Assembly: GCF_001647285.1 (NCBI RefSeq)
Contig: NZ_LRML01000001.1
Location: 62,001 to 126,000, forward strand
DNA from: Rufibacter roseus
GTDB lineage: Bacteria > Bacteroidota > Bacteroidia > Cytophagales > Hymenobacteraceae
Length of the DNA: 64,000 nucleotides
Direction of reading: 5' to 3'
The position numbers were made by a program, and so were the translations under genes. Below, piece after piece: positions 1 through 64,000 of this stretch. Below the pieces are notes generated by a model. The model saw only the letters and a program-made list of their open reading frames with translations. It had not been told where the DNA came from and did no database searches. Numbering within the stretch: position 1 is the first letter of the stretch; each line of letters opens with the position of its first letter.

Positions 1-2466
1 TTAAATCCTAATGACATTGAAAGCGTTTCTGTTTTAAAAGATGCAGGAAGTGCGGCTATTTACGGCTCAAGGGCTGCCAACGGTGTAATCTTGGTTACTA
101 CCAAAAAAGGTAAGAAAAATACTCGTCCTGCTGTTACTTATAATGCTTTAGTAGGTATACAAGAGCCTAGGGTATTATATAAACCAGTAAAGGGATATGA
201 AAATGCCCTTCTTAGAAGCCAGGCCGCTGTTAACGCAGGCTTGCCTCCCATATACGGCCCAGATGATATTAGAAGGATTCAAGAACAGGGAGATAATGAA
301 TGGTTTCTAAATACCATCCTTCAAAACGCGCTGCAGCAGTCTCATAATGTCTCAGTTTCTGGTGGGGGTGAAAATTCTACTTACCTGGTGTCTGCCGGGG
401 TTGCAGATCAAAGAAGTAATTTAGTAGGCCCTGATTATGGACACACACGGTATAATTACCGGCTAAATCTTTCTAACGAGTACGGTAAGTTTAAGCTAAC
501 TAGTATTCTTGCTTACACGCGTAGTCAAATCAAAGACCACTCTAATTCAACCCAATTCCTGATTGTTGACGCAGGGAGAGTACCTACTTACTATCAGCTT
601 AAAGATGAGCAAGGGCGGTATTTGACAAATGATGTTCTATCTGAATATAACCCGTTAGGAGTATTAGAACAAGGGGGGTACCGTAAATATGACAATGACA
701 ATATATTGGGTAACATCAATGCAGAGTATGAATTAACTGACTTCTTAAAGGTTAGGGGAGTTTTTGGGGGTAGTGTAACCTCAAACAATCACTTTGCCAG
801 AACAATACAGGTTGATTATTTCCCTAGTGGTACTTATGGAGCAAACCGTAATACCAATGATGAGAGCAGCAGGCACATCTCGTTGAACACTCAGTTACTA
901 GCAGAATTTAACAAAACTTTCAATCAAGATCATATTACAAATGTTTTAGTGGGTGTTGCCAATGAATCTAACACCAGCCGGGGTATTGGCTTATTTAGAA
1001 CTAACACTGATCCTGAGTTAGGTACTCCAGTAACTGAAACCGTTATTGGTACTGGTTCTTATAACTCCCATGAAAGATTAGTAGAAAGTGCTTTGAACTC
1101 TGTCTTCGGTAGAGTGTCTTATTCTTTCAGAGACAAATACTTTGGAGAGTTTAATTTTAGATATGATGGATCTTCTAAATTCAGAAGTACCAACAGATGG
1201 GGCTTCTTTCCATCAATTTCAGCAGGTTACCGCATTAGTGAAGAAAACTTTTTATCAGGGTATAGAGATAGAATAGGAGACCTTAAGTTGAGAGGGTCTT
1301 ATGGTATTCTTGGGAACCAGGCTGTAGGAGACTACCAATATCTGAGCACCTATTTTACCTTTCAAAACGCTTACGGCTTTAATAATGTAGGGGTTGGGGG
1401 TACAGGATTTACCTTTGCCAACCAAGATATCAGATGGGAAAAGGGAGCAACACTCAACTTTGGGGTAGATGCGAGCTTCTTAAATAATGCCTTAACCCTA
1501 TCTCTAGACTATTTTGATAAGACCACCAGTGACATGTTGGTGCCGCCTATTATTCCTGCGCTTTTTGGTGCCAGCCTGCAAGACTATAATGCCGGTAAGT
1601 TTAATAACAGAGGCTGGGAAATTAACTTAAACTACCGCGTCTCCCACTCAATATTTGACCATTCATTCTCATTTAACCTTGGGGACTCTAAAAACAAAGT
1701 AGTCTTTATTGAAGGAGGGGAAGTGTTGGGTCGTGCAGATGAGATGCAAAGAATACGCAGAGACGGATTGCCTTATAATTCATACGTTGGGTTTCTTCGG
1801 GACGGTTACTTTCAGAACCTTGAAGAAATTGAAAGAGGACCTAAGCCAGCTGGTTTAAACTTATCTCCAGGTGATAACAGATATGTTGATGCAAACGGTG
1901 ATAATGTCATTGATAATAATGACTTGTTTGTTTTAGGCAACCCTTTCCCACGCTATACATTTGGAGCTACCTATAACTTGAGAGTGAAAGGATTTGACCT
2001 GACCCTTTTCTTCCAAGGAGTTGGCAAGAGAAGTACATTCATAAGAGGTGAATTGGTAGAGCCATTCCATTTCAATTATTCTCAGGTAATGTATCAGCAC
2101 CAATTAGATTTCTGGACTCCTCAGAACCCGAATGCCAGGTATCCAAGGCTGGCGGCTGCAGGTAGCCAATCTGTAGAAAATAATTTCAGAAGAGGTTCTG
2201 ACATGTATATCTATGATGCTTCCTATGTAAGACTGAAAAACTTGCAAGTAGGCTATACTCTTCCTGCTACTCTTATAAATAAAGTAGGTTTGAAGTCAAT
2301 GAGAGCCTATTTCTCTGGTCAAAACTTGTATACCCTCTCTAAGTTGAAATTCTTAGATCCTGAGATCACAGAGTTTGATAATAACCTTAGAAACAGCGGA
2401 GCAAATAGTGGTAGAGCGTACCCTACCCCAGTGTATTATGGCTTTGGTCTTGACGTTACTTTCTAA
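1..2466 (+). CDS. SusC/RagA-family TonB-linked outer-membrane transporter (5' partial)
   Basis: This is the glycan importer of a polysaccharide utilisation locus: a TonB-dependent beta-barrel that works with SusD to bring oligosaccharides into the periplasm. The frame is open from base 1, and the first residues ([20 protein letters not shown], then [16 protein letters not shown]) are the hallmark end of the SusC plug domain, so the signal peptide, carboxypeptidase-like domain and TonB box lie before the window. The first in-frame ATG at 91 is internal and not a start. The rest is the barrel, ending in an aromatic-rich strand (GFGLDVTF) typical of outer-membrane barrels. The SusD gene starts 13 bases after the stop. 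The GH76/GH125/GH92 genes downstream suggest alpha-mannan oligosaccharides as substrate; this is inference. Confidence 0.96.
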
Positions 2467-2479
2467 ATTGATTAAACAC

Positions 2480-4108
2480 ATGAATAAGTTTTCAAAATTA
2501 GCTATCTACGTAGTGGGGGTTCTGTCAATCTCCCTCACGGCATGTAATAATGATTTAGATTTATATCCAGAAAGTCGTTTTACAGATGCTAACTATTGGA
2601 CTACAACTGAAAAGGCATTGAGTGTACTTAACACTGCCTATTCTCAGATGTACCGTAGTGATTATTATTTCTATAATGAAGGCATGTCTGATAATGCCTA
2701 TAATGGAAGGGGAGACCAAAACGGAGTAGCTTCTCTGGCAGCAGGTTCATATGATCCTTCACTTGGCCGAATAAGCGATGAGTGGGGTTACCATTATGCC
2801 GGTATTAAAACTTGTCACATTTTTTTAGAAAATGTTGACAGAGTAGCAAGTATGGATCCTGCTTTGAAAGAAAGAATGAAAGCAGAGGCAAGATTCATCA
2901 GAGCTTTTCATTATTTCTACTTAATGACATGGTATGGAAGTGTGCCACTTTTCGAACGTGATCTTACAGTTGAAGAGGCAAAAACAATTTCTAGAACGCC
3001 GCGTCCGTTAGTACTTGACTTTGTGTTAAATGAATTAACCCAGATAGCGGATATCTTACCGGTCAACACGGCATATGCTGCCGCAGATAAAGGAAGAATC
3101 ACCAAAGGCGCAGCCATTGCTCTTAAAGCCAGAACATTATTGTATGAAGGGCGGTGGCAGGATGTGATAAATACTTGTGAGCTGCTCTTAAATAACGCTA
3201 ACGGAACTTATAGCTTGTTCCCATCTTATAACGGGTTGTTTCTGCCTCAGAATGAAAACAACAATGAAGTTATTTTAGACCTGCAGTTTGTTCCTCAGTT
3301 TAGGGCTTATAATCATTTCTTTGATATAGCACCTCTGGCTGTTGGTGCTAGGTTAAATAATCTTGCTCCTACCCAAGAATTAGTTGACAGTTACTTGACA
3401 TTAAATGGTAAAAGAATACGGGAAACAGGATCAGGCTATGATGAAAGTAATCCTTATACTAATCGTGATCCTAGGCTTGCGGCCACTATTGTTTATCATA
3501 ATTATAGGTGGACTAAACCAGATGGCTCGGTAGTTACTATTTATACCAAACCAGGAACGGACCCTTCTAGTGCCAAACCGGATGAGTACAGACCAGGAGG
3601 AGTTAGTTCACCTACTGGTTACTACTTCAGAAAGTATTATGATCCTGCATCGGGGCCTAACTTTTTGTCAGGGTTGAATTTGATTCTGATTCGTTATGCG
3701 GATGTTTTATTAATGTACGCTGAAGCCAAACATGAGCTTGGGCAAATGAACGAAGCAGTTTGGAACCAAACAATTAGACCTATTCGTGCCCGTGCTGGTT
3801 TCACGGATCCGGCAGCGTTAAACTATCCAGCCCTAGGGGATCAGGAAATGAGAAGTCTCATTAGAAATGAACGCCGCATTGAATTAGCCCTTGAAAATAA
3901 ACGCATTTTCGACATCAGAAGATGGGAAATTGCTGAGGATGTTTTGAATGGTTGGGCGCATGGCGCTCAGTTCGGACCTGCTGCCGTTGATAACGGGTAC
4001 ATCAGAGTTAATCAAAGAACTTTTGACCCAAGCAAACATTATCTGTGGCCTATTCCTCGGACTGAAAGAGCCTTAAATCCGAATTTATCTCAGAACCCCA
4101 ATTGGTAA
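2480..4108 (+). CDS. SusD/RagB-family nutrient-binding lipoprotein
   Basis: Surface glycan-binding lipoprotein that caps the SusC barrel. The start at 2480 is chosen because it gives a clean lipoprotein signal (MNKFSKLAIYVVGVLSISLTAC, Cys22 as the lipidation site). The frame is open back to 2375 inside susC, but that extension would bury the signal peptide. The length of 542 aa is normal for the family. The C-terminal third carries the conserved RRIELALENKRIFDIRRW stretch and the usual ending LWPIPRTERALNPNLSQNPNW. It is translated right after susC and is almost certainly co-transcribed with it and with the SusE-like gene 33 bases downstream. Confidence 0.96.
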   Translation: MNKFSKLAIYVVGVLSISLTACNNDLDLYPESRFTDANYWTTTEKALSVLNTAYSQMYRSDYYFYNEGMSDNAYNGRGDQNGVASLAAGSYDPSLGRISDEWGYHYAGIKTCHIFLENVDRVASMDPALKERMKAEARFIRAFHYFYLMTWYGSVPLFERDLTVEEAKTISRTPRPLVLDFVLNELTQIADILPVNTAYAAADKGRITKGAAIALKARTLLYEGRWQDVINTCELLLNNANGTYSLFPSYNGLFLPQNENNNEVILDLQFVPQFRAYNHFFDIAPLAVGARLNNLAPTQELVDSYLTLNGKRIRETGSGYDESNPYTNRDPRLAATIVYHNYRWTKPDGSVVTIYTKPGTDPSSAKPDEYRPGGVSSPTGYYFRKYYDPASGPNFLSGLNLILIRYADVLLMYAEAKHELGQMNEAVWNQTIRPIRARAGFTDPAALNYPALGDQEMRSLIRNERRIELALENKRIFDIRRWEIAEDVLNGWAHGAQFGPAAVDNGYIRVNQRTFDPSKHYLWPIPRTERALNPNLSQNPNW

Positions 4109-4141
4109 CATATTAAACTTTAACCTTCTAGCAATTTACAT

Positions 4142-5278
4142 ATGAAAAACTTACATATTCTCCGGTTATGTACCTGGGTAGCGGCTCTGTTCTTATTTGC
4201 AAGCTGTGAAGATGACAAAGAGCTTGACCACACGCAGGTGACAGAGGTGACAAACTTATATACACCTGAAAACAATAAGTTTATCAAACTAGAGCCGGCT
4301 ACAGGCAGCGCTGTATTCGAATGGGCTCCTGCCAAAGCCGAAGACAATGGATTAGTATTTTATGAGGTGGTTTTTGACGAAGAGACAGGAGACTTTTCTG
4401 ATCCTCTTTACATCATAGAATCAGATAACAATGGAATGAGCACTTCCTTGACCATGAGCTATGGCACATTAAACCAAGTGGCTAAAATGGCAGGTATTGC
4501 TTCTCAGGAAATAGGAAAAGTGAAATGGACAGTTTTTTCCTCAAAAGGCATTAATGTTAAAAAACCTTCTATTTCCTATATGCTAGAGTTGGAACGGCCT
4601 GCAGGTTTCTCCGAAATACCATCTGCACTATTCTTAACAGGGTCTGCTACAGAAGCTGGGGAGACGGTAAGTGAAGCTATTCCTTTTAAACAGACAAGGC
4701 CGGGTGAGTTCGAAATCTATACCGCGTTAAAGGCTGGTACTTACAAATTCATTTCTAGCACTACTGGTACTCCTTTAACTTTCTCTATTCAAGATGGCAA
4801 AATGGTAGAGGGGGGCGCAACTACAGTAACCGGAGATCAGAAAGTTTACCGCATCCGCTTAAATTTAAATAATGCCACTGCTGAATTCACAGAGATTAAA
4901 TCTTTGGGTCTGTGGTTTTCTGCAGAGAACAAGATTTGGTATGAATTGCCTTATACAGGAAAAGGTACTTGGGAAATCAAGAACGCTCCGGTAGAGTTTT
5001 TCCAAGAGAGCTGGGGTCGTGATGAGCGTTATAAATTCAGATTTACAGTGGTTAATGAGGCTGGGCAAGAATCAATGGAATGGTATGGCAGCCAAAATAG
5101 AGACAATAGCCGACCAACTGCCAGTACCCAACCAACTTATTGGTATATGGTTCCGGTAGATAACTCACGGTACGATTTCGCTTTCAAATTTAACGCAGAT
5201 GCAGACCGCAAAAATGCTGATATCAAAGTTATTTTTAGCGGGACATCACCCTATACGCATTCAGTTACAGTGAAATAG
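4142..5278 (+). CDS. SusE/SusF-like surface glycan-binding lipoprotein
   Basis: 378 aa lipoprotein (lipobox FASC, Cys22). The N-terminal roughly 130 residues look like the SusE N-terminal domain, an immunoglobulin-like fold, with PENNKFIKLEPATGSAVFEW near residues 40-60. The rest appears to be two beta-rich modules like the tandem starch-binding-type domains of SusE/SusF proteins (for example SALFLTGSATEAGETVSEAI around residue 160). It probably binds polysaccharide on the cell surface next to SusC/SusD. Its place directly after susD supports this. It is followed by a perfect 18-bp inverted repeat that may end or attenuate the susCDE part of the operon. The exact substrate cannot be read from the sequence. 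Confidence 0.82.
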   Translation: MKNLHILRLCTWVAALFLFASCEDDKELDHTQVTEVTNLYTPENNKFIKLEPATGSAVFEWAPAKAEDNGLVFYEVVFDEETGDFSDPLYIIESDNNGMSTSLTMSYGTLNQVAKMAGIASQEIGKVKWTVFSSKGINVKKPSISYMLELERPAGFSEIPSALFLTGSATEAGETVSEAIPFKQTRPGEFEIYTALKAGTYKFISSTTGTPLTFSIQDGKMVEGGATTVTGDQKVYRIRLNLNNATAEFTEIKSLGLWFSAENKIWYELPYTGKGTWEIKNAPVEFFQESWGRDERYKFRFTVVNEAGQESMEWYGSQNRDNSRPTASTQPTYWYMVPVDNSRYDFAFKFNADADRKNADIKVIFSGTSPYTHSVTVK

Positions 5279-5284
5279 TTACTG

Positions 5285-5333
5285 GCTCACCTCCAGCTTC
5301 AATCAATTAAAAGATTTGAAGCTGGAGGTGAGC
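5285..5333 (+). terminator. Perfect 18-bp inverted repeat after the SusE-like gene
   Basis: Arms 5285-5302 and 5316-5333 are perfect complements with a 13-base loop. There is only a weak, AT-rich tail after it (TTTTAAATTTTC), so it may be a partial terminator, a processing site or an mRNA 3' stabiliser that lets susCDE be expressed more strongly than the enzymes downstream. Confidence 0.6.
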
Positions 5334-5355
5334 ATCACTTTTAAATTTTCATTTT

Positions 5356-6516
5356 ATGAAAAAGTTGGTTTTAAGAGGATTTCTATATTTTAACCTAGTG
5401 GCCTTAATGGCCACGTTTAGCGCTTGTGAAGAAGATCCCTTTCCGTTATATGACCGGCAGTCTGCTGTTGTAGATTACAACTGGGCAGCAACCGCAGACT
5501 CTTTGCAAGACAAAACAAACAGTACCTTTCTTTCTGCTGATGGAAAATATTTCGTGCAGAATAATACTGGCAATGCAAGCTTCAACTACTGGTGGAACGC
5601 TCATGTCTTAGATATCATGGTGGATGCTTATATCCGTACAAATGATCCAGTGTATGTGCAAAGAATGAAGTTTCTGTTAAATGGTATCAGAGACAAGAAC
5701 GGCGGACGTTTGCAGAATGAATACTATGATGATATGGAATGGTTGGCCTTATCAAGCCTAAGGGCGTATGAGGCAACGCAGGATCAAGCTTTCTTAGACG
5801 CCACATTGCTTCTTTGGCAGGATATTAAAACAGGCTTAAATGATAATCAGGGGGGAGGTATTGCCTGGAGAAAGTCACAGCTAGATTATAAAAACACTCC
5901 AGCTAATGCCCCTGCTATCATACTTGCAGCAAGGCTGTACCAGATGCGAAATAATCAGCAAGATTTAGACTTAGCAAAAAGTCTATACACTTGGCTTAAA
6001 TCTACGTTGGTTGATCCGGCAACTGGTATTGTGTGGGACGGCATTAATAGAACAGGTAACGGGCAAATTGACAAGAGCTGGATATTTACTTACAATCAAG
6101 GCGTTTTTATTGGGGCTGCCCAGGAATTATACAAAGCTACTAGCGAACAGGCCTACCTGACTGATGCGGTACGTACGGCCAATGTTGTCCTTAACAGTCC
6201 TGATCTATCACCGGGTGGTATTCTTAAAAGTGAAAACCAAGGTGACGGCGGGTTATTCAAAGGTATTCTCGTGAGATACCTGACAAATTTAATTTTAGAG
6301 CCTAACGTGTCACAGTCAGATAAAACTAAATTTATCAATTTCCTGAAGTACAACGGACAAACTCTATACTCGAAAGGCATCCGGAGACCTTCATTGATGA
6401 TAAGCCCTGATTGGAGAAGTATGCCTGGGGAGTCTACTGATTTAGCTACCCAACTATCTGGTGTAATGCTAATAGAAGCGCTAGCGAAGTTAGATGCATT
6501 AAACCTATTAGATTAA
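5356..6516 (+). CDS. GH76 endo-alpha-1,6-mannanase, lipoprotein
   Basis: Predicted surface or periplasmic endo-acting enzyme that cuts the alpha-1,6-linked backbone of fungal/yeast mannan. The lipoprotein signal has its lipid cysteine at Cys24 (FSAC). The GH76 catalytic double Asp is visible in YYDDMEW (Asp125-Asp126). Other family blocks are NYWWNAHVLDIMVDAYIR, GGGIAWRKSQLDYKNTPANA and WIFTYNQGVFIGA, as expected for the (alpha/alpha)6 barrel. At 386 aa the length is normal for one domain. It follows the SusCDE set and precedes GH125 and GH92, the standard order of work for mannan: cut the backbone, then trim. Confidence 0.93.
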   Translation: MKKLVLRGFLYFNLVALMATFSACEEDPFPLYDRQSAVVDYNWAATADSLQDKTNSTFLSADGKYFVQNNTGNASFNYWWNAHVLDIMVDAYIRTNDPVYVQRMKFLLNGIRDKNGGRLQNEYYDDMEWLALSSLRAYEATQDQAFLDATLLLWQDIKTGLNDNQGGGIAWRKSQLDYKNTPANAPAIILAARLYQMRNNQQDLDLAKSLYTWLKSTLVDPATGIVWDGINRTGNGQIDKSWIFTYNQGVFIGAAQELYKATSEQAYLTDAVRTANVVLNSPDLSPGGILKSENQGDGGLFKGILVRYLTNLILEPNVSQSDKTKFINFLKYNGQTLYSKGIRRPSLMISPDWRSMPGESTDLATQLSGVMLIEALAKLDALNLLD

Positions 6517-6541
6517 ACCATAAGTCACACTTTATGAGGGA

Positions 6542-6570
6542 GCAATAGAGCATGAAATAGGCTCTATTGC
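6542..6570 (+). terminator. Hairpin between GH76 and GH125 genes
   Basis: 10-bp arms GCAATAGAGC (6542-6551) and GCTCTATTGC (6561-6570) with a 9-base loop and no strong T-run. It may be an intra-operon processing or stabilising hairpin rather than a full terminator. Confidence 0.45.
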
Positions 6571-6612
6571 CCTACCTCTTCTTGCCTGAATTTTTTAAAA
6601 CGTACAAACAAA

Positions 6613-8031
6613 ATGAACAGACGTACTTTTCTGCAAAGCACTGCGCTCGTTGGCACAGGTATGCTTATAATCCCTTTATCAATAGCTTCCACTCCAAATA
6701 CTTATCCAACCGTACGCATTCCGGCCGCTAAGCGCAATTTTAAAAGCAAATCCATTGACAAGGCCATCAATGAATTCCAGAAGAATGTAAAAGATAAAGA
6801 GCTGGGCTGGTTGTTTGAAAATTGTTTCCCAAGCACTCTGGATACTACCGTTACTTTTAAAACTGAAAATGGCGAGCCTTACACCTATGTCATAACAGGT
6901 GACATAGATGCCATGTGGCTGCGGGATAGCTCGGCTCAGGTTTGGCCGTACCTGAAGTTCGTAAATAAAGACGAACCGTTAAAACAACTTATTGCCGGGG
7001 TTATCAATCAGCAGACGAAGTCAATTTTAAAAGACCCTTATGCCAACGCATTTTACGGTGATGAATCTAAAGTAGGGGAGTGGAAATCTGACCACACAGA
7101 CATGCAACCTGGGGTGCACGAGCGCAAATGGGAAATAGATTCTTTATGCTATCCCATCAGGTTGGCATACCAGTACTGGAAAACTACCGGAGATACAAAG
7201 CCTTTTGATGCGGATTGGCAGAAAGCCATAAAGCTGACGTTGAAGACATTCAGAGAGCAGCAACGCAAAGAGGACCTGGGGCCATACAAATTCCAGAGAA
7301 CTACTCCTTTTGCCACAGATACTCTGTCAATGGGAGGCTATGGAAATCCGGTAAAACCGGTCGGGCTGATTTGTTCGGCATTCAGACCCAGTGACGATGC
7401 AACCGTCTATTCGTTTTTAATTCCTTCTAACTTCTTTGCAGTTGTCAGCTTACGCGAAGGTGCAGAAATGATAGAGAAAATAGCGAAAGATGCGTCTACC
7501 GCTAAAGACATGCGAGCGCTGGCCTCTGAAGTTGATGCCGCCCTTAAAGAGCACGCAATTATTGATCATCCTAAGCACGGGAAGCTTTACGCCTACGAAG
7601 TAGACGGGTTTGGCTCCTATTATTTAATGGATGACGCTAATGTGCCGAGTCTCTTGTCTTTGCCATATCTAGGGGCAGTAAGCACTTCTGATCCTATCTA
7701 CCAAAATACAAGAAAGTTTATCTTATCTGAAAACAACCCATTCTTCTATAAAGGCACAGCCGGAGAAGGAATTGGAGGGCCACACGTAGGCAGAGATATG
7801 GTTTGGCCAATGGCGATCATTATGCGCGCATTAACCAGCACCAGCGATCAGGAAATCAAGACTTGTATCAACATGCTGAAGAACACCCACGGTGGAACAG
7901 GCTTTATGCACGAGACTTTCCATAAAAATGATCCTAAGAATTTCACCCGTGCATGGTTTGCCTGGGCGAATACCTTATTCGGAGAGTTGCTTTGGCAGAC
8001 CTATGAAGAGAAGCCTAAGCTTCTTGCCTAA
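6613..8031 (+). CDS. GH125 exo-alpha-1,6-mannosidase
   Basis: Exo-acting alpha-1,6-mannosidase of the former DUF1237 family. The N-terminus NRRTFLQS followed by a hydrophobic stretch looks like a twin-arginine (Tat) signal, so export to the periplasm in folded form is likely. Family blocks are GDIDAMWLRDSSAQVWPYL, KWEIDSLCYPI (candidate acid Asp176) and GEGIGGPHVGRDMVWPM (candidate base Glu385). These assignments rest on family motifs, not on alignment. The length of 472 aa is typical. It would remove mannose from the alpha-1,6-manno-oligosaccharides made by the GH76 enzyme encoded just upstream. Confidence 0.94.
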   Translation: MNRRTFLQSTALVGTGMLIIPLSIASTPNTYPTVRIPAAKRNFKSKSIDKAINEFQKNVKDKELGWLFENCFPSTLDTTVTFKTENGEPYTYVITGDIDAMWLRDSSAQVWPYLKFVNKDEPLKQLIAGVINQQTKSILKDPYANAFYGDESKVGEWKSDHTDMQPGVHERKWEIDSLCYPIRLAYQYWKTTGDTKPFDADWQKAIKLTLKTFREQQRKEDLGPYKFQRTTPFATDTLSMGGYGNPVKPVGLICSAFRPSDDATVYSFLIPSNFFAVVSLREGAEMIEKIAKDASTAKDMRALASEVDAALKEHAIIDHPKHGKLYAYEVDGFGSYYLMDDANVPSLLSLPYLGAVSTSDPIYQNTRKFILSENNPFFYKGTAGEGIGGPHVGRDMVWPMAIIMRALTSTSDQEIKTCINMLKNTHGGTGFMHETFHKNDPKNFTRAWFAWANTLFGELLWQTYEEKPKLLA

Positions 8032-8118
8032 GATCAAATATTGACGCACCATCTCAAGAATGCTGAACTTGCTACTAACATTTCAGCTGCTCTTGGCTAG
8101 TGCTTATAATTTCAGATT

Positions 8119-8159
8119 ACTATTCCCTGCTTCATTCAATAGGTGAAGCAGGGAATAGT
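8119..8159 (+). terminator. Perfect 16-bp inverted repeat between GH125 and GH92 genes
   Basis: Arms 8119-8134 and 8144-8159 are perfect complements around a 9-base loop, in the 254-base gap after the GH125 stop. Only scattered T residues follow it, so termination may be partial. The GH92 gene may have its own promoter after it. Confidence 0.5.
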
Positions 8160-8285
8160 AAAGTATTTGCTTTTATAAAATCTTGTTGTGCCTACTGAAT
8201 GACTTCCGGGCTACCAGTCATTCGTGCTTTATCACGGCTGCCTCTTTTTAGTGAAAGCAAGTACTATTTAACCTTTCAAGCATCA

Positions 8286-10484
8286 ATGAATTTTTTTAAA
8301 TCCACCTTTCTTGCTCTGATAATATTGTCGGTTTTCTCTTGTGCAAAACCGATAAACCAATCAGAAAAAGCTTCTAACACTAGTGAGGTTTCTACGAGTG
8401 GGCATACCAAATATGTGAATACGTTCATAGGTACGGCTCCTTTGTTAGACCCCAAAGTGATCGGATATACTCCCCCTAAAAACTGGAGGGTTTGGGCAGG
8501 GCTTGTTTACCCTGGTAGTTCGCTTCCTAACGCCATGGTACAGCTAAGCCCCATGACGGAATATGGCTCAGGAGCGGGATATGAGTATGAAGACACGCTT
8601 ATTCATGCCTTTACCCATACCAACAAAGGGCACTGGAACCTGTGTAATATTCCTGTATTGCCTGTTACAGGATCTACCAAAGGCAAAGATGCCTTTTCCT
8701 CAGGCTTCTCCCATGACCAGGAAAGTGCCTCTCCTGGTTTTTACAGCGTAATGCTGAAAGATTACCAAATTCAAGTTAACCTTACGTCAACTCTAAGAAG
8801 CGGCTTTCACCAGTACATCTATCCCTCAAACAAAGAGCGCAGCATTGTCTTTGATTTGGCAAAAGCTAACAACAGGGTAAGAGTTTGGAGCATTGAGCAG
8901 GTCGGCACACAAGCTGTGCAAGGGCACCAGGATGTGGGGGAGAAAATCTACTTCTATGCCCAGCTAACTACAGAATTAAGCAGCCTGGAAAAGAGAGAAG
9001 AAGGCAAAAGAACAGGAGTAGCTATCCTGCACCTCAAAGATGGAGGAAGCCCAACTGTTGAAATGAAAATAGGCCTTTCTTTTGTCAGTGTAGAAAACGC
9101 AAGGCAGAACCTGGAAAGCGAAATTGGGAATAAAAGCTTTAACACCATCAGAAGCCAAGCCAATACCACTTGGGAAAATTTGCTTTCCAAGATTCAGGTA
9201 AAGGGCGGCACACAGAAGCAGAAGGAATTACTTTATACCTCCTTGTACCGGTCTTTATTATGGCCGGCTTTACGCAGCGACACCAACGGCGAATATACAG
9301 ATGCCAGAGGTAACACCGCTAAAGCTGATTTTAACTATTATACGGAGCCTTCTTTGTGGGATACCTACCGAAATAAGGATGTGCTGTTAGGGTTGGTTTC
9401 ACCCCAGGTTGCCCTAGACGTCATTAAGTCCATGAAAGATGTAGGAGACAAAACGGGCGCTATTCCAACTTTCTTCCATGGTGATCATGGCGCATCGTCA
9501 ATTGCTGGAGCCTACTTAAGAGGTATTGATGATTTTGATGTCAAAGCTACGTACCAGCTGTTGCTGAAAAATGCGAATGCTGAAAATAAGGCAAGACCAT
9601 ACGGTGCGGAATACATCCAAAAAGGGTATATCTCAGACCCGGATATTCCCAATCCGCATGTGGAAACAAAGGCAAAGGCCGGCGTGTCAAAAACCCTGGA
9701 ATATGCCTATGACGATTACTCGCTTGCCCAGATGGCTAAAAAATTAGGCGACACCACTAATTACCGGATATTGATGGCGAGATCAAAGAACTATAAAAAT
9801 ATGTTTGATCCCTCTACCCGGTTCATGCGCGGCAGATTAGACAATGGGCAGTGGATAAAACCATTTAATCCGCAGTATCCTTACTACGAGTACATGTACC
9901 GGGAAGCCAATGCCTGGCAAGTTTCTTTCTTCGCCCCGCACGATATGGCCGGTTTAATAGAGTTGTACGGCGGACCTAAAGGATTTGAGTCAAAACTAGA
10001 TTCACTTTTCACCGTGCCCTGGAACCCCAATCATATTGCCAGAAACATATCTAGTTTCATTGGTCAATATTGTCACGGGAACCAGCCAGACCACGAAGCT
10101 CCATACTCTTATTACTTCATAAACAAGCCAGAGAAATCACAGAAGATCTTGGATCATATCATGCAAAACCTGTACGGCATAGGTGAGCATGGTTTAGCTT
10201 TGTCAGGCATGGATGATGCAGGAGAAATGTCAGCTTGGTATGTCTTGAATGCCATAGGTTTATACACGTTTTCAGCAACTGATCCTGAATATTTAGTCAC
10301 CGTCCCGCTTTTTGATGAAGTGCGGTGGTCTAGGGACAACGGCAAAGAATTGGTGATTAAAAAGTCAGGAAAAGACCGAGAATTGAAATCTATTTTAGTC
10401 AACGGCCAAGCCCAGAAAGGCTATTTCATCTCGCATGACCTGTTCAAGAATGGCGGTGCCGTAACAGTAGTTACAGGCAATTAA
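8286..10484 (+). CDS. GH92-family lipoprotein with Gln in place of the catalytic acid
   Basis: 732 aa member of GH92, calcium-dependent exo-alpha-mannosidases. The start at 8286 gives a lipoprotein signal (MNFFKSTFLALIILSVFSC); the frame is open back to 8199, but that start would add residues before the signal. Family blocks: KYVNTFIGT, PGSSLPNAMVQLSPM, FTHTNKGHWN, LWDTYRNKDVLL, GMDDAGEMSAWYV (catalytic-base Asp pair kept) and HGNQPDHEAPYSYY. In most GH92 enzymes the last block reads GNEP and the Glu is the general acid; here residue 600 is Gln (codon CAG, 10083-10085). Related enzymes with Gln there act on mannose-1-phosphate-6-mannose linkages, which need no acid, so a phosphomannan role is possible. 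Confidence 0.92.
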   Translation: MNFFKSTFLALIILSVFSCAKPINQSEKASNTSEVSTSGHTKYVNTFIGTAPLLDPKVIGYTPPKNWRVWAGLVYPGSSLPNAMVQLSPMTEYGSGAGYEYEDTLIHAFTHTNKGHWNLCNIPVLPVTGSTKGKDAFSSGFSHDQESASPGFYSVMLKDYQIQVNLTSTLRSGFHQYIYPSNKERSIVFDLAKANNRVRVWSIEQVGTQAVQGHQDVGEKIYFYAQLTTELSSLEKREEGKRTGVAILHLKDGGSPTVEMKIGLSFVSVENARQNLESEIGNKSFNTIRSQANTTWENLLSKIQVKGGTQKQKELLYTSLYRSLLWPALRSDTNGEYTDARGNTAKADFNYYTEPSLWDTYRNKDVLLGLVSPQVALDVIKSMKDVGDKTGAIPTFFHGDHGASSIAGAYLRGIDDFDVKATYQLLLKNANAENKARPYGAEYIQKGYISDPDIPNPHVETKAKAGVSKTLEYAYDDYSLAQMAKKLGDTTNYRILMARSKNYKNMFDPSTRFMRGRLDNGQWIKPFNPQYPYYEYMYREANAWQVSFFAPHDMAGLIELYGGPKGFESKLDSLFTVPWNPNHIARNISSFIGQYCHGNQPDHEAPYSYYFINKPEKSQKILDHIMQNLYGIGEHGLALSGMDDAGEMSAWYVLNAIGLYTFSATDPEYLVTVPLFDEVRWSRDNGKELVIKKSGKDRELKSILVNGQAQKGYFISHDLFKNGGAVTVVTGN

Positions 10485-10521
10485 TTTTAAAGGAAAATCG
10501 CAACTAAACTTGATGCATACC

Positions 10522-10567
10522 TTTCTGTTTTCAGGCTGTTTTTACAAAAACAGCCTGAAAACAGAAA
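10522..10567. repeat. Dispersed palindrome copy 1 (perfect 21-bp arms)
   Basis: Member of the window-wide palindrome family (outer CTGTTTT/AAAACAG, variable core, central TTTT...AAAA). The arms 10522-10542 and 10547-10567 pair perfectly around a 4-base loop; the core is CAGGCTG with CAGCCTG. It lies 37 bases after the GH92 stop. Confidence 0.9.
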
Positions 10568-10627
10568 TTCATTTTACAGAGGCTTTAGGCAGCGAATGAG
10601 TACTTCGGTAAAAGGCATCAGGAATCA

Positions 10628-10665
10628 GTCTTTGGCCTCTTTTTGAAAAAATAGGTCAAAAACAG
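10628..10665. repeat. Dispersed palindrome copy 2 (degenerate)
   Basis: Reads GGCCTCTTTTTGAAAAAATA then GGTCAAAAACAG, matching the right half of the family with a damaged left arm. It lies between the GH92 and GH97 genes, close to copy 1. Confidence 0.6.
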
Positions 10666-10705
10666 TTCAAACAAATACAAACAGAAAGTAGAGGAGCAAC
10701 CTAAG

Positions 10706-12649
10706 ATGGTAAGACACAGTTTTTTTACGATCTTCTTTTTATGGGTGTCTGTGGCGGTGCAGGCGCAGCAGTACAGCCTTCTTTCCCCAGATAAAAAAAC
10801 AGAAATCAGACTGACTGTTTCAGACAGCATTTACTATGAGGTTAGCACAGACGGCAAAAAGCTGGTAAATGCATCGGCAATACACTTGGGCACAGATTTC
10901 AACCAAAAAGTAAACTGGAAGGTAAAGAAAACCAACAAGCGGTCTGTCAACCAGGTGTTGCACCCAGTAGTGTGGCAAAAAGGAAAAGAGGTGCCAGATA
11001 CCTTTAATGAGCTGAGCCTGACTTTTGCCAACAACCTGGCCCTAGAGTGGCGTGCCTTTGACAATGGCGTAGCCTGGCGGTGGATTGTTGACAAGAAAGG
11101 CCCCTATAAAATAACCAGTGAGGTAGCATCCTTCAAGTTCAATCAAGCGGAAAAAGCTTGGTACCCGCAGGAAGATGGCTTCTTCTCCCACAATGAACGC
11201 GCCTACCTCCAATTAGCCCCAGACAGCATCAGTGCCAAGCAACTAGCTAGCCTACCTGCTCTTTTCAGTGTGCAGAACATGCGGGTATTGCTAACTGAAG
11301 CAGACCTGCTGAATTATGCCGGCATGTGGTTAAGAGGAAATGGCTCTGGCGGAGTGAAGGGTGTTTTTCCTAATTACCCTAAGCAGACCAAATTAAACGG
11401 TGATAGAAATGTACTGGTAACAGAACGTGAGGATTTCATCGCTAAAATGACCAATATCCAATCGCTCCCCTGGCGAATCATCATGATTGCCCGCAATGAT
11501 GCCGAACTGCTGGTCAACCAACTGGTGTACCAGTTGGCCAGCCCCTCAAAAGGAGACTTCAGTTGGGTAAAGCCAGGAAAAGTGCAGTGGGACTGGTGGA
11601 ACGACAACAACATTACCGGAGTAGATTTTAGAGCGGGAATAAACAACGACACCTACAAGTACTACATAGATTTTGCGGCCAAGTTTGGGATAGAGTACGT
11701 GATTCTGGATGAAGGCTGGAGTGACACCAGAGATTTATTGAAGCAGATGCCTGGTATTAACATACAGGAACTCTCTGACTATGCTCACCAGAAGAATGTA
11801 AATTTGGTGTTATGGGCTAACTGGTTGGCACTGGACGGAGATAAAATGGAGCCAACTTTAGACCAATTTGCCAAGTGGGGCATTAAGGGAATAAAGGTTG
11901 ATTTCATGCAGCGCGATGATCAGGAAATGGTGAATTACTACACCAGGGTATCAGAAGCTGCAGCCAAAAGAAAAATGCTGGTAGACTTTCATGGAGCCTA
12001 TAAACCTACTGGCCTTTATCGCACCTATCCCAATGTGATCACCTATGAGGGCGTCTTAGGCCTGGAGCAGAACAAAGGAAGCGATAAAGTAGACCCAGAG
12101 CACAATGTCACCATCCCGTTTATCAGAATGGTGGCCGGACCAATGGATTACACCCCGGGCGCTATGCTGAATGCCCAGAAAAATATGTGGAAGCCGTTCT
12201 GGTCAAAACCCATGAGCTTGGGAACAAGGGTGCATCAATTAGCTATGTATGTGGTGTATGAGAGCCCGCTGCAAATGCTGTCAGACAACCCTACGCATTA
12301 CTACAGGGAGCCCGAAGCCATGGAGTTCCTAAGCCAGGTTCCAACAGAATGGGAGCAAACTATACCGTTGCAGGCCAGGGTGGGTGACTATGTGCTTATG
12401 GCCAGAAAAGCCAAAAGCGGAGATTGGTATGTAGGTGGCATGACCGATTGGTCTCCACGTGATTTGAGCTTTGATTTATCTTTTTTAGGAGAGGGAAACT
12501 ATACCATGCAGGTCTGGAAAGACGGAATAAACGCCGACCGCAATGCCGAGGACTTTAAAATGGAAAAGGTAACAGTCTCTAAAAGCTCATCTGTCACTGC
12601 CAATTTGGCCAAAGGCGGCGGGTGGGTTGCGCGCATCAGTAAAAAATAA
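10706..12649 (+). CDS. GH97 glycoside hydrolase (alpha-glucosidase/alpha-galactosidase family)
   Basis: 647 aa periplasmic enzyme with a cleavable signal (ending VAVQAQ). GH97 contains inverting alpha-glucosidases (SusB type) and retaining alpha-galactosidases. Domain order is an N-terminal beta-sandwich to about residue 270, a (beta/alpha)8 barrel (WDWWNDNNITGVDF, YVILDEGWSD, GIKGIKVDFMQRDDQ, MLVDFHGAYKPTGLYRTYPN) and a C-terminal beta domain. Asp399 in IKVDFMQRDDQ sits where retaining members carry the nucleophile, so the retaining, galactosidase-like type is somewhat more likely; this is inference. It is directly followed by a ROK kinase gene, 60 bases away, and may trim side chains from the mannan or process a different glycan. 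Confidence 0.92.
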   Translation: MVRHSFFTIFFLWVSVAVQAQQYSLLSPDKKTEIRLTVSDSIYYEVSTDGKKLVNASAIHLGTDFNQKVNWKVKKTNKRSVNQVLHPVVWQKGKEVPDTFNELSLTFANNLALEWRAFDNGVAWRWIVDKKGPYKITSEVASFKFNQAEKAWYPQEDGFFSHNERAYLQLAPDSISAKQLASLPALFSVQNMRVLLTEADLLNYAGMWLRGNGSGGVKGVFPNYPKQTKLNGDRNVLVTEREDFIAKMTNIQSLPWRIIMIARNDAELLVNQLVYQLASPSKGDFSWVKPGKVQWDWWNDNNITGVDFRAGINNDTYKYYIDFAAKFGIEYVILDEGWSDTRDLLKQMPGINIQELSDYAHQKNVNLVLWANWLALDGDKMEPTLDQFAKWGIKGIKVDFMQRDDQEMVNYYTRVSEAAAKRKMLVDFHGAYKPTGLYRTYPNVITYEGVLGLEQNKGSDKVDPEHNVTIPFIRMVAGPMDYTPGAMLNAQKNMWKPFWSKPMSLGTRVHQLAMYVVYESPLQMLSDNPTHYYREPEAMEFLSQVPTEWEQTIPLQARVGDYVLMARKAKSGDWYVGGMTDWSPRDLSFDLSFLGEGNYTMQVWKDGINADRNAEDFKMEKVTVSKSSSVTANLAKGGGWVARISKK

Positions 12650-12709
12650 AAGAAGGGGGTGGGTGTAAAGCCCTGCCCGTTGCTTTAACAAGTTTGAAAT
12701 TTATACTTT

Positions 12710-13603
12710 ATGAGTCAATCAACAGTAGTAGGCGTTGATGTAGGAGGAACCCATATTTCTGCCGCCCTGGTCAATATAGAAACAAGCTCTTTAGTGGCAG
12801 AAAGCTACGTGCGCAAAGATATAGACGCCCAGAGTACCGTTACCCAAATTATTAATGACTGGTGCGAGGCCATTCAGCAAACCCAAGGGTATGATGGCAG
12901 CTCTTCAAGTAAAATTGGCATTGCCATGCCCGGTCCGTTTGATTACGAAAAGGGTATTTCTCTCATGAAAGGCCAGAATAAATATGACATCCTGTATAAC
13001 TCAAATGTAAAGGAGTTACTGGCAGAAAAGCTGCAATTGCCGGTAGAGAATATCCGGTTCCTGAACGACGCGAAATGTTACCTTATGGGTGAGGTATTCT
13101 GCGGTGCTGCGCAAGGCCAAAGGCAAGTGCTGGGGTTAACGTTAGGTACTGGTTTAGGCTCTGCCTGGTACCACCACGGAGAAGTAACAGATGCTGATCT
13201 CTGGTACTCACCTTTTAAAGAGAGTATTGCGGAGGAGTATTTGGCTACCCGCTGGTTCGTGAACCGCTTTCATGAGCTTACCGGTGAGCAACTCAAAGGC
13301 GCGAAGGAAATAGCGGAATTAGCCGCCCAGAAGGAAGTGGCGCAACAGGTATTTCAAGAATTCGGGAAAAACCTGGGGCAGTTCATAGAACAGGCAGTAA
13401 CACATAAGCCTGCCGACTTTGTAGTGATTGGCGGCAATATCTCTAAAGCCTATCCACTTTTTTCTAAGGAGTTGGAGCACCAGTTGCAAAAAGCAGGTTT
13501 GGCAATTGCTATTCGTGTAGCTGAGTTGGGCGAGAAGTCTGCCCTCATAGGCGCGGCAAGCTCTTGGCGAGAAAGCCTGCTCCAGGAACAGGAAGAAGTA
13601 TAA
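12710..13603 (+). CDS. ROK-family sugar kinase (glucokinase-like)
   Basis: 297 aa cytoplasmic kinase of the ROK family, expected to phosphorylate the hexose released by the neighbouring hydrolases. The phosphate-binding motif VGVDVGGTHISAAL is at residues 7-20, PGPFDYEKG follows near residue 77, FLNDAKCYLMGE holds the catalytic Asp, and GLTLGTGLGSA is the second ATP motif. The zinc-binding CxCGxxGCxE cluster found in many ROK kinases and regulators is absent. There is no N-terminal helix-turn-helix, so it is a kinase rather than a repressor. The substrate (glucose, mannose or another hexose) cannot be fixed from sequence alone. Confidence 0.9.
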   Translation: MSQSTVVGVDVGGTHISAALVNIETSSLVAESYVRKDIDAQSTVTQIINDWCEAIQQTQGYDGSSSSKIGIAMPGPFDYEKGISLMKGQNKYDILYNSNVKELLAEKLQLPVENIRFLNDAKCYLMGEVFCGAAQGQRQVLGLTLGTGLGSAWYHHGEVTDADLWYSPFKESIAEEYLATRWFVNRFHELTGEQLKGAKEIAELAAQKEVAQQVFQEFGKNLGQFIEQAVTHKPADFVVIGGNISKAYPLFSKELEHQLQKAGLAIAIRVAELGEKSALIGAASSWRESLLQEQEEV

Positions 13604-13650
13604 GATCGGGTCCTTAAGTAGGTGTTGTATCAGCAAGAAGTGAAAGAAAA

Positions 13651-13700
13651 TATTTCTGTTTTAAGCTTATTTTCTGAAAAACTGGTCAAAAACAGAAATA
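13651..13700. repeat. Dispersed palindrome copy 3
   Basis: The outer 12-bp arms TATTTCTGTTTT and AAAACAGAAATA pair perfectly. The inner core (AGCTTA against CTGGT) has drifted. It lies in the intergenic space after the ROK kinase gene. Confidence 0.8.
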
Positions 13701-13801
13701 CCTGACTTCCTGCCGGCTTTTTAAAATGAATGAGGCAGGTCTCCTTACCACTTGGCTCAAATGCATCTCCATAAAACTCAACTTACATCTTCTCTGCTAT
13801 T

Positions 13802-16294
13802 ATGAAAAGAATCAGTTTGTTTTTGTTCTTAGTTTGGTTGCCTCAATTGGTGCTCAAAGCGCAAGAACTCAGAGCCCCCGCTTATCCATTAATCACCCAT
13901 AACACCTATTTCAATGTCTGGTCTTTCGGCGATAAACTAGCTGAAGTACCCACCACTCACTGGTCAGGGCAAGACGCTTCCTTAATTGGTTTGGTGAAGG
14001 TAAACGGGAAAGTATATCGCTTCCTCGGTAAAGAAGCAAAAACCTTCCGTACAGTTCTGGCAGCCTCTGATGAACAACCCTACTCGGTTGCCTACACTGA
14101 AACAGCCCCAGCAACCGGTTGGATGAACCCGCAGTTCAATGCTGCATCCTGGAAAACCGGGGCCGCTCCGTTCGGAGATGACAAAGCCCGCGCCAAAACA
14201 GCCTGGAACAGCAAAGACCTGTGGGTAAGAAGAACATTTTCGTTTAATGAAGCCAATACTGAAAAACTTTATCTAAAGCTAAGCCACGATGACGACGTGG
14301 AAGTATATCTGAACGGAGAAGAAATCTATCGGTATACTGGCTGGAGCCATCCCTTTCAATACCATCCCATCCCAGCTGCCATCGCCAAGAAACTGAAAAA
14401 AGAAGGCAATGTATTGGCCATACATGTAGCCAATACTGCTGGTGGCCAGTCGTTAGATGCCGGACTGGCGCGCGAAGTAACCTCTACGGCTTACGAGAAG
14501 ATAACTCCAGCAGTGCAGAAAAGTGTGCAGTTGAACGCCACCCAAACCATTTACCAGTTCACTTGCGGACAAGTTGATGTTACCGCCACCTTCACCTCAC
14601 CCTTGCTATTGAACAATCTTGATGTATTGGCCCGCCCGGTGAGCTATGTGACTGTTGCAGCCAAATCAAATGATAAGGCTACCCATGACGTGCAGCTATA
14701 CTTGGGCGCTTCTTCTACACTAGCCGTAAACAAACCTGAACAGGAAGTGGCTAGCCAGGAATACACCGCAGAAAAGCTGTCTATTCTGAAGATGGGTACT
14801 GTGGCGCAGCCCATGTTCCTGGAGAAGGGCGAGAAAGAGCGCATAGACTGGGGCTATTTCTATGTAGCCGTGCCCGCTGCCGCCAAAGCCACTCAGTACG
14901 TTTCAGAAGCAGGCAAAGAACTGGCCCCGTTTCTCTCTACCACTGCGGGCAATCCTGAAAACACCAAGCAGGGGAAAAACCTAGTATTGAGCACCATTGT
15001 GCCCTTGGGTAAAGTTGGGGCGAGCGCTAAGGAGCAGGTATTTCTTTTAGGGTATGATGAACTGTACTCGGTGCAGTATTTTAACCAGAACCTAAAGCCC
15101 TGGTGGAAGAACGGTGCAGGTGCCACCATAGAAAAACAACTAGGACAGGCAGCGGCAGATTATCCTAAAATCATTCAGCAGTGCCAGGCCTTTGACAAGA
15201 AAATGTACCAAGACGCTCTGCAAGCCGGAGGTAAGGAATACGCAGATTTGTGTGAATTGGCCTACCGCCAGGCCATAGCTGCCCATACGCTGGTGAAAAG
15301 CCCAAGCGGTGAAACCTTATTTCTCTCAAAAGAGAACTTCAGCGGTGGGTTCATAGGAACGGTAGATGTGACCTATCCATCAGCGCCTCTATTTTTGCTT
15401 TACAACCCTGAGCTGGTGAAAGGCATGCTAAACGGTATTTTCTACTACAGTGAAAGCGGGAAGTGGAAGAAACCGTACCCTGCGCATGATTTAGGCAACT
15501 ATCCTTTTGCCAACGGACAAACCTACGGCGAGGACATGCCAGTAGAGGAAGCTGGCAATATGCTGATTCTTACCGCAGCCATTGCTAAAGTAGAAGGCAA
15601 CGCAGAGTACGCCAAAAAGCATTGGGAAACCTTGACCACTTGGGCCGAATTCCTGAAGAAGAGTGGGTTTGACCCTGAAAACCAACTTTCCACCGATGAC
15701 TTTGCCGGCCACTTGGCCAGAAACGCTAATTTGTCTATCAAGGCCATTGAAGCTTTAGGTGCCTATGGCATGCTGGCGGACATGTTGGATAAACCAGACA
15801 TTGCCAAACAGTACACGGCCGTGGCCAAAGAGATGGTGCAGCAATGGATGAAGCTAGCCAAAGACAAAGACCACTATACCCTTGCCTTTGAAAAGGAGGG
15901 AACCTGGAGCCAGAAATACAACCTCGCCTGGGATACTATTTTAGATCTGAATCTCTTCCCTGCCTCCGTGCGGGAAACAGAAATGAAGTATTATCTTACC
16001 AAGCAAGGATCTTATGGCCTTCCGCTAGATAGCCGCAAGACCTACACAAAATCTGACTGGATCATCTGGACCGCCACTCTGGCAGATAACTCTAATGACT
16101 TTAAAGCTATTGTTTCGCCGGTCTGGAAATACGCGAACGAAACATCTTCCAGAGTTCCTCTCAGTGACTGGCACGAAACTACCGATGGCAAAAAGACTGG
16201 TTTCCAGGCACGGTCAGTGGTGGGTGGCTACTTTATGAAACTGCTGAAAGATAAGCTAGACGAGAAGCCTTTACCTAAAGCTAAGGCCAAATAG
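13802..16294 (+). CDS. DUF4965/DUF5127 glutaminase-A-like secreted protein
   Basis: 830 aa protein with a signal peptide (ending LVLKAQ). It matches by eye the glutaminase A (GtaA-like) family: N-terminal PAYPLITHNTYFNVWS and THWSGQDASLIGLVKVNGK (DUF4964/5127 type), and a C-terminal (alpha/alpha)6 domain with GYDELYSVQYFNQNLKPWW, FLSKENFSGGFIGTVDVTYP, YPFANGQTYGEDMPVEEAGN and SDWIIWTATLA. Around residues 100-215 there is an inserted galactose-binding-like module (WKTGAAPFGDD, DLWVRRTFSF, LKLSHDDDVEVYLNGEEIY). These proteins are common in Bacteroidota glycan loci, and despite the name their real substrate there is unclear; a glycoside hydrolase-like role is possible. Confidence 0.85.
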   Translation: MKRISLFLFLVWLPQLVLKAQELRAPAYPLITHNTYFNVWSFGDKLAEVPTTHWSGQDASLIGLVKVNGKVYRFLGKEAKTFRTVLAASDEQPYSVAYTETAPATGWMNPQFNAASWKTGAAPFGDDKARAKTAWNSKDLWVRRTFSFNEANTEKLYLKLSHDDDVEVYLNGEEIYRYTGWSHPFQYHPIPAAIAKKLKKEGNVLAIHVANTAGGQSLDAGLAREVTSTAYEKITPAVQKSVQLNATQTIYQFTCGQVDVTATFTSPLLLNNLDVLARPVSYVTVAAKSNDKATHDVQLYLGASSTLAVNKPEQEVASQEYTAEKLSILKMGTVAQPMFLEKGEKERIDWGYFYVAVPAAAKATQYVSEAGKELAPFLSTTAGNPENTKQGKNLVLSTIVPLGKVGASAKEQVFLLGYDELYSVQYFNQNLKPWWKNGAGATIEKQLGQAAADYPKIIQQCQAFDKKMYQDALQAGGKEYADLCELAYRQAIAAHTLVKSPSGETLFLSKENFSGGFIGTVDVTYPSAPLFLLYNPELVKGMLNGIFYYSESGKWKKPYPAHDLGNYPFANGQTYGEDMPVEEAGNMLILTAAIAKVEGNAEYAKKHWETLTTWAEFLKKSGFDPENQLSTDDFAGHLARNANLSIKAIEALGAYGMLADMLDKPDIAKQYTAVAKEMVQQWMKLAKDKDHYTLAFEKEGTWSQKYNLAWDTILDLNLFPASVRETEMKYYLTKQGSYGLPLDSRKTYTKSDWIIWTATLADNSNDFKAIVSPVWKYANETSSRVPLSDWHETTDGKKTGFQARSVVGGYFMKLLKDKLDEKPLPKAKAK

Positions 16295-16374
16295 AACTTT
16301 TGCTAATTTTATATAAACCCAAGTTGATCTAAAAAGACTTTTAAACATCACTACCTTAAACTTATTACTGGCTA

Positions 16375-18225
16375 ATGTTAAAAATAGCAAGAATACTCTT
16401 TACATGTAAGGAGCGAACCGTAGCGGTAATCGCCTGTATGGCTATGTCTGCCATGGCTCATGGTCAAACTGCCGTTCTTCCCCTTCAAGATCTGACTTCG
16501 TTCCAGAACCCCGGTAAATCATGGCAGATTGCAGGAAATGTCTCTGCTGATCTTTCTGATGAGAACGAGTTTAATGTGGGCAAGGGAACCGGGGTGCTGG
16601 TGAACATGCCAAGCAGAAGAAACAAGGGGCAGGATTTGCTTACAACCTTCGAACATGGCGATGTAGACCTTGAACTTGACTTTATGATGGCCAAGGGCTC
16701 TAACTCCGGCATTTACCTGCAAGGCCGGTACGAGGTGCAATTGCTGGATGCCTGGGGTTCTACCCACCGCTCGGCTGCTAGTCTCGGGGGCATTTACGAG
16801 CGTTGGGACGAAAGCCGGCCGGAAGGGCAGAAAGGATATCAAGGCTATGCTCCCCGGCAAAACGTAGGGCGCGCACCAGGCCTCTGGCAGCATCTTAAAA
16901 TTTCTTTTCAGGCTCCACGGTTTGACGCCAGCGGCAAAAAGACAGAGAATGCCAGAATAATGAGAATTGAACTGAATGGAGTAATCATTCAGGAAGATGT
17001 AGAGTTGTTCGGGCCTACCCGGGGAAGCATCAGCAATGAAGAGAAAGCTACCGGACCTCTTCGGTTTCAGGGAGATCACGGGGCAGTGGCTTTTCGGAAT
17101 ATAAAAGTAAACCAGTACAGCAAGCCGCGTCCGGAACTTAAAAATCTGACTTATAAAATCTATCAGGGAAGGTATGAGAAGCAGCCGCAATATGATAGCA
17201 TCCCGCCCGAGGCAGAAGGTCCCCAAGGAACCTCCAATATTCTGACCTCCAACTTAGAGGCAGGTACAAAGCAATACCTGATCAGGTACAACGGCACCTT
17301 GGTAGTAAAAGAACCAGGAGAGTATACGTTCAACATTCTTGCCCGCGGCGGTTCTGGTTCAATTAAAGTAAATAGTCAGGACGTAGTGCCTTACAGATCG
17401 TGGGAGGGGAAAGGCACTGTTACCTTACCTGCCGGTGAAGTACCGTTTGAGTTATTGTATTCAAAATACATGGATTGGGAACGTCCGGTTTTGGCGCTGC
17501 GGGTAAGCGGGCCGGGGGTACGGGAGTTTCTGATCAGCGAAAGAGACTTGTCTCCCGATGTGGAAGCCGATCCTATTATAGTGTCTGCCCAGGAGCGGCC
17601 GGTGTTGCGGAGTTTTATGGACCTGCCCGGCCAGTACAGGGTCACGCACGCCGCATCGGTGGGTAGTCCAAATCAATTGCATTACACCTATGACTTAGAC
17701 CACGGCACCTTGATACAGCTCTGGCGCGGCGACTTCCTGGACGCCACGCCCATGTGGCACGAGCGCGGCGACGGTTCTTCCCGCCCTTTAGGCTCAGTAC
17801 AACGCTTTGGAAAGCCTACCATTACCTTGGCCACTCTAGCCAGTGATCAGGCAGCCTGGGCCACCGACACTACCGGTACCACTTTTATTCCGAAGGGATA
17901 TAGCCTAGACCAGAATTCTGAACCCACCTTCAGGTACCAGATTTACGGAGCTACTGTGCAAGACGCCATCCGGGTCATTGAAAACGGAAAAGGCCTGCAG
18001 CGCGAACTGAATATCCAAAACCCGGCCTCTGGGTTATACGCACGTGTAGTAGAAGCAGAAAAAATTGAGGACGCAGGCAAAGGCATGTATCTGATAAATG
18101 ATAAAGCCTATTACCTGCGCCTGGATGACCTGGCCGGAGCCAAACCTATTATCAGAACAGTAAGTGGCCGTCAGGAGCTCATCGTACCGGTGCGTTCTAA
18201 ATTGACATATACTATTCTTTATTGA
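16375..18225 (+). CDS. Secreted DUF1080 plus PA14-like protein (3-keto-glycoside hydrolase type)
   Basis: 616 aa exported protein (signal ending AMAHGQ). Residues about 35-245 form a DUF1080 concanavalin-like domain (DLELDFMMAKGSNSGIYLQG, RYEVQLLDAWG, LRFQGDHGAVAFRNIKV). DUF1080 members are known as 3-keto-disaccharide/3-keto-glycoside hydrolases. Residues about 250-400 resemble a PA14-type beta module (YLIRYNGTLVVKEPGEYTFN, VPFELLYSKYMDWERPVLAL). The last roughly 200 residues are beta-rich and I do not recognise them. The gene downstream starts 20 bases later, so the two are probably co-expressed. It belongs to the 3-keto-sugar group with the second DUF1080 gene and the Gfo/Idh/MocA gene. 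Confidence 0.82.
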   Translation: MLKIARILFTCKERTVAVIACMAMSAMAHGQTAVLPLQDLTSFQNPGKSWQIAGNVSADLSDENEFNVGKGTGVLVNMPSRRNKGQDLLTTFEHGDVDLELDFMMAKGSNSGIYLQGRYEVQLLDAWGSTHRSAASLGGIYERWDESRPEGQKGYQGYAPRQNVGRAPGLWQHLKISFQAPRFDASGKKTENARIMRIELNGVIIQEDVELFGPTRGSISNEEKATGPLRFQGDHGAVAFRNIKVNQYSKPRPELKNLTYKIYQGRYEKQPQYDSIPPEAEGPQGTSNILTSNLEAGTKQYLIRYNGTLVVKEPGEYTFNILARGGSGSIKVNSQDVVPYRSWEGKGTVTLPAGEVPFELLYSKYMDWERPVLALRVSGPGVREFLISERDLSPDVEADPIIVSAQERPVLRSFMDLPGQYRVTHAASVGSPNQLHYTYDLDHGTLIQLWRGDFLDATPMWHERGDGSSRPLGSVQRFGKPTITLATLASDQAAWATDTTGTTFIPKGYSLDQNSEPTFRYQIYGATVQDAIRVIENGKGLQRELNIQNPASGLYARVVEAEKIEDAGKGMYLINDKAYYLRLDDLAGAKPIIRTVSGRQELIVPVRSKLTYTILY

Positions 18226-18244
18226 TTTCTAAAGCTAACAACCG

Positions 18245-20215
18245 ATGCAAAAAATAGGAAAGAGAATATGGCAGCAGGTGCTTTTAGCCGGAGCCTTGTT
18301 TGCAGGATTGGGCACAGAGGCAAAAGCGCAGGAGTCGCCTAAAGAAGAAGACTTTTTCAAGATCATGCGTGTTCCGTCACCAGAAGGCACCCTGCTGGAA
18401 GTAGGAGGTTTGGTGGTATTGCCTAATGGAAACTTAGGAATATCTACTCGGCGCGGAGATGTTTTCATTGTGGAGAACCCTACCAGTTCTAAACCGCACT
18501 TTAGAAAATTTGCCTCTGGGCTGCATGAGATTCTGGGCTTGGCTTATAAAAATGGATCTCTGTACTGCGCGCAACGCGGCGAACTCACTAAACTTACCGA
18601 TACCAATAATGACGGCAAAGCGGATATGTATGAAACCGTATATGCCTGGCCTTTATCGGGTAATTACCATGAGTACAGCTTCGGCCCTAAAATAGCTCCG
18701 GACGGTTCTTTCTTTGTGACAACCAACATTGGTTTCACCACTCCTTGGTGGGAAGGCAGAAGCATAGTGCCCTGGCGCGGCTGGACTTTGCATATCACTG
18801 AAGACGGCAAAATGGAGCCTTGGGCAGCCGGCATGCGCTCTCCCGCCGGCTTGGGCATGATAGACGGTGAATTTTTCTACACTGAAAACCAGGGAGACTG
18901 GGTAGGCTCTGGTGGTTTGTGGCACCTGAAAAAAGGAGCCTTTGCCGGGCACCCCGCCGGCCTGAAGTGGGCAGATCAGCCAAATTCACCGGTAAAAATC
19001 ACCCAATCACAAGTATACTCCATTGTTGATCCGCGTGACCAGAAGAACGAGAAAGGAGAATACGTTAAACCAGAGAATATCCCTAATGAACCGGTAGTCA
19101 CCTTATCTGACGTGAAAAAGAAACTTCCGGGTATTCAATTGCCGGCCGTGTGGCTTCCGCACGGAATTTTAGGGGTTTCTAACACTGAGATTCTGGAAAT
19201 ACCGAAAGACCATTTCGGGCCGTTTGAGGGGCAGTATCTGGTAGGAGACCAGGGGCAAAGCAAGATCATGCGTGTAGTACTGGAGAAGGTAAATGGAGAA
19301 TACCAGGGCGTAGCCTTTGACTTCCGGAGCGGTTTTCAGTCAGGAGTTTTGCGCATGGCCTGGGCGCAAGATAAATCACTGTTTGTAGGTGAAACCGCCC
19401 GCGGGTGGGGAGCCGCCGGCGAGGCTAGCGAAGGATTGCAGCGCCTGGTCTGGAATAACAGGATTCCGTTTGAGATGACTACCGTAAAAGCCATGCCCGA
19501 CGGGTTTGAGGTAGCCTTTACCACCCCCATTGACAAAAAATCAGCGGAAGATCTGGCCTCTTATGCGGTAGAGAGTTTCAGCTACAAATACCATCCGGTG
19601 TACGGAAGCCCAATTGTCAACAGAAAGAAATTGCCGATAAAAGGCGTGAAGGTATCAGAAAATGGCATGAACCTACGGTTAGTGGTAGAGGAACTGCGCG
19701 AAGGCTACATTCACCATATTCAACTGGAAGGAGTGCGGGCTAAAGAAAACGCTTATACCCTGGTGCACCCAGATGCCTACTACACGCTTAACCATATTCC
19801 GGCCGGCGCCAAGCTTTCTTTGAAAGAGACCAGCACCAGAAATTCTGCGGCGGCACCTAAGCCAAATGCGGCAAAAGCGAAAACACCAGCTGCGAAGGCT
19901 AAGGCTAACAGCAATGTTCCTGCTAAGGCTCCTGCACCAAAAGCCAAGCCTGACAATGTTGTGTTTACCTTCAATGATGTAAAGCCCCTGTTAACCAGAA
20001 ACACATGTTTGGCTTGCCACAACACTGAAAAGAAAATGGTAGGTCCTTCTTTTAAAGACATTGCCAAACGCAAGTACACGAATCAGCAGATAGTAGAACT
20101 AATTCATAATCCTAAACCAGAAAACTGGCCAGGTTATACCCCTATGCCTCCTATGCCGCAGGTTCCCCAAAGCGAAGCCCTTAAAATTGCCGCCTGGATT
20201 AACACCTTGAGGTAA
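18245..20215 (+). CDS. Secreted beta-propeller protein with C-terminal cytochrome c domain
   Basis: 656 aa. After a signal peptide comes a sorbosone-dehydrogenase/PQQ-type six-bladed propeller (VGGLVVLPNGNLGISTRRGD, GLAYKNGSLYCAQRGELTKL, YTENQGDWVGSGGLWHL, GQYLVGDQGQSKIMRV, SLFVGETARGWGAAG), then a beta module, an Ala/Lys/Pro-rich linker near residues 535-570, and a class I cytochrome c: CLACH (Cys588, Cys591, His592) with a candidate heme-ligand Met in MPPMPQV. The design suggests a periplasmic sugar or alcohol dehydrogenase passing electrons to its own heme. Placed between two DUF1080 genes, it may accept electrons from or carry out the sugar oxidation step; this is inference. Confidence 0.85.
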   Translation: MQKIGKRIWQQVLLAGALFAGLGTEAKAQESPKEEDFFKIMRVPSPEGTLLEVGGLVVLPNGNLGISTRRGDVFIVENPTSSKPHFRKFASGLHEILGLAYKNGSLYCAQRGELTKLTDTNNDGKADMYETVYAWPLSGNYHEYSFGPKIAPDGSFFVTTNIGFTTPWWEGRSIVPWRGWTLHITEDGKMEPWAAGMRSPAGLGMIDGEFFYTENQGDWVGSGGLWHLKKGAFAGHPAGLKWADQPNSPVKITQSQVYSIVDPRDQKNEKGEYVKPENIPNEPVVTLSDVKKKLPGIQLPAVWLPHGILGVSNTEILEIPKDHFGPFEGQYLVGDQGQSKIMRVVLEKVNGEYQGVAFDFRSGFQSGVLRMAWAQDKSLFVGETARGWGAAGEASEGLQRLVWNNRIPFEMTTVKAMPDGFEVAFTTPIDKKSAEDLASYAVESFSYKYHPVYGSPIVNRKKLPIKGVKVSENGMNLRLVVEELREGYIHHIQLEGVRAKENAYTLVHPDAYYTLNHIPAGAKLSLKETSTRNSAAAPKPNAAKAKTPAAKAKANSNVPAKAPAPKAKPDNVVFTFNDVKPLLTRNTCLACHNTEKKMVGPSFKDIAKRKYTNQQIVELIHNPKPENWPGYTPMPPMPQVPQSEALKIAAWINTLR

Positions 20216-20280
20216 GAAGCCTGAAAATTTTTTTGAATGGCTTCTGGTTGGCGTTTCAACTTGCTGAACGCATGGTAAAA

Positions 20281-20329
20281 GCTTTCTGTTTTGGGCTGTT
20301 TTTTTGTAAACAGCCCCAAAACAGAAAGC
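20281..20329. repeat. Dispersed palindrome copy 4
   Basis: Arms of about 21 bp (GCTTTCTGTTTTGGGCTG and CAGCCCCAAAACAGAAAGC) pair with one bulged base. It lies 66 bases after the cytochrome gene, before the second DUF1080 gene. Confidence 0.88.
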
Positions 20330-20435
20330 ACTACCGTGTATTTGCCTCTTGTAGGCCAGATATCTAACTCTTCATACAGACTCTTAAAATAATTCATTGC
20401 TGAATGCAGCCGCACTTAAAAGCGAGAAAATCTTT

Positions 20436-21200
20436 ATGAATAGAAAACTAACTTTTACCTGGACCTTGGCATTTGTAGCTGCCGGGTTTCTGACCCAGGA
20501 AGCTGCCTTTGCCCAAGAGGTGCCAAAGCCAGCTAAAATGACCCCAGAGATGACCGAATTTTGGGAACCGGAGCCACGCGTAGTAACCCCCGGGGTAAAC
20601 AATGCCGCCCCTTCAGACGCAATTGTGCTATTCAACGGCAAAGATTTATCAGAATGGAAAGCCAAATCAGACGGCGGAGAGGCTAAATGGACACTTAAAA
20701 ATGGAGCCTTTACCGTGGGCAAAGGAGATATCACCACCAAAAAAGAATTCGGTGATTTTCAGTTGCACATAGAATGGAGCGCTCCAGACGAGGTAAAAGG
20801 CAGCAGCCAGGGGCGCGGCAACAGCGGTATTTTCCTTCAGGATAGGTACGAGGTGCAAATACTAGATTCGTACCAAAACCGCACCTACGCCAATGGCCAA
20901 GCCGCCAGTGTTTACAAACAGCATCCCCCGCTGGTGAACGCCATGCGCAAACCTACTGAGTGGAACGTGTATGACATCATTTATACGGCACCCCGCTTCA
21001 AAGAAGACGGCTCTCTTTTTTCACCGGCCCGTGTTACGGTGTTGCACAACGGAGTGGTAGTACAAAACAATGTTGAAATAAAAGGCCCCACCGAATACAT
21101 TGGGCTGCCGCAGTACAAAGCTCATGGAAAGGCCCCCATTAGCTTACAGGACCATGGTGACTTAATAAGTTACCGCAATATCTGGATCAGGGAATTATAA
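20436..21200 (+). CDS. Secreted DUF1080 protein (3-keto-glycoside hydrolase type)
   Basis: 254 aa, essentially one DUF1080 domain behind a signal peptide (start at 20436, [19 protein letters not shown], cleavage near AFAQ). The frame is open back to 20397, but that would put charged residues before the signal. Motifs: [59 protein letters not shown] and GPISLQDHG-like ([18 protein letters not shown]). This is the compact form of the family that cleaves 3-keto-disaccharides/glycosides after an oxidoreductase has made the 3-keto group. The Gfo/Idh/MocA enzyme at 22332 could supply that substrate. Confidence 0.88.
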
Positions 21201-21280
21201 ACTGAAGTGCCAGTAGCTTCTGTGACGGCATCGGTTAAAAACCTTAATGCTATATCACCACTCTTAGCCAGCTAACTCGC

Positions 21281-21326
21281 GTTTCTGTTTTTGACCTGTT
21301 TTTAGAAAATGGGGTCAAAAACAAAC
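21281..21326. repeat. Dispersed palindrome copy 5
   Basis: Arms GTTTCTGTTTTTGACC and GGTCAAAAACAAAC pair with a two-base gap. The variable core is TTGACC/GGTCAA, different from copy 4 but still paired. It is intergenic, between the DUF1080 gene and the cupin gene. Confidence 0.82.
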
Positions 21327-21399
21327 CTGACGGGGCAAGGGCTGACATCAAAAATTAAGACAACCCAATAAAGCTTTAACCAAAAACAAGATTACCAAA

Positions 21400-21900
21400 A
21401 TGACTACTACTGAAAAAGAAACACTTTTTAAGGACATTGAAAAGAAATTACAGCAGCAGGGCTTTGAGATCTCTAACAAAGACATGACCCGGCCCTGGGG
21501 CGGTTTCTTTGTGATAAAGGAAGACCAGGCTCAGCAATTCGCCGATATCTTTTTCGATGGAATGGCCATTGAAGATTTAAAAATATCAGGCAAACTTAGC
21601 CCTAAAATATTGGTTGTTGCCCCTGAGAAAAGACTATCTTGGCAGTACCACCACCGCCGGGCAGAAATCTGGAAAGTAGTAGACGGCAAGGTTGGCGTTG
21701 TAGTGAGTGACACCGACGAGGAAGGTGAGGTAAAAGAACTGGAACCGGGCAGCCTTATCACGTTACAGCAAGGTGAACGCCACCGGCTGGTAGGTTTAAG
21801 CGGTTGGGGCGTTCTGGCCGAGATATGGCAGCACACAGACATTCACATGCCCTCAGATGAAGATGATATTGTACGGGTACAAGACGATTTCGGGAGGTAA
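21400..21900 (+). CDS. Cupin phosphomannose-isomerase-like protein
   Basis: 166 aa single-cupin protein of the type II mannose-6-phosphate isomerase C-terminal family. Motifs: RPWGGFFVI near residue 30, KILVVAPEKRLSWQYHHRRAEIWKVVDGK (first cupin motif, with metal-binding His-His and Glu), and PGSLITLQQGERHRLVGL (second motif with His). The Gln-Tyr-His-His arrangement matches the metal site of this family. It would interconvert mannose-6-phosphate and fructose-6-phosphate, which fits mannose released by GH76/GH125/GH92 and phosphorylated by the ROK kinase. It is cytoplasmic, with no signal peptide. Confidence 0.85.
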   Translation: MTTTEKETLFKDIEKKLQQQGFEISNKDMTRPWGGFFVIKEDQAQQFADIFFDGMAIEDLKISGKLSPKILVVAPEKRLSWQYHHRRAEIWKVVDGKVGVVVSDTDEEGEVKELEPGSLITLQQGERHRLVGLSGWGVLAEIWQHTDIHMPSDEDDIVRVQDDFGR

Positions 21901-21972
21901 AGCATCCTCGGTTCAATAAGCTTTCTTTATAGACTGGCTTATTGCCATTTTGATTCATCAAGGCAATGCCCC

Positions 21973-22143
21973 ATGAAGCAAATAACAGAGACCTCTCGAA
22001 CAGCCTTACCGCAACCGCTACTGAAAAGTAAGATCTCATTCACAGGGATTGTATAGGTGGTTGAATTCGTTTTCGTTACCTCTCTTTTTATGCTCTGGGG
22101 CATTGCCATATCCATGAGCTACGTGCTGAAAAAGAGCTTTTAA
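21973..22143 (+). pseudogene. Remnant of the N-terminus of an FHS/FucP-type MFS sugar permease
   Basis: From the ATG at 21973 one frame reads a hydrophilic start (MKQITETSRTALPQPLLKSK), then a TAG at 22054-22056, then VVEFVFVTSLFMLWGIAISM followed by SYVLKKSF and TAA at 22141. The segment FVFVTSLFMLWGIAIS is very like the first membrane helix of fucose/glucose-galactose:H+ symporters (typical TSLFFLWGFA). The rest of the roughly 400 aa permease is missing. The best reading is a gene reduced by a large deletion plus a nonsense change. Its position directly after the mannose-isomerase gene is where a PUL would carry its inner-membrane sugar importer. Confidence 0.5.
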
Positions 22144-22331
22144 ACCTGCTTCGGGTAGCTAAGGCTCCGTCAGGGTTTGTGCAGATCTCTTACACCTGTG
22201 GTGCAGAACTTAGCACTAGTATAAATTACAAAGGGTTTTTATGGTTGAGGAGTTTTCTGGGCTTCATAACCTCGGGAAAACCAGCATCCACTGCTTAAAC
22301 TGCAAAGCGACATTAAACTTTTTTTCTAGCT

Positions 22332-23417
22332 ATGAAATCTATTCTAATCACCGCCTTCTGTGCTATCTTTTTCACACAGGCATTTGCTCAACAGAAAGTT
22401 AGAATTGCTATAGCAGGACTTAGCCACGGGCACGTAGACTGGTTCTTCAACAGATCAGATAAAACTGATATTACTTTGGTAGGGATCTATGAGCCAAATA
22501 AGGAATTAGCGGAGAAATACGCTAAGAAATATAAAATTAACCCACGCCTTTTTTTTACCGATCTTGCTACAATGCTTGATAAAGTAAAACCAGATGCAGT
22601 CTCTGCCTTTGGAGCTACTAATGAGCACATTGCTGTTGTACGGGCGTGTGCTCCAAGAAAAATACATGTAATGGTAGAAAAGCCGCTTGCTACTACCTTG
22701 GCAGACGCAAAAGAAATACAGTCTCTGGCTCAGGCAAATGGCATTCATGTGTTGACAAACTTTGAGACATCTTGGTATGCTAGTAACCAGTATGTTAATA
22801 ATCTGGTGGAAGAGGGCAAGCTAGGGGAAATTCGCAAAGTAGTAGTCAATAGTGGGCACCAAGGACCTAAAGAAATCAACGTGAGTGATGAGTTTTTTGA
22901 GATACTGACAGATCCAGAGAAAAACGGAGCCGGGGCCTTGATGGATTTCGGCTGTTACGGCGCTAATTTAATGACGTGGCTGATGAAGGGAGAAAGACCT
23001 ATTTCCGTAACCGCGGTAATCCATCAGAATAAGCCAGGCATTTATAAAAAGGTAGACGATGAAGCATCTATCATATTGCAGTACCCCAAAGCCCAATGTA
23101 TTATCCAAGGTTCTTGGAACTGGCCATTCTCCAGGAAGGATATGGAAGTATATGGAACAAAAGCTTACGCCATTGCGGTTGACGCAACCACCGTACACCA
23201 ACGGCTGGCAGAAAATTCTCCTGAAGAAGCCATGAAGATAGCACCTCGCCCTGATCCCTATACTGATCCTTTTGCTTTATTTGCCTCTGTGGTAAGTGGG
23301 AAATTAACTCTAGGTAAAAACGACTTATATAACTTGCCTATTAATGTTACAGTTGTTGAAATACTAACGGCGGCCAAACAATCTGCAGCATTGAATAAAA
23401 CTATATTTTTAAAATAA
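22332..23417 (+). CDS. Exported Gfo/Idh/MocA-family oxidoreductase
   Basis: 361 aa NAD(P)-type sugar oxidoreductase. There is a signal peptide (MKSILITAFCAIFFTQAFAQ), unusual for this mostly cytoplasmic family but common in Bacteroidota sugar loci. The Rossmann start VRIAIAGLSHGHVDWF uses a GLSHGH variant of the GxGxxG motif. The family hallmark EKPLATTLADAKEI follows near residue 118, then the substrate domain (GALMDFGCYGANLMTW). Relatives act as glycoside 3-dehydrogenases that create 3-keto sugars for DUF1080 hydrolases, matching the neighbours. The gene appears more AT-rich than the cluster before it. Confidence 0.87.
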   Translation: MKSILITAFCAIFFTQAFAQQKVRIAIAGLSHGHVDWFFNRSDKTDITLVGIYEPNKELAEKYAKKYKINPRLFFTDLATMLDKVKPDAVSAFGATNEHIAVVRACAPRKIHVMVEKPLATTLADAKEIQSLAQANGIHVLTNFETSWYASNQYVNNLVEEGKLGEIRKVVVNSGHQGPKEINVSDEFFEILTDPEKNGAGALMDFGCYGANLMTWLMKGERPISVTAVIHQNKPGIYKKVDDEASIILQYPKAQCIIQGSWNWPFSRKDMEVYGTKAYAIAVDATTVHQRLAENSPEEAMKIAPRPDPYTDPFALFASVVSGKLTLGKNDLYNLPINVTVVEILTAAKQSAALNKTIFLK

Positions 23418-23562
23418 CCTCTATAAGTCTTAAATGAAGGAACAATGCATAAGAGAATAAGCTGGTTTTCTCTTATGAACCCCAATTCATTGCGAAATAA
23501 GGGTATCAAGATTGTATTCCGGAGGCCACCTATAAGGCGAAGACTCAAAGCTTATGCAAGCA

Positions 23563-23600
23563 AAAAGCCACTTACAAGTTTTATCTCGTAAGTGGCTTTT
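23563..23600. terminator. Terminator hairpin beside tRNA-Asn
   Basis: 13-bp perfect arms 23563-23575 and 23588-23600 with A/T tails on both sides. It starts 8 bases past the 3' end of the minus-strand tRNA gene, so it probably ends that transcript. It could also stop readthrough from the oxidoreductase gene on the plus strand. Confidence 0.75.
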
Positions 23601-23607
23601 CTTGTTG

Positions 23608-23681
23608 CTCCCCCTCTTGGGCTCGAACCAAGGACCCCATGATTAACAGTCATGTGCTCTAACCGACTGAGCTAAGGAGGA
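23608..23681 (-). tRNA. tRNA-Asn (anticodon GTT)
   Basis: Read on the minus strand: acceptor stem TCCTCCT paired with AGGGGGA (one G-U pair), D arm GCTCAGTCGGTTAGAGC, anticodon stem CATGA/TCATG with loop CTGTTAA (anticodon GTT), T arm CTTGG-TTCGAGC-CCAAG, discriminator G. The 3' CCA is not encoded. 74 bases. Confidence 0.96.
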
Positions 23682-23810
23682 GTGTTATTCGTTGCCGTAG
23701 CGTTGAATAGTGATGCAAAAGTAATGGGCTGCCTGTGATTACGCAAGTGTTCCTCAAGAAAAATTTTAGTCTTTTTAGTAAAACGCTGAAAATGAAAGGA
23801 GAAATTTTTT

Positions 23811-23849
23811 CGTTTTTGCCCTCTTTTCGAAAAAATAGCTCTAAAACAG
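23811..23849. repeat. Dispersed palindrome copy 6 (degenerate)
   Basis: Reads CGTTTTTGCCCTCTTTTC then GAAAAAATAGCTCTAAAACAG. The outer and central blocks of the family are kept but the core pairs poorly. It lies just past the 3' end of the minus-strand hydroxyacyl-CoA dehydrogenase gene. Confidence 0.65.
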
Positions 23850-23853
23850 CTTT

Positions 23854-24720
23854 TTACTTTTGAGTAGGATACTCATAAAACCCGCGTCCGGTTTTGCGGC
23901 CGTGGTGCCCGGCATCCACTTTTTGCTGTTGCCAGCGGCTGGGTCTGAACTTAGGGTCTTGGTGAAAGGCCTCAAACATGGCGCTGGTCACCGAGAAATT
24001 GGTATCTACGCCAATCAAATCCATGAGCTGGAAAGGACCCATTTTAAATCCGCTGGCCTGTAGCAGGCGGTCAATGCTTTCATGGCTAGCTACGTTTTCT
24101 TCCAGCAGTTTCAGGCTCTCTACGTAAAAATGACGAGCCACCCGGTTCACAATAAAGCCAGGGGCGTCTTGGGCAATAACCGGCGTTTTGCCCAATCTCA
24201 GCGCCAGTTCTTTCATGAGCTGCGTTACTTCTGGGGCGGTGGCGGCTCCTGAAATTACTTCCACCAGTTTCATGATGGTAGCCGGGTTGAAAAAGTGAAG
24301 TCCTACCACACGCTCGGGGCCCTGCACCTTGGCCGCAATGCGGGTAATAGGCAGCGAGGAGGTGTTGGAGGCTAAAATTGTGCTTGGCTTGTTCTGTTGC
24401 GCTACCTCATTTAAGATGCTATGCTTCACATCCAGCCGCTCCACTACGGCCTCAATCACCACCTCAGCCCGTAGCTGCAGCACATCTTTAGTGAAAGTAA
24501 TTCTGTCAAGTATCTCCTCTTGCTCCTGTGAAGAGATTTTTCCTTTGTCCGCCAGCTTCGCCAAAGAAGCCATGGTAGTGGTTTCCGCCTTCTCCAACAC
24601 GGTGGCATTGATGTCATACAAGATGGTGGTGAAACCAGATTGGGCACATAATTGGGCAATGCCCTGACCCATGGTGCCAGCTCCAATTACTGCTATTGTT
24701 TCAATGTCTTGAAGAGTCAT
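23854..24720 (-). CDS. 3-hydroxyacyl-CoA (3-hydroxybutyryl-CoA) dehydrogenase
   Basis: 288 aa cytoplasmic NAD-dependent enzyme that oxidises L-3-hydroxyacyl-CoA, or runs in reverse, in fatty-acid or aromatic degradation (Hbd/PaaH family). Visible features: Rossmann motif IAVIGAGTMGQGIAQLCA at residues 9-26, ASNTSSLPIT, the catalytic His in VVGLHFFNPATIMKLVEV, and the C-terminal domain with PGFIVNRVARHFYVESL and HHGRKTGRGFYEY. The length matches single-function members. No other fatty-acid genes sit beside it, so the pathway cannot be fixed from context. Confidence 0.93.
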   Translation of the reverse strand: MTLQDIETIAVIGAGTMGQGIAQLCAQSGFTTILYDINATVLEKAETTTMASLAKLADKGKISSQEQEEILDRITFTKDVLQLRAEVVIEAVVERLDVKHSILNEVAQQNKPSTILASNTSSLPITRIAAKVQGPERVVGLHFFNPATIMKLVEVISGAATAPEVTQLMKELALRLGKTPVIAQDAPGFIVNRVARHFYVESLKLLEENVASHESIDRLLQASGFKMGPFQLMDLIGVDTNFSVTSAMFEAFHQDPKFRPSRWQQQKVDAGHHGRKTGRGFYEYPTQK

Positions 24721-24847
24721 TTATTAATGTGCTGATGTGCTAGTTGATTTGGGAATTTGAAGATGTGGAAATTTGAGAATGGCAATATTGTGGCCTAGTT
24801 TTCTTGTGGTACTACCTAAACTCGAGAACGGTAATGTGACTATAAAC

Positions 24848-24883
24848 GTTTTCGGCCTGCTTTTTGAAAAACAGGCCGAAAAC
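24848..24883. repeat. Dispersed palindrome copy 7 (perfect core)
   Basis: GTTTTCGGCCTG pairs perfectly with CAGGCCGAAAAC, closed by TTTTT/AAAAA in the centre. The core CGGCCTG differs from copy 1 (CAGGCTG) with matching changes on both arms. It lies between the dehydrogenase gene start and the pheS end, both on the minus strand. Confidence 0.9.
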
Positions 24884-24963
24884 AGCAAATTTGTGTAGAG
24901 CGTCTAAATTGTACCAATTTCTGAATTAAAGACAAACTAGCACATTAAGAAATTAGCACATTG

Positions 24964-25989
24964 TCAAACCGCCTCAAACTGACGCAAAAAGCGGGCGTCG
25001 TTCTCGGTGAATAGGCGAAGGTCTTTGATCTGGTATTTGAGCATGGTAATGCGCTCAATGCCCATGCCGAAGGCGAAACCGGAGAACTCTTTAGAGTCGA
25101 TACCGCAGTTTTCCAGCACCTGTGGGTCAACCATACCGCTACCGCCAATCTCTACCCAGCCGCTGCCCTTGCAGATGTTGCAGCCCGTGCCTTTGCAGAT
25201 GTGGCAGGTGATGTCAATCTCGGCGCTGGGCTCAGTGAAGGGGAAGAACGACGGCCGGAACCGGATCTGCGTGTCAGGGCCAAACAGCTCCTTCACGAAG
25301 TAATATAAGGTGTCTTTCAAGTCTTTGAAGCTTACGCCCCGGTCCACAAACAGACCCTCTACCTGATGGAACACGCAATGCGCACGCGCCGAGATAGCCT
25401 CATTCCGGAATACGCGTCCCGGCGACAAGGTACGAATAGGCGGTTTCTGGTGCTCCATCACGCGCACCTGTACGCTGCTGGTGTGGGTGCGTAGCAACAT
25501 GTCTGGGTTTTTGCTCAGGAAAAAGGTGTCCTGCATGTCGCGGGCGGGGTGGTTCTCGGGGAAATTCAGCGCAGAGAAGTTATGCCAGTCGTCTTCCATC
25601 TCCGGCCCCTCAGACACATTGAAACCAATACGCTCAAAAATACGGATGATCTGCTCCCGCACGCGGGCCAGCGGGTGGCGGGTGCCCAAGGTGTTAGGCA
25701 CGGGCGGCAAGGTGAAATCTAAACCAGACAGAGCATCGGGCGTGGCGTTCTGCTCCAAGGCTTCCTGCGCAGCGTCAAACTTCTGCTGTGCCAGTTGCTT
25801 CAGTTGGTTTAGTTCCTGGCCCACCTGCTTGCGCTGCTCCGGTGCCACGGTTTTCATCTCGTCAAACAAAGCGGCAATCTGGCCTTTCCGGCTTACATAG
25901 GTGTTCTTGAAGGCCTCCAGTTGCTCCTTGTTCTCTATAGTATAGGCCTCTACCTCTTGGGTCAGGCGTTTAATATTCTCGAATAGCAT
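24964..25989 (-). CDS. pheS: Phenylalanyl-tRNA synthetase alpha subunit
   Basis: 341 aa class II aminoacyl-tRNA synthetase subunit that charges tRNA-Phe together with PheT (not in the window). An N-terminal coiled-coil arm (MLFENIKRLTQEVEAYTIEN, KNTYVSRKGQIAALFDEMK) is followed by the catalytic core: PLARVREQIIRIFERIGFNV, HNFSALNFPENHPARDMQDT (motif 1 region), RTHTSSVQVR, FHQVEGLFVD (motif 2) and FAFGMGIERITML (motif 3). The start at 25989 matches where relatives begin; the frame is open to 26022, but those extra residues would overlap the likely promoter. A TATCTTTG box only 4 bases before the ATG suggests a leaderless or near-leaderless mRNA. Confidence 0.96.
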   Translation of the reverse strand: MLFENIKRLTQEVEAYTIENKEQLEAFKNTYVSRKGQIAALFDEMKTVAPEQRKQVGQELNQLKQLAQQKFDAAQEALEQNATPDALSGLDFTLPPVPNTLGTRHPLARVREQIIRIFERIGFNVSEGPEMEDDWHNFSALNFPENHPARDMQDTFFLSKNPDMLLRTHTSSVQVRVMEHQKPPIRTLSPGRVFRNEAISARAHCVFHQVEGLFVDRGVSFKDLKDTLYYFVKELFGPDTQIRFRPSFFPFTEPSAEIDITCHICKGTGCNICKGSGWVEIGGSGMVDPQVLENCGIDSKEFSGFAFGMGIERITMLKYQIKDLRLFTENDARFLRQFEAV

Positions 25990-25993
25990 AGGG

Positions 25994-26001
25994 CAAAGAT
26001 A
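25994..26001 (-). promoter_or_regulatory. Promoter -7 box (TATCTTTG) for pheS
   Basis: On the minus strand TATCTTTG matches the Bacteroidota -7 consensus TAnnTTTG exactly. It lies just 4 bases upstream of the pheS ATG, so the transcript would start at or next to the start codon. No clear -33 TTTG was found. Confidence 0.4.
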
Positions 26002-26054
26002 GCAATTAACGAAATACGGCACACCTACCTACTCGTGCAGCAGCTATGGCTAAA

Positions 26055-26092
26055 TGTTTTGAGGCTGTTTTTCCCAAAACAGCCTCAAAACA
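26055..26092. repeat. Dispersed palindrome copy 8 (perfect 17-bp arms)
   Basis: TGTTTTGAGGCTGTTTT and AAAACAGCCTCAAAACA pair perfectly around a 4-base loop. It lies in the shared upstream region of divergent pheS and the TetR gene. Confidence 0.92.
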
Positions 26093-26197
26093 AAATATTC
26101 AGGCACTGAAATTACCAGTTCAGAAGGCTTTTTAGCGGTTTGGTCAGATTTAACATTTGGTATTGTCTTAAGTCAGGTAGTTTTCCTTTCATAAATA

Positions 26198-26205
26198 TAG
26201 CTTTG
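26198..26205 (+). promoter_or_regulatory. Possible -7 box (TAGCTTTG) for the TetR-efflux operon
   Basis: TAGCTTTG matches TAnnTTTG and lies about 105 bases before the TetR ATG on the plus strand. No good -33 element is visible, so this is tentative. The space between the box and the ATG could hold the operator of the TetR protein. Confidence 0.3.
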
Positions 26206-26309
26206 CTACTATATATCCTTTTACGGTATACAGATTATCAATGAGTTAAATTTACTCGGAAACTTTGGAAACATGAAAAGTTTCCATGCGTTTGCGCCCG
26301 ATTTAGCTA

Positions 26310-26930
26310 ATGAACATGGAGACAAAAGAGAGGATCATGAAAGAAGCCCTAACACTTTTCTTTAAAAGAGGGGTGAAAGCGGTTTCCATGGATGATGTGG
26401 CGGCGCACCTAGGCGTGTCTAAAAAAACCATCTATAAGTGGTTTGTGAACAAAGACGAGCTGGTGTTTGAGAGCATACAAGAATATGTGCAGGCCATGGA
26501 GCAGACGTGCTGCGGTACTATTGAAGGAGCTAATAATGCACTGGAAGCCTTGTTTCAGATTTTAGAAATGGTGAGAGGGCTTATGCGTGAGGTGCACCCC
26601 AGCATTTTCTATGACCTACAGAAATATCATGCTAAAGCCTGGCAGCTGTGGCTAGACCATAAAAATGGTTTCTTCCTACAACAGACCAAAGAGAACATAC
26701 AGCGGGGCATAGAAGAGAAACTGTTTCGGCAAGACGTGGACGTGGAAATTGTAAGCCGCTTAAGGTTGGCTGAGGTAGAGTTAGGCTTTAATTCAGAAGT
26801 GTATCCGGTTGCCCAATTTGACTTGCAACAGGTGCAGATAGCCCTGCTGGAACATTTTCTGTTCGGCATTGCCACCATCAAGGGCCATAAACTAATAAAT
26901 CAATACAAACAGATTACAGAAGAAGAATAA
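26310..26930 (+). CDS. TetR-family transcriptional regulator of the efflux operon
   Basis: 206 aa repressor-type protein. The N-terminal helix-turn-helix is clear: KERIMKEALTLFFKRGVKAVSMDDVAAHLGVSKKTIYKWFVNKDELV at about residues 5-52. The remaining roughly 150 residues are an all-helical ligand-binding/dimer domain with no recognisable subfamily signature. The stop is only 8 bases before the TolC-family gene, so it is the first gene of an efflux operon and probably represses it, responding to a compound the pump exports. This is inference from context. ATG codons at 26310 and 26316 are both possible starts; the difference is two residues. Confidence 0.9.
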   Translation: MNMETKERIMKEALTLFFKRGVKAVSMDDVAAHLGVSKKTIYKWFVNKDELVFESIQEYVQAMEQTCCGTIEGANNALEALFQILEMVRGLMREVHPSIFYDLQKYHAKAWQLWLDHKNGFFLQQTKENIQRGIEEKLFRQDVDVEIVSRLRLAEVELGFNSEVYPVAQFDLQQVQIALLEHFLFGIATIKGHKLINQYKQITEEE

Positions 26931-26938
26931 CAATTATT

Positions 26939-28300
26939 ATGAAAAAGAACATGAAGGCGGGCTGGCTTCTGGTCGGCTGGCTTCTGGGAGTAAGTTTGCA
27001 TTCCCAAACTGTACAGGCGCAGCAAGCGCAGGCATTGTCGCTGGAGCAGGCCATACAATATGCCCTGGAAAACCAGGCGGCTGTGCAAAATGCCAAAATA
27101 GATGTGGAGTCTGCCAAAGCCCGAGTGGGGGAGGTGCGTTCCATTGGGCTCCCTCAGGTGAACGCCGCTGTAGATTATAGCAATAACCTGGCTATTCAGC
27201 GGGTGTTCTTACCAGCCGTGTTTATAGGTGACCAAACACCTGGTGCAGTCATAGCGGCTCCATTCGGTACAAAGCACACTAACACTTTGTCTTTGACTGG
27301 TAGCCAACTGCTGTTTGACGGTTCATATCTTCTGGGCTTAAAAGCTGCTCAGGTGTATACCCAACTATCTGAAAAAAGCCTAAAGCAAACCAAAGTACAG
27401 GTAGCTGATGCCGTAACCCGCGCCTATTATACCATCTTAATCACCGATGCGCGTGCGGCGCTGGTTGACCAGAACTTAGTTAGGCTGGATTCTATGCTGC
27501 GTGAAACCCGCATCATGAACGAGAATGGCTTTGTAGAGAAAATAGATGTAGACCGGTTGGTGGTAACCAGAAACAACCTGCAGTCTGAGCGTGACAAGCT
27601 AAAGAGCTTGCAGGAGCTAGGTTACAACCTGCTCAAGTTTCAAATGGGCATGCCACAGGCGCAGCCTCTGGTACTCACCAGCACCATACAAGAAGCCATT
27701 ATCGCTACGGAAGATGAACTGGAAGAGATGAACTACGCCAACCGGGTAGAATACTCTATTCTTCAAACCAATAAAGAACTGGCAACCCTTGATCTGCGCA
27801 ATAAACGTGCTGGCTACCTGCCAAGGTTGGTATTAACAGGCCGCTACGGCGGTAACACCGCCAGCAATGAGTTCGGAGACCTGTTCAAAGGAAGTGATTA
27901 CTACCAGTTCGCTTCATTTGGCCTTGGGCTGCAGATTCCTGTGTTTGACGGGCTAGCCAAAAAATACCAGATACAGCAAAGCAAATTAGCCCTGCAGAAG
28001 GTAGACATTGGGTTTAAGGAGTTGGAGCAGGCTATTGATCTACAGGTGGCACAGGCGGTTACCAACCTGAAGAATGCCAGAATTCAACTAGATGCCCAGC
28101 AGCGGAACAGAGCTTTAGCCCTGGAAGTGCTGCGGGTGGCAAAAATTAAGTACCGTGAAGGAGTGGGCTCCAGTATTGAAGTGTTGAATGCTGAAACTGC
28201 GCTGAAAGAAGCTGAAACCAACTACTCCAATGCGCTCTATGACCTGATTATTTCACAGGTAGACTTACGCTTAGCCAAGGGTACTTTAGTCACCCAATAA
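26939..28300 (+). CDS. TolC-family outer-membrane efflux protein
   Basis: 453 aa with a signal peptide (ending TVQAQ). It forms the trimeric outer-membrane channel of a tripartite pump. Two repeats of the outer-membrane efflux domain are seen: LSLEQAIQYALENQAAVQNAKIDVESAKARV at the N-terminus and, in the second half, IPVFDGLAKKYQIQQSKLALQ with VLRVAKIKYREGVGSSIEVLNAETALKEAE. Long helices rich in Ala, Gln and Leu match the periplasmic tunnel. It is followed after 39 bases by the adaptor gene, in the order TolC-adaptor-RND that is usual in Bacteroidota. Confidence 0.95.
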   Translation: MKKNMKAGWLLVGWLLGVSLHSQTVQAQQAQALSLEQAIQYALENQAAVQNAKIDVESAKARVGEVRSIGLPQVNAAVDYSNNLAIQRVFLPAVFIGDQTPGAVIAAPFGTKHTNTLSLTGSQLLFDGSYLLGLKAAQVYTQLSEKSLKQTKVQVADAVTRAYYTILITDARAALVDQNLVRLDSMLRETRIMNENGFVEKIDVDRLVVTRNNLQSERDKLKSLQELGYNLLKFQMGMPQAQPLVLTSTIQEAIIATEDELEEMNYANRVEYSILQTNKELATLDLRNKRAGYLPRLVLTGRYGGNTASNEFGDLFKGSDYYQFASFGLGLQIPVFDGLAKKYQIQQSKLALQKVDIGFKELEQAIDLQVAQAVTNLKNARIQLDAQQRNRALALEVLRVAKIKYREGVGSSIEVLNAETALKEAETNYSNALYDLIISQVDLRLAKGTLVTQ

Positions 28301-28339
28301 ATCAATTCACAGATACTAATAGAAATCATTTTTGAATAC

Positions 28340-29461
28340 ATGAAAAAGCAAATAATTGCAGCCTTTGTTATCATGGCTGTACTGTCCGCCTGCGGCGAAA
28401 AAGATAAACAAGCCCAACTGGCCGAACTGAAAAAAGAGCAAGCCGAGCTGTCCGGCAAAATTGCCAAACTGGAAGCTGAGCTGGAAAAAGAAGGCAAGGG
28501 TCCTAAAGTAAACACCGTGCCTGTATCAGTAGTAACGGTTCAGCCTGAAACATTCCGCCATTACCTGGAAGTGCAAGGCCGCGCAGATTTCAATCAGAAC
28601 GTAAATGTGAGTGCCAAGGTGCCGGGTGTACTGACCAGTGTGCGCGTAGACCGTGGTGACCAGGTACGCAAAGGCCAGGTGCTGGCCACTATTGACGCCA
28701 GCGTGCTGGACCAGCAGATAGCAGCCCTTCGGCCTAATCTGGATTTGGCCCGCACCGTTTACCAAAAGCAGAAGAACCTCTGGGATCAGAAAATAGGCAC
28801 CGAAATACAGTACCTGCAAGCCAAGAATAACGTGGAAAGCCTGGAACGCCAGATAGCTACCATGCAGGAAAACCGCGCCCAATATACCGTTACCGCTCCA
28901 ATTACCGGTCAGGTAGACGAGGTGGTGCCTAAAGCAGGAGAGGCAGTTTCTCCGGGCATAGGCATTATCAGAATTGTGAATGCCAACAGCGGCAAAGTAG
29001 TAGCCGAAGTGTCAGAGGCATATGCCAATCAGATCAAGAAGGGCGACCAGGCTAAAATCTTCTTCCCAGATCTGAATCAAGAGGTAAACTCAACGGTGCA
29101 AGTGGTGAGCAGCCAGATTAACCCATCTAACCGCTCATTTATGGTGGAGTTTGGCTTAAGCGCAGCTGAGCAACAGAAAATAAATTTACGCCCTAACATG
29201 GTAGCCGTGGTGCGCATACAAGACTACGTGAAAGAAAACGCCATTACCCTGCCGCTAGATCTGGTGCAGAAAGATGAGCAAGGCAGCTTTGTGTACGTGG
29301 TAGAGCAGAAAGACGGACAACGGGTGGCCGCCAAACGCAACATTACCACTGGCACTTCTTACGGAGGCAAAGTGGAAGTACTTAGCGGCTTGAATGCAAA
29401 TGACCAGGTGATCAGTGCTGGTGCCCAAAACCTGAACCCTGGACAGGCGGTGAGTTTCTAG
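28340..29461 (+). CDS. RND efflux periplasmic adaptor subunit, lipoprotein
   Basis: 373 aa membrane-fusion protein linking the RND pump to the TolC channel. The lipoprotein signal ends LSAC with Cys18 as the lipid anchor. A short charged coiled coil follows ([20 protein letters not shown]), then the biotinyl-lipoyl-like half motif ([20 protein letters not shown]), the alpha-hairpin (residues about 135-180), the second lipoyl half ([20 protein letters not shown]), a beta-barrel domain and a membrane-proximal domain ([20 protein letters not shown]). All the blocks of the HlyD/AcrA family are present and the length is normal. Confidence 0.95.
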
Positions 29462-29478
29462 ATGATACTATTTCTATT

Positions 29479-29517
29479 GAGTGGTCTGCCTTCCTTTTTC
29501 AAGAGGGCAGACCACTC
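29479..29517 (+). other. Strong hairpin between adaptor and RND pump genes
   Basis: GAGTGGTCTGCC and GGCAGACCACTC are perfect 12-bp arms in the 71-base gap between two genes of one operon. There is no T-run after it (TAAAAATGCC), so it is more likely an mRNA processing or stabilising element than a terminator. Confidence 0.6.
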
Positions 29518-29532
29518 TAAAAATGCCATGTA

Positions 29533-32500
29533 ATGGAACAGAACTTTAAAATCAAAGGATTCAAGCCGACCAGTTGGTCGATTGATAACAAAACCAGTAT
29601 CTACATCATCACCCTCATTATTTCTATTGCGGGTATACTGGCTTATAATAAACTACAGAAAGAGAACTTCCCGGACATTGTTATTCCTACCATGGTAGTA
29701 ACCACCATTCATCCGGGTACCTCTCCTTCAGACATGGAGAATCTGGTCACCAGGCCAATTGAGAAAGAGATAAAATCTTTGAATGGGGTGAAGCGGGTAA
29801 AGTCTACCTCTATGCAGGACTTCTCTCTTATAACCGTGGAGTTCAACACCGATGTGGAGGTGGAAGTGGCCAAGCAACGGGTGAAAGACGCCGTTGACAA
29901 GGCCGAGCCTGAACTACCCACTGACCTGGACCAGGCGCCTAACGTGCAGGAGATTGCCTTTTCTGAAATGCCTATCATGTACGTGAACCTGTCGGGGAAT
30001 TTCAGTGCCGAGAAACTGAAACAATTTGCCGAAGACTTACAGGACCGCATGGAGGCCCTGCCTGAGATTACCCGCGTTGATATTGTAGGTGCGCTGGAGC
30101 AGGAAGTGCAGGTAAACCTGGACATGTACAAAATGCAGGTGGCCAGAGTCACCTTTGCCGATGTAGAGCGGGCCATTGCCTCTGAGAACGTAAACATTTC
30201 GGGTGGTACTGTGCCGGTAGGTAACATGAAACGCGCCCTGCGCATTGTAGGTGAATTCAACAACCCCGCTGAAATTGGAGACATAGTAGTAAAGTCACTG
30301 AACGGCGGCAACATTTACCTGCGCGACGTAGCTCAGGTAATAGACACTTTTGAGGAGCGAGAGAGCTTTGCCCGCCTGGACAACCAGCCGGTAATAACTC
30401 TGAACGTGGTAAAACGAAGTGGCGAAAACCTGATTGATGCCTCAGACAAAATTAACGCACTCATTGAGGAGGCTCACGGCACCAGTCTGCCTGAAAGCCT
30501 TAAAATTACCGTTACCGGTGACCAGTCTACCAGCACCCGCCACACGCTTAATGACCTGATCAACACCATTATCATTGGTTTTATTCTGGTAACCCTGATC
30601 CTCATGTTTTTTATGGGAACCACCAATGCCTTGTTTGTGGGGCTGTCGGTGCCTATATCTATGTTCATCGCGTTTTTGATTATGCCTATCATGGGCTTCT
30701 CGCTGAACATGATTGTGTTGTTCTCGTTCCTGCTGGCTTTGGGTATAGTGGTAGATGACGCCATTGTGGTGATTGAAAACACGCACCGTATCTTTCATGA
30801 GACCAACTGGAGCATTACTAAATCTGCGAAAGTGGCGGCTGGGGAGGTATTCTTACCTGTGTTGGCAGGTACGCTTACCACGGTGGCGCCGTTCTTACCT
30901 TTGGCTTTTTGGCCGGGCATTGTAGGTGAGTTCATGTTCTTCTTGCCTATCACGCTCATCTTAACCTTAATGGCCTCATTGCTGGTGGCCTTTATCATTA
31001 ACCCGGTTTTTGCTGCCAGCTTCATGCGCCGCGAGGCTAATCCAGAGGGTGAGCGCAAGAACTTCAGGCTTTCCATGGTCATCATGGGCGGCCTGGCCTT
31101 GTTAAGCTTTGCCATCGGCTGGACTGGTATAGGCAGCCTGGTGTTGGTGCTCATGGTGTTTGTGGCCCTGAACAAGTTCGTTTTTACCGGCTGGATCAAT
31201 GCATTTCAGAATAGAGTGTTACCGGCTTTCATGAACCGCTATGAGCGCCTGCTCCGCTGGATGCTAGCTGGTTACCGTCCGTTTGGAGTAATTGGCTTTA
31301 TCGTGTTCCTGTTGATTGTATCGGTGGCGGTTACGGGTATACGGCAGCCTAAAGTAGTGTTCTTCCCGAACGGTGATCCTAACTTCATCTACACTTACAT
31401 CACCATGCCGGTGGGTACCGACCAAACCGTAACCGACTCCGTGACTAAGATTGTGGAGCGACGGGTGTTTAATGTTCTCGGTCAGGATAACCCTAACGTA
31501 GAGTCAGTCATTGCCAACGTGGCTGTAGGCGCAGGTGACCCAAGGTCAGGTAGCCGGCAGGCTGAGTCGAACAAAGGCCGGGTAACGGTTGCTTTTGTGG
31601 AGTACCAGTACCGGCAAGATGGCATTAGCACTGCTAAGTACTTAGACGAGGTCAGGGAAGCGGTGAAAAACATACCCGGGGCCGAGATCACCGTGGAGCA
31701 GGAGCAGAATGGTCCGCCGGTAGGTAAGCCCATTCTGGTAGAGATTGCCGGTGAAGACTGGAATGGCCTTATAACACTATCTAAGCAGGTTGAGAATTAT
31801 CTTGACTCATTGCAGATTGCCGGGGTAGAAGACCTGCGCACTGATTTAGAAGATAAAAACCCTGAAATCACTATTGAAATTGACCGGGTACGGGCCAACC
31901 GTGAGGGATTAAGTACGGCTCAAATAGGAATGGAGCTACGCACGGCCATCTTCGGGAAAGAAGCTTCAAAGTACAAAGTAGACGAAGAAGAGTACCCTAT
32001 CCAAATCAGGCTGGCCGAGCAGTACCGTAAGAACATTGACCAGCTCATGGGCATGATGCTCACCTTCAGAGATGCATCTGGCCAAGTGCGGCAGGTACCG
32101 GTGTCGGCGGTGGCTAACGTAAGGTATTCCACTACCTACGGCGGTATCCGGCGCAAGAACCTGAAGCGGGTAATCACGCTTTCGTCTAACGTGTTGGGAG
32201 GTTTCAATGCCAACGAAGTGGTGGGCAACATCCAGACGGCCCTTGATCGGTTCCCTACGGCAGAAGGCTACGAGATCAGAATGGGTGGTGAGCAGGAAGA
32301 CCAGAAAGAAAGTATGGAATTTTTATCGCTGGCAGGGTTGGCTTCTATGTGTTTGATTTTCTTGATTTTAGTAATACAATTCAACTCTGTTTCTAAGACT
32401 TTGATAATTTTATCAGAAGTTATTTTCTCAGTCATAGGGGTATTGCTCGGTTTCTCTGTCTTTAATATGGATATCTCCATAGTGATGACCGGAATCGGGA

Positions 32501-32913
32501 TCATTGCACTGGCAGGTATAGTGGTGAAGAACGGTATTTTGTTAGTTGAATTCACCGATGTGCTGTACGAGAAGCAGGGAATGGAGCTGAAAGAGGCAAT
32601 TGTGCTGGCCGGAAAGACACGTTTAAGTCCGGTAATGCTCACGGCCACCGCCACCATTCTGGGCTTGATTCCGTTGGCCATTGGCTTGAACTTTAACTTC
32701 TTTACCTTGTTTACCGAGTTTGACCCGCACTTCTTTTTGGGCGGTGAGAACGTGACCTTCTGGGGGCCGCTGGCTTGGACCATTATCTTCGGATTAGCCT
32801 TCGCCACGTTCCTGACACTGTTAGTAGTACCAATGATGTACCTGGTCAATGAGAATATCAAACGCCGGGTATTTGCTAAAAAGAGAAAGAAAGAGCCTGT
32901 TTTAGTAGGCTGA
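29533..32913 (+). CDS. RND-family efflux pump, inner-membrane permease
   Basis: 1126 aa proton-driven transporter of the HAE-type RND family. One membrane helix near residue 25 (YIITLIISIAGILAY) is followed by the first large periplasmic loop, helices 2-6 (the block GIVVDDAIVVIENTHR carries the conserved Asp pair of helix 4), the second periplasmic loop, and helices 8-12 (SLAGLASMCLIFLILVIQFN, GIIALAGIVVKNGILLVEFT). Residues about 495-560 hold extra hydrophobic segments around the middle helix. It forms the pump with the adaptor and TolC gene products just upstream, under the TetR regulator. Substrate unknown. Confidence 0.95.
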   Translation: MEQNFKIKGFKPTSWSIDNKTSIYIITLIISIAGILAYNKLQKENFPDIVIPTMVVTTIHPGTSPSDMENLVTRPIEKEIKSLNGVKRVKSTSMQDFSLITVEFNTDVEVEVAKQRVKDAVDKAEPELPTDLDQAPNVQEIAFSEMPIMYVNLSGNFSAEKLKQFAEDLQDRMEALPEITRVDIVGALEQEVQVNLDMYKMQVARVTFADVERAIASENVNISGGTVPVGNMKRALRIVGEFNNPAEIGDIVVKSLNGGNIYLRDVAQVIDTFEERESFARLDNQPVITLNVVKRSGENLIDASDKINALIEEAHGTSLPESLKITVTGDQSTSTRHTLNDLINTIIIGFILVTLILMFFMGTTNALFVGLSVPISMFIAFLIMPIMGFSLNMIVLFSFLLALGIVVDDAIVVIENTHRIFHETNWSITKSAKVAAGEVFLPVLAGTLTTVAPFLPLAFWPGIVGEFMFFLPITLILTLMASLLVAFIINPVFAASFMRREANPEGERKNFRLSMVIMGGLALLSFAIGWTGIGSLVLVLMVFVALNKFVFTGWINAFQNRVLPAFMNRYERLLRWMLAGYRPFGVIGFIVFLLIVSVAVTGIRQPKVVFFPNGDPNFIYTYITMPVGTDQTVTDSVTKIVERRVFNVLGQDNPNVESVIANVAVGAGDPRSGSRQAESNKGRVTVAFVEYQYRQDGISTAKYLDEVREAVKNIPGAEITVEQEQNGPPVGKPILVEIAGEDWNGLITLSKQVENYLDSLQIAGVEDLRTDLEDKNPEITIEIDRVRANREGLSTAQIGMELRTAIFGKEASKYKVDEEEYPIQIRLAEQYRKNIDQLMGMMLTFRDASGQVRQVPVSAVANVRYSTTYGGIRRKNLKRVITLSSNVLGGFNANEVVGNIQTALDRFPTAEGYEIRMGGEQEDQKESMEFLSLAGLASMCLIFLILVIQFNSVSKTLIILSEVIFSVIGVLLGFSVFNMDISIVMTGIGIIALAGIVVKNGILLVEFTDVLYEKQGMELKEAIVLAGKTRLSPVMLTATATILGLIPLAIGLNFNFFTLFTEFDPHFFLGGENVTFWGPLAWTIIFGLAFATFLTLLVVPMMYLVNENIKRRVFAKKRKKEPVLVG

Positions 32914-32944
32914 GAGAGAAGTAGAATTATTTAGTATTACGTAT

Positions 32945-33202
32945 ATGATGACCGCACATGTACCCTCTATCACCAAAGAGGTTGTAAAAATTATTAGTAA
33001 GACCAAGGAGATCAAGCCGTCTCGTCTCCGGGTTTCTTCTAACCTAAGCAAAGAGTTTGGGTTTGATACAGTGGATGTAGTGGATATCATTCTTGAAGTA
33101 GAGAAAAGCTTCAAGATTGTAATTCCAGATGAAGTGCCTTTGAATACCGTGGGTGATTTTGTGACCTATGTGTCTACCCACACCATGCGTCAGGCAAGCT
33201 AA
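32945..33202 (+). CDS. Acyl-carrier-like protein lacking the phosphopantetheine serine
   Basis: 85 aa with the fold pattern of acyl carrier proteins: ITKEVVKIISKTKEIKPSRL (helix 1), then NLSKEFGFDTVDVVDIILEV (helix 2) and IVIPDEVPLNTVGDFVTYV (helices 3-4). In true ACPs the helix 2 motif is DSL and the Ser carries the 4'-phosphopantetheine arm. Here the codon is ACA (Thr) in DTVD, so normal loading is not expected, unless Thr can be modified. It starts 31 bases after the RND stop and is probably co-transcribed, although a link to efflux is unclear. A regulatory or structural ACP paralogue is the cautious reading. Confidence 0.8.
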   Translation: MMTAHVPSITKEVVKIISKTKEIKPSRLRVSSNLSKEFGFDTVDVVDIILEVEKSFKIVIPDEVPLNTVGDFVTYVSTHTMRQAS

Positions 33203-33234
33203 ACCATTTTTAATTGCTCATTTTTTTGACCTCG

Positions 33235-33268
33235 AAAGGCAAGGGAATTTTTCCCTTGCCTTTCTTTC
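33235..33268 (+). terminator. Rho-independent terminator after the efflux operon
   Basis: 13-bp perfect arms AAAGGCAAGGGAA (33235-33247) and TTCCCTTGCCTTT (33251-33263), a 3-base loop and a T-rich tail. It comes 33 bases after the ACP-like gene. The 300-base gap 33203-33510 holds this, one palindrome copy and nothing else I can support. Confidence 0.85.
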
Positions 33269-33318
33269 GTTTTTGGCCAGTGGGTTGTTGGCCTTTTTAT
33301 TTGGCGCGGGCTGTTTAG

Positions 33319-33358
33319 CTGTTTTAGCCTCTTTTTTTGAAAAAGAAGCCTAAAAGAG
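33319..33358. repeat. Dispersed palindrome copy 9
   Basis: GTTTTAGCCTCTTTTTTT then GAAAAAGAAGCCTAAAAGAG: the outer TTTTAG/CTAAAA blocks and the centre are kept, with imperfect core pairing. Intergenic, after the terminator of the efflux operon. Confidence 0.75.
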
Positions 33359-33513
33359 CGAAACCATTGAAATGTTTAGCAGAAAGTACCCAATTCACAA
33401 ACCTTACCCGCAGGTTTACAGTAAATGCTCTTTGTAAATGCCTGTACCCTGTCTTTACCAGTTCTTGGTGCAAAGAGGGGCTAACTCCTTTTAACAGGTG
33501 AAATAATAGTGTG

Positions 33514-34074
33514 ATGACGGATACAGAAGATAAAATGCATGGCTCTATTTTCGTTTTACTTAAACGATTTGTAGAGCATAACTATGACCATAGCACTTGG
33601 GTAAAGTTACTGGAAGCAGCTGGCATTGAGCATGACGCTTACCAGATGCGAGATTTCTACCCCACCAGAGAAATTTATGCTATTGTTAATGTGGCCTCCG
33701 AAGCAACAGGTGTGTCTGCCTATGAGTTAATGGAAAAGTACGGGGAGTTTCTGGTGCCGGACTTGTTAATGATTTACAGCAAATACATAGACCCCACCTG
33801 GCGTACCTATGAAATGCTGGAAAATACAGAGGCGGCCATGCATGGCGCTGTGCGCCGTGAAGACAACCGCTCTGACCCGCCTGTGTTATTGGTGACCAGA
33901 AAAGGATCTAAGCAGCTCATAGTAGATTATTACTCTAAACGCAAAATGGCTTCGGTGGCTGTGGGCATTATCAGGGGTATTGCCAAGTATTATAATGAAA
34001 GTGACAAGGTAACTGTAACTCCTCTAACAGCCCCTGATGAGGAGAGGGTGCAGATAAGTGTAGATTTTAAATAA
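33514..34074 (+). CDS. H-NOX (heme-nitric oxide/oxygen-binding) sensor protein
   Basis: A stand-alone H-NOX gas sensor of about 186 aa. The typical start MHGSIFVLLKRFVEHNYDHS is at residue 8 of this reading. Counting from a GTG at 33511, the proximal heme ligand is His111 (AAMHGAVRRE) and the propionate-binding YxSxR motif is Tyr140-x-Ser142-x-Arg144 (YYSKR). The spacing of the two matches the family well, so heme binding is expected. GTG 33511, ATG 33514 and ATG 33535 are all possible starts; ATG 33514 is used here. It normally passes an NO signal to a partner kinase or cyclase; the next two genes are a PAS protein and a CZB-like protein. Confidence 0.9.
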   Translation: MTDTEDKMHGSIFVLLKRFVEHNYDHSTWVKLLEAAGIEHDAYQMRDFYPTREIYAIVNVASEATGVSAYELMEKYGEFLVPDLLMIYSKYIDPTWRTYEMLENTEAAMHGAVRREDNRSDPPVLLVTRKGSKQLIVDYYSKRKMASVAVGIIRGIAKYYNESDKVTVTPLTAPDEERVQISVDFK

Positions 34075-34223
34075 CTACCCAACCAGAACATTTTATTCCT
34101 TATCCTGTTTCTCTTTCACCTGAGTGGGTAAAGTTATACAGTGAGCTGAGGTTGCTAGATTGGCAATAAAATAATAGTTTAGCCCAGTTTAGATTTCCTT
34201 CAGAAGCACCCTAACCAAAAGCT

Positions 34224-35486
34224 ATGGAATTCTTCGATTATTTTGACAATGTTCCGGAGAACATTGTTATCGTTTCGCCGGAGTTTAAAATTTTGGCAGC
34301 AACCAAGAGGTATCTTGCCACCACCATGCGAACTCGGGAGGAAATAATTGGAAAAATCTTCTTAAAAGAAGTCTACCAAGATCCGCAATTCTCTTTTGAG
34401 GAAAATCCGGTAATTCTGTCCATAAAAAAAGCCATTGAATCAAAGCAGGTAGATTATTTGGATGTACTGCGGTATGATCTGGAAAAACCAGCGGCAGAAG
34501 GAGGAGGCTATGATACCCGTTACTGGGAAGCATCGCACACGCCGGTGTTGGATGATGCCGGTAACGTAAAGTATGTCATACAGAATACTCAAGACGTGAC
34601 CGAGCGGGAGCTAGCCAGAAAAGCGAGAAGAGCCAGTGAAGAGAAATTTAAATTTCTGACCGATGCCGTTCCTCAGCTTATTCACACCGCTGAGGCAAAC
34701 GGCGCCTGCACCTATGTAAACCGGCGTTGGTTAGATTACACCGGACTTACTTTAAATGAATTCCTGGATAATGGCTGGCATAAGGTAGTGCACCCAGATG
34801 ACATACACTCTGTGGTGGAGCGGCAGAAAGAGGCTATTTATGAACATGAGGAGTTTCAGGCGGAACTTAGGTTCAAAAACAAAGACGGAAACTACCGCTG
34901 GCACTTAGTTAGGAGCATGCCCATGAAAGATGAAAATGGGCAAGTGGTTATGCGGGTAGGTAGCGCTTATGACATACACGGTACCAAGCAAATGGTGCAG
35001 GAACTGCTGGAGTCTAACGAGCAAATGTCAGCTTTGTCTGATCAGGTGCAACAGGCTTATCAGAGAGCAGAAGAACAGCGCTTGACACTGGAGCGGCTTA
35101 TCATGCAGGCACCGGCAATCTTTGCCATTCTGAAAGGCCCAGAGCATACATTTGACCTGGTGAACCCACACTACCAGCGGCTCTTCCCAAATAGAAAATT
35201 ACTAGGCAAAACAGTGGCGGAGGCGGTGCCGGAAGTAGTTGAGCAAGGTTTTATCCAGATTCTGGACAATGTTTTTAATACACGCGTTCCTTTTGTGGCA
35301 AATGAAATAGGTATTAAGCTAGATTGGCAAAATAACGGACAAGTGACAGAAGCTTTCTTTACTACTACTTACCAGCCTCTTGTTGAAAATAAACAGGTAA
35401 CTGGAATAATTGCCTTTGGGTACGAAGTAACCGACAAGGTGAAGCTAAGACAGGAATTAGAACAGCTAAAAGGAACTAAAGTGTAG
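34224..35486 (+). CDS. Triple-PAS protein without an output domain
   Basis: 420 aa cytoplasmic sensor. PAS 1 is at residues about 1-130 (YFDNVPENIVIVSPEFKILA, ending NTQDVTERELARKARR). PAS 2 with PAC is at 145-255 (FLTDAVPQLIHTAEANGACT, NRRWLDYTGLTLNEFL, RWHLVRSMPMKDENG). PAS 3 is at 285-405 (LIMQAPAIFAILKGPEHTFD, GYEVTDKVKLRQELEQLK). In most Bacteroidota such a chain continues into a histidine kinase, but this one stops straight after the last coiled segment, with no H-box, ATPase, cyclase or GGDEF domain. It may be a kinase-less relay or an adaptor working with the H-NOX upstream. The gap to the next gene is 41 bases. Confidence 0.88.
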   Translation: MEFFDYFDNVPENIVIVSPEFKILAATKRYLATTMRTREEIIGKIFLKEVYQDPQFSFEENPVILSIKKAIESKQVDYLDVLRYDLEKPAAEGGGYDTRYWEASHTPVLDDAGNVKYVIQNTQDVTERELARKARRASEEKFKFLTDAVPQLIHTAEANGACTYVNRRWLDYTGLTLNEFLDNGWHKVVHPDDIHSVVERQKEAIYEHEEFQAELRFKNKDGNYRWHLVRSMPMKDENGQVVMRVGSAYDIHGTKQMVQELLESNEQMSALSDQVQQAYQRAEEQRLTLERLIMQAPAIFAILKGPEHTFDLVNPHYQRLFPNRKLLGKTVAEAVPEVVEQGFIQILDNVFNTRVPFVANEIGIKLDWQNNGQVTEAFFTTTYQPLVENKQVTGIIAFGYEVTDKVKLRQELEQLKGTKV

Positions 35487-35527
35487 GGGCTTTTAATAAA
35501 GATAAGAACAACAGTAGCTCATTACGA

Positions 35528-35869
35528 ATGAACCAGGCGCAGATAGATTTTCAGCAGTTAAGGATTAAACACATTCTGTTTAAGTCTAAAGTGCGTTCTG
35601 TGCTTTACGGGGGAACCTATGACGCTAATTTCTTCTCAAACCATGGCCCAGTCAATGTTTGGTTTAATTCTGTTGGCTTATCAAAGTACCGTGACCTGCC
35701 TGAAATGCAGAGCCTTCTGCAGGTACATCAAGAGTTGAATTCCACCACCAACCTATTAATTAGCCGATACCAAAGCGGCAAAATTGAACAGGCGCATGAA
35801 GGCTTAAGTAAAATTGATGAGCTTTCTGAAAAATTTCTAGATCTGTTGGCTAAGCTTGAGGGTAAATAA
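35528..35869 (+). CDS. Small CZB-like (chemoreceptor zinc-binding-like) protein
   Basis: 113 aa helical protein with no signal peptide. Its pattern resembles the CZB domain: IKHILFKSKVRSVLYG (first His-bearing helix), VNVWFNSVGLSKYRDLPEMQ in the place of the usual CxLGxW region, and LLQVHQELNSTTNLLISRYQ then SGKIEQAHEGLSKIDELSEK. The first His and the His in LQVHQEL are present, but the Cys (aligned to Gly) and last His (aligned to Asn) are not, so zinc binding may be lost or changed. CZB domains sense zinc or hypochlorous acid. Placed right after H-NOX and PAS genes, it may belong to a redox/NO sensing set. The family call is by eye. Confidence 0.55.
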   Translation: MNQAQIDFQQLRIKHILFKSKVRSVLYGGTYDANFFSNHGPVNVWFNSVGLSKYRDLPEMQSLLQVHQELNSTTNLLISRYQSGKIEQAHEGLSKIDELSEKFLDLLAKLEGK

Positions 35870-35953
35870 CCGTATATGTGTCACGCCCTCTAGCAAAAAA
35901 AAACACATTACCGTAAAGCGCTTGCTCCTGATTAAAAGCTTTAAATTAACATA

Positions 35954-35995
35954 GCTGTTTTTGGTCTGTTTTAAAGAAAACGAGCTTAAAACGCC
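35954..35995. repeat. Dispersed palindrome copy 10 (degenerate)
   Basis: GCTGTTTTTGGTCTGTTTT then AAGAAAACGAGCTTAAAACGCC, between two convergent genes. The outer and central blocks fit the family; the core is poorly paired. Confidence 0.65.
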
Positions 35996-36000
35996 TCTGG

Positions 36001-36747
36001 TCAATATACCTGTAAGCGGTACGCCTTTAACTGCCGATCCAAGCCACGGGCATCGCCACTTATTTTGTCTAGTAAGGCCCAGAAACGAGGTCCATGGTTT
36101 TTCTCTACGGTATGCGCCAGCTCATGTAAAATAACATAATCGCACAGATGCTCAGGAAGTCGCATGAGGTGCAGATTCAGATTGATGTTATTAATAGCAG
36201 AACAGCTTCCCCAGCGGGTTTTGGCGTTTTTGATGACTACTTTATTGAACCTGAAACCAAACTTCTGAGCATAGAAGGACACCTGCTGCGGCAAATATCG
36301 CTTTGCCTCTAATCTGAGCGTATGTTCAACGGCATCTCTGACGTAAGCCTGTACCTCTGGGTGCGCATGGCCCAAATCTTCAGGATACCATACCGTCAAC
36401 TTCCCTTCTTTTAAGTTGCTTTTAAGGGAGCGGAGGGAGTGAGGCTGTAACAGTAACTGGTGATAGCGGGTGCTGAACTCCTGCTCTGGAGAAAATAATG
36501 TTTTTTTATGCTGTTCCTGTTGTTGTGATGTCAAGTGTTTCTGAATCCAGGAAGCTTTTTCTTGCACAAAAGCAACTGCCTGCTCTAGCGTAGCTCGTTT
36601 GGGTAATGTAACTCTAACGCCTTGTTCCGGCCTTATGCTTATCCTTACATATTTGGCTGTGGCGCTAGGCACAAAACGAACTTTTCCAACGCCTTGTATC
36701 TCCTTCTCTAAAATCCCGTTTGGCCGGGCACTTTTCTTCCGCTCCAT
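36001..36747 (-). CDS. YgjP-like M48-type metallopeptidase (DUF45)
   Basis: 248 aa cytoplasmic protein of the DUF45/YgjP family. The zinc motif is HELAHTVEKNHGPRFW: two His of HExxH plus a following His before the conserved Phe-Trp. Upstream blocks VKYVRISIRPEQGVRVTLPK and VVIKNAKTRWGSCSAINNIN match the family (the RWGSC motif is characteristic). Its role is unclear; members are annotated as metal-dependent hydrolases, and some are linked to restriction-modification or nucleotide clean-up. It stands alone here, on the opposite strand to the sensor genes. Confidence 0.9.
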   Translation of the reverse strand: MERKKSARPNGILEKEIQGVGKVRFVPSATAKYVRISIRPEQGVRVTLPKRATLEQAVAFVQEKASWIQKHLTSQQQEQHKKTLFSPEQEFSTRYHQLLLQPHSLRSLKSNLKEGKLTVWYPEDLGHAHPEVQAYVRDAVEHTLRLEAKRYLPQQVSFYAQKFGFRFNKVVIKNAKTRWGSCSAINNINLNLHLMRLPEHLCDYVILHELAHTVEKNHGPRFWALLDKISGDARGLDRQLKAYRLQVY

Positions 36748-36884
36748 ATTTTATCAGACGCAAGATGCATGGCACAAGAGGTTAATTGGTGAATAATCCT
36801 GTACCAGCTACTTTTTACTTGGTTCTGTAAAGATACCGCGTTCGGCGCACTTTTCAAGTATGGTATAAGGTGGCACGAGATACA

Positions 36885-36916
36885 AAAAAAGGCACCTCCT
36901 AAGACGTGCCTTTTTT
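36885..36916 (-). terminator. Terminator after the YkvA-like gene
   Basis: Stem GGCAC/GTGCC extended by A and T runs on both sides (AAAAAAAGGCAC ... GTGCCTTTTTT). It lies 58 bases past the stop of the minus-strand gene at 36974 and works on either strand. Confidence 0.7.
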
Positions 36917-36973
36917 GAAGAAGATTAATAGCAAGTGATTCTGTGTTTTACAACATGTGTCTACAGTCTGACG

Positions 36974-37849
36974 CTACCGTACGTTGCCGCCGTGGTTGGT
37001 ATCAAAGCTATTGGAGCTGGGTACGCGGGTACTGTCAGTGGTAGAGGCACGAACGCTAGGCTCACCATAACCGCTGCCAATGCCGTCTTGATTAGGAAGC
37101 GCGTCTGGGGTGGCAGTAGGATCTTGCTCCTGCAGGGGTACTTCACCATTAAAATGCGCCACATCCTGACTGCTATTCTGCGGAGGAATGACACCACCGG
37201 TTGATCCTTGGGCACCGGAAGAGTTATTACCTATCTGCATATTACCGGCCTCGGGTGAGGCATAACCGGCTGGACCAGATGAGCCCACTGCTCCGGTTGA
37301 AGGAGCAGTTTCATGGCCGGTGCCGTATTGTCCGGTTGCTTCGTTTCCATACTTCGGTGTTTGGCCAGAAATATCAACCGCTGCCGCAGTATTGGCTGGC
37401 TCAGCGCTCTCGGCAGTTTGCCGAGCAGCAGGAGCCGTTGCTTCCCATTCCTGAAACTTGTCCATCTCTTCCTTAATGCTGGTCATAAACCAAGCCAGCA
37501 ACGCCGCGTCATCTAAAAGGCCAATGACCGGTAACCAATCAGGTACTAAGTCAATAGGCGATAGGAAATAGATAATCACGGCTATGCCCATCACCAGGGT
37601 GCTGGTAGGTATGCCGGTGTATTCTTTAGAGATGGCTGCTTTTATAAGCCTAGATAAAATAGACAGGCTATGAAGGGCCTCGCCGGCAATGGTGCCGAAA
37701 TCTTTCCGTTCACTGGCTTTCTTGTAGGCATCGTTTAGTAGTTGTTTTACGCGGAGGGGTTGCTTTATATACTCTTCGGCGCTCTTTACAAAACGTTTAA
37801 AGAAAGAAGATTCAGATACATGCTTCTTATTTTGTTCCTGGTTTTCCAT
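36974..37849 (-). CDS. YkvA/DUF1232-family protein with long low-complexity tail
   Basis: 291 aa. Residues about 75-130 hold the DUF1232 block: TSTLVMGIAVIIYFLSPIDL then VPDWLPVIGLLDDAALLAWF, two short hydrophobic helices around the IDLVPD signature. N-terminal residues are charged helices. From about residue 140 to the end the chain is rich in Ala, Gly, Ser, Thr, Pro and Asn with no fold visible, and probably disordered. DUF1232 proteins are membrane-associated with no firm biochemical role; some are linked to envelope stress. The tail is much longer than in typical 100-130 aa YkvA proteins. Confidence 0.82.
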   Translation of the reverse strand: MENQEQNKKHVSESSFFKRFVKSAEEYIKQPLRVKQLLNDAYKKASERKDFGTIAGEALHSLSILSRLIKAAISKEYTGIPTSTLVMGIAVIIYFLSPIDLVPDWLPVIGLLDDAALLAWFMTSIKEEMDKFQEWEATAPAARQTAESAEPANTAAAVDISGQTPKYGNEATGQYGTGHETAPSTGAVGSSGPAGYASPEAGNMQIGNNSSGAQGSTGGVIPPQNSSQDVAHFNGEVPLQEQDPTATPDALPNQDGIGSGYGEPSVRASTTDSTRVPSSNSFDTNHGGNVR

Positions 37850-38025
37850 GACGAATTTTAAATGTTGGGCAGGTTGTAGTACTAATTATGTGCCGCGACA
37901 GCCAAACAAATGACTATCTATTGTGCTGAGAAGTCTGTTCTTTGAAAGGAGTGGCAGTAGCCAGGCTGGCATACTTTCTATACTTATTTTGCCTGAAATA
38001 GTTTGACAGAGGCGCTGTAAAGATA

Positions 38026-38062
38026 GCGTTTTTGATATGTTTTATCAAAAACGGCTCTAAAA
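38026..38062. repeat. Dispersed palindrome copy 11
   Basis: CGTTTTTGATA pairs perfectly with TATCAAAAACG (38027-38053), then GGCTCTAAAAGG follows as in the family's usual right arm. The copy seems to have switched its pairing register compared with the others. Confidence 0.7.
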
Positions 38063-38075
38063 GGTGCGATGCCTA

Positions 38076-38121
38076 AAAAAGCAAAAGCCTGCTCTTAAAA
38101 AAGAGCAGGCTTTTGCTTTTT
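38076..38121 (-). terminator. Strong terminator of the NlpC/P60 gene
   Basis: Perfect 21-bp arms 38076-38096 and 38101-38121 with an AAAA loop and a run of T at the end on the minus strand. It lies 18 bases past the NlpC/P60 stop. Confidence 0.92.
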
Positions 38122-38138
38122 GATAGGTCAGTGCAGAA

Positions 38139-38789
38139 CTAGTTAACCCTACCAGCTGCGTAAAAATTTCTTTTATAATAAGGAGAGTGCAGAGAGTTGA
38201 TCATGACTCCACCATTTGTAGCTGAGTGAATGAATTTGCCATCTTTCAAATAGATACCCACGTGATAGATTGGTTTACCAGGGCCACGGCGGAAGAAGAC
38301 CAAATCTCCGGTTTCCATTTTGTTTCTAGCCACGCGGCTTACATCATGAAACATTGAGCGGGAACTGCGGCTTAGAGTAATACCATACACCTCTTTATAC
38401 ACCCGAGTCACAAAGCCGGAACAGTCTGTACCTTTTTGAGTACTGCCGCCAGCACGGTAAGGAGTACCAATCCAATCGGCCACGGTTTCCAGAAGGTCTT
38501 TGTCTTCGTGGTATTCTAATTTAAGGCCAAGGGTCTGGGAGTAGTATTTGTAGAAAAGAGAGTCTTTGTAGGAGACAGAGTTTTCTCTAAGTTCTTTTTT
38601 GGCTGCAACAGAGGTAGAGTTGTTGGGGCCGTTGCTGAGCCCATTGTTTTCAAGAGCCCACTCTTGAATTAATTCTTCCTGGGTCAGAGTAGCCTCTTCA
38701 GGCGCGTTGGATGCTGCCGGGGCTTCGTAGAAGAAAGATAAAAATGCTGCCCCAAGGGCTAATGCAGACAAGATGTAAGCTTTCATCAT
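38139..38789 (-). CDS. NlpC/P60-family cell-wall hydrolase
   Basis: 216 aa exported endopeptidase that should cleave peptidoglycan stem peptides. The start at 38789 (MMKAYILSALALGAAFLSFF) gives a signal peptide; the frame runs back to 38873, but that would put about 28 residues before it. The catalytic domain is C-terminal: WIGTPYRAGGSTQKGTDCSGFV (nucleophile Cys in DCSGF), METGDLVFFRRG, IYHVGIYLKDGKFIHSATNG (catalytic His and the third polar His). A charged spacer of about 80 residues separates signal and domain. Spr/YafL-like family; the exact bond cut is not readable from sequence. Confidence 0.92.
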   Translation of the reverse strand: MMKAYILSALALGAAFLSFFYEAPAASNAPEEATLTQEELIQEWALENNGLSNGPNNSTSVAAKKELRENSVSYKDSLFYKYYSQTLGLKLEYHEDKDLLETVADWIGTPYRAGGSTQKGTDCSGFVTRVYKEVYGITLSRSSRSMFHDVSRVARNKMETGDLVFFRRGPGKPIYHVGIYLKDGKFIHSATNGGVMINSLHSPYYKRNFYAAGRVN

Positions 38790-39043
38790 CTGTTTTAATG
38801 GTGAAACATCGGGCTGTACCGGCTGCAGCAGACGGCCCGCGGCTCTTCCAACTGTAGTGCCCAAGGGCAACAATAAAACAGGAAGAAAGCCTTTTTACAG
38901 CATCCCACAGTTTTTGTAAACTATGAATGCTATTTCAAAGGTAAATAGTAAACCTTTGAAAAACAAACTCGTATAAGGCGCATTTTCTTGCGCTAGGCTT
39001 TGAACGGATAAAAAATCAGATGAGGAAGTAGCAATACAGGCTC

Positions 39044-39391
39044 ATGCGCCGTATAAAAGCTAAAGAGAAAATGATGGAGCCCTTAGAGAAAAACTTGAAA
39101 ATAGTTGAGCGTTCTCCCTTTGCTCGCATAGCCCGTTGGGTACTTAAGAGCACAAACGTAGCCATGGTGCTGGGCAAAAGTATACACCTAAGCGGAGTAT
39201 CCAAAGAAAATTTCCTTAAAAATAAACCTTGGGTTGCGCATGAACTCTGTCACGTGCGTCAGTTTCAAGAACATGGCTATCTTAAGTTTCTTTGGCTGTA
39301 TTTAATTGAATCTATAAAAGTAGGCTATTACAACAACAAGTTTGAAGTGGAAGCCCGGCAGGCGGGAACCAAAGAGAGTTTTCATGAGTAA
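39044..39391 (+). CDS. Small HExxH-motif putative zinc-binding protein
   Basis: 115 aa. The core WVAHELCHVRQFQEHGYLKF carries an HELCH zinc motif, followed by GYYNNKFEVEARQAG, where the Glu of FEVEAR could be the third metal ligand. This pattern is common in small Bacteroidota proteins related to the DUF4157 metallopeptidase-like group. There is no signal peptide. The gene is divergent from the NlpC/P60 gene and no partner is close by. Whether it is an active protease is unknown. ATG at 39071 (residue 10) is an alternative start. Confidence 0.75.
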   Translation: MRRIKAKEKMMEPLEKNLKIVERSPFARIARWVLKSTNVAMVLGKSIHLSGVSKENFLKNKPWVAHELCHVRQFQEHGYLKFLWLYLIESIKVGYYNNKFEVEARQAGTKESFHE

Positions 39392-39448
39392 GCTAAGCCT
39401 CATCAGCAGAAAGAGGTTTAGCAATTGCTTCCTCTTTTCTCTATTGTC

Positions 39449-39475
39449 CTTGTTTTTGACCTGCTTTTCTGAAAT
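39449..39475. repeat. Dispersed palindrome copy 12 (left half only)
   Basis: TTGTTTTTGACCTGCTTTTC then TGAAAT matches the left half and centre of the family; the right arm is missing. Evidence of a truncated copy. Confidence 0.55.
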
Positions 39476-39742
39476 GACGCCATAAGGAGTTTGTGCAATG
39501 CGTTGGAGATGCAAAGTGTTGCGTCTCTACGTTCCTAAAGATTGGATGACGGGGAATGTAACCTATATAAACCCACTTTCTCACTTTCTCCTCACAATTC
39601 CTCCTTAGCGCTTCTTGCGGGAGCGGGCAACGCAGTGCCAAGGGCACGCAGGCGCTTAGCGGGAGCACGAGGCACAGGTTCTAGTTAGCAGTAGCCACCG
39701 TTACTATGGAACTTCGCACCTCTGCCAGGTGGTAAATTTACT

Positions 39743-39782
39743 GAAGCCCCTCCTGTCTGAGCGGCAGCGAGTCAGGGGCTTC
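39743..39782. repeat. Inverted repeat, second type (GAAGCCCCT/AGGGGCTTC)
   Basis: 9-bp perfect arms around a 22-base GC-rich loop (CTGTCTGAGCGGCAGCGAGT). It looks like a separate dispersed element type, because it shares no bases with the T-rich palindrome family. Whether it repeats elsewhere in the genome cannot be seen here. Confidence 0.5.
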
Positions 39783-40049
39783 TTGTTTCTTTTGGTTACT
39801 TTTCTCATCAAGGAGAAAAGTGACAAACCTAAGCAGGGAGAGAAGAAAGCTAGAGGTTTAGCAAGAGAGGCAATGGGAGCAAATGCTCATTAAGTTGTTG
39901 GTGAGAACACGCAACAACGGCAGAGGGTAAAGCGATGGAGGAGGCAATATCTCTGGCAGGAGTAATAGTTTTCTTTAGATCCTTCGGCTAGCGCTCAGGA
40001 TGACCGCAAAAGAAAAAGAACAGGAATGCGTGGACCGGCAGGTGTAAAC

Positions 40050-40078
40050 ATCCCCCTTCGCCCCCTTCAAAGGGGGAT
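40050..40078. repeat. Inverted repeat, third type (ATCCCCCTT/AAGGGGGAT)
   Basis: Nine-base perfect arms around CGCCCCCTTC. Sequences of this kind (CCCCCTTCGCCCCC) are familiar as dispersed non-coding repeats in several bacterial groups; it appears once in the window. Confidence 0.5.
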
Positions 40079-40188
40079 TATCTGCAATGCGAAGTGAATG
40101 CTATAATCTTTTGAATCAAGTGAGTGCCAACAAGTTTTGAGGAACTATGTCTTCCCTGAAATAGCTAACCCCACTCTTGCATAAAATT

Positions 40189-40237
40189 AAAGTCCGTTTT
40201 GGAGCTGTTTTTCAGAAATCAGCTCAAAACGGACTTT
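40189..40237. repeat. Dispersed palindrome copy 13
   Basis: AAGTCCGTTTTGGAGCTG pairs with CAGCTCAAAACGGACTT, one extra G bulged. The core GAGCTG/CAGCTC is a further paired variant. It lies 21 bases past the 3' end of the minus-strand thioredoxin-like gene and could act as its terminator. Confidence 0.88.
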
Positions 40238-40257
40238 TAAAGTAAGAACATAGAATA

Positions 40258-40884
40258 TCAGCTATTCCCCCGCCACTTGATAGTACAGCCAATGGCTTTA
40301 GTAGAGTTTTGTGACACTGGCTGACCAGCTATAAGATTATCAAGCGCAGCCTCTACATACTTCTTCTGTACTTTTTCCGGATCGCCTGAATTATCATCTA
40401 TGGCGCCAATATAAGCCACTTTCAGTTCGTTGCCCGGGGTGCGGGTCAATAGGTAGACGTGCGGAGTGCGAGTGGCGCCGTAAAGTTTAGCTATCTCTTG
40501 CGTTTCATCATGCAGGTAGGCAAACGGAAACTTCTTCTGCTTGGCACGTTTCTGCATTTCCTGAAAAGAATCACCTGGTGAAAGGTCTACATCATTAGGG
40601 TTAATGGCTACCACCGGATATCCTTTGGCGGCATATTTCTGATGCAGTTGTACTAGGCGGTCTTCGTACAGTTTGGCATACGGACACGTGTTGCAGGTGA
40701 AAGTGACAATAAAACCCTTAGCGGCTTTAAGACTGCCTAAACTCACCATTTGGCCATTGACGTTCTTTAGCTTAAAATCAGCGGCGGTGTCACCAACTTC
40801 ATACCCTTTGTCGTTAGCGACAAAAGCAGAGCTGAGCAGGGCAATAACACCCAAGAAAAACAAAAGGTAAAACGGTCTTCTCAT
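40258..40884 (-). CDS. Thioredoxin-fold (AhpC/redoxin-like) exported protein
   Basis: 208 aa. An N-terminal membrane signal (FYLLFFLGVIALLSSAF) is followed by a redoxin fold: VGDTAADFKLKNVNGQMVSL, FIVTFTCNTCPYAKLYEDRL with a CxxC pair (CNTC), VVAINPNDVDLSPGDSF, and LYGATRTPHVYLLTRT with the conserved cis-Pro region. A late extra cysteine lies in AIGCTIKW. Such proteins are common in Bacteroidota as periplasmic thiol-redox or peroxide-handling proteins. The TlpA-like gene ends 4 bases upstream, so the pair is an operon, probably for periplasmic disulfide handling. Confidence 0.9.
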   Translation of the reverse strand: MRRPFYLLFFLGVIALLSSAFVANDKGYEVGDTAADFKLKNVNGQMVSLGSLKAAKGFIVTFTCNTCPYAKLYEDRLVQLHQKYAAKGYPVVAINPNDVDLSPGDSFQEMQKRAKQKKFPFAYLHDETQEIAKLYGATRTPHVYLLTRTPGNELKVAYIGAIDDNSGDPEKVQKKYVEAALDNLIAGQPVSQNSTKAIGCTIKWRGNS

Positions 40885-40888
40885 AGAA

Positions 40889-41401
40889 TTATTGATTTAA
40901 TTTGAATTTCTGGTCTAAATATTCTTGCAGCATTTCTGGGGTCATGGGTTTTTCTACAAGAAAGCGCTGCTTCTGGGCGCCGTTCACAAAAATGGTGGCA
41001 GGTATTGCGCCGCTCCACTCTGGGTCCACCGCGTTGACAAGGTAGTTTTGGTCAGGTTCATCTAAAAGAAAAACAGTGCTCTTCAGCTTTCTGCGTGCCA
41101 CAAAAGGCTCTACTTTCTTTTGTAGATCTTTCACAAAATCTATGCTTACCAAAACCACTTTAACGGGCTGTTGGGCGTATTGCTGATTAAGCGCCTCAAA
41201 ATGGGGTAGCTCCTCTACGCAGGGTTTGCACCAGGTGGCCCAAAAGTTTATGATGTAAGTGGTATCTGAGGTGGAGTTTAAGTATTTCTGCAGGTGGGCC
41301 AGCTTGACGGCAGGAACTTGTTGGTTTTGAGCCAAGGCGGTGCCAGCTGCTAAAGAGCAGAAGAACAATAAAATAGAAGCTACTTTTCTGCGGATTTCCA
41401 T
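40889..41401 (-). CDS. TlpA-like periplasmic thioredoxin
   Basis: 170 aa with a signal peptide (KVASILLFFCSLAAGTALAQ). The thioredoxin active site is WATWCKPCVEELPHF (CKPC), preceded by TTYIINFW, and the cis-Pro block is SGAIPATIFVN. It probably reduces disulfides in the periplasm, for example during cytochrome c maturation or for the partner redoxin encoded 4 bases downstream. A second frame opens farther upstream at 41444 but has no signal, so the start at 41401 is preferred. Confidence 0.9.
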   Translation of the reverse strand: MEIRRKVASILLFFCSLAAGTALAQNQQVPAVKLAHLQKYLNSTSDTTYIINFWATWCKPCVEELPHFEALNQQYAQQPVKVVLVSIDFVKDLQKKVEPFVARRKLKSTVFLLDEPDQNYLVNAVDPEWSGAIPATIFVNGAQKQRFLVEKPMTPEMLQEYLDQKFKLNQ

Positions 41402-41561
41402 ACGGGCGGAAGGAAGAAGTAAGTTCTGAAGTCAACCGCAGCACCTGTTTTTACTCTTTCAGCCACACAGAAATCAGATGTTCGTTAACCATCACTAATG
41501 TAACGTTTTTTTAGATGGCGAAGTACAACTAAGTACATATTTAACATTAATTAACAAGAAG

Positions 41562-42119
41562 ATGTCACAGAAATTGAGCGGCAAAAAGATTGCCATTTTA
41601 GTTGAGAAAGGATTTGAGCAAGTAGAACTAGAGAAGCCAAAGCAGGCGCTGGAAGAAGCCGGAGCCGAAACACATATCATCTCGCCCCAGTCAGGCTCTG
41701 TGAAAGCTTGGGACATGAAAGATTGGGGCAAAGAGTTCACTGTTGACAAAGAGCTAGACCAGGCCAATGCCTCAGATTACCACGGGCTTCTCTTGCCAGG
41801 CGGTGTTATGAACCCTGACTATTTGCGTGCAAACGAGAAAGCTGTTGCCTTTGTGCGCTCCTTTGTGGAAAGCGGAAAGCCAATTGCCGCCATTTGCCAC
41901 GGCCCTTGGACCCTGATTGAAGCAGGTGCCGTGAAAGGCAGAAAGATGACCAGCTGGCCGTCGCTGAAAACCGATTTGGCTAACGCCGGTGCCGATTGGG
42001 TAGACCAGGAGGTAGTAACAGACCAAGGCATTGTCACGAGCCGAAACCCTGATGATATTCCGGCCTTCAATAAGAAAATGATTGAAGAGTTTGCCGAAGG
42101 AAAGCATGACCGGGATTAA
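41562..42119 (+). CDS. PfpI/DJ-1-family protein (protease or glyoxalase-like)
   Basis: 185 aa cytoplasmic protein of the DJ-1/PfpI superfamily. KIAILVEKGFEQVELEKPKQ at the start, LLLPGGVMNPDYLRANEKAV, then the nucleophile elbow AAICHGPWTLIEAG with Cys112 and His113, and VTDQGIVTSRNPDDIPAFNK at the end. Members of this subgroup are annotated as intracellular proteases, deglycases or stress proteins. The length matches the family. It is a single-gene unit with its own terminator. Confidence 0.93.
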   Translation: MSQKLSGKKIAILVEKGFEQVELEKPKQALEEAGAETHIISPQSGSVKAWDMKDWGKEFTVDKELDQANASDYHGLLLPGGVMNPDYLRANEKAVAFVRSFVESGKPIAAICHGPWTLIEAGAVKGRKMTSWPSLKTDLANAGADWVDQEVVTDQGIVTSRNPDDIPAFNKKMIEEFAEGKHDRD

Positions 42120-42146
42120 AATTGGACTTTAGAAGACAAATTAGAT

Positions 42147-42175
42147 AAGGCGGAGAATAATTCTCCGCCTTTTTT
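42147..42175 (+). terminator. Rho-independent terminator of the PfpI gene
   Basis: AAGGCGGAGAA (42147-42157) and TTCTCCGCCTT (42161-42171) form a perfect 11-bp stem with a 3-base loop, followed by a T-run. It is 27 bases after the stop. Confidence 0.92.
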
Positions 42176-42194
42176 TGTGGCATCCATAGTGGCG

Positions 42195-42238
42195 GTTTGT
42201 TTTCAGGCTGTTTTTTGAAAAACAGCCTGAAAACAAAC
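42195..42238. repeat. Dispersed palindrome copy 14 (perfect 21-bp arms)
   Basis: Arms 42195-42215 and 42218-42238 are perfect complements with a 2-base loop, core CAGGCTG/CAGCCTG as in copy 1 but with different outer bases (GTTTG/CAAAC). It sits after an ordinary terminator, so it is not needed for termination there. Confidence 0.93.
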
Positions 42239-42273
42239 GAAGTCGGAAGGTAGGTTAGTGTGGTAAAAGAAAA

Positions 42274-42299
42274 TGGGTGCCCCTGAACGGAAGCACCCA
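42274..42299 (-). terminator. Terminator of the minus-strand porin-like gene
   Basis: TGGGTGC/GCACCCA stem with a 12-base loop, followed on the minus strand by a short T-run. It is 30 bases past the stop of the barrel gene. Confidence 0.6.
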
Positions 42300-42328
42300 A
42301 AAACCTAAACCCTTTATTAAACTCTTCT

Positions 42329-42979
42329 TTAGAACCCTACGCCAATGTAAAGCTGAAAGTTTCCTGTTTTGATATCATTAAAGGCGCGGTTAGTGGCATC
42401 GGCGGAAGATTCAAACTTGCCAAGATCTGCTAAGCTCAAATAATAGCGAGCACCTAAGCGGAAGATGCTTAGCCGGGCTTCCAGACCCGCAGCCCCACCG
42501 TAGTCAAAGCTGTTGAAGTCTGAAGTGGCAATCTCCCTGCCTTCCTGCTTCGCAGACATCATCACGCCTACCTGCGGCCCTACATGAAAGCTTACGTTGT
42601 CGGTGAAGTTCATGACCGCCAATACCGGTACCTCCAAATAATCGAATCTCATATCTCCTTGGTCAGCTTTTGACTGTCTTCTGGAGTACAGAATTTCTGG
42701 CTGTACTGAAAAGAAGTTACCGAGGCTGAACTGAGAATAGGCTCCCACGTGCCAACTGGTGGCTGATTTCAAACCAGAGAAAGCATTGGTGCCATCGCCA
42801 CGTAAGTTGTTGTACAAAACCCCTGCTTTAATACCAAACCCATTATTGTCACGGGTGGCAACGGGGCCATCTTCGCCGCTCTCACTATGGTTAATGACTC
42901 CTCGGTTAAAAACGCGTTCCTGAGCCGTTGCGGCCCCGAACATGAGCGTAGATATAATTAGTAAACACAATTTTTTCAT
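42329..42979 (-). CDS. Outer-membrane beta-barrel protein (porin-like, PF13568 type)
   Basis: 216 aa with a signal peptide (LCLLIISTLMFGAATAQ). Alternating hydrophobic strands (FGIKAGVLYNNLRG, WHVGAYSQFSLGNFFSVQPE, YLEVPVLAVMNFTDNVSFHV) and a final strand GNFQLYIGVGF ending in Phe indicate an eight-stranded barrel of the kind usually labelled PorT/outer-membrane beta-barrel in Bacteroidota. Role unknown. No operon partner on its strand. Confidence 0.88.
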   Translation of the reverse strand: MKKLCLLIISTLMFGAATAQERVFNRGVINHSESGEDGPVATRDNNGFGIKAGVLYNNLRGDGTNAFSGLKSATSWHVGAYSQFSLGNFFSVQPEILYSRRQSKADQGDMRFDYLEVPVLAVMNFTDNVSFHVGPQVGVMMSAKQEGREIATSDFNSFDYGGAAGLEARLSIFRLGARYYLSLADLGKFESSADATNRAFNDIKTGNFQLYIGVGF

Positions 42980-43100
42980 AGCTGGAATAAATTAGGTAAT
43001 CAAAAAGTAAGCCTGCGGTTCATTGCCAGAGGCTAAGTGATTATACTTTCTGTAGTACAGAATGTTGCAGCGGTTTGGGCATGGCAATGGCAGATGGGCG

Positions 43101-43108
43101 TATCTTTG
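43101..43108 (+). promoter_or_regulatory. Promoter -7 box (TATCTTTG) for the deacetylase gene
   Basis: Exact TAnnTTTG. A TTTG at 43074-43077 could be the -33 element with a 23-base spacer, slightly long for the consensus. The box is 79 bases before the preferred ATG at 43187. Confidence 0.45.
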
Positions 43109-43186
43109 CCAAAGTATAGTGTAGGGCAGTGCCTGTTTTAAATGGCGCTGGTATACTTCTCTTTTTTTTCTGCTGATTTGAACGAC

Positions 43187-44089
43187 ATGCTGAAAATAGC
43201 CTGGTCTAAAGAATATGCTCATTCCTTACCTGAAGGGCACCGTTTTCCTATGCTTAAATACGAGTTGCTGCCCGAGCAGCTGCTGTATGAAGGCACGGTA
43301 ACTTCTGAGAATTTCTTTCAACCCGAGCCACTCACTTCAGCCCAGATTGTGCGGGTGCATGACCAGGTATATTGGCGACGGCTGCGGGCATTGGAGCTGA
43401 CGCCGTCTGAAATAAGAAAAACTGGTTTCCCTCTCTCGGCGGAGCTGGTAGACCGGGAGGTGATGATTATGGGTGGTACCGTGCAGGCAGCCGAGTTTGC
43501 ACTGGAGTTTGGGGCAGCCATGAATATTGCCGGCGGCACCCATCATGCATTTACCAACAGGGGAGAGGGTTTCTGCCTGCTCAATGATATTGCACTGGGG
43601 GCCCAGCATCTTTTAGACCTGCAAAAGGTGAAGCAGGTACTGGTGGTAGATTTAGACGTACACCAGGGCAACGGTACCGCCCAAATTTTTGAGCATGAGC
43701 CGCGGGTGTTTACCTTCAGCATGCACGGCGGCAACAACTATCCCTTACACAAAGAAACCTCAGACCTGGATGTGCCCTTGCCAGATGGAATAGATGATGC
43801 CGGTTATCTGAAGTTGTTGCAGCAGCATTTGCCCCGCCTTATGGATCAAGTGCAGCCTGATTTTGTGTTTTTTCAGAGCGGGGTAGACGTGTTGGCCACT
43901 GATAAGTTAGGCAAACTGTCGCTCACGCATGCCGGTTGCCGCGAAAGGGATTACGTGGTGCTGGATATGTGCCGTAGAAACGGAGTACCTGTGTGCGCCA
44001 GCATGGGCGGCGGCTATTCAGTACGCATTGCAGATATTGTAGAGGCGCATGCTAACACCTTCAGGTTGGTGCAGCAGTTGTTCTTTTAG
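43187..44089 (+). CDS. Histone-deacetylase-family (AcuC/APAH-like) hydrolase
   Basis: 300 aa zinc-dependent amidohydrolase that removes acetyl groups from proteins, polyamines or small molecules. Motifs: YAHSLPEGHRFPM near the start, NIAGGTHHAFTNRGEGFCLL (His-His pair), VVDLDVHQGNGTA (metal-binding Asp and His), FSMHGGNNYPLHKE, FQSGVDVLATDKLGKLSLT and GVPVCASMGGGYS. The start at 43187 is chosen because MLKIAWSKEYAHSLPEGH is where relatives begin; the earlier ATG at 43142 adds a leader with no counterpart. A single gene, apparently with its own promoter. Confidence 0.93.
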   Translation: MLKIAWSKEYAHSLPEGHRFPMLKYELLPEQLLYEGTVTSENFFQPEPLTSAQIVRVHDQVYWRRLRALELTPSEIRKTGFPLSAELVDREVMIMGGTVQAAEFALEFGAAMNIAGGTHHAFTNRGEGFCLLNDIALGAQHLLDLQKVKQVLVVDLDVHQGNGTAQIFEHEPRVFTFSMHGGNNYPLHKETSDLDVPLPDGIDDAGYLKLLQQHLPRLMDQVQPDFVFFQSGVDVLATDKLGKLSLTHAGCRERDYVVLDMCRRNGVPVCASMGGGYSVRIADIVEAHANTFRLVQQLFF

Positions 44090-44127
44090 GCTTAATTAAG
44101 GTGTTGCACCGACTGTTAAGTAAAACT

Positions 44128-44346
44128 TCAGTCGCGGGATTTGAGTTTGGTGCCGGGAGTCCGGAAGTAATGGACAGCACGCTTAAGAGATAGGTAGATG
44201 ATAGGAACCAGCAGCAGTACCAGCAAGAGGTAAATCATCACTTTTACCACCTTCAGAAAAAGACTGATGACTATGGCAGATAATAAAACGGAGGCTACAA
44301 AAAGAAGCCAAAATTGAACGGTACTTTTACTGGAACTTCGGCCCAT
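44128..44346 (-). CDS. Small two-helix membrane protein, unknown function
   Basis: 72 aa. Two hydrophobic segments (QFWLLFVASVLLSAIVISLF and MIYLLLVLLLVPIIYLSL) lie between basic ends, so it should be a small inner-membrane protein. I do not recognise a family. It lies between the deacetylase gene and the methyltransferase gene, pointing toward the deacetylase. The reading frame is convincing from its composition, but no homologue can be named. Confidence 0.6.
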   Translation of the reverse strand: MGRSSSKSTVQFWLLFVASVLLSAIVISLFLKVVKVMIYLLLVLLLVPIIYLSLKRAVHYFRTPGTKLKSRD

Positions 44347-44493
44347 GGGGGTAACATTGGTAATACAATAAGTCCGTTGCCGCTAAATAGATATTCTTGC
44401 GGACAAGCTGCTTTTCTTTCTCAGAACTAATAAGGTTCTGGTCTCATTGCAGAAAAGCATACTTTAAGTTACGAAAATTTTTAAGAGGAAAAA

Positions 44494-44534
44494 GTGTTTT
44501 TGAGCTACTTTTCTAAAAACGGGCCAAAAACGAG
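44494..44534. repeat. Dispersed palindrome copy 15, forming the end of the methyltransferase gene
   Basis: GTTTTTGAGCTACTTTTC then TAAAAACGGGCCAAAAACGAGC. The TAG stop of the minus-strand gene (44505-44507) and its last nine codons (about residue 233 onward, LVFGPFLEK) lie inside the repeat. Confidence 0.75.
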
Positions 44535-45230
44535 CAGCCACCTAAACGCCCATTTCCAGTGCAAACGGTACTGCTGAACTGATGCCTGTTTTAAAATTTC
44601 CTGCCAATCTTTTTTGCTGAATGCCCGCAACACCGACAGCGGTGCATCATTTTTAACCAGGTATGATTTTGAAAAAGCCCGAGTCAGGCTTTTGATAGAA
44701 TAATACGCCAGTGGGTGCCGGTGCAAATCGTTTACAAGAACTGCTATTCGTGCCTGCTGCCGTAGTTGGCTTAGTAATCGCACCATTGCTTCAGAGGTAA
44801 AGTGGTGCAGAAAAAGGCTGCAGATAATAATGTCATACTTTTGGGCGGCAAACTCAGGCGAGAAAACATCTGCTTGCTGAAAAGAGATCTCCGGATATTC
44901 CTGACAGTACTTGGTGCCGTAGGTTACCATGAAGGCATTGGCATCTACACCTGTTAACTCTACTTTGATGTTTTTGCTTCGGGCCCATTGCGCCACCATT
45001 TTGAGAGTATCGCCGCCGCCGCTGCCCAAGTCAGCTATTTTTAGGCTGTTTTTCTGAAAAGAGGCCGAAAACGGGTGAGCCAAGATCTGGTTCAGCCCCT
45101 GCCTCACTACCTCATGCCCACCCAGCCACCGGTTAATGAATTCCAGCTCCTTCAGGTTTTGCCGAAGATCCTCACCCGTGAGCGAAAGATCATCCATTAA
45201 CTCAAGATCTGTAGACCGCTGATTAAACAT
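44505..45230 (-). CDS. Class I SAM-dependent methyltransferase of the type III PKS cluster
   Basis: 241 aa. The SAM-binding motif is KIADLGSGGGDTLKMVAQWA at residues 64-83, then VELTGVDANAFMV (acidic loop) and YDIIICSLFLHHF. Its start overlaps the stop of the polyketide synthase gene by 8 bases, so the two are translationally coupled, and the enzyme probably methylates the polyketide product (compare methyltransferases beside type III PKS for phenolic lipids or alkylpyrones). Oddity: two members of the palindrome family lie within the gene, one encoding residues about 53-66 (PFSASFQKNSLKIA) just before the SAM motif, and one forming the C-terminus and stop. Confidence 0.88.
   Translation of the reverse strand: MFNQRSTDLELMDDLSLTGEDLRQNLKELEFINRWLGGHEVVRQGLNQILAHPFSASFQKNSLKIADLGSGGGDTLKMVAQWARSKNIKVELTGVDANAFMVTYGTKYCQEYPEISFQQADVFSPEFAAQKYDIIICSLFLHHFTSEAMVRLLSQLRQQARIAVLVNDLHRHPLAYYSIKSLTRAFSKSYLVKNDAPLSVLRAFSKKDWQEILKQASVQQYRLHWKWAFRWLLVFGPFLEK
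45034..45074. repeat. Dispersed palindrome copy 16, inside the methyltransferase coding region
   Basis: GCTATTTTTAGGCTGTTTTT then CTGAAAAGAGGCCGAAAACG. It encodes about residues 53-66 of the minus-strand methyltransferase in frame. The core AGGCTG/GAGGCC is partly paired. Confidence 0.75.
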
Positions 45231-46332
45231 GGTGTACTGATAAAAGCATAGATTCTAAGGTGAGCCCGGGGCCAAAGGCAAAGCTCAGTACTGGCGCGCC
45301 GTGCTTTTCGGCCTTTGCCTCTTTCCAAAGCGACTTCAGCACAAACAGCACCGTAGCCGATGACATGTTCCCGTATTGCCGGAGCACTTCATACGCATGT
45401 CTGTTCTTGTCTTTAGAGATACCTAAGGCCTGTTCAATTACCTCCAGTATTTTGCGTCCGCCGGGGTGTATGGCAAAAAGATTCAGTTCAGATAACTGCA
45501 GGTTGAGTTTCTGCAAAAGCGTGGTAGTGAGCTGACCAATACCCTGCTTAATGAGCGAGGGCACGTAAGAAGACAGGGTCATCTCAAATCCGAAATCATT
45601 GATGTGCCAGGCCATTTCTTTTTCACCTGAGGGAGCTAAATCGCAATGAAATGCATCTAGCTGCAGGGAGAGAGCGGACAGCGGTTCAGAACTCACCACT
45701 ACGGAGGCTGCACCATCGGCGAACAAAGCATTTGAGACCAGGTGGTCATGCTCAGGCCTATTTTGAAAGTGTAAAGTGCACAGTTCGGTACAGACAATTA
45801 GCACCCGCGCATTAGGCGTTGAGCGGCAAATATGATCAGCCACTTTCAAGGCATTGAAAGCAGCATAACAGCCCATGAAATTGATGCAGGTGCGCTGCAC
45901 TTGCGGAGACAACTGTAGTGCATTCACCAGTTCAATGTCTAACCCAGGGGCATACATGCCGGTGCAGCTAACCGTAATGAGGTGCGTGATATGTGCTGGA
46001 TTTAAGTCAGGCAATTGGCTGAGGCAGTCTTGAACAGCTGCTTCTGAGAGCGGAAGCGCCATTTTTTGATAGGCCTCCATTCGGTCTCCTACAGTAGGGA
46101 AGGGGCTCAGGTCTGGGGTATTCGGGTAAAACTCAAATTCTCCGTTTTCACGGCCATAATCTGGCAAAACGGTGTGCCGCTGCTCAATGCCCGACACGCG
46201 GTACAATGCCTTTAATTTCCGCGCCTCAGCTGCGTCAAGTTGAAGAGCACCCGCCATAAAGTCGGCAATTTCTTGCTGCGGAATTGCATGCGGTGGATTG
46301 GCCGTGCCTATGGCGCAGAGGTAACTCTTCAT
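45223..46332 (-). CDS. Type III polyketide synthase (chalcone/stilbene-synthase family)
   Basis: 369 aa. It condenses an acyl-CoA starter with malonyl-CoA units to give pyrones, resorcinols or related rings. Catalytic triad: Cys in CINFMGCYAAFNALKVADHI (GCYAAF), His in LFAIHPGGRKILEVIEQALG, Asn in RQYGNMSSATVLFVLKSLWK. SCTGMYAPGLDIELVNALQL lies just before the Cys block. It sits between an FAD oxidoreductase gene and a methyltransferase gene on the same strand, an arrangement like the known phenolic-lipid clusters (PKS, methyltransferase, flavin hydroxylase). The product cannot be told from sequence. Confidence 0.93.
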   Translation of the reverse strand: MKSYLCAIGTANPPHAIPQQEIADFMAGALQLDAAEARKLKALYRVSGIEQRHTVLPDYGRENGEFEFYPNTPDLSPFPTVGDRMEAYQKMALPLSEAAVQDCLSQLPDLNPAHITHLITVSCTGMYAPGLDIELVNALQLSPQVQRTCINFMGCYAAFNALKVADHICRSTPNARVLIVCTELCTLHFQNRPEHDHLVSNALFADGAASVVVSSEPLSALSLQLDAFHCDLAPSGEKEMAWHINDFGFEMTLSSYVPSLIKQGIGQLTTTLLQKLNLQLSELNLFAIHPGGRKILEVIEQALGISKDKNRHAYEVLRQYGNMSSATVLFVLKSLWKEAKAEKHGAPVLSFAFGPGLTLESMLLSVHHV

Positions 46333-46482
46333 ATTTTAATATAAGCAAAATAGTAGCAAGATGTTTTGATTGCTGCAAAAGATAGGTGCTGATGAGTACA
46401 TACTCCATTGAGCGGCCTCGGGTTTAGTATAGCACCTGTTTACCGAAAGACTGTGGAAAAGCAGTTCAGGCATTAATACTGA

Positions 46483-46520
46483 CGCTTTAGGGCTGTTTTC
46501 CAGAAAATAGCCCTAAAACG
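46483..46520. repeat. Dispersed palindrome copy 17
   Basis: CGCTTTAGGGCTGTTTTC and GAAAATAGCCCTAAAACG pair apart from three bases. It lies in the 249-base gap between the FAD oxidoreductase and polyketide synthase genes. Confidence 0.88.
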
Positions 46521-46581
46521 ATTCACTTTCTGTTTGAGGCTAAGGCCAAAACAATAAAAGTAACTGCTATGATAGAAGTGC

Positions 46582-47709
46582 CTAAAATGGTTGCCCGTGG
46601 GTGCGCCGCATGATAGCACGTACTGCCGCTGGTAATTGACCTAAACCTGCCACTGCCAGTTCTGATAAAACGGGGTGTCCGAACAGTTTCTGCACCGCTC
46701 TGCCTGTACGTAACCTGGCTCCAAACTGGTATTTCCATGCGTGGGTGTAATTAGCCTCTAGCTCTTTTCGTGTTTGCTCTCCGTTCAAAAACAGCAGTAC
46801 TTGTTCAGACAGCAGTTTGGCCGAGTGAATGGCCATGGCCATGCCGTTGCCGCAGAGGGGAGTGATAAGGCCTGCCGCATCACCGCACATAAGAATATGG
46901 TTTTCTACACAAGTTTTGGACGCAAAAGAAATTTCATTGATAACCTCAGGCTGTGTATACAAGTGTTCACTAGTAGTCAATATTTCCTTTAGAAAGGGGT
47001 TTTTGCTTAATATTTTTTCTTCCATTGCCGCAATGGTTCCGCTCTTTTTCAGGTTTTGGCGAGTGGTCAGATAGCAAAAGCAGTATTTATCTTCCTCAAT
47101 GGCCGAGATGCCCGCATACCCGTCAGCAAAATTATGGAGGGCAATGACGTTTTTGGGGAATTTGGTGCGCAGGTGATATTTCACACCCAGATAAGGAGAG
47201 CGCTCTTCAAAGAAAGTACGGTTGAGCCGGCGGTCTAAAGTACTTCGTTTGCCATACGCACCAACCACTATAGGGGCTTCTATACACTGGCCATCTGACA
47301 GGTTGACTTGAAAGCTGCCGTTGTCAAATTCTACATTAGAGACAGAAACCTGTTGCCTGAATATAACTCTTCGTGTGAGGGCTAATTTGTATAAATAATA
47401 GTCAAGTTGGTACCTGCTCACGCCAAAGCCCCCCAGATCCAGCGGTGCCATCAGAGTTCGCCCGCTGGGGGATGACAACATGAAATGATCAATTTGGGCA
47501 GGAGCAAGTGCGGCTATGTCAACGCCTAAACTTTTTAAGAAAGGCAATACCTCATTAGAAATATATTCACCACACACTTTGTGGAAGGGATAACTTTTCC
47601 TTTCCACTAGTGTTACCTCAACGTCTTGGCTTGATAATTGCAAAGCTGTAACCAGGCCTGCTAAACCACCACCAATGATCACAGCCTTGCGGTTTTTTAT
47701 ATGTTGCAA
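46582..47709 (-). CDS. FAD-dependent oxidoreductase (geranylgeranyl-reductase/hydroxylase-like)
   Basis: 375 aa flavoprotein. The ADP-binding motif is AVIIGGGLAGLVTALQLSSQ at residues 9-28, the family block FHKVCGEYISNEVLPFLKSL follows near residue 45, and the second FAD motif is ILMCGDAAGLITPLCGNGMA near residues 278-297. The Cys-Gly-Glu block is typical of geranylgeranyl-reductase-like flavoproteins, which include hydroxylases of polyketide clusters. It is upstream of, and on the same strand as, the type III PKS and methyltransferase genes. It probably hydroxylates or reduces the product; this is inference. Confidence 0.9.
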   Translation of the reverse strand: MQHIKNRKAVIIGGGLAGLVTALQLSSQDVEVTLVERKSYPFHKVCGEYISNEVLPFLKSLGVDIAALAPAQIDHFMLSSPSGRTLMAPLDLGGFGVSRYQLDYYLYKLALTRRVIFRQQVSVSNVEFDNGSFQVNLSDGQCIEAPIVVGAYGKRSTLDRRLNRTFFEERSPYLGVKYHLRTKFPKNVIALHNFADGYAGISAIEEDKYCFCYLTTRQNLKKSGTIAAMEEKILSKNPFLKEILTTSEHLYTQPEVINEISFASKTCVENHILMCGDAAGLITPLCGNGMAMAIHSAKLLSEQVLLFLNGEQTRKELEANYTHAWKYQFGARLRTGRAVQKLFGHPVLSELAVAGLGQLPAAVRAIMRRTHGQPF

Positions 47710-47870
47710 TAGGTTTATTTGTTTTGTGCAATAAATTTATTTACTTTTAAGGTAAAACCTTTGTTTTATATTAAAAAATACAAAACCAATTTTTATTGTA
47801 CTGCGTTATTCTAAGGTATGAAGTGCAGTAGCACCTAATTTATTGTTCCTCTTTCTATAACCATTAATAT

Positions 47871-48242
47871 ATGAAGAAAACTATACTATTATTTTTTCTT
47901 AGCCTCACCTTACTTGATTTGTCTGCACAGATCAGGTCTACTCCGCCAATGCCGGCAGAGCCAAGAAATGAGGCTAAACAAGATACGGAAGACCGGTCGG
48001 TAACGGTATATCCCAACCCCTCCAGCGGAGTGATTACCATTTCGTTAGAAGGCTTTGAAGGCAAACGTACAGACCTGCGTATCATGAACGTGATTGGCAA
48101 TGTGGTGTACCGCGAAGTTCTGCAGGATCCTGCCGGGCGCGTCTCTAAAACCTTAGACCTGAACAAGCTTACCAAAGGTTTGTACTACGTGAAGCTTGAA
48201 ACGCAAACATACAGTGAGGTAAGAAAGGTGATTTTACGCTGA
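47871..48242 (+). CDS. Small secreted protein consisting mainly of a type IX secretion C-terminal domain
   Basis: 123 aa. Signal peptide (TILLFFLSLTLLDLSAQ), a short spacer of about 25 residues, then a full T9SS type A sorting domain: VTVYPNPSSGVITISLEGFE, LRIMNVIGNVVYREVL, LDLNKLTKGLYYVKLETQTY, ending in EVRKVILR. Normally this domain sits at the end of large secreted enzymes; here there is almost no passenger. It may be a small surface protein or a remnant of a larger one. It is divergent from the FAD oxidoreductase gene across an AT-rich 161-base region. Confidence 0.85.
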   Translation: MKKTILLFFLSLTLLDLSAQIRSTPPMPAEPRNEAKQDTEDRSVTVYPNPSSGVITISLEGFEGKRTDLRIMNVIGNVVYREVLQDPAGRVSKTLDLNKLTKGLYYVKLETQTYSEVRKVILR

Positions 48243-48265
48243 AAACTCACCTGTTGAAGTTATAG

Positions 48266-48299
48266 AAAGGCAAAACCTATTTAGGTTTTGCCTTTTTTT
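48266..48299 (+). terminator. Rho-independent terminator of the T9SS-domain gene
   Basis: AAAGGCAAAACCT/AGGTTTTGCCTTT, a 13-bp stem with a 4-base loop followed by a T-run. It is 23 bases after the stop. Confidence 0.92.
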
Positions 48300-48317
48300 G
48301 TTAAACGGCATCTTGTT

Positions 48318-48359
48318 CCTGTTTTTCATCTGTTTTCAGAAAAACAGATGAAAAACAGG
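48318..48359. repeat. Dispersed palindrome copy 18 (perfect 19-bp arms)
   Basis: CCTGTTTTTCATCTGTTTT and AAAACAGATGAAAAACAGG pair perfectly with a 4-base loop. The core CATCTG/CAGATG is a distinct, still fully paired variant. Confidence 0.93.
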
Positions 48360-48455
48360 CTAGTGCTTTTGCCTAGAGAATTTGAATACTGATTGCTCAG
48401 TCAGCAGGCCTCCGGTAAGAGTAAAAGAATGATGATGGAAGGTGATAATGCTTAG

Positions 48456-48527
48456 TGGCCTCGGCGGGAATCGAACCCACATCTAAAGTTTAGGAAACTT
48501 CTATTCTATCCGTTGAACTACAAGGCC
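48456..48527 (-). tRNA. tRNA-Arg (anticodon CCT)
   Basis: On the minus strand: acceptor GGCCTTG/CGAGGCC (one G-U), anticodon stem GAAGT/ACTTT with loop TTCCTAA giving anticodon CCT (reads AGG), T arm GTGGG-TTCGATT-CCCGC, discriminator A. The 3' CCA is not encoded. 72 bases. Confidence 0.95.
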
Positions 48528-48653
48528 CTGGGTGTTTCTACAAAATGCCCAATGTGGTGCTGCACTATTTGAGTGGGCAAATATATGTTAAAAGGGAGCA
48601 ACACACAAAGTAGAGTTATTACTCAGGTATGCGCAGCGCGAATGGGAAGTGCT

Positions 48654-49037
48654 TTATGAATCACCTTGCAAGGCATTCAATATTTCGTCGGGATTAGCTG
48701 GCTTCTGTAAAAAGTCAACCACCAGTGGGTAAGCTTTGCTTCTGTCTTTATCTGCCTTGCGAATGGAAGAAGAAAGAATGTATACCCTGCATTTATTTCT
48801 AAAGTCAGGCTGGTGCTGAGCCAGTTCATCTAACAGCTCCCAACCGTCCATGATAGGCATAGAAAGGTCTACAAACAAAACATCAGGGTATTCGGCTTCG
48901 CTGAGAGAGTTTATTTTTTCTAACACTTCATGGGCAGAGAGAAAAGTACTGATGTCGAGATTGTTGTCGAGCTTGTTTAGTAAACTCCCCAGTAAAAAAT
49001 TGCTTACATGGTCATCATCAACCAAAAATACCTTCAT
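48654..49037 (-). CDS. Single-domain response regulator
   Basis: 127 aa receiver domain with no output domain. Acidic pocket in VFLVDDDHVSNFLLG, phospho-acceptor Asp57 in VLFVDLSMPIMDGWELLDEL, Ser/Thr switch in VYILSSSIRKADKD, and Lys in VDFLQKPANPDEIL. It overlaps the upstream histidine kinase gene by the ATGA arrangement (49034-49037), so the two are translationally coupled and surely work together. It is likely a phosphorelay shuttle or protein-binding regulator rather than a DNA-binding one. Confidence 0.94.
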   Translation of the reverse strand: MKVFLVDDDHVSNFLLGSLLNKLDNNLDISTFLSAHEVLEKINSLSEAEYPDVLFVDLSMPIMDGWELLDELAQHQPDFRNKCRVYILSSSIRKADKDRSKAYPLVVDFLQKPANPDEILNALQGDS

Positions 49038-51946
49038 TGTTGTGGTAAATAAATTTGAACTGTTGTGCCTTTGTCGGCCTCGCTGGTAATCTGAAGCCTG
49101 CCGCCCATTGCCTCTACCTGTTGCTTGGCAAGATAAAGGCCAATGCCGCGGCCCTCTTGCTGGGTATGAAAACGTTTATAAAGCTTAAAAAGGTTATTGC
49201 TTTCTTTGGCTGAGTCGAAACCAATTCCGTTATCGCTGAAGGTGAGAATAGATTCTGCCTCTGTATTGCCCGTAAACGCCACATTTATTTCCAAGCTGCG
49301 GGAAGATGAGCGGAACTTGAAAGAATTAGAGAGTAACTGGTGAAAAATGCTGTAGAGATAAGCTCTGTTTGCTTTCACGGCTAGCCCCTTAGGAAGATCA
49401 ATGCTGACAATAGTGTCATGATTTTGAAGCCATTCAGTAAAGGGAGACAACGCCTGATCTAAAACTTGTTCCACCTCTACTCTTTCTACCTCTACATTCC
49501 CTCTATTTTCTCTAATATTCAGAATGTTGTTCATGTCTCGGAGCACCTCATCTAGTTTGTAAGCGCTTTGCTTTAGGTAAGTGAGTGAACGGTTATAGAC
49601 GTCTGAATTTTTATCTGCACCTATAATCATGTCTACCAGCCCCATGATATTGGCTCCGTGCTGGCGCAGAACATGAGAAACAATATAAGTAAATTGCTGC
49701 AGGTCGTTGTTTTTGCGGTAAAGGTCATCGGCCAGCCTGGACAGTTCCAGTTCTGAGGTTTTCAGGGAGGTTATCTCAGTCTGAATCTCTATATACCGTA
49801 CTAGAGTACCTTCTTGGTCAAATGCAGGGGAAATTTCTACGTTTAGCCAAATCTCTTCTCCGTTTTTCTTTAAATTTTGAATGTCAAATGAAATAGGCTC
49901 ACCACTTAGAAGCTTAGCCTCCAGAGCCAGGAACTTACTCTTGTCGGTTTTAGGGCCGTGAAGTAGCTCTGATGGTTCCTTGCCTACTGCTTCTGCCATT
50001 TCATAACCAAAGAGGCGAGTAAAGCCTTCGTTTACCCATTCCATTTTCCAGTTACTGTCGGCAATGATTACTCCGTTGTTGGTTTTACTGGCAACTAGAG
50101 ACAGTTTCTCCAGCTCCTGCCGTACCCTAATCATCTCGGTTATGTCAGACTGTATGGCAATGTATCTTTCTACTTTGCCGCCCTCACCAAAAATTGGGTT
50201 CAATTGTACGGAGAACCATACGTCACTTCCATCTTTTCTGGTGTTGAGAATTTCAAAAGTGGAAGGTTTCCCGAGGAATAGCTGTTCATGAATATGTCTA
50301 TTAATCTCAGGGTCTGTGTGCTTACTGCTAAGTAACTCGTAAGGAGTTTTGCCTAAAGCCTCGTCAAAGCTGTAGCCTGTTAGCGCGGTAAAACCTTCAT
50401 TAACATACTCAATCTTTCCCTCTTGGCCAGCAATGATTACACCATTAGTGGTGTTTTTGGCTACCAGTGACAGTCTCTCTATTTCCCTCTGTGTTCTTAC
50501 ACTCTCAGTTATGTCTTTTTGAATGGCAATAAACTTGTTAAGTTCACCATTTTCATCAAATACAGGGGTGATGTCCATGGCAAACCACAGCTTCTCCCCA
50601 GATTTCCGGTAGTTAATAATTTCAGTGCTAAAAGGCACTCGCTTATTCAGCATTTCCCTTATATACTCTAACGTGCCTGAGTCAGTCTCCTCTCCCTGTA
50701 GCAGCGATCCAGGCTTCCTTCCTTTCAAGTCGGCAAGGGTGTAACCAGTTAGTTGGGTAAAGCTTTCGTTTATCCATTCAGTTCTTCCGTCGGCATCGGT
50801 AATGACCACGCCATGCGCAGTTTTGCTTGCTACTAATGACAGCTTTTCTATTTCCCGCTGCGCCTCTACCTGCGCCGTAACGTCATCAAAATAAATTGAG
50901 AGTCCTTCTTTAGATGAGTATGCTTTGACCTTTAGCCATTTGCTATGTTTTTTTAGGTAAGCTGTAAAGTTGACGGTACTATTTGTTTCAAAGGCTTGAT
51001 GGTAGTAGGCATAAAATTCACCGCCTACCTCCTCAGGAAAAATGTCCCAAATGTTCAGCCCGATATGTCTTTTTATGTCTAGAGGCAGCAGCCTTTCCGC
51101 TTCTTTGTTAAGGTAAGTAATTCGCCAATCTCTGTCTACGGTTACAAACCCGTCGGTAATACTATTAAGTATGTTGTTGAGTTTTTCAGCCTGTTTCTGG
51201 GCAGCCTCGTAGGCACACACCATAGGAGTGATGTCCCTTGCCACAGTTTGTACGCCTATAATTTTGCCGTTAGAGTGGATTGGGTATTTTATAGTGTCAT
51301 ATATCTTTATTTTCCCTGTTTCGGTTTCTATCTCCACATCACCTCTCATGATGCTGCCTTCCAAAACACTTCGCAGAGTGATATCTGCGGTTTTTGCCAA
51401 ATAAGATGGAAAGAAAGAGGAGGCGCGGGAGTTTACCGCCTCTTCTCTTGTAACTAAGAAGGCATCACAGAAGCTCTGGTTAACATCAGTAATCAATCCT
51501 TCGGAGCTCTCCATAAAGAACACGTCTTTGCTGTGTTCAAACAGCGCCTTATATTTTTGCTCGCTTTCCTCCAATTTGCTCCAACCAAGTCTAAGTCCAG
51601 TAACATCTCGGCCAATGGCGTAAATTAAACTGTCTTCTGCTGATAGTGAGGCAGACCATTGTACATGGACAATCTGGTTGTCTTTTCGGAAAAAGCGGTT
51701 CTCAAAATTACTTAGTCTCTTGCCGGCCTCCATGTCACTGATGGCTTTTTGGGTGAGGCTAAGGTCGTCTGTATAAAGGAATTTGGTGTAGTGGTGCCCA
51801 ATTAACTCTCCGCTGGAATACCCCAGAACGGATTCGCTGGCATCATTAACGTGCTGGAAATTTCCTTCCTTGTCAAAAGTACAGAGCAGATCACAGGAAT
51901 GATACGCAAGCTTACCCCAAACTGCTGCATTTATATCTTTCCTCAA
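49034..51946 (-). CDS. Histidine kinase with six PAS domains
   Basis: 970 aa cytoplasmic sensor kinase. PAS domains begin at about residues 10, 130, 250, 370, 495 and 615. The last three share the opening KLSLVASKTxxGVVI and look like recent tandem copies. The H-box is QFTYIVSHVLRQHGANIMGL with His758, followed by the ATPase: N box QLLSNSFKF, DNGIGFD and GRGIGLYLAKQQVEAMGG. After the His the usual acidic or Asn residue is Val, and the usual Pro region is QHG, which is unusual. It is paired by overlap with the response regulator gene. There are no membrane segments, so the signal is internal. Confidence 0.93.
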   Translation of the reverse strand: MRKDINAAVWGKLAYHSCDLLCTFDKEGNFQHVNDASESVLGYSSGELIGHHYTKFLYTDDLSLTQKAISDMEAGKRLSNFENRFFRKDNQIVHVQWSASLSAEDSLIYAIGRDVTGLRLGWSKLEESEQKYKALFEHSKDVFFMESSEGLITDVNQSFCDAFLVTREEAVNSRASSFFPSYLAKTADITLRSVLEGSIMRGDVEIETETGKIKIYDTIKYPIHSNGKIIGVQTVARDITPMVCAYEAAQKQAEKLNNILNSITDGFVTVDRDWRITYLNKEAERLLPLDIKRHIGLNIWDIFPEEVGGEFYAYYHQAFETNSTVNFTAYLKKHSKWLKVKAYSSKEGLSIYFDDVTAQVEAQREIEKLSLVASKTAHGVVITDADGRTEWINESFTQLTGYTLADLKGRKPGSLLQGEETDSGTLEYIREMLNKRVPFSTEIINYRKSGEKLWFAMDITPVFDENGELNKFIAIQKDITESVRTQREIERLSLVAKNTTNGVIIAGQEGKIEYVNEGFTALTGYSFDEALGKTPYELLSSKHTDPEINRHIHEQLFLGKPSTFEILNTRKDGSDVWFSVQLNPIFGEGGKVERYIAIQSDITEMIRVRQELEKLSLVASKTNNGVIIADSNWKMEWVNEGFTRLFGYEMAEAVGKEPSELLHGPKTDKSKFLALEAKLLSGEPISFDIQNLKKNGEEIWLNVEISPAFDQEGTLVRYIEIQTEITSLKTSELELSRLADDLYRKNNDLQQFTYIVSHVLRQHGANIMGLVDMIIGADKNSDVYNRSLTYLKQSAYKLDEVLRDMNNILNIRENRGNVEVERVEVEQVLDQALSPFTEWLQNHDTIVSIDLPKGLAVKANRAYLYSIFHQLLSNSFKFRSSSRSLEINVAFTGNTEAESILTFSDNGIGFDSAKESNNLFKLYKRFHTQQEGRGIGLYLAKQQVEAMGGRLQITSEADKGTTVQIYLPQQ

Positions 51947-51976
51947 AACTTTGATTCTTTAGTAAAAGTCAATCTT

Positions 51977-51984
51977 CAAAAGTA
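51977..51984 (-). promoter_or_regulatory. Promoter -7 box (TACTTTTG) for the kinase operon
   Basis: Matches TAnnTTTG on the minus strand, 30 bases before the kinase ATG at 51946. The -33 region is T-rich but lacks a clear TTTG at the right distance. Confidence 0.4.
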
Positions 51985-52455
51985 CAAAAATCAAAATGGT
52001 AAAAGGTTGTATTATTTTAAGTAAGTAGTTGTATTACTGTATTATCTGCTACGATTTATATAAGTGTTTAGTTAATAATTTTAAACTTAAAAGAAATTTA
52101 TGATGATAAAAGGTTAATGGAATAATTTGCGGGATAGCGTTTTTAATCTTTGTTGCCACTTTAATGAGATAAACGAGAGCTGAACTTTACTATAGAGAGA
52201 GTTGCCTAAAGCGAAATAGAATTTAAAATTTGCTTAACTAAATTTTAGTGGTTGCAAGTTGTAGCGTAAAGATTTTATTAATACCCAGTTTAATAAATGA
52301 TCTAATCTGCTTAAGCATAATTTAAAAGAGACTCATGTTATTTTATAAATAAAGCAGATAATAAATTGTTTCTGTTTTATGGCTTTTATTCGATTTATAA
52401 CCAAATAAAAAAATGATAAATTTTGTCTCATGTTAGGTAAACAACGTATTGTCTA

Positions 52456-52463
52456 TATATTTG
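52456..52463 (+). promoter_or_regulatory. Promoter -7 box (TATATTTG) for the small AT-hook-like gene
   Basis: Exact TAnnTTTG, 44 bases before the ATG at 52508. No -33 TTTG at 19-21 bases. Confidence 0.4.
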
Positions 52464-52507
52464 CATAAGCATTTTAATAAATGAATTAATTAAACTAACC
52501 CAATACT

Positions 52508-52708
52508 ATGAGAGAGCAACTTAAAAGTAAGCTTGACAAAATGCAGATGGAAGTAATCCGTGACTGCCAAAACGTTGAAGATGTACAATTAATGCTAGGC
52601 ATTTTTAGCCAAATGAATGAGGCCTTAAATCAAATACCAGATTCAATGGGTAAGCCTAAAGGTGCTAAAAGAGGTCGTAAGCCTAAAAATGCCGAAGCTA
52701 ATTCATAA
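52508..52708 (+). CDS. Small basic-tailed protein with AT-hook-like motif
   Basis: 66 aa. Residues 1-45 look like a helical, possibly coiled-coil segment (REQLKSKLDKMQMEVIRDCQ, LMLGIFSQMNEALNQI). The last 20 carry KGAKRGRKPKNAEANS, where RGRKPK resembles the AT-hook core (RGRP). I do not recognise a family; the design (helical head plus basic AT-hook-like tail) suggests a small nucleoid or regulatory protein. It has its own promoter-like box and a strong terminator 23 bases after the stop, so it is a real, separately expressed gene. Confidence 0.7.
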   Translation: MREQLKSKLDKMQMEVIRDCQNVEDVQLMLGIFSQMNEALNQIPDSMGKPKGAKRGRKPKNAEANS

Positions 52709-53053
52709 TTATAGCATTTGATAAATGGTTTGAGGGAGTGGCTTTATAAAAAAGCCACTCCCTCTTTTTTTGTGGTGCGTCTTAATCATTAATTGAAATT
52801 CAACTGAAGCGTTGATAATTACATGGAGGAAGCAGGCTTCAGCCGCTATTGTAGCACAAATAGATGGAAACAGCTTCTCTTTCTGGAGCAATGTGAGGTG
52901 CAAAAGCAGGAAGTTCAAATTTATTTTATACATCTGCCCAAAGTGAGCAAAGGAATGGCCATTGTTCACGTATAAAACCCCATGTGAACTCTGCGTTGCT
53001 TATCACTGACGTAGTGACTAGCCCGTAAGCTTTAAATAGCATAATCTTGTTTC
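52709..53053. other. Intergenic region with one terminator
   Basis: 345 bases. The only clear element is the terminator at 52732-52771. The open frames here have no coding character, and nothing else is visible. Confidence 0.6.
52732..52771 (+). terminator. Rho-independent terminator of the small AT-hook-like gene
   Basis: Perfect 14-bp arms GAGGGAGTGGCTTT (52732-52745) and AAAGCCACTCCCTC (52751-52764) with a T-run. It supports the small gene as a real transcript. Confidence 0.92.
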
Positions 53054-54193
53054 ATGGAGTCAACAGTGACTAATCCTTCTTTACTGCCCCATAATGCTGA
53101 TGATTCGCAGCCTGCCTTGCTGTTTATTCCGGATATTAGCGGCTTTACCCGTTTCATGCATGAAAACGGGGTGCAGTACAGTCGTAACCTGATCGCTGAT
53201 TTGTTGGAGATCATCATTGAAGCCAACATCCTCAACATGGAGCTCTGCGAAATACAAGGAGATGCCATTTTGTTTTATAAGTTGGGGTCACCGCCTGCTA
53301 TAGAAGAAATTGTAAGCCAGTGCAAGCAAATTTTTCTTGATTTTCAGAATTACCTGCGCATTATGGACCGCGATAAATTTTTACCTGGTCCGCAGCTTTC
53401 AGAAAATAGGCTTACTCTTAAAATAATAGTGCACTACGGTCGCATCAGCATTACTCAGATCAGAGATTACATTAAGCTCATGGGCACCGATGTAATTAAA
53501 GCGCACCGCTTACTGAAGAACAGTATTGAAGGGTCAGAATATGTGCTCTTGACAGAGGGGTACCTGAAAACCCAAAAGCCTGAGGCTATTGCCCAAAGTT
53601 TTGCATGGTCTCAGCTAAAAGAAGGGGTAAACCAATATGAGCATGTGGGGGAGGTGCGCTACAAATACTGTTTTCTGACACCGCTAAGGTTATTGCTAAC
53701 TGACCCCGAGGAGGAGCATACACGGCAACAGTACCCAAATACTTTCACTATTAAAACAAAGGTAGAAGCACCCATGGAGCTGGTGTTGCGGGTCATAAAA
53801 AATTACCGGCTCAAGCCAAAGTGGTTGCATCGGGTAAAAAGTGTGCGCTTTGACACTCGTAAAATAAACCGTATAGGTACCAATTACCTCTGTGAAATGG
53901 AAAAAGGGGGGATTATTGAAATACAAACGTTACAGATGCGTGAGACCGCTGATAAAGTGGAGTACATTGAGAAGATTGCTAATTTCAAGATGTTCCCTAA
54001 TGCGCTGCTTTTCTTCTATTTACATGCAGCCGGTAAGCAGACGAACTTAGTGCTTGAATTTCACTACAGCCGCGTGTCAGTGGGTGATTATTTTTATGAT
54101 TTCTTTGGCCGTAAGCAAATAAAAGGTTTTATGAAAACATCGCTATTGCGGTTAAAAGATTTATGCGAGCAGCTTAATAAAAAGAAAGAGTAG
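53054..54193 (+). CDS. DUF2652 protein: class III cyclase-like domain plus SRPBCC-like domain
   Basis: 379 aa cytoplasmic. Residues about 20-190 are the DUF2652 domain, related by motif to class III nucleotide cyclases: FIPDISGFTRFMHENGVQYS with the first metal Asp, CEIQGDAILFYKLGSPPAIE with the GDA motif, and IIVHYGRISITQIRDYIKLM then GTDVIKAHRLLKN. Residues about 225-375 look like an SRPBCC lipid/ligand-binding fold (TKVEAPMELVLRVIKNYRLK, LVLEFHYSRVSVGDYFYDFF). Whether it makes a cyclic nucleotide cannot be told; the two motif aspartates are present. It is convergent with an HD/Pycsar-effector-like gene, with a long shared hairpin between them. Confidence 0.82.
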   Translation: MESTVTNPSLLPHNADDSQPALLFIPDISGFTRFMHENGVQYSRNLIADLLEIIIEANILNMELCEIQGDAILFYKLGSPPAIEEIVSQCKQIFLDFQNYLRIMDRDKFLPGPQLSENRLTLKIIVHYGRISITQIRDYIKLMGTDVIKAHRLLKNSIEGSEYVLLTEGYLKTQKPEAIAQSFAWSQLKEGVNQYEHVGEVRYKYCFLTPLRLLLTDPEEEHTRQQYPNTFTIKTKVEAPMELVLRVIKNYRLKPKWLHRVKSVRFDTRKINRIGTNYLCEMEKGGIIEIQTLQMRETADKVEYIEKIANFKMFPNALLFFYLHAAGKQTNLVLEFHYSRVSVGDYFYDFFGRKQIKGFMKTSLLRLKDLCEQLNKKKE

Positions 54194-54223
54194 AAAATTA
54201 CTGCTACTGTATAAAACTAAAAT

Positions 54224-54272
54224 CATGTAATGCAAAAGGCTGTGGATTTCCACAGCCCTTTTGCATTACATG
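54224..54272. terminator. Bidirectional terminator between the DUF2652 and HD-effector genes
   Basis: CATGTAATGCAAAAGGCTGTGG (left) and its near-complement on the right pair over about 22 bp with one bulged base. Short A and T runs inside the stem suit either direction. It ends both convergent transcripts 12-30 bases after their stops. Confidence 0.85.
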
Positions 54273-54283
54273 ATGGAGATATA

Positions 54284-55471
54284 CTAACGTGAAATAGCAA
54301 CCACAAAAGACACCACCGTTAAAATAATGCCTATCATAAAAATAGTATAGGAAATACGTAGCAATCGGTACTTTTTACTTAGAACATCTCCCAAGTAATA
54401 AATATCGGTAATCATGTTGTTGTACAGCGAGCTTTTGTCGCGCATGATGTCATGCATACCAGCCTGAAAATCTTCTAGCGGAATTTTAGTAAAGTTTCCG
54501 AAGAACAGCAGGTTAATGCGTCTGCTCTTTAACTTATTTGGTTTTAGTCGGAAACTGGTTACCTCAGGCTGCGCTGAAATAATGGCAGAAATAACGGAAG
54601 CAAGTGTAGTGGCCAGCAGTATACCCACCGGTATCATCAAGATAGGGTTGCGCGTAAATTCAGCACCAATGATAGAAGACTTGGTACCTAAATAAGTAAT
54701 GATAATAGACATGATAATGGCGTTGAGGCTAATCATCATGTTTGCTTTGTTATCAGCAATGGCACTTAAACTAATGTGGTTGTCATAAGTGCTTTTAAAC
54801 ATGGTTTCTATACCACGTTTAGGCTGTGCCAGTGTTTCGCGCTTTTGTTTCTCCTTCTTCTTTTTCTTTTTAGTAAGGTCAAGTAAGTGGTTGCGCTGTT
54901 CTTGAATATTTGCGCTTAACTGCTTTGAGTATTTGGCCTGAGCCGGCTGCGACCTGAAACTAACAGACAGCAGAAAGTCCAGCTGGTATTGGGCCCATTC
55001 CAAATCAGAGAAGGTGCGGTCCAGGTAAATCTCCCACTCCACCCGTAGTAGCTCGGCGGTAGCGAAGAAGGTTTCTTTGCCAATGTTGGCAATGTCGGCG
55101 TCAACTAAAATATCTTCCAGCAGATGGTGCGTCAGTTGACCATGCTTGGTAGCCATGATGCAACGCGAAACTTGGTTAATTTTATCTTCGGGGTATTTTT
55201 CTTCTTTCAGAAAAGCCGTGGCAATCTCAATGCTTTCGTCTTCGTGGTTTTCATAGGTGCTGATATAACCCGTATCATGAAACCAGGCTGCCAACAACAA
55301 TACTTCCATCTCCTCTTCGGGTAGCTGGTAGGCCTCTGCTAATTGGCGCGCCTCTTTCACCACTTCAAACGTATGCTTGTAGTTGTGATAGACTAGTTTC
55401 TTAGACAGCTTCTCTTTGAAAAGCGCAAACACATAATTGCCCGCTTTTCTGATGAGGTCTTCTTTTTCCAT
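54284..55471 (-). CDS. HD-domain phosphohydrolase fused to a Pycsar-effector-like membrane domain
   Basis: 395 aa. Residues 1-130 form an HD domain with all metal ligands visible (His33 in YKHTFEVV, His65-Asp66 in WFHDTGYI, Asp in DILVDADIANIG), so a nucleotide phosphodiesterase or phosphohydrolase activity is likely. A Lys/Glu-rich coiled link lies near residue 200. Residues about 220-395 (YDNHISLSAIADNKANMMIS, two helices LNAIIMSIIITYL and ILMIPVGILLATTLASVISA, and a last helix FMIGIILTVVSFVV) resemble the PycTM effector of Pycsar antiviral systems. It could sense a cyclic nucleotide at the membrane; the cyclase-like partner gene is convergent. The Pycsar link is by family resemblance only. 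Confidence 0.8.
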   Translation of the reverse strand: MEKEDLIRKAGNYVFALFKEKLSKKLVYHNYKHTFEVVKEARQLAEAYQLPEEEMEVLLLAAWFHDTGYISTYENHEDESIEIATAFLKEEKYPEDKINQVSRCIMATKHGQLTHHLLEDILVDADIANIGKETFFATAELLRVEWEIYLDRTFSDLEWAQYQLDFLLSVSFRSQPAQAKYSKQLSANIQEQRNHLLDLTKKKKKKEKQKRETLAQPKRGIETMFKSTYDNHISLSAIADNKANMMISLNAIIMSIIITYLGTKSSIIGAEFTRNPILMIPVGILLATTLASVISAIISAQPEVTSFRLKPNKLKSRRINLLFFGNFTKIPLEDFQAGMHDIMRDKSSLYNNMITDIYYLGDVLSKKYRLLRISYTIFMIGIILTVVSFVVAISR

Positions 55472-55596
55472 AAATAAAGTAGGAGCGGTAAGGCCCGTAG
55501 CGCTTGTTCACAAGAACAAGAGTGGTTACATCAGTTATAGTTGAATCCAAAGGTTTACAACGCTAAAAGTGCCTGCAAGGTTAGCTTCATCTTTTT

Positions 55597-55637
55597 GCGT
55601 TTTTCATCTGTTTCTATAAAAACAAGCCTAAAACAGC
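55597..55637. repeat. Dispersed palindrome copy 19 (degenerate)
   Basis: GCGTTTTTCATCTGTTTCT then ATAAAAACAAGCCTAAAACAGC. The left arm follows copy 18 (CATCTG) and the right arm follows copies like 17 (AGCCTAAAAC), as if two variants had recombined. Confidence 0.65.
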
Positions 55638-55746
55638 TGTCCATAATGTTGAGCCATAATGGTTCAAGTACATAACTCATTGGCTTTTATACAAGTTAGG
55701 TTTTAGTTGAATTTTGTATGACCTCATTTGGCTTATCTGCCGTACC

Positions 55747-55784
55747 TGTTTTAGAGCTTTTTTTGAAAAATTAGCTCAAAATAC
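55747..55784. repeat. Dispersed palindrome copy 20
   Basis: TGTTTTAGAGCT and AGCTCAAAATACA pair with two interruptions. The core AGAGCT/AGCTC is paired. Confidence 0.75.
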
Positions 55785-56143
55785 ATGTATGAACTGTTGA
55801 AGAGGTAGGGCGCAAGATCAGTAGGTGTAATGCTGCCGCTAAACTTCAAAATGGTGGAATTGAATGACCTTCCGCACATGAAAGAAAGGTGTATCAGCCG
55901 AATTATTGAAGTCGGGATTTAAACAAGAGAGGGTGGTGATGGAGCTGATAGGCATAACCTGATAACCCAAACAAGGTAGCTTACGTCTTAGGCAGCATAG
56001 ATATATAGAATTAGAACAGTATTTAACGGTAGGGTTTTCATCCTAGGGATGATATACACGTATAACTACCAATTTACTGGCCCAGTTGCATTAGAATCTG
56101 AAAACCAAATGCGAAAAGCTAAGATCGCTTTGCCATTCTTTAC

Positions 56144-59100
56144 ATGAAAAAAAAGTACTCCTTCCTTCTACTTCCGTTGGTGTTGTTCTGCTTTCTACAA
56201 AGCTGTAGCAGTTCTAAGCCATATTATGCTCCTCCTGCTCTAAACTGGCAGCAGACTACCCCCCAAGATTCTTCTGAACTTACCTACAGCGTCTTCCTGA
56301 TTGGCGATGCCGGTGCACCTGTAACGGATAAGCCCGACCCTACGCTTATGCTGCTCAGGTCTCAGATTGAAGTGGCTGGTGAAAACAGCGCTGTGGTGTT
56401 TCTGGGGGATAATATTTACCACAACGGCTTGCCCGAGCCCAATGCGTATGATCGCAAAACGGCCGAGGAACGCATGACGACCCAGTTGAATGTGCTCAAG
56501 GGCTACAAAGGCGAAAAATACATGATACCCGGAAACCATGACTGGGGCGGGGGCAGTGGCTCACCAGACGGCTGGAACGCTGTAATCAGAGAAGAGCGCT
56601 TTGTAGAAGAATACCTTGCCGACAGTAATATAGTGGTAGGTACTGACTTCTTTGTGCCGGGTAATGGATGCCCTGGACCATTTGAGGTGCGTATTGCAGA
56701 TGATATTGTTTTGATTGCGCTAGACTCGCACTGGTGGCTGCACCCTTATGATAAGCCATATGGTGATGACAACATCTGCGGAGTGGTGAACGAAGTAGAC
56801 ATGCTAGTACAGTTGGAAGATGTCATTGACAAAAACAAAGACAAAAACATAGTAGTGGTGGCACACCACCCGCTCTTTAGTAATGGTATACACGGGGGAT
56901 ATTTTAACCTAGTAGACCATTTGTTTCCGCTTACTATTATTCGGAAGTGGTGGGCTCTGCCTTTGCCTATCATTGGTTCTATTTACCCGTTGTCGCGCAA
57001 ATACGGCGGAATTGCCCAAGATATTCCGCACCCTAGCTATCAGGCTTACATCAAAGGCTTACTTGGTGTCTTTGAGAAGTATGACAACATCATTTACGCG
57101 GCAGGCCATGAGCACAACCTGCAGTATTTTAAAATGGGCAAGCTACCCCAGATAGTAAGCGGTTCAGGCTGTAAAACCCAACACGTATCAGATGGCGGAG
57201 ACGCTGTTTTTGCCCAAAAGATTCAAGGTTTTGCCAGAGTGAACTATTACCGGAACGGTGAGGCTTGGGTTGAGTATTGGGCAGCTGACCCAAATGTGGA
57301 AGGCGGTTCTTTATTGTTGTTCCGTACCCCTATGTATACCAAAGCCAAGGTGAAAGAAGAAGAGCTGGCACAGGTAGACATAGATTACACTGACAGCACG
57401 GTTGTGGTGCCTGCCAATCCGCGTTATGCTGCCGGTAACTTAAAGCAAGGATTCCTAGGCAAACACTACCGGGCCGAGTGGCTAACGCCAGTTAAAATGC
57501 CGGTAATAGACTTAGGCGAGGAAAAGGGAGGCTTAGTGCCTTACAAAAAAGGCGGAGGCAAGCAAACCACCACTTTGAAGTTGCGAAACGAAGAAGGGCG
57601 TCAGTACTCGCTCCGTTCCGTTAATAAAGATCCAACCAGTGTACTGCCAGAAGAGTTGCAGGAAACCTTTGCCCGTGATTTGTTGCAAGACCAGATATCA
57701 GCACAGCATCCGTATGGTGCAGTGGTGGCAGCTAGCTTGGCAGGGCCGGCTGGGGTGCTGCACTCCAACCCTAAATTAGTGTATGTGCCTAATGACCCGC
57801 GCCTGCGTCAGTACCTTGATGAGTTTGGAAGCACCGTGGCTTTCTTTGAGGAAGACGCAGACGAAGATCATTCAGATGTAGCCAGCTTGGGCAACGCCAC
57901 CAATTTAGTAGGTACCGAGAAAGTATTGGAGCGCAAGCGCAATGACCATGACAACCGAGTGGATGAGGTGGAATTTGCCCGTGCCCGCCTGCTAGACATG
58001 CTCATTGGTGACTGGGACCGCCACGAGGGCCAATGGAGGTGGGCCGAAACCAAGTTTGGAGACGACAGCCGTCTGTTCAGACCAGTGCCCGAAGACCGTG
58101 ATGTGGCTTTTTTCAAAGCTGACGGTCTGGTGCCATGGCTTGCTAGTCGGCGGTGGGCAATCCGTAATTTTCAAAACTTTGGCTATGACTATAGTGATTA
58201 TAAAGGGCTAAACCTGACTGCGCTCACCTCAGACCGCACGTTTTTGTCAAGCGTTACCCGCGGTCAGTGGGTTAAAGTAGCCAATGACATACAAGCAGCA
58301 CTAACAGATTCAGTTATAGCAGATGCTGTGCGCCAAATGCCACCAGAAGTGTATCCGCTTTCAGGGCCAGAGATTGTTGCAAAGTTGAAATCTAGAAGAG
58401 ACAAACTGGTGCAGGTGGCTGAGAAGTACTACACTCACCTGGCTGAGGCTGTAGATGTGACAGGAAGTGATAAGCGCGAAAAGTTTGAGGTTATCCGGAT
58501 CAACGATAAAGAGACGGAGGTAACCATGCGCAAAATCAACAAAGAAGGAGAAGTTAGCCGAATCTTATACCAGCGCCGCTTTTTCAAAAATGAAACCGAA
58601 GAAATAAGGCTTTACGGGCTTGGCGGCGATGATATTTTTGAGGTAAACGGAACGGTAGATGACGGTATCATGATCCGAATAATTGGCGGGGAAGGAAATG
58701 ACACCATTATTGATAGATCGGTGGTGAAAGGTTGGGGAGCCAAAACGAAAGTGTATGATAACTCAGAGGAAGAGAACGTGATCTCATGGGGGCCTGAAAC
58801 GGAAGACAAAACCCAGCCTTTTAGAGAAGTAAACCTATATGACCGCGACAATTACAAACTATCTTACTTCGGGCCCCGCCTGTCTGTAGAATTCAACGTA
58901 GACGATGGCTTGTTTTTAGGTGGCGGAGTAATGTACCGGAATCATAAGTTCAGAAAAGAGCCATTTGCCTCAGAACATTATTTAAGGGCTAACTACGCCT
59001 TTGCCACCAGCGCTTACAACATACGGTATGACGCTGAATTCAAGCAGGTATTCAACGACAAACTGGACATTGGTTTAAAAGCAGCCGTGTTTGGACCACA

Positions 59101-59890
59101 GTACCAAATAAATTTCTTTGGACTAGGTAACGAAACCGAAATGACCGAAGATGTTGAATATTATAGAGTTCGGCTTTCCCGCGTTTTGTTTTCACCAACT
59201 ATCAATACCGGCTACTCCAGATACGTAAGGGTGGGCATTGGCCCGTACTATGACCAGTACAGGGTGCAGCACTGGCCTGGGCATTTCGTAGATGACTACT
59301 TTGGCGAAGAAGTTTTCGGGACTGATAGATTTACCGGTGTAAGAGCCTTTGTTAATCTGCAGGCGGTAAGTACCCCGGTTAATCCGCGCATTGGTTTAAA
59401 GTGGCTGAACGAGTTTACCTATAACCATCAGTTGAACGGTGAGAAGACCAACTTTGGCAGGGTGGGTTCTGAATTTATCTTCTACATAGGACCGCGCCTT
59501 CCATTTCAGTTAACCTTGGCAGCCCGGTTTGGGGGAGCGCATAATTTCGGTGATTTTCCATTCTACCTGGCCAATACATTGGGTGGTCTCAGCAACCTGA
59601 GGGGTTACCGCCGTACCCGTTTTGCCGGGCGCAGCACCTTGTATCAGAACACAGAGCTACGGCTTGAGCTGTTCAGGTTCAACATGTACCTGTTCCCAGG
59701 TAAGTTTGGTATCATGGGGCTGGTAGACCACGGCCGTGTTTGGGCTGACGGAGAGACATCAGACAAAATACACCGTGGCGTAGGTGGCGGTATTTGGGTT
59801 GATATTCTAAAACAGGCGGTGATCAATGCCACATACTCTAAGGGAGAAGACGAAAACGTGTTTAATCTCAATTTTGGGTTCTTGTTCTAG
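56144..59890 (+). CDS. Giant lipoprotein: metallophosphoesterase, kinase-like domain and outer-membrane barrel
   Basis: 1248 aa with lipobox Cys21 (LQSC). Residues about 45-380 are a calcineurin-like phosphoesterase with every metal motif visible (GDAG, GDNIYHNG, GNHDW, VVAHHP, GHEHN). Residues about 500-800 contain LLDMLIGDWDRHEGQWRWAE with Asp623/Asp625, Arg626 and His627, and RPVPEDRDVAFFK with Asp653: this looks like the DRH...D catalytic pattern of HipA/FAM20-type atypical kinases. Residues about 920-1248 are an Omp85/BamA-like barrel (YRRTRFAGRSTLYQNTELRL, final FNLNFGFLF). A phosphate-removing and a kinase-like domain on one outer-membrane protein is remarkable; the kinase call is by motif only. 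The barrel gene downstream starts 35 bases later. Confidence 0.82.
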   Translation: MKKKYSFLLLPLVLFCFLQSCSSSKPYYAPPALNWQQTTPQDSSELTYSVFLIGDAGAPVTDKPDPTLMLLRSQIEVAGENSAVVFLGDNIYHNGLPEPNAYDRKTAEERMTTQLNVLKGYKGEKYMIPGNHDWGGGSGSPDGWNAVIREERFVEEYLADSNIVVGTDFFVPGNGCPGPFEVRIADDIVLIALDSHWWLHPYDKPYGDDNICGVVNEVDMLVQLEDVIDKNKDKNIVVVAHHPLFSNGIHGGYFNLVDHLFPLTIIRKWWALPLPIIGSIYPLSRKYGGIAQDIPHPSYQAYIKGLLGVFEKYDNIIYAAGHEHNLQYFKMGKLPQIVSGSGCKTQHVSDGGDAVFAQKIQGFARVNYYRNGEAWVEYWAADPNVEGGSLLLFRTPMYTKAKVKEEELAQVDIDYTDSTVVVPANPRYAAGNLKQGFLGKHYRAEWLTPVKMPVIDLGEEKGGLVPYKKGGGKQTTTLKLRNEEGRQYSLRSVNKDPTSVLPEELQETFARDLLQDQISAQHPYGAVVAASLAGPAGVLHSNPKLVYVPNDPRLRQYLDEFGSTVAFFEEDADEDHSDVASLGNATNLVGTEKVLERKRNDHDNRVDEVEFARARLLDMLIGDWDRHEGQWRWAETKFGDDSRLFRPVPEDRDVAFFKADGLVPWLASRRWAIRNFQNFGYDYSDYKGLNLTALTSDRTFLSSVTRGQWVKVANDIQAALTDSVIADAVRQMPPEVYPLSGPEIVAKLKSRRDKLVQVAEKYYTHLAEAVDVTGSDKREKFEVIRINDKETEVTMRKINKEGEVSRILYQRRFFKNETEEIRLYGLGGDDIFEVNGTVDDGIMIRIIGGEGNDTIIDRSVVKGWGAKTKVYDNSEEENVISWGPETEDKTQPFREVNLYDRDNYKLSYFGPRLSVEFNVDDGLFLGGGVMYRNHKFRKEPFASEHYLRANYAFATSAYNIRYDAEFKQVFNDKLDIGLKAAVFGPQYQINFFGLGNETEMTEDVEYYRVRLSRVLFSPTINTGYSRYVRVGIGPYYDQYRVQHWPGHFVDDYFGEEVFGTDRFTGVRAFVNLQAVSTPVNPRIGLKWLNEFTYNHQLNGEKTNFGRVGSEFIFYIGPRLPFQLTLAARFGGAHNFGDFPFYLANTLGGLSNLRGYRRTRFAGRSTLYQNTELRLELFRFNMYLFPGKFGIMGLVDHGRVWADGETSDKIHRGVGGGIWVDILKQAVINATYSKGEDENVFNLNFGFLF

Positions 59891-59924
59891 ACCGCAAAGT
59901 TTTATTGGAAGCAACAGGTGCGAT

Positions 59925-60980
59925 ATGAAGAAAATTTTAGCAGCATTAATTTGTATTGTTTGCGGAAGCGGACAGGAGACAGTTTTAGCGCAAGGTCTTT
60001 TCACCGATTCAATCAGGGCGGCCCAGGCAGCCGTTAGCCCCAAAGAATTGGCGAACCCCTCAGTAATTGGCATGGGCAAGAGCAGAGGAGTGGTGGTGCG
60101 CTATGAGTCACAGCCGCGCTTTGGGTTAAAGTCTACCGGAATGCGTGAAGGGATAAAAGACGCTGAGGTAGGTGTACTTAGAGGTAACCAATTTGAGTTC
60201 AAAGCTTACGCCCCCGTTTGGAACAGGCCACACCTGAAAATAATTTTAGGTGGAGGTTATCAGATTGAAGAGTTTAACTTCAAAGATCCGGCGGTGCTGC
60301 AGTACCCTCTTTATCGCACACTGGAGGATAAAGACTTGCGCTCGCTCAACGGACAAATTCTGTTCTTGCGCCCAATAAATGACAGAAACTACTTAGTCTT
60401 CAGATTGAAAGGTGAGTTGAACGGAGATTATGGAAAACACTCTGACATCAGCTTTAGCCGGTACATGAGAACTTCCATGGAAGCTATTTACGGCTGGAAG
60501 AAAAGTCCGTTCCTTTCTTACGGTATTGGTGTGCAGCTAGGGTACAACTTTGGGCGCCAGACCATTTACCCGGCCTTGCTTTACAACCGTACCTTTAACG
60601 ACCGGTGGGGAGTAGAAGCTATTTTCCCTGCTAATGTCACCTTCCGGAGAAACCTTTCAGAGAAATCATTTCTGTACATGGGCTACCGTATAGAGGGGGC
60701 TACTTACAACATTGGTATGGAAGAGCATGAACCCTATAATCAATTTGAAACAATTGAATTGCGGAAGTCTGAAATCAGGGGCCGGCTGCGGTGGGACCGT
60801 GAAATCTACGACTTTTTGTGGTTTGGCGTTGAAACAGGCTACCGCTACAACCACCGGTTTAACGTATACAACGGCCGTGACAGAAAGGGAGTGCCTCTCA
60901 TTGAAAACCACATAAAAGATGCTGTTTTCTTTAATGTGGAAGTGTTTCTGGTGCCACCCCGCCGTTTCTTAAAACAATAA
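59925..60980 (+). CDS. Outer-membrane beta-barrel protein, unknown function
   Basis: 351 aa. The start at 59925 gives a signal peptide (MKKILAALICIVCGSG, cleavage near LAQ); the frame is open back to 59826 inside the upstream gene, but that adds a tail without signal character. Alternating strand patterns (FEFKAYAPVWNRPHLKIILG, LSYGIGVQLGYNFGRQTIYP, DFLWFGVETGYRYNHRFNVY) indicate a barrel, possibly of the DUF6268 type. It probably shares an operon with the large fusion gene and may act with it. Confidence 0.8.
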   Translation: MKKILAALICIVCGSGQETVLAQGLFTDSIRAAQAAVSPKELANPSVIGMGKSRGVVVRYESQPRFGLKSTGMREGIKDAEVGVLRGNQFEFKAYAPVWNRPHLKIILGGGYQIEEFNFKDPAVLQYPLYRTLEDKDLRSLNGQILFLRPINDRNYLVFRLKGELNGDYGKHSDISFSRYMRTSMEAIYGWKKSPFLSYGIGVQLGYNFGRQTIYPALLYNRTFNDRWGVEAIFPANVTFRRNLSEKSFLYMGYRIEGATYNIGMEEHEPYNQFETIELRKSEIRGRLRWDREIYDFLWFGVETGYRYNHRFNVYNGRDRKGVPLIENHIKDAVFFNVEVFLVPPRRFLKQ

Positions 60981-60990
60981 GCTGAAACAT

Positions 60991-61026
60991 GTTTTCAAGC
61001 TGTTTTTGCGAAAACAGCCTAATAAC
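60991..61026. repeat. Dispersed palindrome copy 21
   Basis: GTTTTCAAGCTGTTTT and AAAACAGCCTAATAAC pair apart from the core (AAGCTG against CAGCCT). It lies directly after the barrel gene and its right end merges into the next hairpin. Confidence 0.8.
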
Positions 61027-61065
61027 GGAAAGGGCTTTCTCTTATGAGAAGGCCCTTTCCGTTTT
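61024..61065. terminator. Bidirectional terminator between the barrel gene and ppk
   Basis: AACGGAAAGGGC and GCCCTTTCCGTT pair over 12 bp with a partly paired inner part, followed by T residues. It serves the plus-strand barrel gene and perhaps the minus-strand ppk gene, whose stop is 76 bases away. Confidence 0.85.
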
Positions 61066-61140
61066 ATCAGTAAGTGTCTTTTGCCTTTGCCTACTTTTTA
61101 ATTTCCATTTCAAAAAATGAAAATAAGAAGACCTCTGGTT

Positions 61141-63267
61141 CTAATTACTGTCCTCAGAGGCAGTTCGACGTACATCTGAAGCTTGGTCATTTAAATAGGC
61201 ATAGATAGCATACTGAGCCCGTGTTGAGGTAGAAGGATTATCTGAAACCCAATATTTGTTGTCGGTGGTACGGGCTTTTTGGTTGTCTTGCAACTGAATA
61301 TTAATAATGTGCCTGATCTCTTTCTGCAGCTCCGGGATGTAAAGCGGGAAACCAACTTCAACCCGACGGCTGAGGTTACGGTTCATCCAATCAGCAGAGG
61401 CAATGAAAGTTTTCTCATCGCCACCGTTGCCGAAAATATACACCCGGCCATGTTCCAGGTAACGGTCTACAATACTACGTACGGTAATATTTTCACTTAT
61501 GCCAGGCACGCCTGGTACAAGGCAGCAAATGCCTCTCACCAGCATCTCAATCTTCACTCCGGCTTGGCTGGCTTCATACAATTGCTGAATCATGCGCCGG
61601 TCTTGCAGAGCGTTAATCTTGATGATCATGTAAGCTGGTTTCCCTTCCTGCGCCAAACGCATTTCATTTTGAATAAGCGCTTCAAAGCCGCTGCGCAGGT
61701 TGAAAGGTGACACCAACAGATGCTCAAAGTTATACTCATGGCTTTGGTCAACCAGAAAGTTAAACACGTGTGCCAGTTCGTTGGTGAGGCGCTCGTCAGT
61801 AGTGAAAAAGGCGTGGTCGGTGTAGATTTTAGAAGTCTGCTCGTTGTAGTTACCGGTACTCAAATAAGCATACTGCACTGCCTTGCTGCCTTCCTGACGG
61901 GTGACTAAACCTATTTTGCTGTGCACCTTTAGGTCTGGCACTCCATAAATAACGTTGGCACCAGCTTTCTCCAGTTTATTACCCCAGAAAATATTTGATT
62001 CTTCGTCAAAACGAGCTTTCAACTCTACCACCACCGTTACCAATTTCCCGTGTTCCGCGGCTCTGATCAAGGCCTTGGCAACTTTAGATTTACTGGCTAC
62101 TCGGTACAGCGTCACACTAATGCTGGTAACAGCTGGGTCATCGGCGGCTTCTTCAAAGAAGCGCAGCACATGATCGAATTTCTGGTAGGGGTAATGCACC
62201 AAAAACTCCTTCTCCTTCATGGCAGCCAAAATACTGGTCGCATTTTCCAGTTCTGGGTGAGGTAGCTGTGGGTGCGGCTCATAATAAAGCTCCGGCATGT
62301 CAAACTTCGGGAAGCTGAAAAAGTCGCGGAAGTTGTGGTACCGGCTGCCCACTACCAGCTCGTCTTTTGAAAGCCCAATGCGATCTAAAAGGGCCTGTAG
62401 TAGGTTTCCAGGAGTTTCAGGGTCGTATAACAAGCGGCTAGGGCGGCCTTTCTCCCTCTTCTTCAGGCTCTTTCTGATTTTAGCCATCAAGTTGCCCGAA
62501 ACCTCCTCTTCTATATCTAATTCGGCGTCTCTGGAAAGTTTTACCGCATAGGCTTCTACGTGGGCAAAACCTGGGAAAAGCTCCGCAAGCCCCACTCTTA
62601 TCACGTCGTCTAGCATGATGACGTAGTGCTCACCCTGCTCAACGGGCAGTTCCACAAACCGCGAGCCGTGCTTCTGGGTTGGCACCTCTAAGATAGCATG
62701 CTGCTCTTGTTTGTCTTCGTGCGGCACCAACTTAACCATGAGGTACACAGTCTGGTCTTTCAGAAACAAAGGGCTGGGGTTAGAGCTGAAAATAATAGGC
62801 ACCAAAAGAGGCTTTACCTGGCGACGGAAGTAATCAAGTGCCATCAGGCGTTGCCCGTCATGGCACTCCTGCTCGTTAATTAAGTGAATGTGCTCTTTGC
62901 GTAGTTCAGGCAACAGCTCATTTCTGAACACTTGCCCAAACTCTTTCTGCTGACGAGTAACTTCTTCTAAAATTTCATCAAGCTCCTGAGCCGGATCTCT
63001 TCTCAGTTTCTCGCGGGTCTTCTTTTTTAGCTTTACTAATCGGCGCATGGTAGCTACCCGCACCTTAAAGTATTCATCTAAGTTAGAAGAGAAAATGGCC
63101 AAAAAGTTGAGGCGCTCCAGTAGAGGAACCCTTGGGTCTTTGGCTTCTTGCAGCACCCGGTAATTAAAGGCAAGCCAGCTTAGCTCACGGCTTAGCAGGG
63201 GCATGTTCTGTTCCTGAGAATCTGAGTCTGTGAGGTTATCTTGGTCAGGTATGTTTTTTGCAGTCAT
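61141..63267 (-). CDS. ppk1: Polyphosphate kinase 1
   Basis: 708 aa enzyme that makes long-chain polyphosphate from ATP, at the membrane. N-terminal PLLSRELSWLAFNYRVLQEA and FLAIFSSNLDEYFKVRVATM are the family start; later blocks include SILAAMKEKEFLVHYPYQKF, the HxK-containing VPDLKVHSKIGLVTRQEG (phospho-His) and YLSTGNYNEQTSKIYTDHAF, then SADWMNRNLSRRVEVGFPLY. The length is normal and the frame intact. The SixA-type phosphatase gene lies 41 bases upstream on the same strand, and the cut-off gene at the window edge is also on this strand. Confidence 0.96.
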   Translation of the reverse strand: MTAKNIPDQDNLTDSDSQEQNMPLLSRELSWLAFNYRVLQEAKDPRVPLLERLNFLAIFSSNLDEYFKVRVATMRRLVKLKKKTREKLRRDPAQELDEILEEVTRQQKEFGQVFRNELLPELRKEHIHLINEQECHDGQRLMALDYFRRQVKPLLVPIIFSSNPSPLFLKDQTVYLMVKLVPHEDKQEQHAILEVPTQKHGSRFVELPVEQGEHYVIMLDDVIRVGLAELFPGFAHVEAYAVKLSRDAELDIEEEVSGNLMAKIRKSLKKREKGRPSRLLYDPETPGNLLQALLDRIGLSKDELVVGSRYHNFRDFFSFPKFDMPELYYEPHPQLPHPELENATSILAAMKEKEFLVHYPYQKFDHVLRFFEEAADDPAVTSISVTLYRVASKSKVAKALIRAAEHGKLVTVVVELKARFDEESNIFWGNKLEKAGANVIYGVPDLKVHSKIGLVTRQEGSKAVQYAYLSTGNYNEQTSKIYTDHAFFTTDERLTNELAHVFNFLVDQSHEYNFEHLLVSPFNLRSGFEALIQNEMRLAQEGKPAYMIIKINALQDRRMIQQLYEASQAGVKIEMLVRGICCLVPGVPGISENITVRSIVDRYLEHGRVYIFGNGGDEKTFIASADWMNRNLSRRVEVGFPLYIPELQKEIRHIINIQLQDNQKARTTDNKYWVSDNPSTSTRAQYAIYAYLNDQASDVRRTASEDSN

Positions 63268-63308
63268 GGTGGTCTTGAAAATGTGTTTCGCCTACAGATA
63301 GGCCATGG

Positions 63309-63806
63309 CTAGCGGTACTTCTTTGGGTAATCCAAAAAGTGGAGATTGCCATTTTCTGCCGAGACTTGTCCCCAATAAGTTACGTCAAATTGAATGGCCG
63401 CCAAACCGCTGGTGGGCAGGTTCGCAATGCTCTTGTCTGGAGAATACATATTGGCCACCTCCGTAAAAGTGGGGTTGTGGCCTACCAGCATTACGTGTGA
63501 ATATTCATCGGGCAGCAACTGTACAAACTGAAGCAAGGCAGTAGGGGTGATGTGGTACAGCTCTTCCTGCACCCCAATTTTTTCAGGATCAAACCCTAGT
63601 TCTTTGGCCATTAAGGTAGCAGTGGAAAGGGCTCTCACCGCTGAGCTGGAGATAATTAAATCAACATTTACCTTGCGTTCAATCAATTCCTGGGCAATCA
63701 AAGGAACGTCTTTCCGTCCTCTTTTCTTAAGAGGGCGGTCATGGTCGCTGAGTTCCTCAAATTTCCAGCTCGACTTGGCGTGTCTTAATAAATATAGCGT
63801 CTTCAT
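63309..63806 (-). CDS. SixA-type phosphohistidine phosphatase (histidine phosphatase family)
   Basis: 165 aa. The catalytic LYLLRHAKSSWKFEELSDHD (His9 in RHAKS) and the second His in VMLVGHNPTFTEVANMY define the branch of the histidine phosphatase superfamily that includes SixA, which removes phosphate from phosphohistidine. SSSAVRALSTATLMAKELGF is the usual middle block. It shares a strand with ppk1 41 bases downstream and may be co-transcribed; its own role there is not clear. Confidence 0.93.
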   Translation of the reverse strand: MKTLYLLRHAKSSWKFEELSDHDRPLKKRGRKDVPLIAQELIERKVNVDLIISSSAVRALSTATLMAKELGFDPEKIGVQEELYHITPTALLQFVQLLPDEYSHVMLVGHNPTFTEVANMYSPDKSIANLPTSGLAAIQFDVTYWGQVSAENGNLHFLDYPKKYR

Positions 63807-63823
63807 GTAAATTTTCTAACAGG

Positions 63824-63859
63824 AAAAGCCACAAAGACGATCAGGTCAGAGTGGCTTTT
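63824..63859 (-). terminator. Terminator of the gene entering from the right edge
   Basis: AAAAGCCAC (63824-63832) and GTGGCTTTT (63851-63859) pair perfectly, and a T-run follows on the minus strand. It sits 20 bases past the stop of the partial frame at 63879. Confidence 0.75.
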
Positions 63860-63878
63860 GTCTTTACTGAAAGCGCCC

Positions 63879-64000
63879 CTAAATGGTTGTGCTTCGCTTG
63901 GTTTTGTTCAAATATACCTTTCGCTCAAAGGGTGTTCCGCTAAACAAAGCATTGCTGACTGCTTGTAGTTTTTGCTGTGATAAAGCCGCAGCCACCAAAC
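63879..64000 (-). CDS. C-terminal end of a gene continuing past the window (3' partial)
   Basis: On the minus strand one frame is open from the window edge for about 40 codons (LVAAALSQQKLQAVSNALFS, then GTPFERKVYLNKTKRSTTI and TAG). Composition and the terminator just after it fit a real gene end. The family cannot be recognised from this tail. Confidence 0.5.
   Translation of the reverse strand, partial: LVAAALSQQKLQAVSNALFSGTPFERKVYLNKTKRSTTI

Follow-up and report, generated by a model that had tools for sequence, protein, structure and literature searches.

A dyad-symmetric element at transcription-unit boundaries throughout the genus Rufibacter: a putative protein-binding site

The window, that is, the whole 64-kb stretch of Rufibacter roseus DNA analysed here, carries 21 copies of a mirror-symmetric DNA element of 36-40 bases, which in Rufibacter usually occurs once per occupied transcription-unit boundary. 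Its consensus is made of four CTGTTTT-type heptamers at an 11-bp pitch (7-4-7-4-7-4-7, about 40 bp), two of them oriented rightward and two leftward. Copies were detected with a two-arm weight matrix, seeded with 47 strict matches from a 464-kb portion of this genome and then refined, using shuffled and reversed sequence as controls. At a score of at least 18 this matrix, whose training set includes the window since the 464-kb seed region contains it, returns exactly 21 copies across the window, and the called gaps of more than 60 bp between genes hold 18 matches versus 0.04 per dinucleotide shuffle. The 21 palindromes listed in an earlier note on this DNA are thus real and rightly located, and its supposition that the family extends beyond the window also holds: the 5.12-Mb assembly yields 156 + 169 matches to the strict pattern and none when read backwards, and the matrix at a score of at least 16 gives 144 hits over 464 kb of that assembly and none in the reversed sequence. 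Extrapolation yields some 1,600 copies per genome. Score thresholds differed between analyses (14, 16, 18 or 20), and gene calls were home-made, with RNA genes left out. Rfam covariance models recovered two tRNAs alone in the window at gathering scores, the element being unmatched, and among the matches listed in the open-access literature there is no account of this Rufibacter repeat.

The copies, none of which is assigned to a strand, are distributed over gaps of every orientation. After the stop of a forward-strand gene ending at 10484 lies a class-II copy (10527-10562, 21/24 arm matches), followed in the same tandem gap by a second one (10628-10663), and further tandem gaps hold copies at 13658-13693, 20287-20322 and 21287-21322 (preceding stops at 13603, 20215 and 21200). 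The copy at 23812-23847 is placed 3' of the reverse-strand gene 23854-24720, with a tRNA beyond it (23608-23681, reverse strand), and the next one (24848-24883, tandem gap 24720-24964) lies 98 bp from the gene end, its counterparts being at 102 bp (G007) and 116 bp (G013). Three copies sit in divergent gaps: 26056-26091 (gap 25989-26310, perfect arms of 17 bp) and, together in the gap 55471-56144, 55599-55634 and 55748-55782, the latter with a 3-nt loop. In another tandem gap a hairpin (33234-33264) stands between the called stop (33202) and the dyad at 33321-33356; the tandem-gap copy at 38028-38063 adjoins a hairpin (38076-38121) and is 93 bp from the gene end, a distance of 77-94 bp in 8 congeners. 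Convergent gaps contain the copy at 35957-35992 (gap 35869-36001), a weak or decayed dyad at 39452-39487 (gap 39391-40258, 10/24 arm matches, score 22.5), the copy at 40196-40231 (17/24 arm matches; 44 bp from the gene end at 40258, and 45-53 bp in 8 congeners), a class-II copy at 42199-42234 (20/24) preceded by a small hairpin (42147-42171), and 60991-61026 (gap 60980-61141), whose edge overlaps a hairpin at 61024-61063. The remaining boundary copies are 46484-46519 (tandem gap 46332-46582) and 48321-48356, with perfect arms of 19 bp, a hairpin before it (48266-48295) and a tRNA nearby (48456-48527, reverse strand). Two window copies fall partly or wholly within a called gene, a methyltransferase-like one (44505-45230, reverse strand): 44496-44531 spans its 3' end, and 45037-45072 lies inside it, the 541-bp spacing between them being kept in 8 of the 10 congeners examined.

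On a larger scale, the element follows the limits of gene units. Occupancy of gaps of at least 150 bp is 108/130 for convergent, 305/475 for tandem and 80/175 for divergent pairs, and short tandem gaps (20-60 bp) are occupied in 12 of 164 cases. Above 150 bp, convergent occupancy is steady at 82-84% at any gap length. Since 46% of the divergent gaps are occupied, the rule is not purely one of 3' ends. Well inside called ORFs lie 51 of 854 elements, and every exact half-site (294/294) belongs to a dyad, with no lone exact half-site. Along a complete chromosome, samples of 20 kb contain 3-11 elements each.

The element is present in all 16 Rufibacter genomes searched, and 237 genomes from other genera of the order show at most two strict matches each. 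When G000 was compared with nine congeners (about 73% DNA identity), orthologous gaps had the element in both genomes in 77 cases, in one in 26 and in neither in 69, counts in which drifted copies of congeners may have been missed, the training set of the matrix having come from the present genome. The earlier note had suggested comparing such gaps for presence and absence, and they turn out mostly concordant. The position within the gap differs by a median of 6 bp, and 49 of the 77 shared copies lie within 10 bp of their counterpart (13.2 expected), although the significance of this comparison overstates independence, as the same gaps are reused. Closer pairs show few discordant gaps (39/6/41 and 59/3/39 for both, one and neither), and elements with a four-nt loop have a partner copy at most 3 bp off in 44/50 (G004/G014) and 62/64 cases (G007/G013). 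Judged from these orthologous gaps, the element positions are old and vertically inherited across the genus. In one species, G012, the inner motif departs across the whole set, reading TCATTT in 48 of 68 arms.

What is being conserved at these positions? With the partner unfiltered, identity at the 12 tract positions ranges over 0.79-0.96 for the 50 elements of G004/G014 and 0.68-1.00 for the 64 of G007/G013, versus an intergenic background, alignment gaps left out, of 0.774 and 0.651, respectively; over both species pairs, 19 of 24 tract positions reach at least 0.85. Intact T4/A4 runs are clearly better kept in elements than elsewhere in G007/G013 (241/312 vs 214/519), where certain core positions are conserved too, and slightly so in G004/G014 (100/165 vs 256/495). 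As read from these identities, four short, dyad-symmetric T/A tracts are under the strongest selection. The conserved bases keep that symmetry independently of pairing, with a small residual pairing excess in class I of G000. Phased A-tract curvature was considered and rejected by arithmetic only, the tract centres (about -16, -4, +3 and +15) being out of helical phase.

The usual accounts of intergenic palindromes invoke mobile REPs or RNA hairpins. The sequence evolution described here points to a third reading, in which a DNA site is selected at many operon boundaries genus-wide: the element would be the binding site of a sequence-specific protein that marks transcription-unit boundaries as a roadblock, insulator or anchor, a reading to which we give a probability of roughly 0.52. 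The putative protein would contact DNA through four units, being either a tetramer or a dimer whose half-sites are in two parts, and once bound would mark or enforce the boundary. In the simplest form it would act in both directions, as a roadblock or insulator next to ordinary terminators; the bound element might additionally serve as a nucleoid anchor. Both the protein and its boundary function are what we infer from the footprint and placement, and the change of the inner motif in G012, unexplained by a fixed protein, counts against this protein-site reading. A more ambitious version, which we put forward tentatively as a possibility below even odds, is that a dedicated architectural protein, acting as a tetramer on about 1,600 dyads, punctuates the Rufibacter chromosome at unit boundaries, this insulator or roadblock having been fixed in one genus and its recognition sequence having shifted in place in G012. 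If a protein does bind the element, this would be a genome-wide, sequence-encoded boundary system in bacteria, and Rufibacter would offer a natural test case for the insulation of transcription units and for terminators arising from protein sites. It would also raise a further question: how do some 1,600 sites and one protein change specificity together?

Response-regulator boxes of the PhoB/OmpR type are direct repeats, with heptamers every 11 bp. Each half of the element resembles them in having heptamers at 11 bp; unlike them, the two Rufibacter halves are arranged head to head, in about 1,600 places and at unit boundaries.

A doubtful alternative is that the dyad is a topological site, bound by gyrase or by a supercoil-sensing nucleoid protein that would handle positive supercoils between units, as has been suggested for REP/BIME sites and observed for GapR. 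Occupancy peaks in convergent gaps and elements are spread along the chromosome, and in passages of PMC8360656 positive supercoils are described as enriched between convergent genes and GapR as recognising positive supercoiling as a tetramer; gyrase, in turn, targets E. coli REPs according to passages of PMC3733652, where some REPs are taken to function, plausibly, at the RNA level or as sites for gyrase. The element thus shares with GapR and gyrase sites, as far as those passages describe them, a preference for regions of converging transcription. Nevertheless, GapR recognises overtwisted DNA (passages of PMC8360656), whereas the Rufibacter element is a conserved 40-bp sequence dyad, and supercoil sensing does not require a site as specific as this strict dyad, in which four tracts are fixed and exact half-sites never occur singly. 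The 46% occupancy of divergent gaps argues in the same direction.

We consider it unlikely that all copies are selected as RNA, as hairpins forming a terminator or a 3'-exonuclease barrier at transcript ends. The earlier note had proposed that the arms covary under selection on a hairpin, and had given perfect arms of 21 bp at 10522 (we obtain 22) and of 17, 21 and 19 bp at 26055, 42195 and 48318, as found here. Selection there is, and a hairpin in a minority of copies: all seven outer positions match in 11/141 and 23/301 copies (0.1 and 0.2 expected), arm matches of at least 20/24 occur in 21/142 copies of G000 and 19/138 of G006, and near-perfect palindromes make up 8-15% of the copies depending on the criterion. 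At the convergent-gap dyad 40196-40231, at least 22/24 arm matches are seen in 7 of 9 species in spite of sequences that differ between them. Core pairing over all 141 G000 elements with a score of at least 20 is 0.60 versus 0.52 when re-paired (z 7.0), but this covariation is mostly lost without the 21 best copies (0.548 vs 0.517 in G000, sd 0.010), and without the best copies it is not above re-pairing in G006 (0.586 vs 0.606) or G012 (0.600 vs 0.650). Between G004 and G014, 36 class-I orthologues show double changes that kept 12 pairs and single changes that made or broke 164. In the majority of copies the arms are nearly independent. Furthermore, on the transcript strand of 307 elements G.U mismatches (269) are not above A.C (295), and the same elements show no strand asymmetry (arm scores 18.76 vs 18.57, p 0.48); T-tracts persist where a need for pairing alone would permit variation, and the stem is followed by an A-tract, not a U-tract.

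The paired stem with a U-tract that defines an intrinsic terminator is found in a minority of copies. Class-II copies resemble intrinsic bidirectional terminators in their near-perfect palindromic form and, for some of them, in a T-run on the transcript side; in most copies, by contrast, the arms are imperfect and the stem lacks a following U-tract. Tails with 5 or more T among the 8 nt that follow a class-II stem make up 26% (n=27) and 38% (n=24) on the transcript side, and 7% (n=15) and 0% (n=14) on the other strand (class-I tails: 5-7%). These strand-specific statistics support some copies being part of intrinsic terminators, either as a palindrome with a T-run or by lending their outer T-tract to a neighbouring hairpin. 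In long tandem gaps the element shows no positive association with a detected terminator distinct from it: of 89 such gaps (G000b), 42 contain both, 20 the element alone, 20 the terminator alone and 7 neither; one terminator-coupling test accepted lax T-tails. Termination alone is, as the earlier note had argued, insufficient to explain the copies, and by these measures the element would mostly not be an RNA hairpin, with a minority of copies behaving as hairpins.

It is unlikely that the element is a miniature mobile one (REP or MITE) handled by a RAYT-like enzyme, whether fixed ancestrally or still on the move and favouring operon ends. Passages of PMC3733652 describe REPs as short, high-copy intergenic palindromes that lie for the most part between tandem or convergent genes and downstream of coding regions, the same location bias as here, and report CGTC-type REPs in Bacteroidetes without a dedicated transposase. 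The Rufibacter element is likewise short, intergenic, palindromic and in high copy, its consensus varies between species, and PF01797 (RAYT-like) genes are present in 15 of the 16 genomes. In a sample of 33 of the 45 genus matches, with 315 genes of similar size as controls, PF01797 loci have 70 elements versus 55.8 expected (P 0.0036); the six loci of this genome have 2-3 elements each by the matrix, 13 versus 10.9 expected (P 0.19). As to the RAYT with matching flanks that the earlier note suggested looking for, 31 of 33 loci have an element within 1.5 kb, but the nearest one is within 150 bp at 3/33 versus 63% of the control genes, PF01797 distances being too long where the frame was not located and they were measured from the match. 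The excess being modest and the elements rarely close, a RAYT origin is disfavoured. Unlike REP/BIME/REPIN-RAYT systems, the element lacks tight flanking of a RAYT-like gene and enrichment of GTAG or CGTC: up to 20 nt outside the outer tracts, GTAG occurs in 27/135 (G000) and 29/138 (G006) and CGTC in 6 and 6, versus 28 and 33, and 13 and 15, at 60-80 nt. It differs from them too in its genus-wide orthologous positions, its four-tract dyad footprint under selection and its mostly independent arms. Moreover, in the complete, single-contig genome of G007 no PF01797 match reaches E <= 0.001, and yet 94 elements are found in 240 kb, and PF01797-bearing other genera are without the element. The mobile REP/BIME-like origin suggested earlier is hence not supported, the modest PF01797-locus excess leaning the other way, and on sequence grounds the element does not look like a young mobile repeat.

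A DNA-uptake-like sequence spread by molecular drive is highly improbable: high copy number, genus restriction and the G012 dialect would suit it, but only 51/854 copies lie well inside called ORFs, exact half-sites occur in dyads (294/294) and not as a single oriented unit, and copies track unit boundaries. A viral-contig scan returned one contig (L212).

The window contains all 21 palindromes listed by the earlier note, mostly intergenic two-armed dyads of 36-40 bp with four T/A tracts. A two-arm weight matrix trained on Rufibacter roseus sequence, the window included, returns exactly those 21 at a score of 18 or more. The same scan gave 18 matches in the window's actual gaps of more than 60 bp, versus 0.04 per shuffle in dinucleotide-shuffled gaps. 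The enrichment continues beyond the window: the strict pattern (GTTTTNNNNCTGTTTTN{0,8}AAAAC) has 156 and 169 matches in the 5.12-Mb assembly and 0 when read backwards, and 464 kb of contig 1 hold 144 copies at scores of at least 16 (reversed sequence, 0), which would extrapolate to some 1,600 copies per genome. The loop measures 4 nt in 131 of the 153 matches scoring at least 10 in those 464 kb.

The strict pattern occurs 5 to 1,698 times per genome in all 16 genomes of the genus (R. roseus included) and in none of the nine other genomes of the family. A looser four-tract pattern was found at 12-853 places in each of 14 genus genomes (14/14) and at 0-2 places in 46 genomes of five other genera, while an order-wide scan of 241 genomes gave 19-873 matches in four of this genus and at most 2 in each of the 237 others. 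Matrix density (score at least 14) is similar across congeners, a low strict count notwithstanding: ten orthologous congener stretches have 3.5-4.5 elements per 10 kb (control 0), 400 kb of the congener G006 have 3.5 per 10 kb (control 2), and additional stretches from five congeners have 1.5-5.5 per 10 kb; no element reached this score in six other-genus genomes, sampled at 20-40 kb each, and five Pontibacter stretches had 1 weak match (score 14). An unbiased dyad count made GTTT dyads evident in the congeners G006, G011 and G012, with none prominent in G015; none appeared in the other-genus samples, most of which had only 1.8-5.6 kb of gaps. These scans probe this design only, and other lineages may carry an analogous device with another sequence. 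The dyad signal in Pontibacter gaps (L036, L037, L038, L075, L078) is another one: CCCC, spaced by 14 nt, with 8 counts. There is also a strict dyad match on one 39-kb contig of a viral collection (L212:1275-1310), possibly a Rufibacter prophage flanked by host DNA.

Four tracts are conserved in aligned orthologous gaps: TTT at -17 to -15, TTT at -5 to -3, AAA at 2 to 4 and AAA at 14 to 16. Their identity, with alignment gaps counted as mismatches and the partner unfiltered, is 0.79-0.96 in the closer species pair G004/G014 and 0.68-1.00 in the pair G007/G013 (19 of 24 values at least 0.85), the intergenic background, with alignment gaps left out, being 0.774 and 0.651, respectively. Most core and loop positions have an identity near that of their surroundings, except for the longer outer tract and positions -11, -8 and 7 (0.88-0.92) in G007/G013 and position 10 (0.88) in G004/G014. 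A cruder control on whole T4/A4 runs gave a clear difference in G007/G013 (77% conserved in elements vs 41%) and a weak one in G004/G014 (61% vs 52%). Written as heptamers, the consensus consists of four CTGTTTT units at 11-bp spacing, two per direction, and in about 2.3 Mb from seven species every exact half-site (294 of 294) sits in a dyad, whose partner arm can be imperfect. The inner hexamer of G012 is a dialect, with TCATTT in 48 of its 68 arms; of the 15 other species sampled, 13 have TGTTTT as the commonest form (CGTTTT comes first in G008, and G015 has a tie). Six of the eight gaps with an element in either G012 or R. roseus are common to both, which, together with this dialect, implies that the element set changed in place. 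The G012 dyad (L152-L155), which has a density of 4.5-5.0 per 10 kb, carries GGCTCATTT-ctgg-AAATGAGCC instead of the inner motif CTGTTTT.

Regarding the location of the elements among transcription units, gaps of at least 150 bp in seven species have an element in 108 of the 130 convergent, 305 of the 475 tandem and 80 of the 175 divergent cases. Some of these class assignments will be wrong, as the gene calls came from a home-made script that left out RNA genes. Tandem gaps measuring 20-60 bp, most of which probably lie within operons, have one in only 12 of 164 cases. Convergent occupancy is steady at 82-84% above 150 bp, where neutral insertion predicts a rise with length, and the commonest distance in tandem gaps is 20-40 bp past the stop. 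Two tRNA genes of the window (23608-23681 and 48456-48527, both minus strand) have a dyad within about 150 bp. Ordinary terminators often adjoin the element, and the distance from their tail to its centre peaks at 10-15 bp (44 vs 8.2 expected, 229 cases) because the outer T-tract doubles as terminator tail. Hairpins of -9 kcal/mol or better abut the outer tract on 22% of 180 transcript sides in tandem gaps vs 6% on the other side, and on 23% of 163 convergent and 4% of 140 divergent sides. In long tandem gaps, presence of the element shows no positive association with that of a separate detected terminator.

This evidence agrees with a DNA site at transcription-unit boundaries that a protein with four contact units would recognise, some copies having become part of terminators. 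We infer that such a protein would bind the dyad and, once bound, would block or insulate transcription at the putative site. The main rival to this protein-bound boundary site is a topological reading, for which speaks the association of convergent gaps with positive supercoils described in PMC8360656. The element is filed here with the dispersed intergenic palindromes, as a new variant among them, and may represent a boundary system of a new kind.

Selection on a hairpin, proposed earlier from covarying arms, is supported for a near-perfect minority and not for most copies. Re-pairing left and right arms at random reveals two classes: class II, with at least 20/24 arm matches, and class I, with imperfect arms. 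All outer positions match in 11 of 141 copies in R. roseus and 23 of 301 in G006 (0.1 and 0.2 expected), and this fully matching minority is the reason why core pairing over all copies is raised (0.60 vs 0.52 re-paired, z 7.0, and 0.64 vs 0.61, z 4.6). With copies of at least 20/24 matches dropped from both sides, it is 0.548 vs 0.517 (sd 0.010) in R. roseus, 0.586 vs 0.606 in G006 and 0.600 vs 0.650 in G012: the arms are near-independent, with a small pairing excess in R. roseus. Compensatory changes divide along the same line in G004/G014, where 12 pairs were kept through double change and 164 made or broken by single change in 36 class-I orthologues, the figures being 4 and 6 in 4 class-II orthologues. 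In 307 elements, core-pair mismatches on the transcript strand comprise 269 G.U and 295 A.C, and transcription direction has no effect on arm scores (p 0.48). Most copies are therefore without sign of RNA-level selection. The class-II minority does show such a sign: T-runs follow its stems in 26% of 27 and 38% of 24 tails on the transcript strand vs 7% of 15 and 0% of 14 on the other, and in one convergent gap seven of nine species retain at least 22/24 arm matches, their sequences being different.

The suggestion of a mobile element fares worse. In gene pairs conserved between R. roseus and nine congeners (about 73% DNA identity), orthologous gaps have the element in both genomes in 77 cases, in one in 26 and in neither in 69 (odds ratio 31, p 3e-21; the tests are not independent, since a gap can recur in several congeners). 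In the 77 doubly occupied gaps the median positional difference is 6 bp, and 49 are at most 10 bp apart (13.2 expected); in the two closer species pairs, a counterpart lies within 3 bp for 44 of 50 elements in one and 62 of 64 in the other. One element keeps a distance of 77-94 bp from its neighbouring gene end across nine species, and another a distance of 44-53 bp from its own. A type III polyketide synthase-like gene overlaps a methyltransferase-like gene (44505-46332, minus strand), the two being adjacent in 8 congeners, and two dyads spaced 541 bp in or across the latter recur in R. roseus and 8 of 10 congeners. Such conserved positions are vertical inheritance, not fresh insertion. The convergent gap with an 18-bp inverted repeat and 17-nt loop (54222-54274) has no element in R. 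roseus; its orthologue in G007 and G013 has one.

An identity with REP/BIME repeats is likewise disfavoured by the orthologous positions. REPs resemble the element in location and size and include a CGTC type reported in Bacteroidetes, also without dedicated transposase, according to PMC3733652, but they carry GTAG/CGTC tags, for which no enrichment was found beside the element. As to a RAYT with matching flanks, genes of the RAYT-like family PF01797, mostly weak matches (L029-L034, L213-L239), number 0 to 6 per genus genome and are present in 15 of 16, and 31 of 33 fetched loci have an element within 1.5 kb. Together these 33 loci hold 70 elements, where 315 similarly sized control genes lead one to expect 55.8 (P 0.0036); for the R. 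roseus loci alone, the figures are 13 and 10.9 (P 0.19). On the other side, the nearest element is within 150 bp in 3 of 33 loci vs 63% of controls (distances being overlong where the frame was not located), and G007 has no PF01797 match at E <= 0.001, yet dense elements. The excess weakly supports some tie, but not enough to outweigh the conserved positions. In those PF01797 genes whose frame was located, some 220-320 bp often separate the stop from the next element downstream. Within the window, an efflux-pump gene has 85% protein identity to both Rufibacter glacialis and Sabulibacter ruber, its nearest named records.
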